This document shows, piece after piece, positions 1 to 64,000 of a stretch of DNA of 64,000 nucleotides. The notes beneath the pieces are model-generated. The model was not told the DNA's origin. It was given only the letters and a program-made list of their open reading frames with translations, and did no database searches. This stretch comes from Trebouxia sp. TZW2008 (taxonomy: Eukaryota; Chlorophyta; Trebouxiophyceae; Trebouxiales; Trebouxiaceae): contig BDIU01000143.1 in the NCBI GenBank assembly GCA_002118135.1, positions 402-64,401 of the forward strand. Direction: 5' to 3'. A program made the position numbers and the translations under genes. Position 1 is the first letter of the stretch, and each line of letters starts with the position of its first letter.

Positions 1-305
1 TGCGCTGCGACCGCTTTCGGCAGCTGTGACTCCGCATCAAGCAAGCTGTGTTGTTGAACTTTCAATGCTGGCAAAAACCACACCTTTGTGAGCAGATGGG
101 TTCTCAGAGAAGCACAGTGTGGGGCATGTACCTTGACCTGAAGAGATTTGTAAAAGATTGACTTTGGCTTTGTGTTTGCATGTTGATGGTGACAGTGTGA
201 TCAAGTTTACAGGAATCACCTTTCTTGTGCGCAAAAGTCCGAATCTAGGTGCCGACATGTTAATTCCTGGATCTGAAGACGTGAGTGTGTTACATCCCTC
301 CCCGC

Positions 306-491
306 CGGGTTTCTGATTCTTTTCTGATTTCTTATCTCTGAATCTGAAATTCTGTTCGTAAAGCCCGAAACGAGGAGTTCGGCTCCGAATCCGGTATGTT
401 ACAGTGGTTTCGGAGCCGAACTCCTCGTTTCGGGCTTTACGAACAGAATATTTGATTCAGAATAAGAAATCAGAAAAGAATCAGAAACCCG
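306..491. repeat. Long inverted-repeat (foldback) element
   Basis: The left arm (306-389) is almost perfectly complementary to the right arm (409-491), with a 19-base loop (390-408). The inner ~45 bp of each arm match nearly perfectly and the outer parts match with small gaps. The loop and start of the right arm (GTTACAGTGGTTTCGGAGCC) also occur inside the 280-bp repeat at 6768-7139 and its copy at 20177-20521. This is probably a MITE-like foldback element built on that repeat family. No target-site duplication is obvious. Confidence 0.85.
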
Positions 492-869
492 CAATTACAT
501 AAATTTCGCTCTCACATCAAATCCTTTATGACTCAGTGCAAATGGGATTTCCAACACAATATCTTACTACAAAATCACTCAAAAGATACTGCATGAGATC
601 TAGGAAAATGTAGTGCATGAGACCAAGCAAATCGGGACACAATTACATGTATCATGTACATTCAAACAGAGTAAGCAACAGTGTAGGGCAATGTGGAAAG
701 GCCTAGAATCAAACAGTCAATCATAGAACACGTTTAGAACCACAAACATAAGCCGTGATATTGATAACACATGTAAAGAAAACAAAAAGATGTTTATGAC
801 ATGAAATTGGATATCCAACTGTAAAGTTTGGTTACAGCTACCTAAACACATTACTGCTAAAGCAATGCC

Positions 870-2189
870 TCATGCCTTCCGTAAAATCTGCTGTCCTGCC
901 TTGCACGCCGTGTAAAAGGCCCGGTCACGATCTTTGATAAGCTTTTGATGCATTGCTTCTGTCACCAAATTGGACCTGAGCTCAATGACACAATGCTCAG
1001 ACAAATCATACTGAGCTTGCAGTTCCAACACCACCTGGTCATACACAGACTGCACAAAGGTGCTGTCATTTGGACCTAGAACTCCATCTGATACCATGTC
1101 TGCAGCAAAGCCAGCAGCAATGCCAGATACAGTGGCACCAAGAAAGCCTCCAACAACAGTGCCAACACCCGGAAAGAATGCTGTCCCCACAGCAGCACCC
1201 ACAGAGGCTCCAACCTGACCCCCAGCTAAGCCAGCTGCAGATTTTAACACGTTGCGCTCAGCTTGGATAGTGGATATGTTGCCTTGACACAAGTCATAGC
1301 TGGTGCCTACAACAGTGACAGCTGCATTTACGGCTACACCTGCATGTGGCATCCCTAGCCTGGTCACTTGACAAGTTGCAACATGTGTGCCTGAAGCACG
1401 TGCTGCACTGCACCCGCCTAAAACTGCTGCTCTCTTGCATGTTTCCTTTCCTTCTCCGTCTTTCCAGTCCCCTGTGGCTAGTGTTGTTGCAACTGCTATG
1501 CCACCAGCCACTGCACTTGCTACTGCGCCAGTCTTCAAGTCATATTGAACCGATTTTATTGTGCCTGCCTTGGTAATGGCTCTGGTGGACTCATACGTGT
1601 AGTGCCCTTTCCTAACTAACTTCCTAGCTTGCTGACAATCAGTCAGCACCTTGCCATTGACTTTGACCTTGCCGGCTGCAATTTGCTTCTCAAAGCGCTG
1701 CACAACAGCCTCATACTGGTCTGCAGGGATCTCCATACCCATTGGTGTGCCTGTCCTCTCATCAATGTATTTTAGCTCGCCACCCTTGTCGAAGAAACCT
1801 TTGTATGTCTTGGCATCTGATTTGAGATGTTTGTCTTGGATCTGCACTCCATTCACCTCTCTGTCGGCACCGTTCTTTGCATTGTCGCCCCCCAGATGTT
1901 TGCAACCAGGCTGGCGCCTGATGACTTTGTCTTCAAAATGGTTGGCACGCTCAGCCATGAGTCCATGAGGCTGTGTGGCGTTTCGGAAGTTCTGGGCAGA
2001 GATGTAGTACTCACCCATAACCTTGCTATTGATAGCATTGGCGGCACCTTGTGCAGAATCAGCTAATGCTGCAGAAGGCTGTGAGTGCTGCAAGGGCCTG
2101 GTGGTACGTTGCCGCTTTGCAGGCAGCTCCTCAACTTCCGGGTCAAGGTGACTGCTGTCCTTTTTCCGCCTCCTGCACCCTGCAGTCAA
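870..2189 (-). CDS. Single-exon glycine-zipper protein of bacterial appearance
   Basis: This is an uninterrupted 439-codon frame in a genome where most genes are finely split. The N-terminus (1-45) is basic and low-complexity, with KKRR/AKRQR-like stretches that could be a nuclear signal or a late addition. Residues ~80-230 form a soluble domain containing DNAKNGADREVNG and RKGHYTYESTRAI. This pattern recalls uncharacterised bacterial proteins that carry N-A-K-N-G-A-D-R and R-K-G-H-x-T-Y motifs; that likeness is from memory and unsearched. Residues ~235-380 alternate Gly/Ala (GLAGGQVGASVGAAVGTAFF and onward), typical of glycine-zipper membrane-associating segments. The ATG at 2189 is the first in frame. 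Horizontal transfer from bacteria is likely. Function is unknown; a membrane-inserting effector or phage-type protein is possible but unproven. Confidence 0.75.
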   Translation of the reverse strand: MTAGCRRRKKDSSHLDPEVEELPAKRQRTTRPLQHSQPSAALADSAQGAANAINSKVMGEYYISAQNFRNATQPHGLMAERANHFEDKVIRRQPGCKHLGGDNAKNGADREVNGVQIQDKHLKSDAKTYKGFFDKGGELKYIDERTGTPMGMEIPADQYEAVVQRFEKQIAAGKVKVNGKVLTDCQQARKLVRKGHYTYESTRAITKAGTIKSVQYDLKTGAVASAVAGGIAVATTLATGDWKDGEGKETCKRAAVLGGCSAARASGTHVATCQVTRLGMPHAGVAVNAAVTVVGTSYDLCQGNISTIQAERNVLKSAAGLAGGQVGASVGAAVGTAFFPGVGTVVGGFLGATVSGIAAGFAADMVSDGVLGPNDSTFVQSVYDQVVLELQAQYDLSEHCVIELRSNLVTEAMHQKLIKDRDRAFYTACKAGQQILRKA

Positions 2190-2983
2190 ACCCTAACGGA
2201 GTCAGCACGGGACGGGCGGCTCATCATAGCTGAGAGTATGGTCTACTAGCACTAGCATCTACTAGCAATTTTCGCTGTGGCAGCTTAGGCACAACCCTAA
2301 TCATAAGAGTAGAATCAATGATGCAGGGCACCCAGAACAAAGCCAAAAACTAGCTGTAAACTGGCATTGTGTGAGTCAGGTAAACATTCAGAGGACAATG
2401 AATGGCCTACGCAGTGCTACAGGCAGCACCAAGCTGCAGTTCACCTTGTGAATGATGCACCAAGTGGTTCTGCACTGAAGTTGACAAACTCTCAATGGCC
2501 GCAGATCGACCCTGCAACCTGACTGGCCTGTGGTCTACGGCAAACATGCGGAGTCAATGTTACTGTGTGGTGGGACAAGTACAAGCACAAGCAAGCTGCA
2601 GCTCACCTTGTGCATGATGCACTATGTGGTTCTGCACGGAAGTTGACAGAATCTCAATGACCATACATCGACCTTGCAAAGTGACTAGCATTTGGTCTGC
2701 AGCAAACCGACAGAGTCAACATTTCTATGGGGTAGAAAACAATGTTGGAGAGTGTTGTCTCTATTTGTGAAAGTAAGGCACATGTTCTGGCAACAATAAT
2801 GTAAGCCTTGTCGCAAGGACATGTAAAACAGCGCTCATCAATTTGTATGCCCAGTGACTTTCAACACAATTATGTAGTCTACCTTGCTGGATAGGCGTAT
2901 TGTCACCCGTTAAGTCAATGTACTCAGCTTTTGTAACTGCAGAGCAGTAGAAATGAGCTGGGCAGGCACACAAGAGGTGTATC

Positions 2984-3055
<72 letters not shown>

Positions 3056-4221
3056 CACCACAGCATTGTTGTCACCCACCTTTGGCCCTGTTCACTGGCC
3101 CGATACTGTCATCAAACGGCCTCTGCAACGCCCAGGTACAATTTGTCTCAGGCATGCTGCTCAACAGCTGACTGCAGGCAGGCACAGGGAGGCTATGCTA
3201 AGTTGGCGTAAAGGGTGCAGCGTTCACACCAGTGAAGAGGACACTTCTACAATATATTCACCTAGCACGTAATGTACAATCAAACACGCACAAAGGAGAT
3301 TATTTGCCTAGGCTTCCGTCTGGGATACCACGTTGACTTGATTAGCTGTCGCTGTACAACCGTCGCGATATTGCGGCTGCCAAAACGTCGGTCGATAAAT
3401 ATGCGTTGAAGTCGCAATTCGAGCTGGCAACTGGCAATTTGATCGGATTTGGTGACACCTGGCGCGACAGCTGGCCCGACATTACGGACTGCGAAGATTC
3501 GCTCGGCGTGAACTCTTAAATGATTACAAACTAGAGAGCTGCAGCTTCTGCCAGAGCTGAGTGTGTGAAGAACTCTGCAGCTCTGTGGTTCTGAGACCAA
3601 TTAATGAGAGGATGCACTGCTCTCTAGACAAAATACAAGTAACGAACACAATCGAGATTTCCTTGCAAGCACAGTGCGATACGTCAAGGGATCATCAATC
3701 AGCCTACCAGACAGGGTGCCCTGGCCAGCTCGAACTCAGGCTTGCAGGACTGCAGTGTCCCGCTCAGTGTTGCAACACTTTTGCAGCAGAGAACCAGCAC
3801 AGGCTGCGCAGGGGCCAACAAGCACACCGAAAAACAAGCGAAAGGGACGACAAGCTTAAGGTTTTGAGTATTAGAGGAATAGCAGACTACAGTGACGGCT
3901 ACAAAAACAAGTCATGGCAGCCCTATGCTGCTATGGTTGCAGCTGCATACTTGAGTGAGTTTTTGCAGGCTTTCAAACTTTAAAGTGTTTGCTTTGAATA
4001 CCCATACAATGCATACAACAATGGATGATGTGTTATGGACATTCACTTGTGGCCTTGTCAACGGAGGAGACCTGTAACAAATCAGCAGCCCTCAAGAATC
4101 GGATGTGCAAACAAAACAAGCGTTTGTTACAGTTGATTGTGCCATTGCCTGATGCAAGCATTCTAAATGTACATCAGCGTGTAAAACTCTGCTGCTTGAA
4201 TCCGCTGCCTTACGTTGTCTC
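2190..4221. other. Region without a supported gene
   Basis: Apart from the CAG tract I see no convincing exon. About 2400-2730 holds two diverged copies of a segment that ends in a tgtggtctacggcaaac-like word. The stretch 3330-3520 is richer in CpG than its surroundings and may be a promoter for an unseen gene; a 106-codon minus-strand frame crosses it without recognisable features. Confidence 0.4.
2987..3052 (+). repeat. Pure (CAG)22 trinucleotide repeat
   Basis: There are 22 uninterrupted CAG units. All six frames through it are open, so long poly-Ala, poly-Ser/Gln or poly-Cys/Leu/Ala frames arise automatically and are not evidence of a gene. It lies in apparently non-coding DNA. Perfect purity suggests ongoing length instability. 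Confidence 0.97.
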
Positions 4222-4282
4222 ACTAACGTAACTCACAGTCTGACTACCCGTGGTTTGATTCCTAGCCGGTGCAAGTCGTTAT
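4222..4282 (+). repeat. Diverged copy of the tRNA-like repeat
   Basis: About 60 bp contain CCGTGGTTTGATTCCTAGCC followed by a GTTATAG-type ending. This parallels the 3' half of the repeat units at 6768-6859 and 7048-7139. The B-box-like GGTTTGATTCC has one change from the polymerase III consensus. It is an old, truncated member of the family. Confidence 0.6.
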
Positions 4283-4671
4283 AGCGCTTGGGATGCGCCT
4301 ATTGGATGCAGCCGCCTCTTTGCTAGATTGTCCGAAATTTCAAGACCTCGATGCCACAACAACACAGTGTATGCATCAAAGATAGACAACTATAGATATA
4401 TGGTTTTGCTCCTGGCACACGAACCAAACGCCTATTGAATGCCGGTCTCAATGGATGACATCTTACACATATATATCTTGTTGCAGGATGTGCAGGCATA
4501 CATGCAAGAGAAGGAGGATGCGGTTGCATCCGTAATTTTGCTGGCTGTCTCCAATGGTTGGTTGCTGCTTCTGCCATCTCGAACGGTGTGAAATCCGACA
4601 GCGAGTGAATGCATACATGACGACAGGTGAGGCCTAGTAAGTTGAACCATTGCTGTAGAGCTGCTCAAGCC

Positions 4672-6555
4672 TCAAAAGTCAACTGCAGCCACATCATGAG
4701 TAACTGTACGGAGGTCACCTCGTTTGCAAGAAGCAGACCTGGGTGTGACTGATAATGTGTCTGACAGGATTGCAATGTTAGAATCCGGGAAGTGTACCTC
4801 AATCAGATGACAATATGATTGCACCTCTGTTGGGAGACGATACAGTGCCATTAATAATGCAGCGTAAGTCAGACATGCACAATAGGACATTCTGTCTTGA
4901 AGTAGGGTTGCCTTGTTCACCTTGCAATGTGCTTAAACAGATTGCACACACTGCACAAGCAAAACAAGTTGCCATTTGCTGCCAGGCTACCCATACTGAG
5001 TATCACTGCTTGCCTAAACAGCTTCTGACAAAGCCTGATTTCTTGCCTTATTTGCAAGACAGCCAGCAAGCTCTGCGCAGTGACAGAGCAGTGACTGTGC
5101 TGCTAGTTGTACCTGGCAAAACCATTCCTCAGCAAACTCCGCAAGATGACCTTTCTTGAGCCTCTGCATCCCACCAGCCACCTCAAGGCAAGCACATGAG
5201 GCATTCCCATCAATGCCAACGAGCAACATGCATTTGACATGCTATCATCATGTGCATGTGAGCATCAGCAGCAAAGTGACTGCTGACAACATGACTTTGG
5301 TTGCCACAGGGCCAAGCTGAAGTGCCAAAGCCATGCTGACCTTACACTGTACACAACTTCTTCGCTCTAATGTGTACACTGATTTGTGCCGTATCAATAC
5401 GATTGCATGCTGACAGATGTACAAATTCAAGCACATGCAATACATCAAAAACACATGTTCACCTGTGTTTCCCTGATCATTAGGCTGAAGCTCTCCTTGA
5501 GCTAATAGAGCTCCCTGCTGCACATAGCTGGACTGTAAGCCTGCACTTCTCGTTCTTGGTTTTGAGGTAGCCCTTGAACTCAGCATGTACGGCAGAAAGC
5601 CACTTACGCATGAATGCTGCAGACTGATCTTGCAGCGCCCATGGCAACTGAGATTTGCATGAATTACAGAATGGCAATGACCAAGCTGGCACAAGCTTGC
5701 ATAGTATGTGCATTTGTGCAAAGACTGTAAGTCAGTAAGCATGCAATGACCCCTATTGTTGCGCAAAGATTGATTTGAGGTGAAGCAGCCAATTGCATTA
5801 GCTGGTGAGCTGATGTCAGAAGTAACACCGCTATAGGTTTGTCATGATTCACGGGCTATTGTGAATGCAGAGTCTCAAGCAGAGCAAGGCCGATCTGATG
5901 CTGTTAGGGCAACAAGGCAAGCTCGTCATGGCTCACTTGGTGGTCCGTATCACTTGCCTGATCGGTGCCCATGCCCTCTGTCAGCGCTTGCTGTCGATCA
6001 TTCACATAAGCCAGACCATTGCTCCTAGCTAGCCCTTTGCTGACTCTGCATGTTGTTCATTTCAGCACTGGTTCAGCACAATGCCACTGACTATAGTTGA
6101 GCAAACAGAACACATGCTTGTGCTCCTGTTGGCCATCATGTACCTTGCGCTACCACAAAGACCTCCGCAGTAGGCTAGCATGAAAGAAAAAGGCCATGGA
6201 GGGTGCGACTAAACTCTGCTAGACAGGAAAAGAGAGTACAGCTTGAGATTTGTTGTTGACTGTTGTAATGCAAAGCATATGCACATCTCTGACACGATCA
6301 ACTGGACAACATATTGCTGAAGACCTGCGGGCCAATGCATGAAGACACAGCTGCTTACCTTGAGTTGTTTGTGGATAAGACAGCAGCAATAGAACCTTCT
6401 GTTACATTAGAGACCAAACCAGGATGACTTGAAACTAAGGCCTGAAGTTCATAGTCCTGTCCAGGTGGCATGCAAGATACAGCCAACAATCGAGGACAGT
6501 CATGAGGACACAGCACAATGCAGGTTTGAACTACGACGATGTCTTTCAGAGGCAA
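4672..6555 (-). CDS. Partial multi-exon gene, product unrecognised
   Basis: Several minus-strand open segments end at good donors. One (6555 down to 6359) reads out of a GTAAGC donor and contains the phrase GQDYELQALVSSHPGLVSN. One (about 5229 to 5113) ends FAEEWFCQ before a GTACAA donor and is helical. One (about 5480-5713) contains DQSAAFMRKWLSAVHAEFK. The likely terminal exon (4826 to 4672) begins after an AACAG acceptor and stops with TGA at 4674-4672. Lengths, composition and splice signals look genuine, but I could not link all the phases. No family is recognised. The order and number of exons are provisional. Confidence 0.4.
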
Positions 6556-6575
6556 GTCAGGTCACAATGCGCTCT

Positions 6576-6595
6576 GGTCAGGTCAGGTCAGGTCA
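6576..6595. repeat. (GGTCA)4 microsatellite
   Basis: Four perfect GGTCA pentamers run in tandem, with two further GTCAGGTCA-like words just upstream. It lies upstream of the minus-strand candidate at 4672-6555, where it may simply be slippage. Confidence 0.8.
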
Positions 6596-6767
6596 ACAGG
6601 AGGCACCATGTGTAGCCTTGAGACACCTTGTGCGCAATGAACTGCAATTTGACTTGCCTCAAGGTGTACCTCCTCTTGCAGAGAGACCTTGAGACAGAAT
6701 TTCAATGTCTAAGCCATACAAAAATCGGAGCTGAACACAGCTCATTTCTTCTAGCGCCTGCATGATC

Positions 6768-7139
6768 TTTACTCACAACTGAGTGTAGAACTGTAAAAGT
6801 CGACTCCCTTTCACGGGGTTAGTCCGTGTTTCGATTCCTAGCCAATCCGAGTTGTTACAGTGGTTTCGGAGCCTGGGTGCTCTCTTGAGGGCAATGTTGG
6901 TAGCCATTGCACCTGACGTCATAAAGATTCGCTGGCACATGGATTACTCATGGGGTCCACGAGTTAAAGGGTGATTGTAACGCCGCAGGGGTGTTACGGT
7001 CTATAATCCAGGGCAATGACCGGATTGGCACTTATGGGTTGGGCTTTTTACTCACAACTGAGTGTAGAACTGTAAAAGTCGACTCGCTTTCACGGGGTTA
7101 GTCCGTGGTTCGATTCCTAGCCAATCCGAGTTGTTACAG
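6768..7139 (+). repeat. 280-bp tRNA-like repeat, 1.33 units (copy A)
   Basis: A 92-bp segment (6768-6859) is repeated almost exactly at 7048-7139, so the locus is one 280-bp unit plus a third. Each 92-bp part contains a polymerase III B-box (GGTTCGATTCC at 7107-7117; one change at 6828-6838) and a CACGG/CCGTG hairpin with a 7-base loop. In the full unit GGATTGG (7022-7028) can pair with CCAATCC (7121-7127) like an acceptor stem, closing 106 nt. The T-stem is poorly paired, so this is a tRNA-derived or tRNA-like module rather than a functional tRNA. A near-identical inverted copy lies at 20177-20521. Confidence 0.85.
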
Positions 7140-7353
7140 CACCAAGCACCTCAAAGACACCCCCCATGTCCAATGCGTACACTCGCAACAATGACTCAAC
7201 TTCGCAAATGCAACTAGCTTAGTAGAACTAGCTAACTATGCATCTTGCAGCTGAGCTGACAGACTGCAAGCCAAGCTGACAGACCATGAATGAGAAAATG
7301 TTTTGATACACTAATGTGATATGAACAAAGTGTTTTTATCAACAGCCACCCTG

Positions 7354-10244
7354 TCACAGTGCATGTTTCTGGGTGCTACTAATTTGGAAACGAATGTCGC
7401 CCAGTCCCAACTGCAAGACATGGTAGACTTTCTTGAAGAGGCAGAAAACGCCATCACCAGTTTTCATGCCACACAAGCAGGTGCATGCTGATTCACTGCT
7501 CACATCAATGACAGACACGGTGGATAATGGATGTGCCGAAAGAGAAACCAAGCCAGACCGGCCCTGAATCAGCAGCAGAACATTTGACACACAGATTAAA
7601 TATTCGATATATTTTCTTTCCTAAAAAAGGTCGATCGGAAACTTTGACATGCAGCAACAGAATTGTCGCAAGTAGAATCGTGAGAATCTGCTGAGTATCC
7701 AAGAATTGAGTATCTGGCAGAACATACAATGCTGGCAGATGCAGGATGATGCACTGCTCAAATCAAGGGGTACCACTGTGGACGTCAACTTGCAACAGCT
7801 AGTTGGTTCAATCAGAAATCTAGCAACCCTCTGATACTTGAATATCTAGCAAAAGGTGTCTCAAATGCTGCCAATGCTGCCTGATAATTTGCTCGTCAGA
7901 ACAGTGACCAGCAACAGTGGCTTGTGGAAAAGCTTTTACGAGCTGAAAACCTGTTACGAGCGCATCAACTCTGGGTTTAATTCACATAACCTCATAGGCT
8001 TACTGCAAGAGTGTTAGGTTGATCCTGGAGGCCTTTCTCAAGCTCATCAACTCCCTCACAGCTCTCACATCCTTTCCAGATTGATCTGGGTGTTGTCACA
8101 TGACACAACTCTTTTACTATAAAAGTGTTAGGGTGATCATGAATGCCTGTTACAAGCTCAACAACTTTTCACAGCTCTCACTTTCTTTCCACGCTTCAGA
8201 AGTACCTACAAGTCTTGCATGTCAACTTGGCTGCACCTGGTAGACCTTGCATGCCAGCTCGGCTGCACCTACCAAACACTGCATGTCAGCTAGGCTGCAC
8301 CTATCAATCATGGCAACAACACTTGTCACACCACAAAGCCTGAATGGGTTCTCTCTCGGTGTTCCTGTTTTGTGTGGTAAGTCAGCTGGGTTGCAATTGT
8401 CCAATTTTGTGTGCCAGCTTGGCTGCACCTAGCAACCCCCGCATGGCACCCAGGTGACACTTTTGTGCTCAGATATGCCAGGGCAGCTGCAATTGCCTGG
8501 ATATAAGAATGCTTCAAGATATTGGTCAAGCAATTTGCAGAAGAGAATTGTAAAACTCAGCTTAGACGCAGCATGTTAATGGTGAGCATTAACATGACTA
8601 CAAGGCCTTGGGGTCACATATGTCATACGCAGCTCAGCTGTCATGATTGCAGCTCAGATGAGACTTGAAAGCAGTCACAACCATGAGCATAGCTCGGCCT
8701 GCCGTATGCAGTACGTGAATGTTAGCTTAGCATGATTGCTTGACGTGCAAGTTCAACACATGATAGCAAAAAGACACTGTGCCTTGTGCAATGGCCTACC
8801 TGCTCATAGCCATCTGGCACATATGCCTTGAAGGCATTGTGCAACTCTTGCAACTGTGAAGTCCCATTGCTCCTGTAGTAGATTTTACTGAATTGCTTTG
8901 CAGAAGCGCGAAACAGTTGCGTCAGCAACAAACTTCCCTTCGCAGAGTTTCTGCATCATCAGCAGTCAATCAGCAGACAATGTATCTACATATGCAAGAT
9001 CAGCACAAGCTGATACCCTGACATCAACACACTGATGACAGTGCTCTCGTACCAACACAGCACTGACAGCACTGCACTGCCAACAACATACTGACACCAT
9101 CATAGAGCCACTTCAGGTCACATGCAACTCTCGAGCAACCTTGTGAAAGCAGAGGGACTTGGTCATGGAACACCACAACAGATCACTCATACTCTTACCA
9201 GCCATGTCAGCAGCTGCTCAGATGCATCTTGAGCAAGGTACATGAGAAGGCCTTCTGCCAGCCAAACTATGGGGTCACCACCAGACCAACCCTTTGTTGT
9301 CAGTTTCATGATCCTATCCCTGCACCCAGCAGTCTTCACCTCATCATGCACAACAGCACAGCGGCTTTGATGTCATCTTGCACAACAACAGCATGGTAGC
9401 TGAGACTTGAGCAATGTCAGGGACTGCAGCATCTGCTGCAACGTACAGCAAAGCAGCCATCCGATGCATGCAAATAGCTCATGACGTCACAGTCAGGACC
9501 CACACTACATGCATTCTTTTACCCATGTCGTCCACAGACTTTTGTGGCATTTGATTGTCACACAGATGGCCTCTTACTTTTACAGCAGGACATGGCTCTC
9601 ATGGTGCGTGAAAAGGCAATGAGCACACAAAAGCCATGACGTCTTGCTTGGCACAGCACAGTCCACAAAGGCAGCTGCCAAAGCATGCACTTTTCAAACT
9701 TGTCCCTGGATCAAGTCAGCAAGGAAGTTGCTAAAGCTTTCAGCTTGCAACTGGTGTGTGCAGCCTTGCTGCCCGAGGGATGTTTGAGCATTTGCGCGCT
9801 GCAAGTTTTTGTGTCTAGCTGCCAAAACATCAGGCATGTCCACCTCATACCAGTTTACACCTGCATGCAATCATGATGGTTGGCCACTTTAGATCTGCAG
9901 TATTACTCTGCTTCAAATTTTCGAGAATGCAATGAATGCACAGCCTCTAAAGCTTGCTGGCACTGCAAGCACAGTGCAATGAGTTTTGAGCACTGAGATC
10001 ATGAAGCCAAGCCACGCAGCAAACGTAACCAATAACAGAAGACTTGAGCTTATTCAAGCTGTTTTGGTGCTGCTCAGGATGTATGCAAAAACAGCATCTA
10101 CAAGAGCTCAGGACTCTGGCTGCAGCCGAAGCCTTGTTCATGTCACGTGCTTGCAAAAAGATATTGTTTGGCTTCAGGCACAGGGTCAGCAAGCAGGGCT
10201 GGCGTAAGGCTCAGTGCTGGCAGATGCAGCATGACTGTGGACAT
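7354..10244 (-). CDS. Candidate S-adenosylmethionine methyltransferase of the leucine carboxyl methyltransferase type, partial
   Basis: The exon at 9319-9199 (acceptor GTGCAG, donor GTAAGAG) reads ...WLAEGLLMYLAQDASEQLL. The W-x-x-E-G-L-L-x-Y-L signature is diagnostic of the PPM1/LCM methyltransferase fold (bacterial TIGR00027-like and eukaryotic LCMT proteins), which transfer methyl groups from AdoMet. An exon at 8950-8800 (donor GTAGGC) gives KIYYRSNGTSQLQELHNAFK and could be the following helical part. Its reading phase conflicts with the 9199 exon by one base, so an exon is missed or the gene is broken. A possible start is the ATG at 10244 (MSTVMLHLPALS), 27 bp downstream of the CCCGTTGACCCG promoter box. 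A frame stopping at 7354 could be the last exon. I did not find the glycine-rich AdoMet loop. Confidence 0.45.
7560..7770. repeat. Dispersed repeat family R1, copy 1
   Basis: About 210 bp, starting near CAGCAGCA and ending GATGATGCACTGCTCAAATC, is repeated in direct orientation at 14440-14668 with scattered substitutions and small indels. Shared landmarks are TATTTTCTTTCC, CAACAGAATTGTC, ACATACAATGCTGGCA and TCAAATCAAGGGGTA. There are no obvious inverted ends or coding capacity, so it is probably a non-autonomous element. Confidence 0.8.
8215..8440. repeat. 34-35-bp minisatellite, copy at 8.2 kb
   Basis: Units of GCATGTCAACTTGGCTGCACC type occur at ~34-bp spacing three times, then once more after a 100-bp interruption. 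It lies within the intron-rich zone of the minus-strand methyltransferase-like gene. Confidence 0.7.
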
Positions 10245-10270
10245 CTGCAGTAAGGGAGAGCTTGAGCAGA

Positions 10271-10282
10271 CGGGTCAACGGG
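10271..10282 (-). promoter_or_regulatory. CCCGTTGACCCG box (same as kinase-gene promoters)
   Basis: On the minus strand this 12-mer is identical to the core of the boxes upstream of K1 (27329-27340) and K2 (46547-46558). It is followed ~27 bp downstream by the ATG proposed for the methyltransferase-like gene. The flanking sequence also has GAACCCGTC, giving two half-sites. Confidence 0.4.
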
Positions 10283-10776
10283 ACGGGTTCAAAGTCTGCC
10301 AGTCCTTGCGCGCTGGGTTATAGACTTGAGGACTCCCTCTGCTGATGCAAACGCAATGTCAGCCAACAGGCATAAGCCCAGGCTGGCACTGCCCTTCCTT
10401 GGGAAAGGACTCTTACTGTGTTCTGTGCAGTGGTGGTAGCTTTGAGTGTTTGGACTTGTCAGCTGTAAAGTGCAGAGCATATCAAGTTCTGCCTTCTCCG
10501 CTTTTCTCATGGCAAAAGCTTTGGCAGGGCATTGTGCAGGTGCTGGGTTTCTGAAACAAGTTTTTGGCGGGTCCATACTGCTACTAACTTGGGCGCCATG
10601 CAGTGCTTTAGGTTACACAGCTTCTGTGAAAGCACTTTGCTCTGGCGTTAGTGGAGTCAGTTATCGTATCGGCACAAACTATACAGCCTGTATATATACC
10701 CCTTAAAAATTTATGATTTTGTGTAGAAAACAGCATTTTTGGGACAAGTACTACTACAAGTACCCTTCCCCAACCT

Positions 10777-10804
10777 AGAAAGTCCTCACAGTGCTTTCTA
10801 GGTT
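10777..10804. other. Short perfect hairpin
   Basis: CCTAGAAAG and CTTTCTAGG, 9 bp each, are separated by about 10 bases. It lies between the methyltransferase-like gene and the peptidase-like gene. A structural or transposon-end role cannot be decided. Confidence 0.5.
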
Positions 10805-11069
10805 GCAGTCACTCACCAAAGCTGCCCTAGGGCGCTTGTGCAAGTTCAGTTCTGCCCTCGTTGCGGCCAGCTTCTGCGTATGGACGTCAGACTGCGCAAC
10901 TCGAAACAAATAGCCAACACTGCTTGCGCCTGTGGTCGTCTCCCAGGCTCCCCCTGCTGCAAAGGTCAGATGTTTGTTGCATTACGCCACAAAGCGTCAA
11001 CGAATATCCCAACTGATCGACTGTTTTCGCGCCTTGCAGGTGCCTGGTTTATGTTCCCATCCTAGCTCA

Positions 11070-11672
11070 ATGCCTGCGAGAGCCACCGCCAAGCAAGGCG
11101 AGGACGGACTCTGTGGAATGTACGCTGCGATCAACGGTGCTTGCGAACTGCGCAGAGACCTCGATCACGCAGACCTATTCTATGAAATGATTGAGTACAC
11201 GAGTCCAGTGGGTCTCAAAAGATACATACAGGAGGGTATGGGCATTAAAGCTTGCTTCGGGTATGTGAAGGCAGCTTGTGAAGTTACAGAACTGGAGTGT
11301 GCAAAGCGCTCCCTCAAGGCAACCAACAAAAACACCTTATTTCACAAGATCGGTGCAATTTTTGACACCTTCAAGGCGTCCGGCGCTCGCATTGTACTGA
11401 TTGTCGGCTGGGACACAGATGCTTTTGGTCACTGGACATGTGTCAGAGGCGTCAAAGCAGGCAGCAGTGGGTCATACACAGAGGAGGGAGCTTGTCTTGT
11501 TCTGGCAGACTTCGGGCCTGGCGCAGCCAAAGTACAATATGACAAAGCTCTAGTCACAAAGCTGAGAGAAGTTCCTACGGGAGCAGATGCCCTTGATGTC
11601 AGAGTCATGTGCATGTGGAAAAATCTGCCCACAAGGGAAGGCAACAAGCTCCTGTCTGAAGCATGCTCATGA
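11070..11672 (+). CDS. Papain-like-fold (C39-type) cysteine peptidase-like protein
   Basis: The frame of 200 codons begins at the ATG at 11070, chosen because an apparent leader intron (about 10966 to 11039, acceptor TTGCAG) ends just upstream; an upstream in-frame extension to 10932 exists but crosses that intron. Near the N-terminus QGEDGLCGMYAAINGACEL has the G-x-C-G-x-Y-x-x-x-N helix of cysteine peptidases, with Cys as candidate nucleophile. About 110 residues later FGHWTCVRGV supplies the expected His, then LVLADFGPG a candidate Asp. Short bacterial proteins with the same C-G-x-Y-x-x-x-N and H-W-T-V layout are known to me, so transfer from bacteria is plausible. No signal peptide or membrane segment is visible. 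It could be a peptidase, amidase or inactive relative. Confidence 0.6.
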   Translation: MPARATAKQGEDGLCGMYAAINGACELRRDLDHADLFYEMIEYTSPVGLKRYIQEGMGIKACFGYVKAACEVTELECAKRSLKATNKNTLFHKIGAIFDTFKASGARIVLIVGWDTDAFGHWTCVRGVKAGSSGSYTEEGACLVLADFGPGAAKVQYDKALVTKLREVPTGADALDVRVMCMWKNLPTREGNKLLSEACS

Positions 11673-13900
11673 GCAGCGCCATCATGCCATCGCAATTGCA
11701 AGCCACCTGCCTTGTACCAGTAGACTTTCTGTTGTAGGTTGTGAGCAATGCCACTCAGCATGTGCATAGTCTTCACCAACAATTTTGCGCTGATTGCTTC
11801 AAATAGCCGACTTCTGATTCATGACAGTTGTAACTTTTTCTCTCCTAAGAAACATGGTGATTGCATTGCAGTAGGCTATGCAGCGTGTGTTTGTACTTTG
11901 ATCTGCTAATGCCAGCAAAATTAGGTACAAACGCAGTGCTGCAATGTAAAAGCAGATTGTGACACTTAGTGCAGATCTTTTAATTGTTTGATATGCAGTG
12001 TACTATAATGATGCTCTTCAGTGTATCTTGTTGAAGCTGTCATTGTTTCACATTTGTGCTGCATGCAGCTATGCTGCAAGCAAAGAGAGCACTTGATATG
12101 TGCATCGAGATGACTAATATTTGCTTTTCACAGCCACTGAGCTAGCATACTGACATCGAGCAGTGTGCCCTGACACTGCTGGACATTTATGCAATGCTAC
12201 TGCTTACTGTGCTATTGATGTGATTGCGCTGATGAATGTCTGCTTGTACAGCATATTACTTTACGGGTGCTGGCTGCATAGTTCCTATATGACTGTTGAT
12301 GGCCCACACATGCACATGTCGACTCTGTTGACGTACTGCATGTATGGCCTAAGGCAAAGCCGTTGTCAATGCACTGATGCTCATGGCAAGCCCTTACCGC
12401 CCTTCAAACATAGATGCGTAATCAAGGTGGTCTGATGCTAGATAAGAGGACCACATACCCACTTGCAAATTGGCTTTGCGTCAGAGTAGAGCACTGCTTT
12501 GTACATGCATAGTTCGCACAAACACCTTTGAAGTTTATACTGAGCCTCAACAAAGCAGATTTTGCAAGGCTTTCAAAGCATGACGTCCACACAGCTGCTG
12601 CAGTGGCTATCTGCAACGCGCCTTTCGCCAAGCTGCTTGATACCCCACAAAGTAGTGGGTCTATGTCTAGTTCCGGCACAGACTAGGTTTAGACTGTCTA
12701 TGGAAAGTCTGGGGGACTGATAGGCAATGATGAATTTGTGAGAAAAGGGTATGAATGGATGTGAGAAGTCTTTGCGGGGGTTGCAAGAATGTCTGCGAGA
12801 ATTATATGCAGCACATGCTTCTGTGTGGGACTAGAGCATGAGGGGAATACTGTGGTCCCTTTAAGGGGACTTCTTTGGTATTTTTTGTGGACATTTGCTC
12901 AGGATTTTCCCATGAAACCTCTTTCTGCCACTCGCTTCCTGCATTGTGTACGTCCTGCTGTTGGGGGTCACAACTCCTGGGGGAGTTGTGTTGGGGCTGA
13001 TCTGGTATGTCCTATGATGAGCTGACTTGTGTGAGACGTGGCGTTGCACTTGTTCTTGGCCTTGTATGTGAGGTGTCCGGTAGTTGGGGGAGTCAGCTGT
13101 GCGGTGTCCCGTGTAGACTTTGTGGGCAACTTGTGACGATGGCTTTGTTGAGATGTTGTTGATAAAGTGCTGTAATAAATGCTATCAGTAGTAAAGCGGG
13201 GTGTTGGATGAGAATATGCTGCGCACTCCAGCTCCTCATTCACTGCTTCATGTGCTGGTACATTCTGTTACTGATGTGCACTGGAAATAGAGCATCAAAC
13301 AACATCAATCGATGATGCATTATGTTCCGTAGTCCATTTCCAGTGTGGCACTCAGATGTGCATAATATCAATGCATGCACAGCTGAGTGCTTGATGCACT
13401 GATAGTTGCTGCCCAGTAAATATGCTGCGCATCCCAGCTCCACGTTTATTGCTTTGAATCTGTCTACTCATGCGTAGGCCTTTTGGCTGAACATAGATTC
13501 AACAGCACACAGGTGCGCAGAAAACCGAAATCATTTTTGTCCCCGTCTCAAGTTGCATAACATTGCTCACAGCAATTTGATGACTGTTCAACAGAACCAA
13601 TCGTATAGCAAAAGCCAGAAGAGGGATGGGCGAAGATTCAAGAATGCTGTTGTACGCACCTAGCAATGCTAGCAAGCTCATGTTATGGGAATTGCAGAGC
13701 TCTGCGGTGGTGCACTTGTTGTCTAGCTGGCTAGAGGGTTTCAACTATATACTTCGGTTGGATTTGTGTCTATGTATAACGGAACTCAGTAATGCTATCA
13801 GCATTTTACAATGAGCAACATGAGGTGAGATGTTGCTGTATGCGCAAAGCAGTGTGTCCTGCTTCAAGCAGCACAAGTTTGTCAACATTCTGTGCATTGC
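11673..13900. other. Region without a supported gene; hairpins and repeat copy
   Basis: No exon is convincing. The stretch 12855-12870 is a near-palindrome (GTCCCTTT/AAGGGGAC). At 12969-12990 there is a perfect hairpin (CACAACTCC ... GGAGTTGTG). The repeat R2 lies at 13205-13440. Confidence 0.5.
13205..13440. repeat. Dispersed repeat family R2, copy 1
   Basis: It shares with 16374-16600, in the same orientation, the order CACTCCAGCTC, CACTGCTTCAT, TGGTGCATTATG/GATGCATTATG, TCCATTTCCAGTGTGGCA, TCAGATGTGCATA, GAGTGCTTGATGCACTGA and ATGCTGCGCATCC. Similarity is patchy, roughly four-fifths in the core. Part of the core also appears near 15320-15350. Confidence 0.75.
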
Positions 13901-13909
13901 AGGGATGGC

Positions 13910-14420
13910 AGAAATGTCAGCTCCGCTGCACACAGCCAGGCAACAATCAGCGAGTCTAGCCACACTTGTTCAGGCTCAACACAGTCTGTCAGCTCAGCTT
14001 TGACCTGTCAGCTCAGCTGCAATGTCAAAGCTGCACTCCAAACTGTCATCTTTGGCTCCAACTGGTCAGCTGAGCTGCAGTTTGGCAGCTCGGCTGCCAC
14101 ATTCCCAGCCAACTCAAAGTGTCAGCTGAGGTGCACACCTTTCAGCCTTGCTGCAGTTTTACAGTCCGTCTACAGTCAGTTGGCGAAGTTACAGTCAGCC
14201 AGCACTGCTGCACAGGGTCACCTTCTTTGCAGCTCTGTCTGAAATGTGTCAGTCGAGCTGCAGTCTGCCAGCTAAGCTGTATGTTGTCAGCTCAGCTGCA
14301 GTCTTGTTGCTCTAGCATATTCTGTCAGGCAAACTATCTGCTGTTACAGACCAAGTCATGATATGCCAGCTTGGCAACAGTCTGTTAGCTCAGTCCCTCA
14401 GCTCAGCTAATATTGGATAC
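13910..14420. repeat. Degenerate CAGCTNAGCTGCA minisatellite, block 1
   Basis: Many variants of GTCAGCTCAGCTGCA occur at irregular spacing of about 17-36 bp. Because units often keep frame, long Cys/Ser/Gln/Leu-rich frames arise in several phases; these are not genes. The unit core CAGCTNAGCTG is itself palindromic. Confidence 0.85.
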
Positions 14421-14439
14421 GTTGCCGAATTAACAGGCC

Positions 14440-14668
14440 CATCCTCGCCCTTAATCAGCAGCAAAGTATCTCGTATCAAAATTCAATATTAAAAATATTT
14501 TCTTTCCACAAAAAAGGTTGGTTGGAAACCTCAACATGCAACAACAGAATTGTCTCAACTAGAAACGTGAGAACTTGCTGAATATTAAATAATCGAATAT
14601 CAAAATATTGTTGTTCACATACAATGCTGGCAAATGCATGATGATGCACTGCTCAAATCAAGGGGTAA
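14440..14668. repeat. Dispersed repeat family R1, copy 2
   Basis: Direct-orientation partner of the repeat at 7560-7770. It is more AT-rich in the middle, and an interrupted ATATT stretch replaces part of the first copy's sequence. It ends at the same GATGATGCACTGCTCAAATC word. Confidence 0.8.
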
Positions 14669-15389
14669 GTGCAGCTGAGCTGCCCGCTTGTTGCGGTTGA
14701 GCTGACTGGTTGCTGTAGCTGAGCGGATTCATTGCAGCTAAGCTGAAGAACTACAAGCAGACAAAGTTGTCACCGTCTGCTTCAACTACTGTCCTACACA
14801 GATGAGCAACGCAAAGACCCTGTGTTGTATTTACAGCCCTTACTTTGTGTAGAGCTGCGCAACACTCTAGTGATAGGTGAAGATTTATGAACATGTCTCA
14901 GTCAGCAGTCACAGGCTGCAAGAGGCCCGGCTGCATCAAGCACTCACATATGCGGCATGAATGTTCTGCACACTTCAGCACTGTACTGGAATTGTGCAAA
15001 CATACTGTGGTGGAAATGCATTTCAGTCTTAAGGTCTATTTGTATCATCATGTGATCTTCAAGTGATGCACACGTGTCTCAATCAAACCTCACGCAGCAA
15101 GTGCCACCCACCTGTGCTTGCTATGATGTTCTGCACAACTGAACGTCATGCTTCTTTCAGTCCACATCGCCTGTAATGTTTATGTGTGTTGAGTCAAATG
15201 CAGCAGTGCATGGTAAGCTGGCGTTTGCAGCGCATTGCATTTTCAACTGATCATCATGTCTCAGTCAGCAGTCAGGGGCTGTGTGTATGACGCCAAACTA
15301 CATCAAGCACCCAGATATGCTTGCATTGGCATTATGCACATCTGAGCGCTATGATTGGAGTGGGCACATATGCTGCGGTTACAATGCGC

Positions 15390-16060
15390 ATCAGTCAGGA
15401 CGTCAGCTTAGGTGCAAACCTGTCGGCCCTGCTGCACTTTTACAGTCTGACTGCAATCAATTGGCTTGGCTGCAGTCAGTCAGCACTGCTGCACGTGTCA
15501 CCTCCTTTGCAGTTCTGCAATGCATTATGTCAGACCAGCCACAGTCTGTCAGCTCGGTTGCAACGTACCTGCTCTGGCGTATTCTGTCATGCAATTCATC
15601 TGTGACAGACCAGCTGCATCATCAGCTCAGCTTTGAAGTGCAAGGCTTCTTTGCAATCTGTCATCTCAGCTGCAATCTGTCTGCTCAGTCATGATATGTC
15701 AGCTTGGCAGCAGTCTGTCAGCTTAGGTGCAGTACGGCAGCTCAGCTGCGATGTGTCAGCTCAACTGCACCCTGTTGGCTCAGATTACACTTGCCAACTC
15801 AGCTGTCAGATCAGCTGCAACTTGTCAGCTGGGCTGTACCCTGTTAGCTCAGATGACGCTTGTCATCTCAGCTGCAACGTGTTGGCTGAGCTGTAGTCTG
15901 TCCTCACTTGGACTCGTCCACTCGGCTGCAGTGTGTCAACCTCAACTGTGTTCTGTCAGCTTGGCTGTGATATGTCAGCTCAACAGTCATATGTTAGCTC
16001 AGCTGCAATCTCTCAGCTCACTGCCACTTGTCCAGTTGCTGTCAGCTCAATTTGTCTTGT
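15390..16060. repeat. Degenerate CAGCTNAGCTGCA minisatellite, block 2
   Basis: This is the densest block of the family, with more than 25 CAGCT words in 650 bp. Spacing alternates between ~17 and ~35 bp. Frames of up to 137 codons run through it without composition suggesting a real protein. Confidence 0.85.
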
Positions 16061-16373
16061 TGGGGTCAAGTTGCTAGCACAAAGGCACAATGCATTCAAT
16101 GTCGCTTACACACCAATATCAGTTTCAGAGTGACACGTGCTGCCGCTGATGCTTGCTGAGCGCTCAATGCACTGATGCTATATGCGTATAGTGGCTGCTG
16201 ACAGAGACAATCAATGTACACACCAATTTTACGACTTCCGTGCATTGGAAACATCAACGTATGGGCCCATTTCCTCAGATGCGGCAAAAATGATGCATGC
16301 TCAGCTAGCATTTGCTACACACATGGGGCTGATTGCTGTGACCTTTACTCGTGCAGATCATCAGTTGATGATG

Positions 16374-16600
16374 ATATGCCACGCACTCCAGCTCACCACT
16401 CACTGCTTCATCTGATTTTACATACAGATTTTATGACCGATATACCTTGGAACAATAGCATAGATATCATCAGTGGGTGGTGCATTATGCTGCGTACTCC
16501 ATTTCCAGTGTGGCATTCAGATGTGCATAGCATCATTGCGTACGCATTTGAGTGCTTGATGCACTGACAGTGGCTGCACATGCAGATGCTGCGCATCCGG
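16374..16600. repeat. Dispersed repeat family R2, copy 2
   Basis: Direct partner of 13205-13440, with an extra ~30-bp stretch after the CACTGCTTCAT word. Confidence 0.75.
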
Positions 16601-16689
16601 CCTCATTGAGATCAATGCAAGCACATCTCAAATGCGACATGCTGTGTATGATGAGGCGTGAAGAACAATGCCGCAGGGAAGGGTAAACA

Positions 16690-17160
16690 GCTACTTCAAC
16701 TGTCAGCTCAGTTGGACTACCACTTGTCAGCTCCGCTGCATTCTGTCAACTCGACTGCATCATGTGTTTGCTGTGGCCTCTCAGTTGACTCTCAGCTCCA
16801 GTGGTCAACAGTGCCTGTAGATTGTGCAGATAATTGCAGTCATCTCAGCTGCAGCTCATCAGCTCAACCATGATCTATCAGCCTGATTGCCATCAGTGAG
16901 CTCATACCCTAAGCTCATGTGTAGTCTGCCTGCCTCCCATGTGCATGTCCAGCTGCAATGAAGTCAGCTCAACTGACAAACGGTCAATGCAGCTGCCAGT
17001 CGTAAGCTCAGCTCAATTGCAGACTGTCAACTTGATTGCACAAGGGCAGGTTTCAGCAGTCTTTTGGCTTGGCTGCAGTTACTCAGCACAGTCGCACACT
17101 GTTGCCTCCGCTGCTGTCAGCTCTCTAATTTGTCAGCCCAGCTGTAGCTCTCAGTGCGTC
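16690..17160. repeat. Degenerate CAGCTNAGCTGCA minisatellite, block 3
   Basis: The same family continues with weaker conservation (TCAGCTCAGTTGGA, TCAACTCGACTGCA and similar). Confidence 0.75.
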
Positions 17161-17519
17161 AATACCAAGATTCATAGAACATGGTGCCCATCAAATGGTG
17201 GACGCAAAGACATAGGTTTTGTGGTCAACATGCTTTCAGTTCATCTATGGAGGACATACCGTTCAGAGGATCAGGCGGCATGAGGATAAACGAGGAGGAG
17301 GCCAAGACGTACACCGAAGCTATAAGCAAGATTAAGTTGAATGCATGCTGTGATCATGCTTGCTACTGTGCATGTTGTGACCACAGGTGACCTGTAAGTA
17401 TTATGGTACACAATTGATGAGCAAGGGTTCCTTCTGTTTCAAAGTATTAGGGTGTCTGACTTCAGCTTGCATGTGCGGACCTCGCAGCCAAAGCGGACAG
17501 ATTACCTAGTCGAGAGTTT

Positions 17520-17700
17520 GCAGTGCATCTGTCAGATCACAGATGAGCTGACAGGTCAAAGCTGGGCTGACACATTGCAGGGGGTGTGAACGTGTACAGC
17601 GGAGTTGACAGTGTGCAGGCCAGCTGGCAATTTGCGGCTGAGCTGAGCTGTCAAGCTGAAAATTAGCAGCCAAACTGTCAGGCTGACAAAATGCAGGCTG
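17520..17700. repeat. Minisatellite, block 4 (opposite orientation)
   Basis: Units now read as GAGCTGACA-GGTCAAAGCTGGGCTGACA, the reverse complement of blocks 1-3. The orientation switch indicates a breakpoint or inversion between 17160 and 17520. Confidence 0.65.
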
Positions 17701-18245
17701 CCGAGATACTTGAAGAGTCACTAAGCCTTGCAGCCGCCTGAGACAAATTTGAATATCGGAGTTTGGAAAAAAAAAAATCTCTTGACTCGAAGGTTCTTGT
17801 ATGATGGGTGAAGCGCCCATGGGTGCACGCTGCAGGTGGCAAAGTGTTACACATTACACAATGTGCACAAGCTGCTGAACCCATTGTTTTATGGCTATCA
17901 TCATCAGATTGTCAGCTTAGTTATGGTTATCAGTCAGCTCAGCTGCAAGTCATTTTCATCACTGGTCTGGCAGACGGGTAATGGCGGCATTGAGATGTTT
18001 CCACCAGATGCCGCATCACTGCTGGCTGTCTCAGCAGCTTTAGCATATTGTCAAGGTATAAATGAGCATCAATAGATAAGCAGCAATGCTGCCGATGCAA
18101 TGCATGACAGCTGAGGAAGAACACAGATGTCTATTGTGTGCCTATCCTGAACAGTGGGATTCAACCAGCACCATGGATGCTGACATGTAGACATAGTGCG
18201 GGGGCGCTATCATGCAGTGCAAAATTGACACGCTGAAACTTACAG

Positions 18246-19380
18246 GACAGAAGTGACTTTGAAGTGGCTTCACAGTGACAGAAGCAACATCAGCTGTGTA
18301 TTGCAGCCACAAAGCAAATCTGTTCCGCAATTTGTCATCGGAAAATCACAGCGCAACCAGGTCTCCAAAGTGGCCCGCCAGCCAAGGTGCATGATGGTGG
18401 AGGTCAAGAAAATGAAACAGCTAGTTAGGGCTGTACAAAATCTTACCTCACAAAGTGCATCAGGCGCAAGATCTTCACAAGCAAGGAGTGCAAGTGATCA
18501 GAGGACAAGCAGAGGTTGCAAACAATGTCTGCATCCTGCTGGCAGCAGGCATGGATGCCAAGAGGCCAAGGTCCATAGGGCGTTGAAGCTGTTAGAACAG
18601 ATGGGCGGCCGTGTGGGTAACTTTCTATCACAGCAAAAGCGTAGCACTAAGCCTCCTCCGGCAACAAGTATGGACTTTGTGCCAGGATCTCAGCAGTCAA
18701 TCGACATCATGCATCCTATCACACATGTAAAAACAACTTACAGGATAGGAGACCATGTTTACGTAAGATGCAAAGGTGAGAACAAGCATCAGACAACAAG
18801 TGTTGGTTGTGTGAAGCAGTTCGGTTTGCAACATGGGCATCAGATAGTCAAAGTGCAATGGTTTTACAGCCCAGGCGATGAAATTCCGATGCAAGGCTAC
18901 TATGGTGAAAAAGAATTGTTCCAATCCAACCATTACGACATGGTGCCAAACAGAAGTCTGAATGGCAAGTGCGATGTCAAGTATGATGTTGCTGAGTACA
19001 ACGATGTGTTGCGGGGTACACCTGCGGAGGACGACACCTGGTATACGAGATACCGCTGCAACTTCTTCAAACGTGTTGATGGGAGCATATCAGCAAAGGT
19101 CACTCCAACAGATGTGACCAAGGTTTGCGTGCGGGAGAAGCAATTGAAAGTGGGCTGCGGACGTCCATACAATCCGGACAGGTTCATGCTTGAATGCTCA
19201 AAATGTGACAAGCTATTTCACCCAGAGTGTCTACAAATACCCGTTTCAGAGTTCACCGAGCACAGCCCTATAGGCCGCAGATCTCCAAGGCCGGCATGCA
19301 GTGTGTCGGGCCCCGCGGGGTTGTTGCAAGGATGCATTCACCGTGACGATGCTGCCCACCAGAATTTGCAAAGTGCCTAG
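18246..19380 (+). CDS. BAH-PHD chromatin reader protein (EBS/SHL-like)
   Basis: The open frame has no early ATG; it starts after an acceptor (CTTACAG at 18239-18245), so upstream exons probably exist, although ATG 18391 could also initiate. Residues ~160-277 form a BAH domain (YRIGDHVYVRCKG, KVQWFYSPGDE, GEKELFQSNHYD, NGKCDVKYDVAEYN), the module that reads methylated histone tails. A PHD finger follows (PYNPDRFMLECSKCDKLFHP, ECLQI), in the order found in plant EBS and SHL proteins, which bind H3K27me3/H3K4me3. The PHD finger is incomplete in frame: one Cys of the first pair is missing and the last C-x2-C is replaced by a Gly/Arg/Pro-rich tail to the stop at 19378-19380. That suggests a frameshift near 19260 or a missed 3' splice. 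The product is nuclear by family. Confidence 0.75.
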
Positions 19381-19439
19381 TCAATTGATAAGCCTGCAAA
19401 TGGCCCCTTTGCCTGGCAAAGAAGGTTGTAGCTGATATG

Positions 19440-19830
19440 AGGAATCACAGCTGAGCTAGAGGCTGCAGCTGAGCAGACAAGTTCAGTTGCAGCTGAGATG
19501 ACAAATTGGAGAGGAGATGACAGGAGCAGCTTAGATGACAGGTTACATCTGAGCTACAGTCAGCTGAGGTGACATTTAAGGTGACAAATCAGTAAGCAAG
19601 TGGCAGCTGAGCTGACAATTTGCACCTGAGCTGACATCACAGCCAAGCTGACACACTGCAACCGATCTCATCAAGCAATGTCGAGATGATGAAACACAAT
19701 GCAGCTGACAGGGTGCAGCCGGGCAAATGGCGAGAAATCCCGCAGCTCAAGCAACATGTCGAGCTGATGTGACAATCTTATTGGAACTAGTAGGTTGCAG
19801 CTGAGCTGACTGAATTTTGGTTTGTGGTAT
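19440..19830. repeat. Minisatellite, block 5 (GCAGCTGAGCTGACA units)
   Basis: About fifteen diverged units of GCAGCTGAGCTGACA-type sequence lie in the same orientation as block 4 and opposite to blocks 1-3. Together the blocks flank the BAH-PHD gene. Confidence 0.75.
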
Positions 19831-20176
19831 ATGATATGGAATGGTGTGATTCAATTTGGAGGTCCTCGTTTGAGAACTCAGCATAATTGGACTTGTGCTG
19901 AGGAGGTATTGCAAAACGAGAGCGAGGCTTCAATCAAAAGGCTGTCTGTATACATGTGTCATATGTCTTTAATGTCGATGTGGGTTGCAGAATTATGCAG
20001 GTGAGACTTGCTCTTGAATTCGAACCAATGACCATCAGATCATTTGAAATCTAGCCGTGCCTCTGACAGGGCCAAGGTGGCCCTACACATGACAAGCAGC
20101 ACTGCCAGATACCTTTACTTGCGTTATGTGCAGCGCTGCCAGGAAAGAAACAGTGTTTTCCGCTGTGAAATTGATG

Positions 20177-20521
20177 GACCCATAAGTGCCAATCCGGTCA
20201 TTGCCCTGGATTATAGACCGTAACACCCCTGCGGCGTTACAATCACCCTTTAACTCGTGGACCCCATGAGTAATCCATGTGCCAGCGAATCTTTATGACG
20301 TCAGGTGCAATGGCTACCAACATTGCCCTCAAGAGAGCACCCAGGCTCCGAAACCACTGTAACAACTCGGATTGGCTAGGAATCGAAACACGGACTAACC
20401 CCGTGAAAGGGAGTCGACTTTTGCAGTTCTACACTCAGTTGTGAGTAAAAAGCCCGACCCATAAGTGCCAATCCGGTCATTGCCCTGGATTATAAACCGT
20501 AACACCCCTGCGGCGTTACAG
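20177..20521 (-). repeat. 280-bp tRNA-like repeat, 1.23 units (copy B, circularly permuted)
   Basis: This is the inverted copy of 6768-7139 and is nearly identical to it (isolated single-base differences such as TTTTGCAG for TTTTACAG). Here the duplicated part is a different segment: the ~65 bp from GACCCATAAG to GGCGTTACA occurs at 20177 and again at 20456, a period of 279. Relative to copy A the unit is therefore cut at a different point. Both insertions end next to GTTACAG on the plus strand. Confidence 0.85.
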
Positions 20522-20529
20522 GTGCCATA

Positions 20530-21600
20530 CTGGCAAAGCTGTCTTCAAACACAAAACATTGTTGTGTTCACCTGGCTGATGAAGCAGCTGCAAATGTGGT
20601 GGTATGCAAGCATGCAAGCTGCAAAGTCTGCAGATGACGCTAGCACTGCAAAGTTGGTATAATGTTCAGTAGTTGATCAGATGGCGTTCTGTGTCAATCC
20701 TTGAATAGTCAATTAGTGCGTATTCAGTGTAGCATCAGACTACACAGGCCAGCAAGCAGCAATGTAATGCTTGCGACTGACGTGTGAGGTGCAGCAGATG
20801 CCGCACTGTAGCAACTGCACCAGGGCAGCCAGCAGTCGTTGAAGAGTTCTGCGATGGACTGCAAGCTGCTAATCAAGTGCTTCCGTAGCCGCCATAGGAA
20901 TCTGGTGAAGTTGAGCTAGCTGTGCCATTGGTAGTGCAAGACTTGCAAGAGCTTACGCCATCCCAGAGGAAGCCTTGGGTACAGTAAAATGCATCCTGCA
21001 GAAGCCAAGCCCAAGACATTTTTCGAATTGCATGTGTGATAGCTTTGCATATTCAGATTGCATGCCGAGGTCTGTTGACTCTGCCAAAATGCAAATAGTC
21101 AAGCAACTGCAGATCTAGGGCTTGTGAATTCGAATTAAAGAACAAGACCATAGCAGCACGCCTGACAACGGACTTGAGCGATTTGCAAACAGACCTCCCA
21201 TATTCCAGTTATCAGATCTAAATGTATAACAATTCTGGCCTTGCAGAGACGATTGCACATGTTGTTGCACCAAAGTCATGCTGGAACCATGGCAACGCTG
21301 GTGTTGTGACATGCAAGTATGTGCACATACGTAAAATGACTGTTGTACTAGTATTGCTTACCTGGACGTTTGTATTACAAGGTCTATCTGTATCATCAGG
21401 TAAAGCAGTAATTGATAAGCTGGGCCAAGCAGCAGATTTCATCATCAACTGTTTATATGCTTGAGCAGAATGTCTAACTCAGTAGCCACCACACGCATTA
21501 ACCAGTAGCCAACCAAAACAGTAGCCACCACACAACACGCATCAATTGTCACACATTTTGTCTTGCACCAACATTCTGCACACCTGGTTTGTGCACATTT
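20530..21600. other. Region without a supported gene
   Basis: No exon or recognisable retroelement domain is visible upstream of the integrase remnant, so the body of that element is lost or too decayed to see. Confidence 0.4.
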
Positions 21601-21608
21601 GTGTATGG

Positions 21609-22290
21609 TTCAGGTTGCTATGAGCACTGCCTGGCATGAAAGCATGCAGCAGACTCCTTTCTTACCAAATCATGGCAGGACTCCCAAGACGCCTCTGGAC
21701 ATTCTGCTTCCTCATTCACTTGCACTTGACAACCCTGTTTATAACGCTTTTGCTGGAAAGCTGTAGCAGATGGTAGCAAGGGCCAGGAGGCTCACACTTG
21801 CAGCACAGCAGCGCCACAAGCGTTACTATGATGCTAAGCATATTCCTGCAGTGTTGTTGTAATGACGAGGTTTTGCTTTCTTCCTCTGGCCTCCTCTTAA
21901 AGTTGATGGTACTAACAAGCTTGCTCCCCACTGGGTGGAACCATTCATGGTGCTCGAACGTATTGGTGGACTTGCCTACAAGTTGGACTTGCCTCAGACC
22001 ATGCGCATTCATGATGAATTTCACATCTTTACGTTGAAGAGTTACCCATCTGATGGCAGAGCTCAGCCACCACTGGCTGAAGTCATTGATGATGAGCCTG
22101 AGTGGCAGGTTGAGCACGCTCTTAAGGACAGACTGGTCAAGCGTGGACGCAAGACTAAGGTAGAATACCTTATCAAGTTTGTGGGCTATGGTCCTGAGCA
22201 CAGCTTGTGGCAATATGACATGGAAATCTGTGAGCACTCTGTGCTGGACTATTGGGCTACTAAGCCAGAGTCTGTGCGCCTTGTCGTAAT
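21609..22290 (+). pseudogene. Ty3/gypsy chromovirus remnant: integrase C-terminus and chromodomain
   Basis: Three frame-shifted pieces lie in the expected order. At 21609-21766 there is the end of the integrase core (STAWHESMQQTPFLPNHGR, TPKTPLDI). At 21768-21863 there is the basic helical linker (QRHKRYYDAKH). At 21898-22290 there is the GPY/F-type module (VEPFMVLERIGGLAYKLDL) and a chromodomain (KVEYLIKFVGYGPEHSLWQ). Stops at 21764-21766 and 21861-21866 and frame changes between pieces show the copy is dead. The chromodomain places it among chromoviruses, which target heterochromatin. No LTRs or reverse transcriptase are seen. Confidence 0.85.
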
Positions 22291-23823
22291 GCTCTATCCA
22301 TGTGCTCCTTCCCGTGTGCATGTCAGGCCTTGATGGTTGTCAAGTTTGCCTGCCCCCACATGTTGCACACTGAGTTGCGCCTTGGCAGTAGGACACTTGC
22401 TGCTGATGCAACTCCTCTTCTTCTTCTACTTTCAGGAATTCGCAATACCAGGTGTCTTGTTCAAGGCTGTGTCTGTGCGAAGAGTGTGTGCAATTGCCTT
22501 GAGGAAGTCGCAGCTGTCCAACCTTTTGATGTGGGCAGTCAGACTGATCACCTGGCAAGGCATGTCCCTTCTCTGATTGCAGGCTGAGCTATCTCAGTTT
22601 CTCCTCTGGTATTAACATTTATATGAATGCTCACTTGCGCCGCTGACTCGGGCAAGATTGTCACGTGGTGACGATTTTTACAGCAACTGCTGTCACTCTT
22701 ACAAGCTATTACTCACACTACAAGCTGTTACTCATCTCTATCGTCCTCTGGCGGCACGTCTGTGCATATCTTCTTCTGACGGCTCTGCTATTAGAGACCT
22801 CAGACACCAAACGGCGTTATCTCAACGTCACCATACTGAGAATAAGACCGCAACGTGACAGGGTGTCAATGTCGGGTGTCAACTGCGTGGTTGGAGACAG
22901 TTGCATTGTGATTGGTGCAAGGGCTGTGAGGAGCTGCAGCACAGGTGTCAAGAGCAATACAGCTTTGTTTGTACCTGCAACCGTTGCCAGGTGGGTGCAA
23001 CCTCATTGCATCCAACGTAGCAGGCCATGAAAGAAAATGCACCCAGGACCTCACCCTCGCCAGTCAAATTCTTCAAGCTTGGGGCTATGTAGAACATGCT
23101 CAGTGCACAAACCATTCTTCTGTCACAGGGTGCACATACAAAAAGCTGACCTCATCAATAATGTGGATTTTCAGTGTTCTACAGCCTGTTTAGGCCCTGG
23201 TATACATGACCAATATGCCAACATGGGACATCTCCCGTCCCGGGTCTAGAATGCTATCTCATTGCAACATCCAAGCAGAGCCATGACAATAGCTTGCATC
23301 CTGCATGTGCTGCAGTGTATCTTTGCACATCATACAGGCTGCTGCATAGCCAAACCCCAAAGTTCATCTTGGTCAGGGCTCAGAGCCTCATTGACCTAGC
23401 AAAAGCAACAACATTTGCGCCTTGTTGACATGTTGAAAGCATTACCAGTCATGCCCTCCAACTCATATACGCTGAGTATGCGCAGGCTAAGTCATGGTAA
23501 TGTCCTTGCTAGCACATGCTGGTAAGAGGCCTCACAAGAACGCAGCTTGGCTGCCTCTCTCTTATATGCAGTCTGAGGTCAAGGGGAACAAGCACGAACT
23601 GTTTTTGCTGTGTGCCTACTTTGGAGGCAGAAACAGGGCCAATCTGGCAGGATTCTGTAGTCAGCACAAATCTTCTGCTGTTTGCTGTTGCGTGATCAAA
23701 TTAATCATGGCATTTGAGACCAAGGTGTTAATGTGTGTCAGTATGAGCATGCTCACATGAAAGATGTACTGAAAGACATACCATGCCATGTGCAGGTAGA
23801 GCAGCATTAGTCTCAAGAGACAA

Positions 23824-24267
23824 GTGATGAGGAAAGGGCTGAATGGGTCTGGCCCTGGCCCCTCTGAGCAGCAACCTCAGGAAGGCAACAAGGATCCCAA
23901 TCCTTTGGCTGAGCAGCCTTCTTCTTCAAGGCAAGTGCAAGCCACCAACAGCAGCAGGAATGAAAGAGATGAGCAGGAGCAAGATAGCAGGACTGACACT
24001 TGTCCTCTCGATGATGGTCAAGAACCTGTACATCAGCATAGTGTGCACTCTGAGGCCGCAGATGGTCAAGTAGATGAAGCGTTTGTCATGGCTTATTTAG
24101 ACAGACACATGTGTGATAAAGCACTGCAATCTGCAGATCAGGATGAGACAATTTATGGGGGTGACATGACCCTTATTGGGGTGCATGGTGACACATGTGA
24201 TTGCAACATGTGCAGTTTTGAGAGGGGCGGGACTGAGCGTATTGCTGGCCAGGAAAGAGACCTTTGA
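23824..24267 (+). CDS. Acidic, Gln/Ser-rich hypothetical exon
   Basis: A frame of 147 codons is rich in Q, E, D and S and free of repeats. It ends with a Cys-rich segment (GDTCDCNMCSFERGG) before the stop. No family is recognised. It may be one exon of a longer gene, since upstream AG sites (near 23800) and a CCCGTT-free context give no clear promoter. It could equally be a random open frame; composition unlike the minisatellite frames slightly favours coding. Confidence 0.3.
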   Translation: MMRKGLNGSGPGPSEQQPQEGNKDPNPLAEQPSSSRQVQATNSSRNERDEQEQDSRTDTCPLDDGQEPVHQHSVHSEAADGQVDEAFVMAYLDRHMCDKALQSADQDETIYGGDMTLIGVHGDTCDCNMCSFERGGTERIAGQERDL

Positions 24268-24765
24268 GGTATGATGGAACATAGGGACGAACCCTATTAC
24301 TATAGTATTACTGTAGTAGTATACCCGAGTTCAAGGGTATATAGCTTATTGCATGCAGCCGAGCGGACAGGTGACAGCCAAGCTGAAAGCGGCACACTTA
24401 CTGCAGCTGGCAAGGCTGTGAAAAGATGTTTCAGATGAAGTCTCTCTGCCGAAAATGTTTGACACAATATCAAGAACACTCTGTGAAGTGTGTTATATGG
24501 GAAGGTGCGTCCTCATGTTAATGAGCTTGTGAACGTTATTCCTCAACTGCAGGTAGGTTTGAACATTTCTTGAACGGGTCATGGGGGTAATTCTGGGATG
24601 AACCTGGCATGTCCCTTGTCTTTACAGACAGTGGATATGGGATTCAGGTGGGAATGCTTGTGGAAGGGTCAGAAATGTGTCAAGCTTCATCCAACTGTTT
24701 GTTCGTCATGTATGTTTTTCTGTGAACAATTCTTGCACACCTGCTTGCACTTAGTTGATCAAGTC

Positions 24766-24860
24766 TTGCATGCCAGCTGGGCTGCACCAAGCAGATCTTG
24801 CATGTCAGCTTAGCTGCTCCTAGCAGATCCTGCATGTCAACTCGGCTGCGCCTATCATCT
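24766..24860. repeat. 34-35-bp minisatellite (GCATGYCAGCTNGGCTGC), related to 8215-8440
   Basis: Three units (CTTGCATGCCAGCTGGGCTG and variants) occur here. The same unit occurs about three times at 8215-8300 and again at 8405-8435. It is a higher-order relative of the CAGCTNAGCTG family. Confidence 0.7.
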
Positions 24861-25164
24861 GGCTACAAGATGCCACAGACGGTTGATCTTAAGAACAATA
24901 TCAAAAGGAGCACTTCAAGTTGCATGCCTGGTCGCAGCACAAGTGTGCTGACAGAATAAGGCCAGCCGGACACATCACAGAGGAGCTGGTTGTGTGCTGA
25001 GCTGACAGAATGCGCTCAAGCATACTGTGTGCAGCCAAGCTGACCGTCTACATTTAAGGTGAGCTCATAAAGTGCAGCTAGAGCCAAAAGGCTGCAGCCG
25101 AGCTGACACTTTGCAGACATGGAACAGATTGCGTTTCAGCTGATGGTCATAGCGAAGCTAATGT

Positions 25165-25258
25165 ACTGATATTAATCAGTATATAAATACTGATATACTG
25201 ATCAGTATACAAGTACCGATCAGTATATAAGTACTGATCAGTATGGATACACTGATTA
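25165..25258. repeat. AT-rich palindromic tandem repeat (ACTGATCAGTATA)
   Basis: Six or so imperfect units of ACTGATCAGTATAYAAGT span ~90 bp. Each unit contains the palindrome ACTGATCAGT. The array abuts the stop codon of the minus-strand gene at 25256-25922 and could form cruciforms or act as its 3' end. Confidence 0.8.
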
Positions 25259-25922
25259 ACAGAATCGCCACATCAATAAGAGTGCTTTGGCTCGAGCAGC
25301 TGTCACACGGTCAGGCATGTCAGAGCAGACCCGCAGCAGCTTCTGCACTTCTGCCGCAGTGATGATGTTCCTGTCCATCTCTCTTTTGTCCTCGTCAACA
25401 GGACGGGATCTTTCAGCTTGCGTACTTTCACACTTGGCCAAGCTCACCACAGCATGCATGAACCTGTGCTCAGACTCACTGAACTTTGGACAGCCCCGGA
25501 TGGTGCAGAGCTTCTTGAATTGAGTGAAAGCTATTTCAATGTTCTCCCCTGGATTGTTATGTCGCAGTCGTTGGGCATCAAGAAATTTTGCTCCTGCTAC
25601 TGCACTCGTGTCCACAACAATCCTCACAGTATCTTCACCTATCTTCACTCAAATCTTACATTCATTCTCATAATTTCTTCACAATTTCCACACATCATCC
25701 CCACAGCCCCCTCACAGACTTCTCACATGCATCCATACACCATTCCCACACAACTGGACACATTGAAACACCGTTCAGACCTTCCAAACAGACTTCAACT
25801 AGACTCTGTTCCAGAACCATACATATACCCACTACTCGCCCCTTCTTACCGCGCAAGACTGGCTTGCTTGCTTTTGCTGCTTCAAAGAGGTGCTCTCCAG
25901 CAGCTTGATCAGTTGCTGACAT
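25256..25922 (-). CDS. Two-exon 136-aa protein; weak likeness to Crypton-type recombinase N-terminus
   Basis: Exon 1 (25922-25850) starts with ATG (MSATDQAAGEHLF) and leaves at a GTAAGAAG donor in phase 1. Exon 2 (25593-25256) enters after AGTAGCAG and is in phase, giving VLRGAKFLDAQRLRHNNPGE. The stop TAA is at 25258-25256. The intron is 256 bp. The phrase KFLDAQRLRHNNPGENIEIA followed by F-x-x-F-K-K-L-C recalls the start of the DNA-binding region in Crypton-like tyrosine recombinases, but the catalytic half is absent. The remainder is charged and helical. Whether it is a domesticated fragment or an unrelated small gene is open. Confidence 0.55.
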
Positions 25923-27300
25923 TTTGTGTTCGGTAATCTGTAGTCATGCATGCAATTATGCAAATGCCACCCTTGATGAAGCATACGTCCTTGTGTAGCC
26001 TACAAATGGTGTACGTGTCTGAACAAACGGCTTGCTGTGAACTCTGTTGTTCAACAAGCCCACTGAAATTAAAAAAGGACTGCAGTACCAGCACGCTTCT
26101 GCAACAGCATCTGTGTTGTTGCGTGCTTGTGCAGGAGATCCTGTCTATGCATTACTTTGCAGGGACACAGCAACGCTGACAATGATGAGGGCTGCAGGGC
26201 CCTGTTTGAAACTCACTGCTCAAAAACTGCCTGCCACATTGCAGGTGGAGAAGCTGGTGCAGCCTGGTCCTAGGCAGCCACACTAGCATCAGCAAACCAC
26301 AGTAGAGGTGGCACTTGCCAAGTCAGAGGATATGGCAATGGTGGCACCTCAGCACACGCTTGGAGGAGCAATTTCAAGCATCAGCATGCAAAGTTTGATG
26401 CTACCTGGTCTGATTGCCCTCTTCTGTATTCCAAACAGATCATGCTGGTCACACAAAGCCAGCTGTGAGTCAGAGCCATATACAGGCAAGCACTGTCCTG
26501 CCGTTCAACGTGGGGCACACAATTATCTGTTGACCTGAGGCACCCAATCAGCCCTGAGCAAGCGATCTCTGGCCTGATCCTGTTGGTTGCCTTTGTTCAG
26601 CAGATTGCTCTTGAGTGTGCCTCAGTGATGTCTTAGCTGCAGCATGAGCGCTGAATCAGCATACCGGCAAAGCCTTGTATGTTGCAGCGATTGGAAGATG
26701 GCACATCGCAGTGTCTGAGTCACTTTACTTGTTGCTCTGTGCAGTCTGGCACACAGATTGTTACAACAGCAATGTGGGTGGCCATGCAGTGGAATGTGTT
26801 GCAAGGCTGGATGGTTCACAGCAGCAGCTATGGAAAAATCACAATTGGCATCCCCTCTGTAGCTCAACTGAAACCCAAGGCTCTACAAACAGGTGCTCCT
26901 CCACTTGTTTGATGTGCATATGAGCACTGCATTTGATCAGTCTGTCCTTCACAAGTTCCCCTCAAGACTTCAAATTGTATGAGGCAGTTGGACTGCTCAT
27001 TCTCACCAAGATCAATCACTTCACAGATCGTGATGACACTGCTGGCTGCATCAAGCAGCGAAGTGCTTCACTGAGTAATGCCCGAATTATGCAGAACGCT
27101 AAATGCACACTGTGAGATGTCAGCTGTCTGCATTAAGCGTCAACATCGTCGTCAAAGGGTGACATAGATCCAAGCTGTTTTGTAGGACCAGCTCTGCCAT
27201 TTTCCTGAAGGCCGTAGCATAATGCGCTCAAGCGCTGAAGGGTCAACACGGCAAAATGCAAGTTTTGCACCTTGACTAAACGAATTCTAAATCACGCATT
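25923..27300. other. Region without a supported gene
   Basis: Short open frames of 60-85 codons occur on both strands but none has paired splice sites or recognisable composition. The stretch 27170-27300 is the likely upstream regulatory DNA of K1. Confidence 0.35.
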
Positions 27301-27314
27301 TCAAAATCTGTTCC

Positions 27315-27362
27315 GTTCAACAAAAGGGCCCGTTGACCCGTTGTTGTTCGGGTTGACAGTGA
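27315..27362 (+). promoter_or_regulatory. K1 promoter box shared with K2
   Basis: The stretch GTTCAACAAAAGGGCCCGTT and the following GACCCGTTGTTGTTCGGGTT-GACAGTGA align with 46536-46580 upstream of K2, while the surrounding DNA is far less similar. It lies ~150 bp before the ATG. In K1 the second half-site is degraded (GTTCGGGTTGAC). Confidence 0.6.
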
Positions 27363-27514
27363 ACAAGCAACGACACCGCTTGTTTTCACCGCCACCCTAA
27401 GCAGCATTGGGTACCTTGCGCAGCTTGCCACGAGTTCGTCGCGTTTTGTATATGCAAGTTAACCCTGCTGCTGCTAGCGTGCACCGCGCACACTCGTGAA
27501 AGCTCTTTCTTGAG

Positions 27515-30500
27515 ATGGTGCTCTCGTTTCTGCGAAAGCTTGCGCAGCTTTCGCGAGACCGTTCGCGCTGCTCGGGCCAACATGAGGTACGAATGTCTGC
27601 TGCACAAGGTTGACTTGTTTGCTCCTAGTGCACATTAATGACTCGTCCTCTCCTGAAGACATCAAAGTTTTGCTGTCTGTAGATCGACAACAGACACTCA
27701 AATGTAGCTAGGAGGCACGAGACATCAGTGCGAGATGATTCATCTGCTATCAAGTCCCTCAAGGACAAGGTCAAGGCAGTCAGCCAGGTAGGAGAAAGCA
27801 ATATCCAGCAAAGCTTTGTTGTAAAGTTTACAATTACAGGCCATGTCTCAGAAGCCTTCTTGCTTGATGTCAGTGGTATAGGCAGCATTTGTAAGCTCAG
27901 ATAAGATGGTCATCTTTTGTGCAGAGAATGGTTCCGTACCCAGCGAGACCAAGAGCGCGGACATCAACAGTCACAACAAAGCCCCTGGCTGTCATTACCC
28001 CAGTCATATCTGAAGTACAGGTGCGCTAGCTGGTGCTGTGATGCGCGTATCTGCCACCATGAGACTAGTGCAAAGAGAATTTAGCAGAGGCCACATGAAA
28101 TCTGGCCGCCCTGGCAGTCCAATCTAAAACATTGTGTCCACCAGCTGCATTAGTTTGTTCATCGTCTCCGTCATGGTTTACAAGCTTTCAGCAAAGATAC
28201 GTTTGCAGGAGCACCCAGCTGTTGAAGCTGCAGATGACATTCTGTTCTGGGACGCACCTGACGCTGAAGAGCTGTCTTTGGAGGCTGACGATGGTGTTGT
28301 TGCTGATGTGTACACAGACACTGCGGCTCAGACTGGGCAGCATCTGCCTCAACAGCATGTTGCTATCCACAGCACTTTTCCGCTAATGCTGATGGTCTTT
28401 GTGCTCAGCTGGACATCTTGCATGCTCCAGCTTACAGCATTCCCATGGGTCTGCAAGCTGGCATTGGCGGTGATCAATGTAGCAGCGATGGCAGCAGGGA
28501 TTCAGCTGTATGCACCCTTCATGTGGCTGAAGCTTCTCGCCAATGCTGGTATAGTCTTGAGCGTAGCACACAGACTGCTGACAGTAGCTGGGCTTCTTCT
28601 TGCTAGAACTGTCTGCATTGTTAGACCTGTCACCCACCAGGGGTACTGCTTGGGCGCATCCTGGGTTGTCAAGCAAGCTGTTGAGATACAGCATGGAGCT
28701 AAGGCCATTTTTGGACAGTTTCTGTCACTGCTGCACAACATAGCCAGAGGCATTCAGTGGACTGGTCAGCTCAGAAAGCGCAGCATGAGCGCAGTTGCAG
28801 CCAAAGTGTCCAGATTCACATTACCTAGCTTCAGTATAGCGCCCAGCCTAGCCAGCATCGTAGCAGACTTCTGCGCCCATTCCAGCTGTGTGGCCTTCAC
28901 ATTGTGGGTAGCTACTGCGGCACTGGTCCCAGAGTGGATCTTTGATTACATCCTGAAGCTTTTGCTGCCCTCCTTGGTGGTGGTTGGTGGCGTTACACTT
29001 TACATTGTCCTCCTGAACTGGGCAGATTTGTCAGCCATCAGTGTGCCTTCTTTGGCTCAGCAGGTGAGATCTGCGCTGGTTTGTTGCCACACTGCTTTGT
29101 ACATGACTTGCCTGCTTTTGCCAAAAGGTAGTCCATGCAAGTTCTTCTGCCAAGCGAGTTGTCACAAAGCTGCTGGCGACGCTGCAAATGATGCTCAGGC
29201 TTGAAAACATTTGCACTTGCAGACAGTTTGGCATGCATGCAATGGATTTTGTTCTGACTTGATTTCATCTCACATGCTGCTGCGCATGATCAAAACTTTG
29301 TTGCTGCAGCTGAAGCACTTACACATGCCACAACTTCAGCTTGCACTGGTGTTCATTGTGACTGACAGCTGGCGTCAATTTGCTTTTCTCCTGCACAAAT
29401 TGTTGGAAACTCCGCAATCTGTTTGACCTGTGGCGCCTGACTGCTCTGTAGGTAAAGGACATTGAGCCAGCGCAGGGTGGTGGACCACTTGTGACTGTGA
29501 AGGCTATGTGGGGTCGGTGCCTGCAGCAGGCCAACAGATTCTGGGCGCACCTAAGCCACCACTTCGGCTCCAAAGCTTCTCGCCCGCAGGTCTGACAGCT
29601 TGCCCTGCAGTCTCCTTCTTCTTATCTTCTTGTCGTTCTTCCCTTTGTGCTTCTGTTCTCCTTGTCCCTCTGTCCTCTGGAGTCCTTACCTGCTTTCTTG
29701 CTGCGCTTGTGTCTGCTTGGTCTGGGTGTTGTTGAACTCTGTTTTGACTTCTTGACAACGGCTTGTTGCAGTTGTTTGTCTGTCAGGCTGTTGTATTCCT
29801 GCTCCTCCATCCAGTGATGTTGACTGTGCTGACTCTGAATTTCTGCTTTGCTTGCTGTAGGAGGCTCACAGCAAGATCGACATCCTGCAGCAGGAAATGG
29901 CTTCTCTGAAGAAGCATATGTCAGAGTCAGGCTCCACTGCTGAGAGCCAGATGGTCAAGGTGGAGAAGGAGTTGAGGGATACGAGGCAGCAGATGTCTGC
30001 ATTGCAGCAGAGTATGACTGAGGCTAACACTGCTCACGCCCATGCGCTCCAGGTACATCACCCTGCAGCATCCTGTCATGTACTGGGTGAACGCCAGACA
30101 GAAAAGCTTGACTTTGACCCTTGCATGCTGTTTATGCTGGGCATCATTAGCTGCATCACATTCGACGATCTGCTGAACATTGTATTAAGATTCAATACAG
30201 CCGTCTGCTGCTACATCAGTGTTTGAACGTTACAGCTGTCATGGGGTGTTTTGCCGCACAAGGTCACTCAGCGCTGATGTTTGTACTTGATCACAATGTG
30301 CATTGTGCCTTTCTAGCATTGTTGACTGTATGTGTAGCACTCAGCTGATCATGGTGAGTGCAGGAGCATGTGAGGCAGTGCCAGCTGGAGCACCAGCAGC
30401 TGGCCAATGCAGCTCAGCAGGACAGGGCTGCTGGCCACAGCCAGATTGCTAAGCTGACCAGCAACTTGGAGACCGCTGAGCAGCGAGTTGCTGCCCTGCA

Positions 30501-33500
30501 GCAGAGTCTGACAGATGCCAGCACTGCCCATGCACAGGCATTGCAGGTAATCACATACTGTGTCCTCATCAGGATGTGTTGCTTGAAGAATGGTGTCTGT
30601 GACAGCTGTGAGGAAATATGTTGCCATGCTTGCTCAACGCCAAGCAAATTCACGTAGATCCTCTCACATGCCATGGCATTGAAGTCTTTGAAAGTTGTGT
30701 GCACAGGTGCATGTCCATTGGCCTTTTGCTATCAACAGTGACAGCTGTATCAACACTGATGTACTCCTGTGTCGCCTTGTGCTCTTCCTGCTGTGTTACG
30801 ATGCACATACAGAAACCTTGAGTCATGTGTGCTTAGGAGCATGCCAAGCAGGTCAGTGCAGCACAGCAGGACAGGACCACAGCCCAGAGCCAGATGTCCC
30901 GCCTGGACAGGGACCTGCAGGAGGCAGTGCAGCAAGTAGCTGCCCTGAAGCAGGCCTTGGCAGACAGCGACACTGCCTATGCCGACGCACTGCAGGTAAA
31001 TTCCATTCTTGGATATTATGAGGTGCTCCTTTGTGATGACATACACACATGTTGGGTGCATTCCTATGAGTTGTCGGCATGCTGACATCCTTGTGTATTT
31101 CCTTGACATGACTCAGCTGTATTGTGCATGCTTGCTAGGACAGCCTGATGAATGATGCAGTCTTGTCGCCAATGTCTGAAGGTTAGTGTCAGATCAACAG
31201 CTCAATTCCAACATTGCCTGTAGCATGTCAAGTGATGTCCATCATGTTGATGTACAGGAGCATGGCAGGCAGCAAGAGCTGAAGCAAGAGCACCTGGTCA
31301 TCACAACAGAGCAGGCCAGGGCTGATGCTCAGAGCCAGATGAACCAGCAGCTGCAGGAGGCTCAGCAGCAATTAGCCACCTTGCAGCAGTCCTTGGCAGA
31401 CAGCAACACTGCCCACGCCCAGTCCTTGCAGGTAGCACTGACTGCAGCATATACTTTTGTGCTCAGTAGATGCCTGAGAAAGGTTTGATGATAGTCCAAG
31501 CTTTGTCATTGCAGTTGGCCTGAAGAGGCGCTGGGCATCAGTGCAGGTTGAGTTGTATGATGACACGCAACAGTGCTGCTGTGTTAGATGGAAGTTTGCT
31601 GTTGTGAACAGACTTGCCAAGTACATGTCTCAGCTGGATCATGCACACTCTGCATGATAGAGCCTGATGTGGAGCGCATACTTTGTCACCCAAGTCTGCT
31701 GAATGTCAGCACATGGGACACAACATGCCAGCAGTGCCTCCTGCAAGTTGTTCTCATGTTGACTATGCTATGCAGGAGCATGCAAGGCAAGTGCAGCAGG
31801 AGCACCAGAAGCTGGCGACTGCATCAGAGCATGACAGGGCAGCTGCTCAGACTCAGATCATGAGGTTGACAAGTGACTTGGACGCCGCCAATCAGTGGGT
31901 CGCCACCCTGGAGCAGAGAGTGGCAGACAGTGAAAATGGCCATGCTCACGCATCACAGGTAACATACATCTCAGTTTGCTGTCGGCTTGTGCATTATGGC
32001 TATTTGCATGAACATGTTAGTAAACCAACACTGTTTATTAAATTGTGAACAAACAACATATCCTGTAGTGACTGTGGGCTGTCAAAGAGGCCCTGCTGTC
32101 AAAGGTCAAACAAACTGCAGGGTTGTGGTTGTGTGAAGACCAGGTTGAATTTGCAAAGCAGGATTCCCGTCCGAGGTCAAGGCCAAATCAATAATCAAGG
32201 CATGGGCTGCCACTTGAACGCTGCGCAATCAGGCGTCTAGTAGCTGACTTGTGTTATTTATTTGTTCAGGACAAGGCAAAGGCTGCAGCAGCTGCAGCAC
32301 AGGAGACTGAGAAGGCTGCCAAGAAGATGACCCCACAAAAGACCTTTACTGGCTTGTGCTTGCTGAGCAGGGTGTATAATTGCTTCATGTTATGGCAAAC
32401 TTTCAAACTGATTTAAGACAGTTGTGTGTTCCAGTGCCGCCTAGCTGGGCCTGCTGAGCCTGTCCAGCATGCATGTTTCACGAAATGGAAATGCGCAGGT
32501 ATGCGAGAACAAAGTGGTGGAGAAGGAGGAGGAGGGCATGGCAAAGGAGGAGATGGGCATTGACACAGAGATGCAACGCAACGACACAGAGGTGATGGGC
32601 TATGCTGAGGAGATGATGGGCAATAATGAGGCGGAGAGCACAATAGATGGCAAGGCACAGGAGGGGCAGTTGTTGCTGCCAGTATCATCATCCAGGGACC
32701 AGGCTGCCAAGGTTCGTTCCATCATAATGCAATCTGCAATGCACACAGCCTCTGAATATTGCTGTGCTGCAGGCTACCAAGTCCGTATTCAAAATCTGTC
32801 ATATTGCAATTTGCCGTTGATACAGTCTGTGAATGATGACAGGTTATGCTTTGCTCAAATCTTCATCATGAAGTTAGATGCCACTCAGCTTGCCATATGG
32901 CATTGGACTTCAGCGCACGTTTCCTGCGAAAAAGTACCTCTCATGAACATGGTGCGCAGTCACATGATCAGTTTGTGGCAAAACAGAGATGACTTGTATC
33001 ATGGCTTCCAGGTGCCTGCTGCAACAAGATGCTCAATGCACTGTATACTCACATGACAATCTGCCTGGACGTGCTTCACTGCCAGCTGCCTGCCATAATT
33101 TTACACATGCACAATGCAGGTGGCAGGATGACCAATGTTCTGTGATAATCTATACACAGAGCAAAGTGCACTTGTCCTGACAATAGTGCACTTATCAAAG
33201 GACTGAAACCGTTTGACCTGCAAATGCAGACCCAGCTGAAGTCTGGAGGCGCTGACTCCTGGTCAGCGCTGAGCAGACCTGAGACCAGACCTAGGGCTGA
33301 CAACTTGCTGCTGGAGCATGATGAGCGCATTGGGGCATTCCCACAGGGCAGAGGGCTCCTTCAGATCAGGGATGTCACCATATACCCTGGCTGGGAAGGC
33401 AGCCTGTTGGCTGGTCAGCATGAAGAGGTGAGATGATCGCTCCTGACCCTTTACCTGAGACTATTACACACAAATTTATGCAACGTGACACTTTGTATGC

Positions 33501-36500
33501 TGCGTAAGACAGGCAAAACACGGTACTGTGACAGCAAGTTTGCATGCAGGCTGTAAATTACTGGTTACTGTTGTTGCCATTCACTCTGCCATGAGGCATC
33601 GTTCTACATTGCAATCATCATAGCTTTGCTGATGCTTCAGGATGAGAAGAGCGAGGTGCTGCCTGCTGGACCATCCAGAGTATCTTCAGCGCTGCTCAGC
33701 CTTGCAGACTTCCCGCAGCCCCGGTCTCCAACAGCTGCTGAAGCCGCACTGCAGGATATCATTGGCATGGAGTCGCTGCCTGACCTGCCTGAAGAGCAGC
33801 CAGCTGGTAGCAATGCAGTTGGGAGCGACAGTGGTGCTGAGAGCATTGCTGCGGTTCAAGCAGCACCTGAGGTGAGGCCTTGTGGCATGTGCATGATGTT
33901 GCCAATATGCGTCTGCAAGCTGTTGCAGCTGCATCGTGAGGCTGCAGTTGTGTGTGCTTGCTTCAAACGAACAAGCACATAGGCATAAGACTTTGTATCA
34001 CCGCTGGAAAGTAACAGTTTGTGAAGCCAACTTTAGTTGTTACCATGGTTTCCAGAGACATGATCCTTTTGGTGGAGGCATGTTCAGCATATGCTGGCAA
34101 TGTTGTGAAGCAACAAATGCTATACAGGCATCAAGGCCCAGAAGCATGATTGTGCTGCCCTTTCTGAAAATCTGGCTGTCCTCTACATTGCTTGCAACAG
34201 TGCCAGTGCCACTAACATATGCATGCTCTGCAGGCGGGGGACGCTTGGTTGGATGATTTTGACGAGGACCTGGCTGCTGTGATTCGGGATGCTCGGGCTC
34301 CCAGTGCAGAGATGTGCACCACCACAGACTCTCAGCAAAAGGGACAGGAGGTAAATAGACCTGTCTCTTTTCAGATGCAGACCATGATCTGTCTGCTTGA
34401 CTGGCTATCGGCTTGGGTCTGCAAGAACGGTTCATGTATTTTTTTGTACACACCCAATCCCTAGGACATTGCACCCAAAAGACCACCTGCCATGATGCCT
34501 TAGAATGTGGTCATTGTTTTGGCAAGGAATTTGATCATTCTTTGCCATGTTTGCAAAGCCAGAAGTTTGTGTCTTGTGATTGGCATTGCTCAGCGTGTTG
34601 CTTGCTGTCATTGTGATGGTCAGTCTTTGCTGGGCAAGCAGCACACCACATCAGTAGGTGTGTTTCATCATCGTGTCCATGCAAATTTGTGCCAGCTGCC
34701 AAGGACTAAGAAGTAAGTGACCCCAGACTTGTGCTTCAGCTCTTGTCTGCAGTGCTGTTGCTAATACCATGCACCACGTTGCACACTGTGCAATACAGTA
34801 GTCACTTGTTCATGCTGGGCATCATGTTGTGCATTGATGGCCTTGACTCTGGGCATAGTTGCTACTGATGTAAGCCTCCCTGTTGGCTCCCTGGCATGGC
34901 GTTGATGTGAAGCTGACCAATTCAAAGTAGCCTCAAGCTAATCAGTATAGTGATGTCAAGCTGAGGACGAAACATTGATGTCAAGCTCACCCTGTGCGTT
35001 GGTCTATGACATGGCATGGCATGCCACTCATATGCGTAAATCGTGTTGGTGCTGTGCAGTGCCAGCTTCAGAAGCAAATACGGCCGCGCATGACACTGCT
35101 TGCTCACTGCAGCTCCAGCTGACAAGCTTTGCTGATGCCACTTCAGCTGTGCATCCCTCGTCTTGATTGCGCACATGCTCTGCAGGTAGAAGCAACAGAG
35201 AGGAATACTGGCACCTTTGATGTGGTTGGGGACGTTCTTGTTGACAGATGCCGCCCTGCCCTTCAGCAGTATGAGATTGAGGCACAGGTACCACCCACTT
35301 GCCAGTGACTCCATGTTAACCCAATTTGCATTGTGTTGCTTCGGCGATGCTGGGTTGTTCTCTGCACGTGCTGCAAGTTTCACTTCACAAGGCAGCAACT
35401 GTGCCTTGCCGCATGAGAAATGCGTTATACAACACTTGGAAATTTGATTCTGCTGCTGCAGGACGCCTTTGCCTACTTTGTCAAGAAGACCCAGATGAAC
35501 ATTGCACAGGACAGCCCAATGCCAATGGAAACCTGGGAGGTATGTTTTGCTTGCTTTGACAAAGCCCAGTATGACTTTCCTCATAGAGAGTCCAGCATGT
35601 CAGCCAACTCTCACCAGGTCACTGAGCGCGCATATGTTTTGATTCTGCAATGACTGAGCCTGCCCATACTTGACAATGCATGGCATGTGACCTGCAGCAC
35701 GACATGCACTAACAGGCATGTCCATCAACAAAATTGCTGTGGTATTGACTTGACTTGGATTGCAATGCAGTTGGCATCTGAGGACTACGAAGTTCAGGCG
35801 TACAAGCACGTGCAAAAGTACAGTGGCCAGCACAAGACTGATTCCTGGCTCTGGGTGCAAGCACCTTTTCACTCAGCAGTCCGGGTTCTGAAAGCAGTGG
35901 ATCGGGTCCCTGACTTGGGTCTGCTGGGTCAGGGCGTTGGCGCCAAAGTGTACTAGTGAGTTGGTATTGAAATACACTCTCTTTATGAAGAAGCATGCCT
36001 TGTTGCCTTTCTGCAATGTATTATGACGCTTCAGCACAACTTGGCTGGTAGACTCATATGTGCTGGAGCAGAAGTCCTGTTTAGGGCACAAAGTACAAGC
36101 TGCTGCAGTAGCCACTGCTATGAGAACCTGTCTATGCAAGTATCCCCTGTCAATTGAAGCTTGACAGTGGCTCTGAAGCTGCAAGACTAAGGAAACTGCT
36201 CCTGCCGCTGCTGCTATCGCTGCTGCTGATGCTGCTGTGAGCCAGCCATGAGTGAAGCCTGACAAAGTTTCAGAATGTGCAGTGGTAAGCAAGCTTTTGC
36301 TGCTGCAGTTGTGAGGTAGCCATGAGGGATGGAGGGGTTTTTGCAGCTGCCTTGAAGGACATATGCTATGACTCAGCAACGGAGCAGCTCAGAGCCAATG
36401 CTGAACTGGCAGCTCTGCGAGATGCTGAGGGCTGCCAGCTCTTGGGACAGTGTCTTGGTGTGATCACCTACCAAGACGCAAGGGACAACAAGCAGCACCT

Positions 36501-38243
36501 GGCCATGCTGCTAGAGTAAGTCTCCTGACATTGTTGACAGAACATGGCTTTATGCGCCATGCATGGATATGAATGCTGATGGTTCCTTAACCATGCTGAA
36601 TTTGTGAGTCAAGGGAAGCGCTTTGCATACTGCATCAGGCTTGATATTTTGTGCAAAGTGCGTTGGCCGCTACACTGCGTGAGCATTCAAGTGATGATTC
36701 AAGTGTTGTCAATCTTTACCACAGGGTAGGCTTGCTGGCATTTGTGTGGTGTTGAAAACTGACAGAGGCCATGTGTACAACAGGTATGCAGAAGGCCTGT
36801 CATTGAGTGATGCGAAGAAACAGCTGTATGAGGAGGCTCAACAGCAACCAGACTTTCTTGCAGCCTACATCCCGGCCATCCGCAGCCTCATGGCATATTT
36901 GGTAGAGGTGAGAGAGGATCATGGATTTGGCTTCAATGCAATGACAGTTTCCATCATAGGGCAGTGTGTGCATCATGTCAACAGAAGCCAGAATAAACTC
37001 GCAATTTTACAGGCCTAGCTACGTGCGTGCATGCAATAGCTGACATGCTTGCGTCTGCTCATCCCAGTATCAGCCTTCAATCAGCCCAGGCGCTTTGTAT
37101 CATTCTTGCGATCGAAGATTTAACAAGCTTCGTAAAAGTTATGCTTGTCAGAAGTATCATCTGTTGCCAGGCGACATAGGCATTGCATGTTGTCAAAGCA
37201 TTTGCTGCTTGTAACATACAATGCTCATGTTTGCCATGTGGATGCGTCGACGCAGGCAGCGGCATGGTTCCATGCACAGGGGAGGGCGCATTGCGACATC
37301 AAGGTTTGCAATGTGAGGATCAAGCTCAGCCCCAACCAAGATGCCACAATTGTTGGGCTTAAGCTGATTGACTTTGGAGGCAGCGTGAAGCACAGTGGTA
37401 AATGTGCTTGAGTTGCGCACCTGCATGGCAAATGTATTGCACAGCAAGCAATGAAGAGCGGCATGCCTTGTTGTCTTGCATCTTGCACGCATGACTGGAG
37501 GCAGCATACCAGTCTTGGGGCAAGGTTCATTCTGCAAGTACTGACTGGCATGCACCTCCTGTCAGAGCATTTGTGCAGAACAGGCATGAAAGGGGTTTGT
37601 TTTACAGGCCTGATCTCAAAGGTGCCCAAGAATTTTACCTTCACCTATTTCGCCGCATCCCCAGCCATTGTCCGAGCAGCTGCGGATGGTGTTGATGAGC
37701 ATATTGATGCTTGTGCTCTGGATGTATGGAGTCTTGGCAGTCTGCTCGTTGAGCTTTTTGCTTGTGTGTCACCCTGGGCGGGCCCAGCATCAGCAAACCT
37801 TGCTGAGCTGAAGCTTGCCCATGAAAAATGGGTAAGTCTGTCAATCTCTTGTTGTCAATAGCTTGGATGTCTGCAACATCCTCTGCATGTTTGCAGAACT
37901 TTTGCTCACCAGACCGAGTGTGCGCTTCTGGTTCAACATCATTTATGTTGCATAAGCCTGTTAGGAAAGAAGAGCCGATTTGTCAGAACATGGGTCTAGT
38001 CAATGCTGTAAGGGTCTGCTGTGTCTGCAGGCTGATGAATACACTGCAGATGACAAATGCCTACGTCAGCAGCATTTTATTATTGCAGCACTTGACAGTG
38101 GGTCATCAGCAGATGAGACTGGACAGCTGTTTCAGCTAGCGTGCTCGATGTTGCATCCCCAAGATGAATTCAGGGCAACACTGGACGAGGTTGTACAGTC
38201 AGGATTTTTTGATCCTGTCCAGCAAATGCCGAGTAGCATGTGA
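27515..38243 (+). CDS. K1: multipass membrane, coiled-coil-module, non-RD protein kinase
   Basis: Twenty-three exons, assembled by GT-AG sites and homology to K2, give 1430 aa with every junction in phase: 27515-27586, 27683-27787, 27925-28020, 28209-29063, 29452-29589, 29861-30052, 30364-30546, 30837-30995, 31258-31431, 31776-31958, 32270-32371, 32499-32711, 33230-33427, 33641-33871, 34234-34350, 35186-35287, 35462-35539, 35771-35955, 36309-36515, 36784-36907, 37256-37397, 37608-37831, 38031-38243. Order: basic start (MVLSFLRKLAQL), membrane region (~148-365), coiled coil (423-719), acidic linker, kinase (~1115-1425). Kinase landmarks: GQGVGAKV loop, Lys1144, HCD 1250-1252, Asn1257, DFG 1277-1279, DVWSLG. 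Likely membrane-bound and oligomeric; substrate unknown. Exons 11 and 14-16 are the least certain. Confidence 0.8.
28209..29063 (+). other. K1 exon 4: acidic segment and membrane domain
   Basis: This single 285-codon exon (residues 92-376) opens with an acidic stretch (DILFWDAPDAEEL) and YTDTAAQTGQH, both kept in K2. It then holds hydrophobic spans at about 148-170, 178-200 and 205-232 and a C-terminal pair around VPEWIFDYILKLLLPS. It contains one copy of the AAGIQLYAPFMWLKLLAN unit that is nearly triplicated in K2. Four to six membrane passes are plausible. An even number would put the coil and kinase on the same side as the N-terminus. Confidence 0.75.
29598..29712 (+). other. Pyrimidine-rich tract in K1 intron 5
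   Basis: The coding strand of the intron after exon 5 carries a long C/T-rich run (CTCCTTCTTCTTATCTTCTT and more). The same intron of K2 has one at 49000-49090. The antisense strand consequently shows Lys/Glu/Arg-rich open frames, which I do not count as genes. Confidence 0.7.
29861..31958 (+). other. K1 coiled-coil exon array (five modules)
   Basis: Exons 6-10 encode 64, 61, 53, 58 and 61 residues. Four start with EH-(V/A/G)-(R/K)-Q and all end with (A/S)-x-x-L/S-Q exactly at the donor. Each begins and ends in phase 0, so a module can be added or removed without breaking the frame. Heptad spacing and Q/A/E/R content predict continuous coiled coil, suited to oligomerisation. Confidence 0.85.
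35771..38243 (+). other. K1 kinase domain
   Basis: Six exons with intron phases 2, 2, 0, 1, 0 encode a full kinase fold. It has a glycine loop (LGLLGQGVGAKVY), a beta-3 Lys in AAALKDI, an alpha-C Glu in ANAELAALRD, a hinge (LAMLLE), and the catalytic loop AHCDIKVCN with Cys in place of the usual Arg. It also has LIDFGG, an activation segment ending AASPA rather than APE, and ALDVWSLGSLL. All residues needed for phosphotransfer are present. Loss of the HRD Arg marks a non-RD kinase, usually not regulated by activation-loop phosphorylation. Confidence 0.85.
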
Positions 38244-39033
38244 AAACCCTAGCTTGTTTGCTGCTGTGTTGACAAGCACCCAGATTTACTGAAGTGTATG
38301 TCCCGTAGTTGGCCTGATGGCAAGGTGTGCATTTATGTTGCAGCCATGAGGCATCAGCAACGCTGCAGTTTTGCACTCTGCAATACCCGTTTCAGCCTGG
38401 AAAAATACTGTGTGACACAGCTGCTCAAGTTTTGCTGATTACAGTGCCCAACCTGCTGATTGATACTTGTTATCGTTCGCAACGTTTCAGACTCAGTGAC
38501 TATTTTCTCCATTGCAATGGCTGTAGTATCAGTCCCAGACCAGAGCAGTTGCACAAGCTTGCCGCATGACCTTATAATTATGACAAGACAGTAACATGGA
38601 TTTGCAAACGGCCACTCAATTGAGCTGCAACTCATGCGCGGAGCTGGCTGCCAGGATGAGACACTGTGACAGGGTCAGACTCTGTGCACGGCCCGCTGGA
38701 GACTGTGCATGTTGCTCAAGATGTCAGCTCACTAAGTCCGACCCTGACAGAAACCATGCTTGGACGCATCCCAGCACGGGTACCGGTGGTTGGACACGTG
38801 GCAGCACGTTCAGCCAAGCACGTGCATGCCATTTATGCATGGACCAAGTTCGTGACGCTTCCGGAGCGACGTGACGCTCGCAGAACGTGCTGTTACTGCA
38901 TTGTCATCAAGCCGTACAGCAGTACAAGCCTGCGAGTCCTTAATTCCGTTCAGAGACAGCCGCATAGCGCTCTTCCCTTGCTTGTCCACACTGGTCTGAT
39001 TGCGGCTGGAGGTGGCATCTAAGGGCTTGCAGC

Positions 39034-42000
39034 ATGGCGCAGAGGGGCGTTGCAGACAGGGAGGTGGAGCCAACACGGACGCACTCCCCGAGGAGCTTCA
39101 GACAAACGCAGCAGGTCAGTGTTATTACGCTCTAGAGCTCTAGATCTAGCCAAGAAGTGATTTTGCGAAAGGACCCAGCCTGGCGGCACTGAAACGCCTA
39201 CACTCCCACTCAGCCGCTTAGTCTGCTTCCACCTAGCCAGTTTGGTTTCTGCACCCGAATCAGCCCTGCCCCATCGCTGCACTGACAATCAATGTTTCAT
39301 TCAGCAGTCGTGTGATGCGCAGGGAGGTAGCACGCAGGGAGGCCACCCTCAGGCTGGAGCCACACTACCGCCAGCAGGGCTCTCGTGGAGGAATGCGGCG
39401 TTTCCTCCACACGGGCGAGGTCATCTGCAGCAGCAGCCCGCACAACCCCAAAGAGCCACAATTGTGCGCCAGGTCTGCCCTCATGCCTTTGTCAGCTGCT
39501 CAGCTTTGAACAAACTTCAGTGCACATCAATGAGATATCTTGCTTGCAATATTGGCACTGCAGTAGTGGAGTTAAACTAGAGTTGCTGCTGCATTCCAGC
39601 TCTGCCAGGCGCCGTGATCAAGCTGCTCAGCAAAAGCAGAGTTTGCAAGCAATTGATACAGCAGTTGTAAGGTTTCTTACTTGAACAGTCAGGCAGAAAC
39701 TGACCAAGCTCTTAAGAGACTGTGACCTCAATTGCAATATGCTGCATTACTTTGGTTTGGACCTGTTGTTTGCCATAACTTCTGTGCTGCCAACTGCTGC
39801 ACAGATGTTGTCAGTTGTTGCAAAAAGGGGTCAGTAAACTCTTCTGTAAAACGCTGTGGAAAATTGTCACCAAGTGTTATTGCACTGCTTGCAGAATGGC
39901 AAATCTTGACAAATTGCATGCAGGTTGGTGGGCCCGGGGGTGGTCTGTCCCGGCTGGCAAGCAGTTCTTCCACCACATCATCTGGCCTTGGCAGGGGTGC
40001 TGGCAGTTTCAACATGCCAAAGCTGTCTTCAGAGGCAAGTTGCCTTGCTCTCTTTTCTCTTCGTAAAGAGAAAGGAGATTGGTTCATCCTGGTCTTGCGT
40101 TCCAATTTTGTAGTCTGCTTTGACCCAATGCGGACCTTTGTCACACCTGATGAAACTTGCTAGCCAAGCTGCTTGGCATGTGTGGGGCACAAGTTCAGTC
40201 TTGCCAGGCTGACTTGTTGTGAGCTTCATGGTCAGGACGTTCTGATGCTGCATTGTATGTAGCATCATGTGTCATGTAGCATCATGTCATGACAGAACAT
40301 ATGCATCTCAATGGGCAGCACCAGTAGCTCATGAGCCGTGAAATGCTGACAGTTGCATCTTTGCTTAAGATGTAAGCACATTGCTGCCAACCTCTGGGTC
40401 AGCTGAACTTTCCCGCTGCATGCATTGGCTTTCAATTTGTCTTGTTGCGCCTGCAGGACATGCACAAACATAACAAGTATGGTTCGATGCCCGACGTCCC
40501 ACCAGGCGGCAGTGAATTGTGGGTCGTACAGAACGGCCACCTATTTCAGGACGCCAATGTCAACAATGCAGTGCCTGCTGGTGCTGTGGCTGGACCAAGC
40601 AGAAGCTCTGGTCCATCCAACAACCAGCGTAACCCTGCTCCTGCCCAGGTATGCAATTATTGACATGCCGTACAGTTCATCAAGTCTTTTCAAAGTCTCA
40701 ACACAGCTCTCACACTGACAGTGTCAGGAATGAAGAACAAGACCTGGTTTGAGGTAAGCAAGGTATCATCACACTTCCGCAAGCTTTCCAGACTTTGCAA
40801 TCAGACAGAGGACTGCACATGTTCCTACAAGGGGGATCACTGCACAATCAAAAGGTGATCATCCATCTTCAGAGACATCACTTCAATGAAGCGAAGCAAT
40901 TTATGTTCCTCCCTCAAAATGGCAGGCGGTGTGTACCAGTCAGCTTTTCAGGTCAGTGTTGGAAGCTCATCTACATCAGCACATGCTGCACCTCAAAGCC
41001 ACAGACATTGTGCTGTTTAAAATACACAGACATGGTGTTGTCAATGCAGCTTATGGCTACAATACACACAGCATATGGTGCGCTGTGTGCTACAGCTCTA
41101 GTAGACTAACTGCAAAGCTGGGTGTTCTGGTACTTCTTCAGGTGAGAACCTCTCAAAAAAGGGCTGATAGCCTTTGTTTTGCTGTGCACAATGTCGTGCA
41201 ATGACAGTCATGCTTGGGTGTTACACATGATGGGAGTGTCTGGACCTGGCAGCCTATCAGGGTGCACATCAGTGTCAAGACAATGTACAGCAATCCCCTA
41301 GGGAATGGCAACTATCAGGTCAGACTGTGCATCTTTCTTGGTTGATGTGGCCTTTTCTTGTGGTCGACGCACCAAGAAGCAACACTGACGCTTGCTGGTC
41401 TTCCTTGCCATGTTTGATGCAAAACTACAGCTATTGCTGCTGACAGCGTTCTGGCAGCTGCGCTTGCGGCTTCTTGCTCTTTGGACCTAGAGCAGCTCTG
41501 ATTTGCCATGCAGTCAGTGCAGAACCTTACATGTGCACAATCCAGTTGCTGCCCAGGTATGCATGTAGTGACCTGCTGTCCACTGACTCAGCTTAAGGTG
41601 TCACGCCAGCATGTCTGGGTATTGCAGCCAATCAGGATGCACATCAGTGTTTGAGGCACTGTGCAGCAATCTCCCTGGCAATGGCAGTCACAAGGTCAGA
41701 TTCTGCATCGTTTTGGAATGAACTGGTCATAGTCTGTGATGAGCACATCACCTTGCAAGACTGATGTCTCATGGCCGCACAATCCTAGTTGAGTGCAACT
41801 AGGTCACTCAGATGCACTCATCCGTCCATTCAACACGCATGCTGTACAGCCTCAGCGGAACCATCTAGGTATGTACTGCGATATTCATTTGCCTTCAATT
41901 AGTTTGGTCTTTGGCAAACCTGAATCAGTTACACTAAATGTGAATGGTAGCGAGATCTTATGTACAGTTGTTTGCCAATTGTGTCTGGGTTTGCCCGTGG

Positions 42001-43168
42001 CCTTTGTGCCCGATGAATGCTCAAAGATACACTAAAAAGCGGTCTGTCTTGTGACATGCGTGCTGAGAGACCCAAGCGGTAGCAAAGGGTCCTGATGCCT
42101 CATTGCCACGTTTCCTTTGACAGGTAACGCCACACAAAGATCTCACGCAGTTCATCTAGATCTCTAGCGCTCTCTTGGGTAAGTACGCGCAACACCGCAC
42201 ATGTAAGTACGCCAAGCAACGTGAGCATTGGCAATACTGTGATTGATCTTGTCTAGCTTGGCAACCCTTGTCAACATGCTACCAAGGTACTTCAGCTTAT
42301 GTACTGCATCAACATAAACACCCTGCACATTTGTACATCACTGTGCAACACTGATGTTTGACAGCAATGCAATTCCAGTCTTTCTTGTCTTGTTGAGGGG
42401 GTGGGAGTCACAGATGTCTCTGCTGACAGCATGCTGCTGACTGCAGGGCGCAGCTGGTCCCATAGGCAGCGAGATTCTTGTGGTTGGTGGAACGCTCGCG
42501 TTAAGGTTTGACAGCATGGTAGCTAGGTTCCGCACTGCTGGTGAGGCAATGAAGAGCTGTGCCTCAGCTCACAACTTCAGACGCAGGCAACAGCTTGAGG
42601 AAGAAGCAGGCGCTGCAATTGCAGAGGCTGCAAGCTACGGTGACTCTGCCAAGGAACAGCTGACAGAGTTGCTAGAGCGCTACGAAAACCCTCTGCAAAG
42701 AGGTAGATAACCTTGAAGGCCCTGGCACCTGTTTGCTTGCTCAAGTTGCATGACTGAGCGATCAGTTTTGGCACAGCATTACTCATGTTGCTGTGTCAAG
42801 CTGCTGCATCATAGCTGGTTGTTTGTGAAGCCTCACCTTACGCAAGCAATGCTGTGAGCCCACGGTCATGCGCAAATAATGTCATTGTTGACACTGTTCT
42901 GACTGCAGGTGCTTTTGAAGCCGATAGGGAAGCCTTTTCAACAGCAACCCAGCGCTTCATCACTGGTTTTGGGGACATGATGGGTCCCATGCGCTCAGCT
43001 GGGGAAAAGATGCAGCAGCGTGCATCAACCCAGGATGCAGCGAGGAGGGCTGCTCTTGAGTCAGAAGCTGGCGACCTGTTCATTCAGGTTGCAGACAAGG
43101 GAGAAGCTACAAGGCAACGGCTCTCGGGTGTTTTGGGCGTGTACAAGTCAGCAGTGCTAGGGCGCTGA
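39034..43168 (+). CDS. Gene C: Gly/Gln/Pro-rich N-terminus and two helical C-terminal repeats
   Basis: Exons: 39034-39114 (ATG; MAQRGVADREVEPTRTHSPR), 39308-39472, 39924-40034, 40457-40648, probably 40792-40854, 41253-41318, 42447-42702, 42909-43168 (stop TGA). All junctions used are phase 0 except the last intron (phase 1, Gly codon). The first half is disordered (PGGGLSRLASSSSTTSSGLG). The last two exons each carry one copy of a ~75-residue helical repeat with the pattern F-x(8)-F-x(3)-M, A-G-E-x-M, R-R-x-x-L-E-x-E-A-G, G-D/E-x-A-x-x-x-L and L-x-x-Y. The 40034 junction uses a GC donor (GAG|GCAAGT). Additional small exons between 40648 and 42447 are possible. It lies between K1 and K2; function unknown. 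Confidence 0.65.
41628..41694 (+). pseudogene. Dead duplicate of gene C exon 41253-41318
   Basis: About 100 bp around the exon (from a TGTCTGG word to TCAGATTCTGCATC) is repeated 375 bp downstream. The copy keeps the acceptor (TTGCAG) and donor (AAG|GTCAGA). It has an in-frame TGA at 41652-41654 and is one base longer (67 versus 66), so it would break the protein. It may be skipped or act as a poison exon. Confidence 0.7.
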
Positions 43169-44639
43169 TCCTCCCAATGAACAGGTGTGCTTGCCTCAAG
43201 GGTTCCATGCACATGCAGAAGGGTGCTGATGACTAGGCTCCTTGTCATCAGCACAAACAGGTTGAAATGACTTGATGATACAGTTTTGCTCTTGTGCAAC
43301 ATGCACATTGTTGCTGGGCCTTGTAGTCTTTGCAGGAATTACATTACATGGTAACATAGTGTTGCAAAACTCAATACCATGTTTGATTTGCCTGCTTGCT
43401 TGCATGAGAGCCTGCCAATTCTGTGATCTGGCTTTGAAGCAGGCAGTGCTGTGGGCCCAGTGGCATGACATAAGCTGCAGCTGTTAGCTGATGCTTCTGT
43501 TTGGTCTGCAGGCTGCCTATGCGGAAGGCTATGAGCTGTGAGCACCATTCATCTGCAACGGTCCAGCTACACCTTTGTCTGTACTCAGAATTGTATTCAG
43601 TATGCATGTCTTACCCTACAGCAGTGAGTATGCGCTTGTGCAGGGCCTGTACTGACTTCAGAATGGCGACTGGTTAGCTTTTTGGTTTTGTACCTGCAGA
43701 AAATGTAGTTATAGAATAGATGCATGCTGGACATATGCTGAGACAGCATTTGGTGTTCTGTACTGCCCAGCCTCTTTCAGAATAGTCAAGAAAAGCAGGA
43801 CTTAGATCAGGGTTTAGATTACTGTATCCTGGGTTTCAGTTTTCTTGTTTGCAGCGGTGACACCATGTATGCCATTGTGAGTGCAACGCTCAAGTCCACC
43901 ACGAGAGCTTGGCTGCACATGGCAACTTGTGTTATCTCTGGCTCAGCAGATTTCATATATTGTATGAATGCTAGGCAGCACAGCTTGAGTCTGGGTGTAT
44001 AGAGCTACACAACAGTGATGTAACAGGACGCATGAAAAGGGTATGCTAGCTACGTGTCAGAGAGCCAATTAAGTTTGCCCTGTAACAAGTGAAGAACAGT
44101 AGTATACAGTCATTACTGTTTCTGCCATATGACAATCTAGCTGTAGAGCCACGACATGGCACTGTGTTGAAAGCATGAGCAACACAGATCACAACTCAAC
44201 CTCGTCTTCATTGGTGCTGAGCATTCCGCTTTGGCATATAGATTTGTCTCCTGCAGCACCATGTCTGTCTCTGAGCAATTTCTGATTGTCCTCTTCGTGA
44301 TTGGTGGAAGACAGCAGCAGCAGGCATGCACAGTTTCTATAGTTGGACGTGTCTTATGATGCATTGCGCATTTTGTCACCTGATAAGCAAGCTGCAACAT
44401 GAAGCTGCTCGTTGAACAAGGAAGGGCGGATTGCAACAGCCTGACAAGGGCCATTTCATTTGTCGCTCCTTGATCTGCTCCTTGATTGCGCTTGACGCTT
44501 TGAGACTGTGTCTTTGTTGAGAGAGCCTGTACGTCCCATGCTATCATGATCGGCATACAAATGCAGCACAAAAAGCGCCATCCTCAAGCGTTTACAGCTG
44601 CGTTGACAGTTGCATGCAGTCTTAGGTTAAACTTGCCCA
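43169..44639. other. Region without a supported gene
   Basis: The stretch 43507-43540 reads AAYAEGYEL-stop after a TCTGCAG acceptor and resembles neither K1 nor gene C closely. Nothing else is convincing. Confidence 0.4.
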
Positions 44640-45962
44640 AAAGAGGCCGATCATCAGCAAAACGCGGCGGGAGTTGGATGACGAAGGCGCCGACAAGATT
44701 TCAGTCCAGCTCCTGAGTCCAGATGCAGCTTTTGTTGACAGACAGGGCATGATCAAGTTGACTCGTCGTTGCAATTCTAAGACAAGCACGTCTCGAAATC
44801 AACTTGCCGCACCATTCTTTGCACGTCATTCATACCCGGGAAACTGCAGCAAGATGCTAACGGCGTAGAGCATTGCACATGACATGCATTCGCAGCAGGC
44901 TAGGGGAAGCACTGGTTTCTGTTTGCACGCGTGTCTGGTCCAATTGCCGAGCCCTTGCACTGCTTTCACACATAAACTCGCACAGATTTTTCCCAAGTGC
45001 ATGCATGTCTGGTCACCACATGCCAAGCCCTTGCACAGCTTTCACACATAAATTTGCACAGACGTGTGCAAGCGAAACACTCTGCATGCTTACTTATGTA
45101 CAGCATCAAGACTTGATGTTTGCCATGCTTGTAGGCGTCCTACATGGGACCTGGAATCCTGTGTGAGATTTCATGTACAATCTGGGCCACCGCACCATCG
45201 CTTACAGTCACAAACCAACTTTTCCAGGAAATCTCACATGTCCAGAAGGTATCATATATTGCGGTTGCACATGCCAAACATCATGCGCTTGTTCTGTCAG
45301 CGTAGCAGTGACCACATGACAGGTTGTGAAATGCTCTGCAGGTCACCGCATGCTTTGCATCAGCTACAGCTTTGCAGCTTTGCTGCAACGCATGCCTTCT
45401 TGAAGCACTCAGCACCAGCCCTCTTGGCTTTGTCTTGAACCCACCTCAGCTGGCCAAGAGAAGCACCTCTGAAAGAAGGCAAAGCTTTCCAGATAGGCGC
45501 TTTCAACACATGTCTGGGTTGAGAGGAGCTTGAATGCATTGCAGGTTGCTTCTCTGACTCGCAGTTCCCAGTGCATGACTATACACGACGTGGATCTGTA
45601 TGAATTTGACAGTACACAGCTGCTTGACAATGCAAATCCAGAGGGTAACTACCTAATCAGCTGCTCATAGCTTTCTGCAGAGCTTGAGTGTTGAGTCAGT
45701 CCTTGTATGTCTGTGTACCAGTCTAGCCTTTTGCTTGAAGATGCAATGATCTTGCTCATACTTTTATGTTGTCATGTCAGAGCAGTCTGTCAATGCGCAA
45801 CACTCAAATATCTTCAAGTGTTGTATGTCTGCTCTGTGTGCCTTCACAGCTGCATTCATACAGATCGCAATGTGCAATGACCATGTTGATCATTACCGTG
45901 CAGGGGCTGTGTTGCAAGCTTGGCATGCTTTGCAACAAATCAGCAGCATGGAGAGGATCTGA
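44640..45962 (+). CDS. Candidate gene E, fragmentary, product unrecognised
   Basis: Possible exons are: from ~44632 after TCTTAG (KRPIISKTRRELDDEGADKI), 45224-45244 (EISHVQK between TTCCAG and GTATCA), 45548-45649 (MTIHDVDLYEFDSTQLLDNA, donor GTAACT) and a terminal exon from ~45850 after TTCACAG (AAFIQIAMCNDHVDHYRAGA) to the TGA at 45960-45962. Each has reasonable splice signals and coding-like composition, but phases are not all verified and no family is recognised. A further possible exon is 46164-46270 (ending at donor GTGCTC). Confidence 0.3.
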
Positions 45963-46535
45963 CCAGTACAGCTGCATCTGTATGGTGCTTGTTCCTTACT
46001 GCTCCAGCTAACCCTCAGGAGCATGTCAACAGGTGCTTTCTCTGTAGTGTGCTCTTGTCATAGCAATATATGTGACCTTGGGTAAGATATAATTCAGGGT
46101 CATGCAGGCCTGCCAATCACCATATTTTGCTATATCTCAATGATGTGCTGGTCTCATGGTAGGCAAGGCTTTGACAGATACATCAGGACTTGCCAAGGGG
46201 ATGAGCATAGCGAAAAGTGATAATGCTGGATTTGAGCAGCAGGGACAGTCTGCGTCTTCCAGAGTTTGGTGCGATACAGGTGCTCTGGTATGTGGGCATG
46301 CATGCATCATGTCACAGTGTCATGCGCATGACATGCTGATGCTTGATATGGTCCTGAAGCTGTACTGTTCCGGAGGCAGCAGCCTGACGGGGTGCGTGTA
46401 GTCCTTCATACTGCGCGACCAGCGTTGCAAAGTCCTATTTGACTGGCAGATCGGAAAGGAGCAAGGCTGATGTGACTAAACGCTGGACACTAAATTACGG
46501 ATTACGAACTTTCCCGTTAGAGAGAGAGAGAATAA

Positions 46536-46580
46536 TTCAACAAAAGCCCGTTGACCCGTTGCTGAACGGGTCGACAGTGA
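46536..46580 (+). promoter_or_regulatory. K2 promoter box with near-perfect palindrome
   Basis: GTTGACCCGTT (46550-46560), a 4-base spacer GCTG and AACGGGTCGAC (46565-46575) form a palindrome with one mismatch. It is preceded by a (GA)-rich run and AATAATTCAACAAAAGCC, and lies 166-196 bp before the ATG at 46746. The block aligns with 27315-27362 at K1. A dimeric transcription-factor site is the simplest reading. Confidence 0.6.
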
Positions 46581-46745
46581 GTACGCAGCAACAACGCTGG
46601 TGTTCGCAGTCACCCTCTGGCAGCTTCGGATTCTTTGCGCACCACGCGATCTTTGCATCGCCGGATGGTCTTATCGCGGAGTCCTGCTGCCTTTAGCCTC
46701 AACCCTGCACCTCAATAGTCCATTGCGCAAGCTGCTTGCTTCAGC

Positions 46746-49700
46746 ATGGTGCGATCGGGGTTTCGTAAGCTTGCGGGGTTATTCCCAAAGCGGTCCTGGT
46801 CGTCAGCTGTATCTGTGGTACGAACGCCTGCTGCAGAAGTCTAACATACATATAGCTTTGCATCTTCACTTGCAACATCTCTTGACCTTCAGCCTTGAAA
46901 TTCAGTGGTGCTGCGTTCAGGCAGATGACAGATCCCCAAGAGATAGCAATGGCAAATCAGCACGTGAGGTGTCAGCACAAGCTGCTTTGTCTGCCACCAA
47001 GGTTTTCAAAGCCAAGGCCAAGTCAGCATGCAGGGTAGGTGAAAACACGTGCTTGTCAATACTTCTTGCAAAGCTTGTTTCCTGACTTTCAAGGGCTGTG
47101 CAGAAACTGGCTTTCAAATCAACACGGCAGAGTGCACAGCCAGCAGAAGCAAGCGAGCCTGCTGCTGCCACTGCTCCAGCCCCAGTCAAAGTACAGGTAC
47201 GCAACTTCTTCAGCGCTGTGTGGCCCTGCTGGATGGGGATTTGCACTAAAGCATTGCAGTAGAAACGGTGTGCCATCTGCAGCTTCTACTACCATGCATC
47301 CCCAGCATGCTCACTAGCTTCTTTGTCAAACACCCCTTGTGTACCTAACGCATTTCAAAGATTACCAAGCTTACAAAGGAGCCCTGCGTTTGCAGGAGCA
47401 GCAACATGTCGAAGCTTCACAGGCTTCAGACAACAATGCGTTCTGGGATGCACCTGATGCTGACGAGGTGGTCGTTCTGGAGGCTGACCAGACTGATGCT
47501 GAGGTCTACACAGATGCCACAGCTCAGACCGAGCAGCATCTGCTTGACTACTCTTTCAGCGTCCAAAGCCCTCATCTGCTGCTCCTGCTGGCCATTCTGC
47601 TCAGCTGGGCATTGTACATAGTCACCTTCACATCTGTTTCTTGGAAACTGAAGTCTTCATCGATGCTGCTCAGTGTGACAGTCATGGCAGCAGGCGTTCA
47701 GCTGTACGCACCTGTCACATGGCTTAAGCTTCTAGCTAACACAGACATAGTCATCAACGCTGCACTCAAGACGCTGACAGCAATATGCCTTGGTGTGGCA
47801 GCCATCTCAGCAGGGGTTCAGCTGTATGCCCCCCTCGTGTGGATGATGCTTCTAGCTACAGCAGACATAGTCATCAATGCTGCGCTCAAGACGCTGACAG
47901 CAATACGTCTTGGTGCGGCAGCCATAGCAGCAGGTGTTCAGTTGAATGCACATGCTTTGTGGCTCAAGCTTCTAGACACCTTTGCTCAAGCCATTGCTTC
48001 TCCTCCTAAGCTCCTGGCATTACCTGACCACTTCTTCAGGAAATCCGCTAAATTCGTTGGCACCACCACCTGCCAGAGATACTGCTGGGCAGCAGAGCGG
48101 GTTGTGAAGCACAGTTCTCAGACCTGGCACGGTGGGAAAACAGCATTTGACCAGATTTGCGCATGGATAGCACATGCCATAAACAGAGCTGCTCAGTGGA
48201 ATGGTCAGCGCATCCTGCAAGGCATCAGCACAATCTCAGCTGTTTTGTCAGTACTTAAACAGACTTTCCTCAGTACAGCGCCCAGCGTAGCCGGCAGCAT
48301 GAGAGATGTCTACACTCAGTCCAGCTGTGTTGCCTTGGCGCTGTGGGTGATTGCTGGGATACTGGTCCCTGAGTGGGTTTATGATTACATCCTGAAGCTT
48401 TTGCTGCCCTCAGTGGTAGCAGTCAGCGGCATGGTACTTTACGTGTTCCTCAGCTGGACAGCTGTTCCCGCTCTTAGTGCGTCTGCTTCACCTCAAACGG
48501 TAAGATCTGCGCCATCTTGCTGCACCAAGCAAACTGTGAGCACAAACCTGACACATCAACAGCTGCAAACCTTACTGTAGTGATGATTAACGCAGACAAG
48601 GCAATAACTGTTGTCTTGAATTGAATGGCCGTCTATTGTCTGTTTTTTGTGCTGCTTGCTGCTTAACACTTATCTGCTGCTGCTTCAACACTATGCACTA
48701 AAAAGAATGAGCTTGTACTGACATTTGCTGTGATAGATAGCTAGCGTCCATTTGCTTTTCTGCTGAAAGATGTGCTTGCTGAAACCCGGCATGTGCAGCT
48801 GGTGAGACTTGTCTGATGTGCAGGTGACAGATATCAAGATGTGTCAGCCTCGTGTTGGGCTGCTGGTTAGTGTGAAAACTGTGTGGAGTTGGTGGCGCCA
48901 GCATGTCAAAAGGTTCTGGGCACGCTTGGCTTCTCAATATGGCTCCAGAGCTTCCAAGCTGCAGGTTTGTTGGCTTGTATTACATACTCCTATTTTGTGT
49001 CCTGCTTCTCCTTCTTCATCCTTTGGGTCTTCTTCCTCTTTTCCTTCCTCTTTTGGTCTTTCCGCCCTGTGCCTCCTTGCCCCTTCTGCTTTACAGTCCA
49101 GTCTGTCCAGGGCTGTGGAACGACCACCTTAGCCTGAAATTGCATACCTGGACCACCACTCCAAAACTCTGCCAATACTCCTTTGGCCTTGCAATGTTGA
49201 CATCATCAGCATGGGTCATCAGCATCAGTCATCAGCATGAGTCATCAGCATGAGTCATCAGCATGGGTCATCAGCATGGGTCATCAGCATGGGTTATCAG
49301 CATCGGTTTACAACCTCTCAACCCAGTGCAATCTGTTTGAGCAGAGATGATTGAGCTTACAGCATTCAGTTTGGAGTGGCTTGAGGTGTATGCACATCTG
49401 GCTGCACAATCGAATGTGCTGCTTTCTCTAGCATTGCTTACATCTGCGTTTGCATGAAGCATGTCACAACTCCGTTGCTCCTGCAGACACTCACTACTGT
49501 CATTTATGCTTCACTGGACTTCCTGTTTGCTTGCTGAAGGGGATTTGCAACAGGATTCATCCACAACGGGATTGGCATCCTGCAGCACGAAATGGCTACT
49601 CTTGTGCTCTGATAAACACTTATTGCTGTTATCTCTATGCCGCTGACTTTCCCCTTGGCTTGCTGAAGGGAGCTCACAACAGGATTGACATCCTGCGGCA

Positions 49701-52700
49701 GGAAATGACCGCTCTGAAGGAGCACATGATGGAGTCAGGTTCCATTGCTGAGAGTCAGATGGCCAGGGTGGAGAAGGAGTTGAGGGATGCCAGGCAGCAG
49801 CTGGCTGCCTTGCGGCAGAATCAGGCAGAAGCCACCGCCTCCCATGATCAGGCGCTTCAGGTACTGCACACGGTATGCTGTTTTGTGTGCACTCATGCAG
49901 GTTGCTTCAGTGTAACACCAATCAGCACATCACTATAGCACTTTTGGTCTGCCTGTATGCACACAATTAAGAGTGTTGTATCAATTGTACTGAGCTATTG
50001 TATGCTACCCTCAGTCTCACATGATGTTCTTCAGATGTTGCAACATGAGCATCCAGAAAACACAGTTGTCTGTGATTCCATTTCACTGTCATGCCGGCAA
50101 TTTGTGTAGCGCATGATCAGTCATGTCACTCTGTGTAAGCACTTTTGCCGCTACATGCATAGCGCTGAGCCAATAATGGTGCATGCACAGTCAGATCTCC
50201 TAACAGTTATCTGTGATACCAGCTTACTATTGTGACAGCAATACATGTGTTGCATCACCAGTCACATTGCTCTCTGCAAGCATTGTCTGCTATATTCGTC
50301 GTGCTTAGCTGATGATGGTGCATGCAGGAGCATGTGAGGCAGCGCCAGCTGGAGCACCAGCAGCTTGTCACCGCAGCAGAGCAGGACAAGGCTGCGGCTC
50401 AGCGGCAGATCTCAACAATGACCAGCGACTTGGACACCGCTAAGCAGCACGTTGCTACCCTGGAGCAGAGTTTGGCAGATGCCAACACCGCCCATGCGCA
50501 GGCATTGCAGGTAGGCACAGATCATATCGTGGGTAGCATGTGCTACGTCACAGTGATGTTCAAACTAAATCTGTGGCTTCATGCAATGCCAGTCAATTTG
50601 TATGCTGCCAAATGCAGATCCACTTTGATTCTGTGGCAGCAAAGCAGTTGCTGTAAGCAGTAATGAAGTTTTGCATGCACTGCTTGTCAAGCAAGCAATC
50701 TGTGTTATGCTCAGTGCTTATCCTGCACCCATTGGCACACAAACTTCTGTGTGTTGTCTACACAGAAGCACACCAATTGACTTCTGGTCAAAAATGCTAT
50801 ATCTGTCAATTTTGCTGCAATTGAGTGCATTCCTGTACTGCCTCATTCATTGCCTGTTGTGTACTGCCTCATTCATTGCCTGTTGTGCTCAAGTCCCCAT
50901 ACAGAAGCTTTGAGTGTGTCACTTGCAGGAGCATGCCAAGCAGCATGAGCTGGAGCATAGCAAGCTGGCTGCAGCAGCAGAGCAGGATAGGGCTGCTGCT
51001 GAGAGCCAGATGGCCCGCCTGGACAGCATTCTAACGGAGGCCAGGCAGGAGGTAGCTGCCCTGAAGCAGGCTCTCGTAGACAAGGACACCGCCCAGGCCC
51101 AAACCTTGCAGGTAATTTGAGGCATATTGTCAAGCCTTGGATCATACATTATATCATGACATCATTCTGTGGTGGGCTTATTGCATCTGCCCTGAAGATT
51201 TACTGAAGCTGCAGTGCAGTTTCAGCCATAAGATTACCTGCATTCGTGCCGCATATGATCTACTAAATGATTGGCATTGTGAACAGACCTCTCAATTAAA
51301 CACTGCTTACAGCTGACTGCATCATGCACACTTGCCGTTCTAGGGTTTGGTGGAGGATGCATGCTACAACCTGAATGTCGAAAGCATCAGCCAATATGCA
51401 GTGACGACGTCGCCTGCAATCTCAAGTAATGTGCTGATCAGACCATGGTATGCACAGGAGCATGTAAGGCAGCTGCAGCTGGAGCAGCAGAAGCTGGCAT
51501 CTGCAGCAGAGCAGGACAGGGCCGCCGCTCAGAGCCAGGTGAACCGCACCCATCGCGACATGCAGGAGGTCAGGCAGCAGGTAGCCGCCTTGCAGCAGGC
51601 TCTGGCAGACGGCAACAATGCCGCTGCTCTTGCATCACAGGTAAAATCCACTGCCATCTGCTTTTGGCTATGAGTTGAGTGTGTCCTGAATTGACCAAGC
51701 ACTACAAGAGGCTTTGCAGATAGTAATTCTTGTGGAGCGTGCCATGCATAAATCACAATGGCAAGGACCAGCTGACTTGCGACTGCTTGTTTCTCCTGAT
51801 TTCTCACCAACCTTCTAACCTTTTGGACAAAGTTGTGTTGCACTGTGCCTGATAGCAATGTATGTGCATGCATTGCTTGTGTACAGATATCTTGACCAGT
51901 TGATTGCTCCTAGTTGTACCTAGCTGGGCCCCTGAGCCTGCTTAGCATGCGTTTTTTATGAGTGAATGAATGGATGGATGGATGAATGGGTGAGTGAGTG
52001 AGTGAGGGAGTGAGTGAGTGAAGGAATGCCTGAAGCAATGCATGTATGAATGCATGCATGAATGAATGAATGCATTAACGCATGAATGAATGAGACCTTT
52101 CAGCCTTGTTTTGGGGTGCAGGCAAGCAAGGACAACGTGGTTGGAAAGCAGGATTTGGAAAAGGAGGAGATGGGCAGTGATCAGGCGGAGGATGGCATGG
52201 CAAAGGAGAAGAAGGGCAACGTTGAGGGTGTGATGGGCAGTGCTGAGGGTGTGATGGGCAGTGAGGAGGAGGTGCAAGGCATTGCTGAGGCGGTGCAGGC
52301 GACACATGGCCAGGCAAAGGTAAAGCAGTTGTTGATGTCTGTAGCATCACATGCATGATCAAATGCAGAAGCACTTGACTTGACATCAGTGCACCATACT
52401 ATCATACAATTCTGCCATGCAGCAGGGTTGAGGCGCTGTATTCTAAGTATCAGCTGCAGCAAGATGCTTGCGGAACTGTCAACTTATTTGCTGTCTACAG
52501 TTCCCGCAACTTCAGCTTGTAGCAAGCACTGGACCACTGCACATCTGGAATGCAACTGGCAGGCCAATCAATTGTGTCCTGTTGTCTTGTATTCGTAATG
52601 ACCCAAGTTGGTGGTCCATGGCTTTGATACTTGATCTGTGTCAACAAGCTGACATGCTGACACCTGTTGCTGTATGTTCAGGGTCAGCAACTGAAGATTG

Positions 52701-55700
52701 AAGCCGCTGTGACTCTTCCTGAGGCCATGGACTCCATGTCTGGATTTCCTGACCGCATAGGGGGTTTTCGTCAGGGCAGAAGGCCTTTGCAGGTTGGGGC
52801 AGTTGAGGTCAACCCTGGCAAGGGTGTCGCCCTTTTGGCTGGTCAGCATGATGAGGTGGGTCACCCTTTGTTTGCTCGCCAGGAGGCTGCGTCACTTCAA
52901 ACTTGAATTTGTAAGCAATGGCATTACTTCTCATGTAACACTGTGTGAGTCATACATATTATGTCAGTATCACTGTGCAGGTCATACATATTAGTGGTGT
53001 AGAAGGTATCTGCATGTCTGAGCAGGACATCATCTGTTGCAAATATCTCAGTGAGCGTTGTTGATGCTGCATCTATCTTTCCATGGTACACAAGAGGACC
53101 CAGAGAGCGTGTCATTGGCAACACATCCAATCCTTGCATTTTACTTCACTATCAGAGAATTGATATTGCCTTGTCTGTCCATCATTGCTGCTTGTCTGTT
53201 CTGCAGCCTGTTTCGCACCCAATTTTTTGCAGTCCTCTTGAGTAACAGGGTGTTAAGGGTGATGCTTGGCTTCATTGTTCATGACTGGTATTGTCCTGCT
53301 CTGCAGGCTGTTTTGGCACTCAGTCCTAGAGACAGTCCCACACCTGGGGCCATTGGGAACAAGCCCTTTGACAGCAGCAGCCTTGTCAAGGAGCCATACA
53401 TGATTGAGGGCGAGGTCAGAACATTCCTCTTGTCACAGCAGCTTGTGCTTTGTTGATGTCAGTATGGGTACCAGACAGGTACCATAAACTTGTCTTGTAG
53501 CCATGCTTTTGAGTGCTTGCCTGAGGTCCTGGGGTAGTGTACAGCTCCCCCTGCATCATGTCAAAGCCCTGAGAGCCTCAACACGTCAGTGATAGTCCAT
53601 GCTTGCTTTCAGCGCTGGCATTTAGCAGTTGGCAGTCACCCAGTTAAGATGCAACATATATAGCTTCATGTACAGACCAGACCAGACCTCAAAACACAAT
53701 GATGTTTGGCGTTTGCATAATCCTGTTGTTGGTGCCATGTTGCAGACATTACCACATCAGGGGAGACTTTGAGTCAAACCCCTGAGAGCCTTCTGACAAC
53801 AATGCTTGTGCCCCTGCAGGCTGCCTATCAGTACTTCAAGAGCAAGGCCCAGAGGACAATTCTCAACAAAGCAGTTCCGCTGCGTACCGCAAAGGTATGC
53901 TTTGCTCAACATTTCACCAGCATTCACGCTTGCACAGCTTCCCAATGTCAGGCAAACATGATTCAACAGCTTGTGGTTGCATTCTTCTGACATGTCGGTG
54001 ACACGTGTGTTATGGCTGCTCAGCCTGCAATGTGTTGATGCCCAACTGCTCTTTTTTCCAAAGCATGCAGTCCATCTCTGTGCTGAATGTTCCTGTCTTG
54101 AGCCAATGTCAAGAGATGGCTAGAGCTGAAGCTGCTTATGCGCGTGTATGCCTACCTGTGCTCAAGCATGCAAGACATCAACCCCGTCAAGAAACAAACA
54201 GTGTTTGGTGCTGCAGGTTGTGTCAGAGGACTTTGAGGCCCAGTTGCGCAGTCGTGTAGCAAAGCATACTGGCAATGAGCAGTCAGACTGCTGGGAATGG
54301 CAGCATGAGCCGTTCTGTTCTGCAGTCCGCTCTCTGAAGGCAGTTGCTGGTGTACCCAATCTTGGCTTCCTAGGCAAGGGGGCTACTGCTGAAGTACACT
54401 AGTAAGTCGCTGCCTTCTGATCTAATTAGCCGCATTGCCTGCCTAGCTAGTGCTGAAGTCACCGTCTATGACTGGTGCTGTCAGTGGAAGAGTGGCCTTG
54501 CTGCTACAATACACTGAGATTCAGGCATTGTACGTGTTTGATTCTGTTGGTTAGCCCCCAGGCTTCTCACTTTGCCTCTGTCTCACTTTGCCTCTGTCAA
54601 CAGCCTGCTCCAGGGTTTATTTCTGCTGCAGCGTTGACAGTAAGTGCATGATTGTTGGTTGCTCCAGGGTCTGTGTCCTCACCAGCATACAAGCATTTTG
54701 CCATTTTGATGCGCCAGCCTGCAGCCAGGCACCCAGAGCAGCGCTGATGCTTTGCTTGACCTCTCCCTTGCTCTGGCTGTTCTCATGCTTTCTGCGTATG
54801 GTCTGCTGATGAAGCACCCTCCTGTCAGAAAGTCAAGCATTTAGTACCAATTGGCACACCAAGTTGAAACTGACAAAAGCCTATGGCTCGCTTTGCTGCA
54901 GTGCTGAGGTGGCAATGGAGGACGGGACAATTCGTCCAGCTGCAGTGAAAATGGTGCCTTATAACACTTCATTTCAGCAGCTGTTAGCCAATGCTGAGCT
55001 GGCAGCACTGAGGGATGCTGAAGGCTGCCCCTGTTTGGGACAGTGTTATGGAGTATTCCCTTTGCGCAGCCCGTCAAACCTTGAGCACCTGGTCATACTG
55101 CTAGAGTAAGTCTTTCTGCCTCAGCTTGCATGCACTGCTGTTTTGTGCACGCAGGCACTACATGAGCACAGACATATGCGCACCAAAAGTCATCTTGACT
55201 GCAAAGGGTCTGCTGCCATAAAGTGTAGGGGAGTCAATCTGATGCATCAACAGTCAAGTTACAATGACTTCTTTTTGCAACTATTGCTTTTGTCATTCCT
55301 TACTGAGAGGCGTCATTGCAGTCAAAAACAGAGATTGTTTCCAAATTGCATGGTCCTTACATTAACAATGTCCTTGTATGAAGTCTCCTTACCAGGAAGA
55401 ATTGCTGGAGCTGACGTTTGTCTGAGTGTGACTGTGACCGCAGGTATGCAGAGGGCTTGTCGTTGGTGGCTGCAAGGAAAGAGCTGGTTGCTCAAGCTGG
55501 CAAACAGCCAAAGCCTGCAAGAGCATTTGCAGCAGCAATGCAGCAGATTGCTGTGCACCTATGTCAAGTGAGCAGCATGCTTAGCATATGCTTTATGATG
55601 TCATCTACTTTGTAACAAAACGCTTCTCAGCTGCACTGATGGCATGCTGATGATGCTATATCTCAAGAATGCCATTGTGAACGTGTCACATGCTTGCGTG

Positions 55701-56855
55701 TCCACCCTCAAGTTGTTCGTTTCCTGTTTCTGGCTGCATTCTGCTATGTACCAGGAACAGAGCAGAGCAAAAAGTATTTCTTGATGTCAGCATGTCATGT
55801 GTGCTTTGCAAAGGCGTATGTTGGCATCAATTCCAACATGTTTGCTGCAGGCTGCAGCTCACATGCATCAACAAAGCCGAGCCCATTGTGACATGAAACC
55901 TGACAATATCCGGGTTCAAGTGGGTAAGGGGGGATGCGCTGTGACGCAAGTGAAGCTGATTGACTTTGGCAGCAGCGTGAAGCATTGTGGTGAGTTGTCA
56001 TCTCTTGTCTGAATATGCATGCTCTGCATTGTAGGAGGACAATCTGCTTGCTGTGATGGCTGCTGACAGCAGGTACCTAAGCTCTACCAAGTATGCTTGA
56101 TTTGCTGTGCTTTGCATTGAAGTCTGCTGCTGGAAGTCGTGTACCTGGAGTTGCCTGCGTCCATAGATATGCTGAGCAATGGGTACTTTCTGCAGGGCCA
56201 ATTGAAGGTGTTCCATGCAACTTTGGGTGTACTCTGGAATATGCATGCCCTACAGTTGTGAAAGCCAGCATTGGTAGCAAGGACGAGCACCTCGATGCAT
56301 GTGCTTCAGACGTCTGGAGCATTGGTTCAATGGTCATGTTTCTTTTTGCCAAGCTGAGGCCATGGACAATACCAAAACCCAAGCAGTACGACTTTGCAGC
56401 ATACAAGAGTCTGCATGACGCCTGGGTAAGTTTGTTCAAAGCCCTTGCACATGATGCAAACTTTGACAGTTGCTTTCCAAGCTGACCTGCACATGCTGTC
56501 AAAGCGCTTATCATTGTGTAGTGCACATTGCTACCAACATTTTGTTAGCATTTCAAAGCTGCAAGATCATCTTTGAGTGACTGTCCAGCTGTACATCTTG
56601 CAAATAGCTTGACCTATCGATCTTGACAGGGACTTGCTCTGCTTGCAGGAACAAGCGCTCTTGGCAGATGCTGATAGCGACATTCGTCGACAGCATCCTG
56701 TCATGAAAGCATTGACAAAATTCAATTACACAGCCAACCCGCAAGTGCTGTCTAAGCTGGCAATGCAGATGTTGCACACAAATGCAGCAGCCAGACCAAA
56801 GATAGCTGACATTGTTAAATTGCTTGAGGACACACCTGAACAGCTGATGCTGTGA
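46746..56855 (+). CDS. K2: multipass membrane, coiled-coil-module, non-RD protein kinase (paralogue of K1)
   Basis: Nineteen exons, all in phase, give 1302 aa: 46746-46817, 46921-47034, 47104-47196, 47396-48499, 48824-48964, 49669-49860, 50328-50510, 50929-51111, 51458-51640, 52122-52319, 52682-52855, 53307-53414, 53820-53894, 54217-54401, 54902-55105, 55444-55567, 55851-55989, 56196-56425, 56649-56855. Start MVRSGFRKLAGLF parallels K1. Membrane region ~145-455, coiled coil 509-755 (four modules), acidic linker with VEGVMGSAEGVMGSEEEV, kinase ~989-1295: LGFLGKGATAEVH, Lys1018 in AAVKMV, HCD 1123-1125, Asn1130, DFG 1149-1151, LEYACPT at the APE site, SDVWSIG, AARPKIADIV. The kinase is closer to consensus than K1. 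It lacks counterparts of K1 exons 10, 11, 14 and 15. Confidence 0.85.
47396..48499 (+). other. K2 exon 4: enlarged membrane domain
   Basis: A 368-codon exon (residues 94-461) aligns end to end with K1 exon 4 (YTDATAQTEQH, VPEWVYDYILKLLLPS). It is 83 codons longer, mostly because of the 120-bp tandem repeat. The added units are themselves hydrophobic, so K2 probably has more membrane-associated segments than K1. Confidence 0.8.
47682..47980 (+). repeat. 120-bp in-frame tandem repeat inside K2 membrane exon
   Basis: Units start at 47682, 47802 and 47922 (the last about half length) with a period of exactly 120 bp, or 40 codons. Each unit encodes AAGVQLYAP-x-x-W-x-x-LLA and then the INAALKTLTAIRLG stretch. 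Neighbouring units differ by scattered substitutions only. K1 has a single unit. Confidence 0.92.
49000..49090 (+). other. Pyrimidine-rich tract in K2 intron 5
   Basis: A C/T run (CTTCTCCTTCTTCATCC and onward) lies in the same intron as the K1 tract at 29598-29712, although the rest of the intron has diverged. A mirror-type H-DNA structure or a splicing enhancer is possible. Confidence 0.65.
49203..49306. repeat. 13-bp minisatellite (TCATCAGCATGGG), eight units
   Basis: Eight consecutive 13-bp units show only GGG/CAG/GAG/CGG variation at the end and one T for C. It lies in K2 intron 5 and is absent from K1. Confidence 0.93.
49490..49616 (+). pseudogene. Aborted duplicate of K2 coiled-coil exon 6 start
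   Basis: A ~127-bp segment just upstream of exon 6 repeats the end of intron 5 (GCTTGCTGAAGG) and the first ~60 bp of the exon (CAACAGGATT, GGCATCCTGCAGCACGAAAT). It then leads into CTCTGATAA, which closes the frame. The acceptor is kept but there is no donor. It shows duplication activity at the edge of the coil array. Confidence 0.75.
49669..51640 (+). other. K2 coiled-coil exon array (four modules)
   Basis: Exons of 192, 183, 183 and 183 bp encode 64, 61, 61 and 61 residues. Each ends in L/S-Q at the donor and all are phase 0. Modules 2-4 start EHVRQ/EHAKQ. Recurrent landmarks in each are EQDRAAAQSQ-like and QVAALxQALAD-like segments about 30 residues apart. Confidence 0.88.
51958..52094. 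repeat. GAGT/GAAT tetranucleotide tract
   Basis: A degenerate run of GAGT, GAAT and GGAT tetramers spans ~135 bp in the K2 intron before the acidic-linker exon at 52122. It is absent from the matching K1 intron. Confidence 0.85.
54217..56855 (+). other. K2 kinase domain
   Basis: Six exons have intron phases 2, 2, 0, 1, 0, identical to K1. The catalytic loop AHCDMKPDN is a classical active loop apart from Cys for Arg. DFG is intact. The APE motif reads ACPT, so the Glu that pairs with the late Arg (in AARPKI) is lost although the Arg remains. The segment before the glycine loop (WEWQHEPFCSAVRSLKAVAG) is shared with K1 and may be a family-specific extension. Confidence 0.88.
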
Positions 56856-57722
56856 CAGAATGGAGAGTGCAGAGCCAAGCTGCGTGTGATGAAGAGCAAT
56901 GCTGATGCAGACTGTCCCACACTCCTGCTGAATTCATTGTGCCATCTGTTGGCTACTCAGCGAAGTACATTTTCCAGATATTGCTTTATGTTGTGAAGAT
57001 GTCGGAGCCCAGCTGAAGCTTTGAACGCAATCCTGCTGAATTGAGTCATTCAAAAAGTGTCATCATGACACTCGTGGTGTCAAACAGTGCCAGCATGTAT
57101 CGTCTTGATGGAAGGTTGACGCTAATCTGTCTACTCACTCTTTTGATGAGCGTGACCATCACCATGCGTGAAAGGACGGCATGGCACCGTTATATTCGTC
57201 ATGAACCAAGCAGTACCTGGGAGACACAATCTTTTCGAACGTTTATTGGCCCAAACAATCTATCGTCATCTTTCTCTATATAGGAAGGTAGATCATGCAT
57301 ACCCTGATTCATACGAATAAGGCTGTACAGGATCACTGGCCTGCAGGCAAAGGTGACCAGCTGGCAGGTCACGTACGGTCGTGCTCTTGCGCCTTGGACA
57401 GATCCAATGACATGCCAGCTTGTAGCCTCAGAGAGCCACGTGGTCATGACGTCATCACATGCAAACCACTCGAGAGCAATGCTGACCATCCGACCTGCAG
57501 CTTCGCGTGTCCGTCGAAGGAGATTTGGATTCGCAAAGAACACGTCGGCGCAGGCTATTTCATGCCCAAGTGGCTGTGAAGATTGCACTCCGGCCCATCG
57601 TGTTACTGATTACTTGCTACAACAATTCAGCAGGCGTTTCGCTCAGCAGCTAGCGTGACAATTGCTTGCCCCAAGTGTCAACGTGCTGGTCCCTTTCCTC
57701 TGCTTCCGTCAAAACAGTCAGT
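56856..57722. other. Intergenic region between K2 and gene D
   Basis: No exon is supported. The stretch 57440-57560 is CpG-richer (GACGTCATCACATGC, TTCGCGTGTCCGTCG) and probably belongs to the gene D promoter. The GACCCGTT box is not seen here. Confidence 0.4.
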
Positions 57723-60701
57723 ATGTCGTCCAATGCAAACCAGGTGAGTGCATTCAATTTTGTCTTGCCGGCGGCCTCAGCTATGCATGCATTATGCCGG
57801 GCAGCACAAGCGCACAGCGCTGTGCTAAATTGCGTGTCAGAAGCACGACAACTCAGACAGGGGTTCAGTAACGTCTTTGCACTGTTTGCACGCAGGGTCA
57901 TGAACTTTATGGGCAGCAAGGTGCCGAGCAGGGGCTTGGCAGCCCCGGCGGAGATTCAAGCGAGGATTGGAACCAGGCAAGCTTTTCCGCTTTGGCCGCT
58001 CAGTCTGAATCGTTCTCCTCCCTGCATGCTGCACTCGACTCATGACCAATTCAACAGGCATGCTGCACGACCGTCGGTCTGGGAGCGTATCATCAACACG
58101 AGCATTACACGCTTGCTGATACCTCACGCTTGTGCATATGGACCATAGTATTATGTTGCCACCAGGACCATCTACCCAGACATTGCTTGCTGCTCTTTGA
58201 GCTACATACATGCAAATTGTTCTGCAGTGCATGGGAATGACTCCACTTTGTGAGTTGCTATTGCTGAGACTTTGCTTGATGCCAAGTAGCTTCAAGCTTG
58301 TGACTTCAATTGCAATGACTTGACAGTGTAGTACACAGGCAATGCAGTTGTATTGATACTTCGATTGCAATTTGAAAGTACTGGTAAATGTGCTTGTTGA
58401 GATTAGGCGCATGTGTGCAAAGTCAAGGTTACCACCAGGGCAATGGTGCATTTGCAGTCGAGGTTTGAAGCTGATATCAGATGTCAGACATTCAAAGCTG
58501 TGTGCCCTTATATGTGGTTCATCAATGGCACCACAAGCAAGCAATTGCACGGCGTGTAGGCAAGCAGGCAAGCAACACAGCTCATGCACCAAATTCTGAT
58601 TGTAAGGCTGTCGTCAAGCTGTTGTCTGATTTTGCCTTGTCAACTCCAGGAACACCAAGACAAGCAGGACGAAGAATTTGACACAGAGGGCGCAACACTG
58701 AAGTTTTACAAAGAGAATGTGCAAGCATTTGGACCAGATGTGCCCAAGAGCAGTCATGGGTCACAGCATTTCCAGAAGGCAGAAGCAAATGTGCCGACAG
58801 GCAGTCAGCCATCCAGGCAGTTGCAAGCCAATACATCCACTGCTGCTGGGCCTGCCAGGCGGCCCACACATGTAAGTGACTGCCAACCATGCAAGGAGCT
58901 GTTTCTAGATGTTGGCTTTGCAATCAATCGGTTGATATCAGCAAGTTGCATCTCAACTGCAGTTCTGTATCATTGTGGTTATAGTATTTGCACAATCTGG
59001 TTACCTTGCTGCCATCTACCCCACATGGAAGCTCCATGGTCTGAGGTAGCAGGTAAGAACAATTGTCGTATTTGATGAAGTCAGTGTGACGGCATTGTCA
59101 GGATCCTGAGTCTTGGCCCCAGCTTGCCTGTGTGATGGTGAAGTCGTTTGCAGACAGGCGGTGATTGAACCATGTTCTTGCAATGCCCCCATGAGCTTGA
59201 ACATGAGCGCGCCATAGAAAGCAGAACACCTGCTCAATCGCTGGCCAAATGACTTGTTGTCTAGATCTGTTGATGTTGGCTCCTACTGACTGAGTTCAGT
59301 CACAATTGCAAGAAGGCATGGCCTGCTCACGTATTTGTGTACATGCTCTGTGATATGATGAGTTAACAACAGCTCTCAGCCCAAGTCCTACTGACTGCTA
59401 TCAGTCAAAGCTGCAAAAAGGTATGGCCTGCCCACCAATACATGTTTGTCATGTGATGCTTCAACAATGCTCTTCAGAATTGTCAGCATTGGCAACCAAT
59501 GTGGTCAAACAATGGAGGGCACTGTTGACCAAGTGTGAACAAAAGCTTCTTGCCCGTACAAAAGCATGGTGACATGCAGTTGTGCCAAAAGACCAATGCA
59601 TACGAATTGATAGCGCTGATATGGGTCCAAGCTTAAGCAGCAAGTCTTAAGGTAGGTGTTGACTTAGGCATGCTAAGGTATACAAGAAAGTTGGAGAAGA
59701 CTGGCCAGAAACTGCAGCAACCATAAAAAGAATTGACACAATTTCTGCATGTTGATGGATGTCTTTGCCAATTGCAAACTCCTCTCCTACTTGCCTACCC
59801 CAGCACTGGTGCTGACTTAGGCATGCTAAGGTATACAAGAAAGTTGGAGAAGACTGGCCAGAAACTGCAGCAACCATAAAAAGAGTTGACACAATTTCTG
59901 CATGTTGATGGATGTCTCTGCCAATTGCAAACTCCTCTCCTACTTGCCTACCCCAGCACTTGCTTCAGACTTGGCGTCAATGGTTTTGCCAAGATCATCT
60001 GCTGCAGTTATATACAGATGTGCAATGGATCCTCCACATGGATCCTCCACATGCACTTGTACTCCCTGCACCCCCCTGCATTCAGATGAAGCCATGAGCA
60101 ACAGCATATATTCTGCTCCATTCATGAGCCCTTCAATTGCCAATGCACTGGCATACTGTAGATAGGCAGCGCATGTGTTGTGGTGCTGTTCACAGCACAA
60201 CTCAGCAGGTAGCATTGCAGTTCATTCACTGTAGATGAAGCATGACTCTATTGGCTGCAATCAGTTTTACAGAAAGGAAAGGCACTTCTAAGTGCATTGG
60301 GACCGCCTGCTCACATGTGTGCTTTGTGTGATGTGACGCAATGATGACCTCACTTGTCCCACAGTGGCAGTCACCTTTGTCTGATGATGGAGGGCACTCA
60401 AGTTTGACTGTCATGGCAAAGCCGCCTTTTGACATTGTGCATGTGCATGCAGGAGAGCCAAGATGCAGCACAAGCTGCCATTGCAAACGAGTTTGTAAAC
60501 TTGGCTAGCCACATGGAGCGCAGTGGCAACAATCACCATCATGCGGCAACAGGGATGGAGAAGGTGGCAGAGCACACCCACAAGGAGGCACAGGACATGC
60601 AGGCTGTGGCCAAGGACATGAAGGCGGCTGCAGAAGCCACAGAAGGCGCAACTTTGAGTTTGCGTCGCATTGCTGCAAAGCTTAGGGCAAAACCCCAGTA
60701 G
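57723..60701 (+). CDS. Gene D: small disordered and helical protein downstream of K2
   Basis: The supported exons are 57723-57743 (ATG; MSSNANQ, donor GTGAGT), 57896-57976 (GHELYGQQGAEQGLGSPGGD, GC donor CAG|GCAAGC or an extension beyond it), 58650-58871 (EHQDKQDEEFDTEGATLKFY, donor GTAAGT) and 60453-60701 (ESQDAAQAAIANEFVNLASH, HAATGMEKVAEHTHKEAQDM, stop TAG). All are phase 0. The last exon is an amphipathic helix with a His cluster and Met/Ala/Lys heptads. Extra exons may lie in the two long gaps. Its position after K2 mirrors gene C after K1, and both use a GC donor. No family is recognised. Confidence 0.5.
59661..59966. repeat. Recent 153-bp tandem duplication
   Basis: Positions 59661-59813 and 59814-59966 are nearly identical: two substitutions in the first ~147 bp (AAGAATTGAC/AAGAGTTGAC and GTCTTTGCC/GTCTCTGCC), then they diverge at the end. 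It lies in the long intron proposed for gene D. A repeated minus-strand frame results and is not a gene. Confidence 0.93.
60026..60055. repeat. 15-bp tandem duplication (ATGGATCCTCCACAT-type)
   Basis: GGATCCTCCACAT is directly repeated with ATGGATCC at the junction. Minor slippage event in intronic DNA. Confidence 0.7.
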
Positions 60702-63364
60702 GTGTGTGACACTCAACATCCGGCTGCCAGCAGTGGCGGTCTCAGTGATCCCTTCTTCTAGTTGTCTTGAGCACAGCACGTTGCCGTGTTCCAGTGCCGC
60801 TATACAGCAGTGATGAATGAATTGAAATGATCGCACAAATTCAGAAGTCAGAATCTGAATCATTGACCATGACAAAAGTCCTGATTCTGCGCAGTGTTTG
60901 CTGTGCAGTTGGTAAGGCACATTGAGTGAAGCTTTTCCGTGCATCTGACAGCCTGAACATAGTGCATGGCAACTTAATGGGGGCTACCAGAATGTGGCTA
61001 ACTTATGTAATTATTCCTACTTGTAGCGACAGCTTCTTTCTCAGCAACTGCTGCCACTGATACAATTAAACCACATGGTGTTGATGACAGATAAATTTGC
61101 ATGCAATATGCATCGCACTGTAACAAATATGGATCTGTCGTGAGTAGTGTGCCCTAGCTGCTGAGTTGATGGTAAACTTCATCCGGGGACGTCTTCAGTT
61201 TGTTGTAATGCATCAGAATGAGCATCATCACCCACCCTTACAAAGTCGTGTAGTTGACTACCAAGATACTTTGCGTGAGCTGTGTGGCCAATGTGGTTTG
61301 TGTTGCCATATTGAGAATGGCTTCTAGTCAACTGCAAGTCCATCACAAGCCAAATAGCTGAGTGAGAACAATAGTGTTTTGTCACCCCTACATCAGGTCC
61401 AGTCTCAGGTCAGATCTTACCAGGCAATGCTGCATGTATAAGACTGCACAATGGCAAGCGTACAGACTTTTGGTGTCTGCATGATCCTGCCCTGTAGCAG
61501 ATCAAGCTGGCTGCCATGCTGTTGGCATTCCAGATGTAAAATATGGTCCCACCTACCGCAGATCAGTTTTCATGGTGCCATGCATGGACACATATTGGCG
61601 TAGTGTGTGATGCATGACACCTGACAGCACCCTGAGCTCAGCTACCTATAGTATTGTTGATGTGGTTGCAGGCAGTACGTGCAGAAGGGTGGGAAGTATA
61701 CACACGGCCTGCCTGGCGCTTCATCTGCCCATTCCTACAATGTCATTACACCAGCAGCAGTCCTCCAGAGATTTTGGATGGTGTAATGTGCAATATACTC
61801 AGGCAGATTGCTGACAAACACACATGCTTTGTAGACAGCTGCATGTAGTTCAGCTGATGTGTAATGCATGCATGCGCACAGTCAGCGTCAAAGAAACAGA
61901 GCCACAGTGGTGTAGTTGCATTTTTGATGATTTAGATAGGAGTTAGCTGCAGCGTAGGTCTTGGGGGGACAGTCTGTGCAATGCCCTGAAACAGCATATC
62001 TGGGTTTTGAATCAATTCAGTATATGGTAGACAAGCTGTTACAGCTGTCTTGGCTGTTTTCTGTGTGCAATGGTAGCACACTGATTGTTAGAATGCAGAT
62101 TATGCTTTTGGTTTGTACAGATCTTTGTGAAATCCTCTCAAGGCCCTTCCCCCTCTCACATCTGTGAAAAAGACAGAACTTGTTTGAAATCTTCTCAAGA
62201 CCCCTTTTCCTCCCACATCTTTGAATACGTACCCTACCTATTGTGACGACCCCTCAGCTATTCAGGTCAGCGCTAGATGGCAGTTGAAAGGTCTAGATCT
62301 GCAGCTAGATAGACAGCATCAAACAGCATCATCACGTGAAATATGAATCATTGCAGGAGATCAGATCGACGGCAACTGCATGTTTCCTGTCCTTGGCCGA
62401 ATCATAATCATCAGCGTTGCGTTTGTGCTGAGCAGCTGCTGACTGAGCAGCTGCTGACTGCACATGCTTTCCATAGTTGGGCGAAGCTTTGCCAGCTTGA
62501 GTGCAAGGGTGTACCATGCTATGGTATGCAAAGACATGCAGTGATCACAAGACAAGTGGTGCAAAGCAGCATGTGCCATGATGCACACTTTCTGCATTTG
62601 TGCACATGTCACTGACATTGTGTTGCATTGGCATAGTTCCAGGAGGAGGAGGAGGAGATTTTTTCATGCTTCAGCCAGACAACAAGTCTGATCGTATGTG
62701 CCACAACAATCAAAGTATGTTCATCAAGTTGAATTCATGATACAGAGCTGTCACCTGGACAGTAAGCTGAAAAGAAACAAGGCGGGAGTCGAGGGCGCTA
62801 TGCAAATTGGCCCTGAAGTTGATTGCATGCATGCAGCAGCTTGTGAAGCCTAGTGCTGCAAAACTGCGTTGTGGGCCTTTTGAGTCAACTGTTTGAGGGC
62901 AGGCGACAATGGCAATATCTGCAGAAGCAAGCCGAAGCATTGACGGCCGCTTGCGAGGTCTTCGTGCTTCAGCGCCGCGATTAGGTCAAACTTCGATCAG
63001 ATGCCCACCTGATCGAGACCCGACTATTTGAGACTGAAGGCAACAGCTACGATGCCTACCAGAAGGGTGTATTTTGCGGTTTCATTGTCTTCTGTGTGAG
63101 ACTAAGACACGAAGTGTCCCGTTTGTGGCGTTCTTCAAGGTGCATGCGGTGAGCAAGTGAAATGGGTTGATGTCTCCAGCAATGATGATATGTCAACAAT
63201 TCGCTTGTGCGCATAGGTGGTGGGCGAATCCGTGCCTTGTGTACGGGCAGAGCTGCTTTGCTCAAGTTTGCTCTTTTGAATGAGGAGGTGGACTTTTCAG
63301 CTTGATGGGTTGCTGCTGTGCCAATTGACGTAGTTTACTGTATCTGCGTGTGACTGCACAACAC
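60702..63364. other. Region without a supported gene
   Basis: No exon is convincing. Small local repeats include a 17-bp tandem pair (GAGCAGCTGCTGACT) around 62430-62458 and an (AGG)5-like run at 62641-62655. The stretch 62930-63060 is CpG-rich and could be a promoter, in either direction. Confidence 0.4.
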
Positions 63365-63513
63365 CTGTGCTGCATACTTGTGCAGCTGCAAGGCCTGTGC
63401 ATGCAATTTTGCAATTTTTGCTCTGGCACGACTAAGCTGGACAGTCATTGAAAGCTGCAACTCCAGAGCTGTGAGAGCTTGTGTACAGGAAACAACAGCC
63501 CTGCTTGGATCCA
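63365..63513 (-). CDS. Candidate helical exon on the minus strand
   Basis: Between a CTTGCAG acceptor and a GTGTTG donor, 149 bp read VDPSRAVVSCTQALTALELQ and then QLSRARAKIAKLHAQALQLH in phase. The composition is strongly helical and coding-like. It is a single exon, so gene identity is unknown. It would be transcribed toward the CpG-rich zone at 63 kb, so the start would lie further right. Confidence 0.3.
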
Positions 63514-63739
63514 CTGCAAGACGACTGTCTGCGCCACTCTTGCCTGCCACTGTACAGTTGCACAAGCTGGTTCATCAGGAGTCTGTGCAGCTGCACTAGC
63601 AGTAGCCAATCACGCTACATTTGGCAGTCACCACCACTGACAACATGTGGCTGGGGTCCCACCTCTGCAAATGCTTGACAGGCCAAGCAAAAGGTCTATG
63701 TGCAAACTCTGATGCATGCCTGACCGCAATGGGTTTCAA

Positions 63740-64000
63740 GAACTGCGACTTTGCAGAATACAAGAGTCTGCACAAGGTTTCAGTTCATTCACAAATCCTC
63801 CAACATGACACAGACGTTGGCAATATGTTTGCAAATCGACAGGCATGAGCAAGCAAAGCAGACCTGTTATTGCATAAAGCTTCACCGTGATACATGGAAT
63901 ATGCATTCCACAGCTGTAGCATCATACACGTAATTGTTGCTGACAGGGACATGCTCTGCATTAGGCCTTCAGCAGCAGCTGCTTTGCTTTGGCACATTGC
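63740..64000 (+). pseudogene. Third kinase copy, degraded fragment (K3)
   Basis: The stretch GCGACTTTGCAGAATACAAG and AGTCTGCACAAGG matches the end of K2 exon 56196-56425 (ACGACTTTGCAGCATACAAG, AGTCTGCATGACG). After a shorter diverged intron, TTGACAGGGA-like and CTTGCTCTGC-like sequence matches the K2 last-intron end (56625-56648) at 63943-63962. The donor after the exon is altered (GGTTTCAG instead of GGGTAAGT) and the acceptor reads TTAGGCC, so splicing would fail. The window ends inside the last exon equivalent. Confidence 0.65.

Follow-up and report, generated by a model that had tools for sequence, protein, structure and literature searches.

The window, a stretch of 64,000 nucleotides from contig BDIU01000143.1 of Trebouxia sp. 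TZW2008, carries two related genes (Table 1). Both are composed of the same parts in the same order: N-terminal exons, a multipass membrane exon, helix modules, a linker, and a kinase. The exons were joined by hand at GT-AG borders and the chains were then re-translated; in each gene the sole stop is the last codon, with no internal stops. The phases of the five kinase introns are identical in the two genes, and all remaining introns are in phase 0. Eighteen exon pairs could be made, leaving five exons without a partner in gene 1 (31258-31431, 32270-32371, 33641-33871, 34234-34350, and 35186-35287) and one in gene 2 (53307-53414). The pairs score 2.9 to 29.8 SD above 200 shuffles each, exon 3 being the lowest. 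At the protein level (blastp), the products are 43% identical over residues 1-654 of gene 1 and 1-751 of gene 2, and 34% identical over residues 512-1416 and 498-1291, respectively. The two genes are copies of a common ancestor, and the rebuilt chains bear out the sequence-only reading of two in-phase models with common exon order, intron phases, and domain order.

A spliced aligner written for this analysis, with one gene as the query on the other, exactly recovered 11 of the 19 hand-placed exons of gene 2 and 12 of the 23 of gene 1. Exact recovery covered five of the six kinase exons in each gene, three of the four modules in gene 2, and three of the five in gene 1. Elsewhere, some first or last exons were off by an edge, the membrane exon was fragmented or displaced, one gene 1 module was passed over, and over most of the linker the aligner set exons other than the hand-placed ones. 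The kinase exons and the modules are the firmest parts of the models, and the linker is the least certain.

Table 1. Features of the two genes, in window positions. Hydrophobic segments were counted with a hydropathy window, which also marked a kinase helix.
Feature	Position	Strand	Description
Upstream stretch of gene 1	27316..27422	+	77% match to 46536-46641
Gene 1	27515..38243	+	23 exons, 4293 nt, 1430 aa; hand-built GT-AG chain
Multipass membrane exon, gene 1	28209..29063	+	285 aa; 5 hydrophobic segments at KD19 >= 1.6, 6 at >= 1.2
FFAT-like core FWDAPD, gene 1	28245..28262	+	residues 104-109; K/R-free acidic stretch before TM1
Helix modules, gene 1	29861..31958	+	five phase-0 exons: 64, 61, 53, 58, 61 aa
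Linker exons, gene 1	32270..35539	+	low conservation; least certain part
Kinase, gene 1	35771..38243	+	six exons, intron phases 2,2,0,1,0; PF00069 4.1e-21
Catalytic loop HCDIKVCN, gene 1	37289..37312	+	non-RD
Upstream stretch of gene 2	46536..46641	+	matches 27316-27422
Gene 2	46746..56855	+	19 exons, 3909 nt, 1302 aa; hand-built GT-AG chain
Multipass membrane exon, gene 2	47396..48499	+	368 aa; 5 hydrophobic segments at KD19 >= 1.6, 8 at >= 1.2
FFAT-like core FWDAPD, gene 2	47441..47458	+	residues 109-114
Tandem repeat in membrane exon, gene 2	47673..47951	+	120 bp (40 aa), 2.3 copies
Helix modules, gene 2	49669..51640	+	four phase-0 exons: 64, 61, 61, 61 aa
Linker exons, gene 2	52122..53894	+	
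Kinase, gene 2	54217..56855	+	six exons, phases as gene 1; PF00069 2.2e-22
Catalytic loop HCDMKPDN, gene 2	55884..55907	+	non-RD

Since the stretches upstream of the two genes match at 77%, the duplication took in the 5' flank. A decayed copy of the last (kinase-end) exon lies downstream, just beyond the window, and a second kinase pair (C86a and C86b) is found on contig C86. These three observations agree with the tandem expansion proposed earlier. Between gene 1 and gene 2, a further gene was read by eye at ~39035-43170; its DNA has no match to either of them.

Membrane exon, FFAT-like motif, and helix modules

The membrane exons of the two genes are 44% identical (z = 29.8), and the 120-bp repeat of gene 2 falls in an alignment gap of gene 1. 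No Pfam family matched either exon, and structure prediction gave no confident structure, with a mean pLDDT of 44 for gene 2 alone and 40 for gene 1 with a two-row alignment.

Each membrane exon also contains the FFAT-like core FWDAPD. The FFAT consensus is described as a core EFFDA-E within an acidic tract (PMC3261905); here position 1 is L or A, not E, and in gene 2 few acidic residues stand just upstream. The pattern F[FWY]DA.[DE], picked after the motif had been seen, occurred in 39 of 20000 shuffles for gene 1 and in 23 of 20000 for gene 2. Topology can be predicted from basic loops by the positive-inside rule. Because the stretch before TM1 has no K/R in either gene and a loop further on is rich in basic residues (10 of 73 and 11 of 82), this rule would place FWDAPD outside, contrary to a cytosolic FFAT motif. 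Of the MSP-domain matches in the genome, the best reaches 95 bits and a second, at 30.8, is above the cut-off; another falls below it.

The helix modules are Ala/Gln-rich and free of proline (0 in 297 aa in gene 1 and 0 in 247 aa in gene 2). On a grid of 0.05, the top peak of the hydrophobic period is 3.6 in gene 1; in gene 2, the top peak is 5.1 and the second is 3.6. The heptad period of 3.5 is absent from the five highest peaks of both genes, so that the modules, earlier labeled a coiled coil, are better described as a proline-free amphipathic helix that may coil. A search of the genome with the modules matched gene 1 and gene 2 only, and the gene 2 helix gave a sub-threshold Pfam match to End3 (16.5 bits against a cut-off of 25.2).

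The kinase domain and its affinities

The PF00069 scores of 76 bits (gene 1) and 80.1 bits (gene 2) compare with a curated cut-off of 31.7, and in neither gene did any other Pfam domain exceed its cut-off. In an alignment of six kinases from the genome, we found invariant positions that we take, by their place, to be the glycine loop, lysine, glutamate, HxD aspartate, catalytic-loop lysine, and D-x-G. Both window genes retain all of the catalytic residues K, E, HxD, N, and DxG, and the kinase of C186 has Q in place of the catalytic-loop N. The triplet ending in the catalytic aspartate is HCD in gene 1, gene 2, C86a, C86b, and C293, HND in C186, VCD in C305, IVD in C155, HSD in C208, and HRD in C275. 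As the outgroup of a kinase tree, six kinases of the same genome were tried; L002, L003, L005, and L006 were left out because the motif filter gave no usable frame for them. In tree analysis, the C275 kinase falls outside the HCD clade, on a long branch.

MELK, MSK1, MNK2, and MLCK4 head the 60 PDB matches listed of 1228, and some CLK, AAK1, and MAP3K entries rank lower; by sequence, the best of those listed are mostly CAMK-type. The best PDB score is 34.7 bits for gene 2 and 56 bits for the kinase profile; the CAMK-group kinases MELK, MSK1, and MLCK4 are the best match of the kinase domain, yet a distant one. To our knowledge, CAMK-group kinases such as these have no multipass membrane part.

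The layout at other loci and in other lineages

Twelve kinase loci were inspected in the 68.5 Mb assembly. At six of them a same-strand multi-TM ORF lies ~2.6-6.7 kb upstream; in the flank fetched for the other six (C186, C305, C155, C180, C208, and C62), no membrane ORF was found. There are 15 ORFs of at least 280 aa in 200,644 bases, and the six with at least three hydrophobic windows all lie upstream of kinase exons on the same strand; as the stretches were picked for holding kinases, six of 15 gives no genome-wide rate. Judged by hydropathy, the layout extends beyond one tandem pair to at least six predicted multipass-kinase loci in one algal genome, with two pairs in tandem (in the window and on C86) and, in the window, helix units that each have a phase-0 exon of their own. 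C275 gave a weak match at first and was later recognized as a membrane-plus-kinase locus.

No alignment could be made between the membrane exons of the window and those from C86 and C293 (hhalign with profiles of two and three rows, probability 0.2); because of this lack of similarity, we claim no common origin for these membrane parts. In a rough scan of the interval from membrane ORF to kinase, no coil-like exon passed the threshold in C86a or C86b, and C293 gave four weak ones.

The protein search, over 5.8 billion proteins with uncalibrated algal coverage, returned distant kinases only (five at 24-29% identity, one at E 3e-3), and a further query of the same collection gave no match; to that extent, the earlier claim of no close database relative holds. 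The excerpts of open-access literature on the architecture or on algal kinase expansion contained no description of it.

The sequence-only reading had not recognized the architecture. Its general layout is known in trypanosomes and oomycetes, as far as the excerpted studies tell, and the part that still looks unusual is the exon-modular helix joining the membrane domain to the kinase. Multipass topology is called extremely uncommon for eukaryotic protein kinases in the trypanosome study, where seven of ten membrane kinases are multipass (PMC8519429). By hydropathy and domain order, our genes share the features of protist multipass kinases, at least two TM segments and a C-terminal kinase. The Trypanosoma brucei proteins are similar in having several predicted TM segments, a long N-terminal part, a C-terminal kinase in nine of ten, and a size of 929-1678 aa in nine of ten; compared by description only, they differ in accessory domains, which include Kelch, cyclase, and FHA, and the word "coiled" occurs 0 times in the excerpted text (PMC8519429). 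The oomycete transmembrane kinases likewise form lineage-specific groups with one to nine TM segments and a receptor-like layout; unlike ours, and again by description only, they belong to the TKL group, often with a signal peptide and in some cases an LRR ectodomain (PMC3019232).

Proposed function and alternative explanations

We hold with moderate confidence that each gene encodes one membrane protein with a polytopic domain, a self-associating helix, and a C-terminal divergent Ser/Thr kinase, perhaps held at the ER. After a short N-terminus and the acidic FWDAPD segment, the polytopic helical domain would fix the protein in the membrane. The amphipathic helix of ~250-300 residues, built of exon-sized units, would bring copies together, and the kinase would be cytosolic. 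The FFAT-like motif may bind the alga's own VAP/MSP protein, holding the kinase at the ER or an ER contact site. Given the non-RD catalytic loop, clustering of copies along the helix or a membrane-domain partner is a likelier control of activity than classical activation-loop phosphorylation.

Each copy could instead comprise two genes, one for a membrane-plus-helix protein and the next for a separate soluble kinase, duplicated as a unit. The linker exons, at the junction, show the lowest conservation and are the least secure part of both chains, and the spliced aligner put mostly other exons there. Neighboring genes less than 1 kb apart are possible (the gene after gene 1, which ends at 38243, starts by eye at ~39035), and at six kinase loci the flank that was fetched holds no membrane ORF. 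However, both chains read through the junction in phase 0 with GT-AG borders, two pairs of linker exons close to the modules can be aligned (z of 4.9 and 10.6), and the order and strand of multi-TM ORF and kinase are constant at six loci. We consider this arrangement decidedly unlikely. A scan for UGUAA poly(A) signals was uninformative, with the nearest one more than 1.4 kb past each stop and several inside introns. Another possibility concerns the kinase itself, which may have lost its activity and kept the phosphotransfer fold solely for binding, as a structural scaffold. The presence in both genes of the residues usually needed for catalysis argues against this, and we think it unlikely, although the APE region is divergent, similarity to known kinases is low (at best 34.7 bits for gene 2), and C186 has the Q described above.

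Plant non-RD receptor kinases (RLK/Pelle) combine a non-RD HCD loop with a membrane anchor and are single-pass. The sequence-only reading linked our genes to plant pattern-recognition receptor kinases, in which case they would encode ligand-sensing membrane proteins with a non-RD RLK/Pelle signaling kinase. The HCD loop of five kinases, the membrane anchoring, and matches of PF07714 to five of the six aligned kinases (best 1.8e-10) would fit. Nevertheless, PF00069 is stronger (six of six, best 9.1e-25; in gene 1, 4e-22 against 0.0016 for PF07714), and RLK/Pelle/IRAK names are absent both from the 60 PDB matches listed of 1228 and from a second set of 53, one of them without a molecule name. 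Instead of a single TM segment and a ligand-binding ectodomain, the genes have at least five hydrophobic segments and no ectodomain-type Pfam domain over the cut-off. The non-RD loop, common to both genes, varies at other loci, and MLCK4 and twitchin, the PDB entries that match most closely, have HLD. The proposed link is thus not upheld, and a plant-type receptor is very improbable here. RLK/Pelle membership was rejected on the PDB and Pfam ranking alone, with PDB-only sampling.

Returning to a single membrane-bound kinase per gene, we can imagine, as a possible if doubtful extension, a lineage-specific membrane-kinase class in which kinases were joined, perhaps repeatedly, to fast-evolving polytopic exons that change size by in-frame repeats. 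One branch would also have gained the exon-modular helical rod, which would govern how large the oligomer is, or how far it reaches, at an ER contact site. If so, the signaling input would be unlike that of single-TM receptor kinases. One study of lichen algae counts kinase families among those expanded (PMC6652019), and another reports strain-specific gains and losses of such families (PMC11523091). Should this alga belong to the lichen-alga group, the genes would be candidates for environment or partner sensing, whereas similarity-based annotation would tag them merely as "protein kinase".

Two genes of one architecture

The exon chains of both genes were built by hand on the raw sequence with GT-AG borders picked, and the rebuilt open chains bear out the sequence-only reading of two genes that combine a membrane domain, helical exons, and a non-RD kinase. 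In each gene, exons 1-3 are short, and exon 4 contains the entire membrane region (285 aa in gene 1, 368 aa in gene 2). It is followed by one exon of 46 or 47 aa, respectively, the helix modules, linker exons, and six kinase exons. The intron phases of the kinase exons are 2, 2, 0, 1, 0 in both genes, and all remaining introns have phase 0. The GC content of the window, 46-52% per 2 kb, is compatible with the 49.6-51.1% that PMC11523091 gives for Trebouxia genomes, and the 68.5 Mb of the assembly lie within the size range given there (63.08-73.88 Mb).

Identity between the two proteins is 43% in the N-terminal half and 34% in the remainder. Eighteen exon pairs can be formed, five gene 1 exons and one gene 2 exon being unpaired. 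Compared with shuffled sequence, these pairs have z scores of 2.9 to 29.8, the lowest for exon 3, followed in rising order by exon 2, a linker exon, exon 1, another linker exon, and the last exon. Given only one protein and the DNA of the other gene, a spliced aligner exactly recovered 11 of 19 and 12 of 23 hand-placed exons. It matched the hand model at five of the six kinase exons each time and at 3/4 and 3/5 helix modules, split or displaced the membrane exon, passed over one gene 1 module, and in the linker mostly chose different exons. Over 1158 aligned codons, the differences at positions 1, 2, and 3 are 0.37, 0.31, and 0.45, the order expected of protein-coding DNA. The 5' flank is also duplicated. 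The observation of the two-gene architecture stands. Multipass protist kinases are already known; the unusual part is the combination of a multipass kinase with an exon-modular helix.

Features of the window and its immediate continuation
Feature	Position	Strand	Description
Gene 1	27515-38243	+	23 exons, 1430 aa, frame without interrupting stop
Gene 2	46746-56855	+	19 exons, 1302 aa, frame without interrupting stop
Gene 1 helix modules			five exons of 64, 61, 53, 58, 61 aa
Gene 2 helix modules			four exons of 64, 61, 61, 61 aa
Repeat in gene 2 membrane exon			120 bp, 2.3 copies
Duplicated 5' flank	27316-27422; 46536-46641		77% identity
Module duplicate	49540-49610		partial, relic-looking (by eye)
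Intervening gene	39035-43170		multi-exon, between gene 1 and gene 2 (by eye)
Small gene 3' of gene 2	57761-57970; 65160-65369		two matching copies (window-extended coordinates)
Decayed kinase end	C139:64587-64772		stretch L041, just beyond window end
BAH/PHD ORF	18229-19380		BAH (4.6e-10), PHD (4.3e-6)
Open frame	870-2192	-	440 aa, glycine-zipper-like stretch (by eye)
Inverted copies	6768-7139; 20178-20520		97-99.6% identical over 164-272 bp
Tandem duplication	59655-59960		153 bp, 98% identical

Relatives of the kinase

A search of the assembly (G000, 68.5 Mb, 527 contigs) with gene 2 and a sequence from contig C293, which yields lower bounds, found kinase matches in at least thirteen places besides gene 1 and gene 2: a fragment beyond the window end and loci on contigs C86 (two, C86a and C86b), C293, C186, C194, C275, C180, C305, C155, C62, C208, and C192. 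The matches on C194, C275, C180, C62, C208, and C192 have weak E-values of 2e-4 to 4e-3; among these, C275 alone was placed on a tree. Upstream DNA was inspected at twelve loci, including gene 1 and gene 2 and leaving out C194 and C192. A multi-TM ORF of at least 280 aa lies upstream on the same strand at six of them (gene 1, gene 2, C86a, C86b, C293, and C275, where it extends to the edge of the fetched stretch). None was found in the approximately 4-10 kb upstream flank of C186, C305, C155, C180 (checked for ORFs of at least 280 aa), C208, and C62. The membrane-plus-kinase layout is wider than in the sequence-only reading; the exon chain from membrane ORF to kinase is complete for gene 1 and gene 2 only, and elsewhere the layout is putative. 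C86a adjoins C86b on the same strand, forming a second pair. The decayed kinase end adjoins the second copy of the small gene, and the two make up a third unit of the tandem array, which is broken.

In a tree that also includes four public kinases and two further ones from this genome, gene 1, gene 2, C86a, C86b, C293, C186, C305, and C155 form one clade with support 100/99, C305 and C155 covering under half of the alignment columns. Support is 99/98 once C275 is added; this HRD kinase with the membrane-plus-kinase layout falls outside the clade on a long branch. The membrane trait takes two changes on the trees, and equally low counts arise in 172 of 500 shuffles without C275 and 158 of 500 with it; therefore, the trees do not tell a single origin of the trait from a repeated one.

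Public proteins were searched in a database of 5.8 billion proteins that includes NCBI and UniRef plant entries and from which close algal relatives may be missing; about 8000 candidates were scored in each search. The whole gene 2 protein has no match there. A six-kinase profile has five (E 1.2e-6 to 9.7e-4, 24-29% identity), of which three carry the NAF domain found in CIPK-like kinases, and a query of five kinase-plus-membrane rows has one (E 3.1e-3, 22% identity). In PDB, 1228 sequences match the kinase profile, the best being MELK (56 bits), MSK1, MNK2, and MLCK4; the best 60 also include RSK, DAPK, CLK4, AAK1, and MAP3K2, and no RLK/Pelle name. The proposed kinship with plant immune receptor kinases finds no backing in these best 60, and the receptor analogy is weak.

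Helix modules, membrane exons, and possible working

The helix modules are rich in Ala and Gln and contain no proline (0 in 297 residues of gene 1 and 0 in 247 of gene 2). Hydrophobic residues have a period of 3.6 in gene 1, and in gene 2 a top period of 5.1 and a second of 3.6. The lack of proline and the period of about 3.6 indicate a long amphipathic helix; these periods do not support a classical heptad coiled coil. For the first two modules, the closest pairs are the same-place counterparts in the other gene (64% and 69%). Because third-position differences are lower in the four module pairs (0.23-0.34) than in the six kinase exon pairs (0.42-0.66), the modules look younger than the kinase exons, or homogenised between copies. 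Three gene 2 modules used as queries gave 8 matches in the assembly, all in gene 1 and gene 2 and none outside them. The relic-looking module duplicate seems to be a partial copy of the first helix-module exon of gene 2 and lies directly 5' of the genuine exon.

The membrane exons of C86a, C86b, and C293 are alike (E 8e-10 and 5e-8 from C86a), and those of the window genes do not resemble them. A Pfam scan of gene 1, gene 2, C293, and C86a, with C86b left out, gave no family for the first three and one DC_STAMP match under the cut-off (0.097) for C86a. By eye, short tandem repeats apparently occur also in the membrane ORFs of C86b (stretches L043-L044) and C275 (L048). Since repeats are seemingly present in several membrane ORFs, growth by repeats may be a recurrent feature of the membrane part.

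The kinase domain retains the residues that catalysis requires, and membrane anchoring with a long helix suggests that the kinase could be activated by clustering. Both proteins have FWDAPD just before TM1, within a stretch that contains 13-14 acidic residues and lacks basic ones. It resembles the FFAT motif, which binds VAP on the ER and has the consensus EFFDA-E in an acidic tract (PMC3261905); according to the same paper, targeting can be strong despite sub-optimal residues as long as five or six of the seven elements are optimal. The genome has MSP-domain matches. The pattern F[FWY]DA.[DE], picked after FWDAPD had been seen, turns up in 39 of 20000 shuffles of the gene 1 protein and in 23 of 20000 of the gene 2 protein, and is absent from the C86a, C86b, and C293 membrane ORFs. 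The stretch before TM1 has no K or R, and a loop further along the membrane region is basic, which argues for the putative FFAT-like stretch lying on the side of the membrane opposite to that of a cytosolic FFAT motif.

Other features of the window

The intervening gene has no DNA match to gene 1 or gene 2, and its last exons show a weak Pfam match to Apolipoprotein (0.001, below cut-off). The minus-strand open frame has no Pfam match above the cut-off; its S4 match (0.0079) falls below it. The inverted copies are perhaps a recent mobile-element pair.
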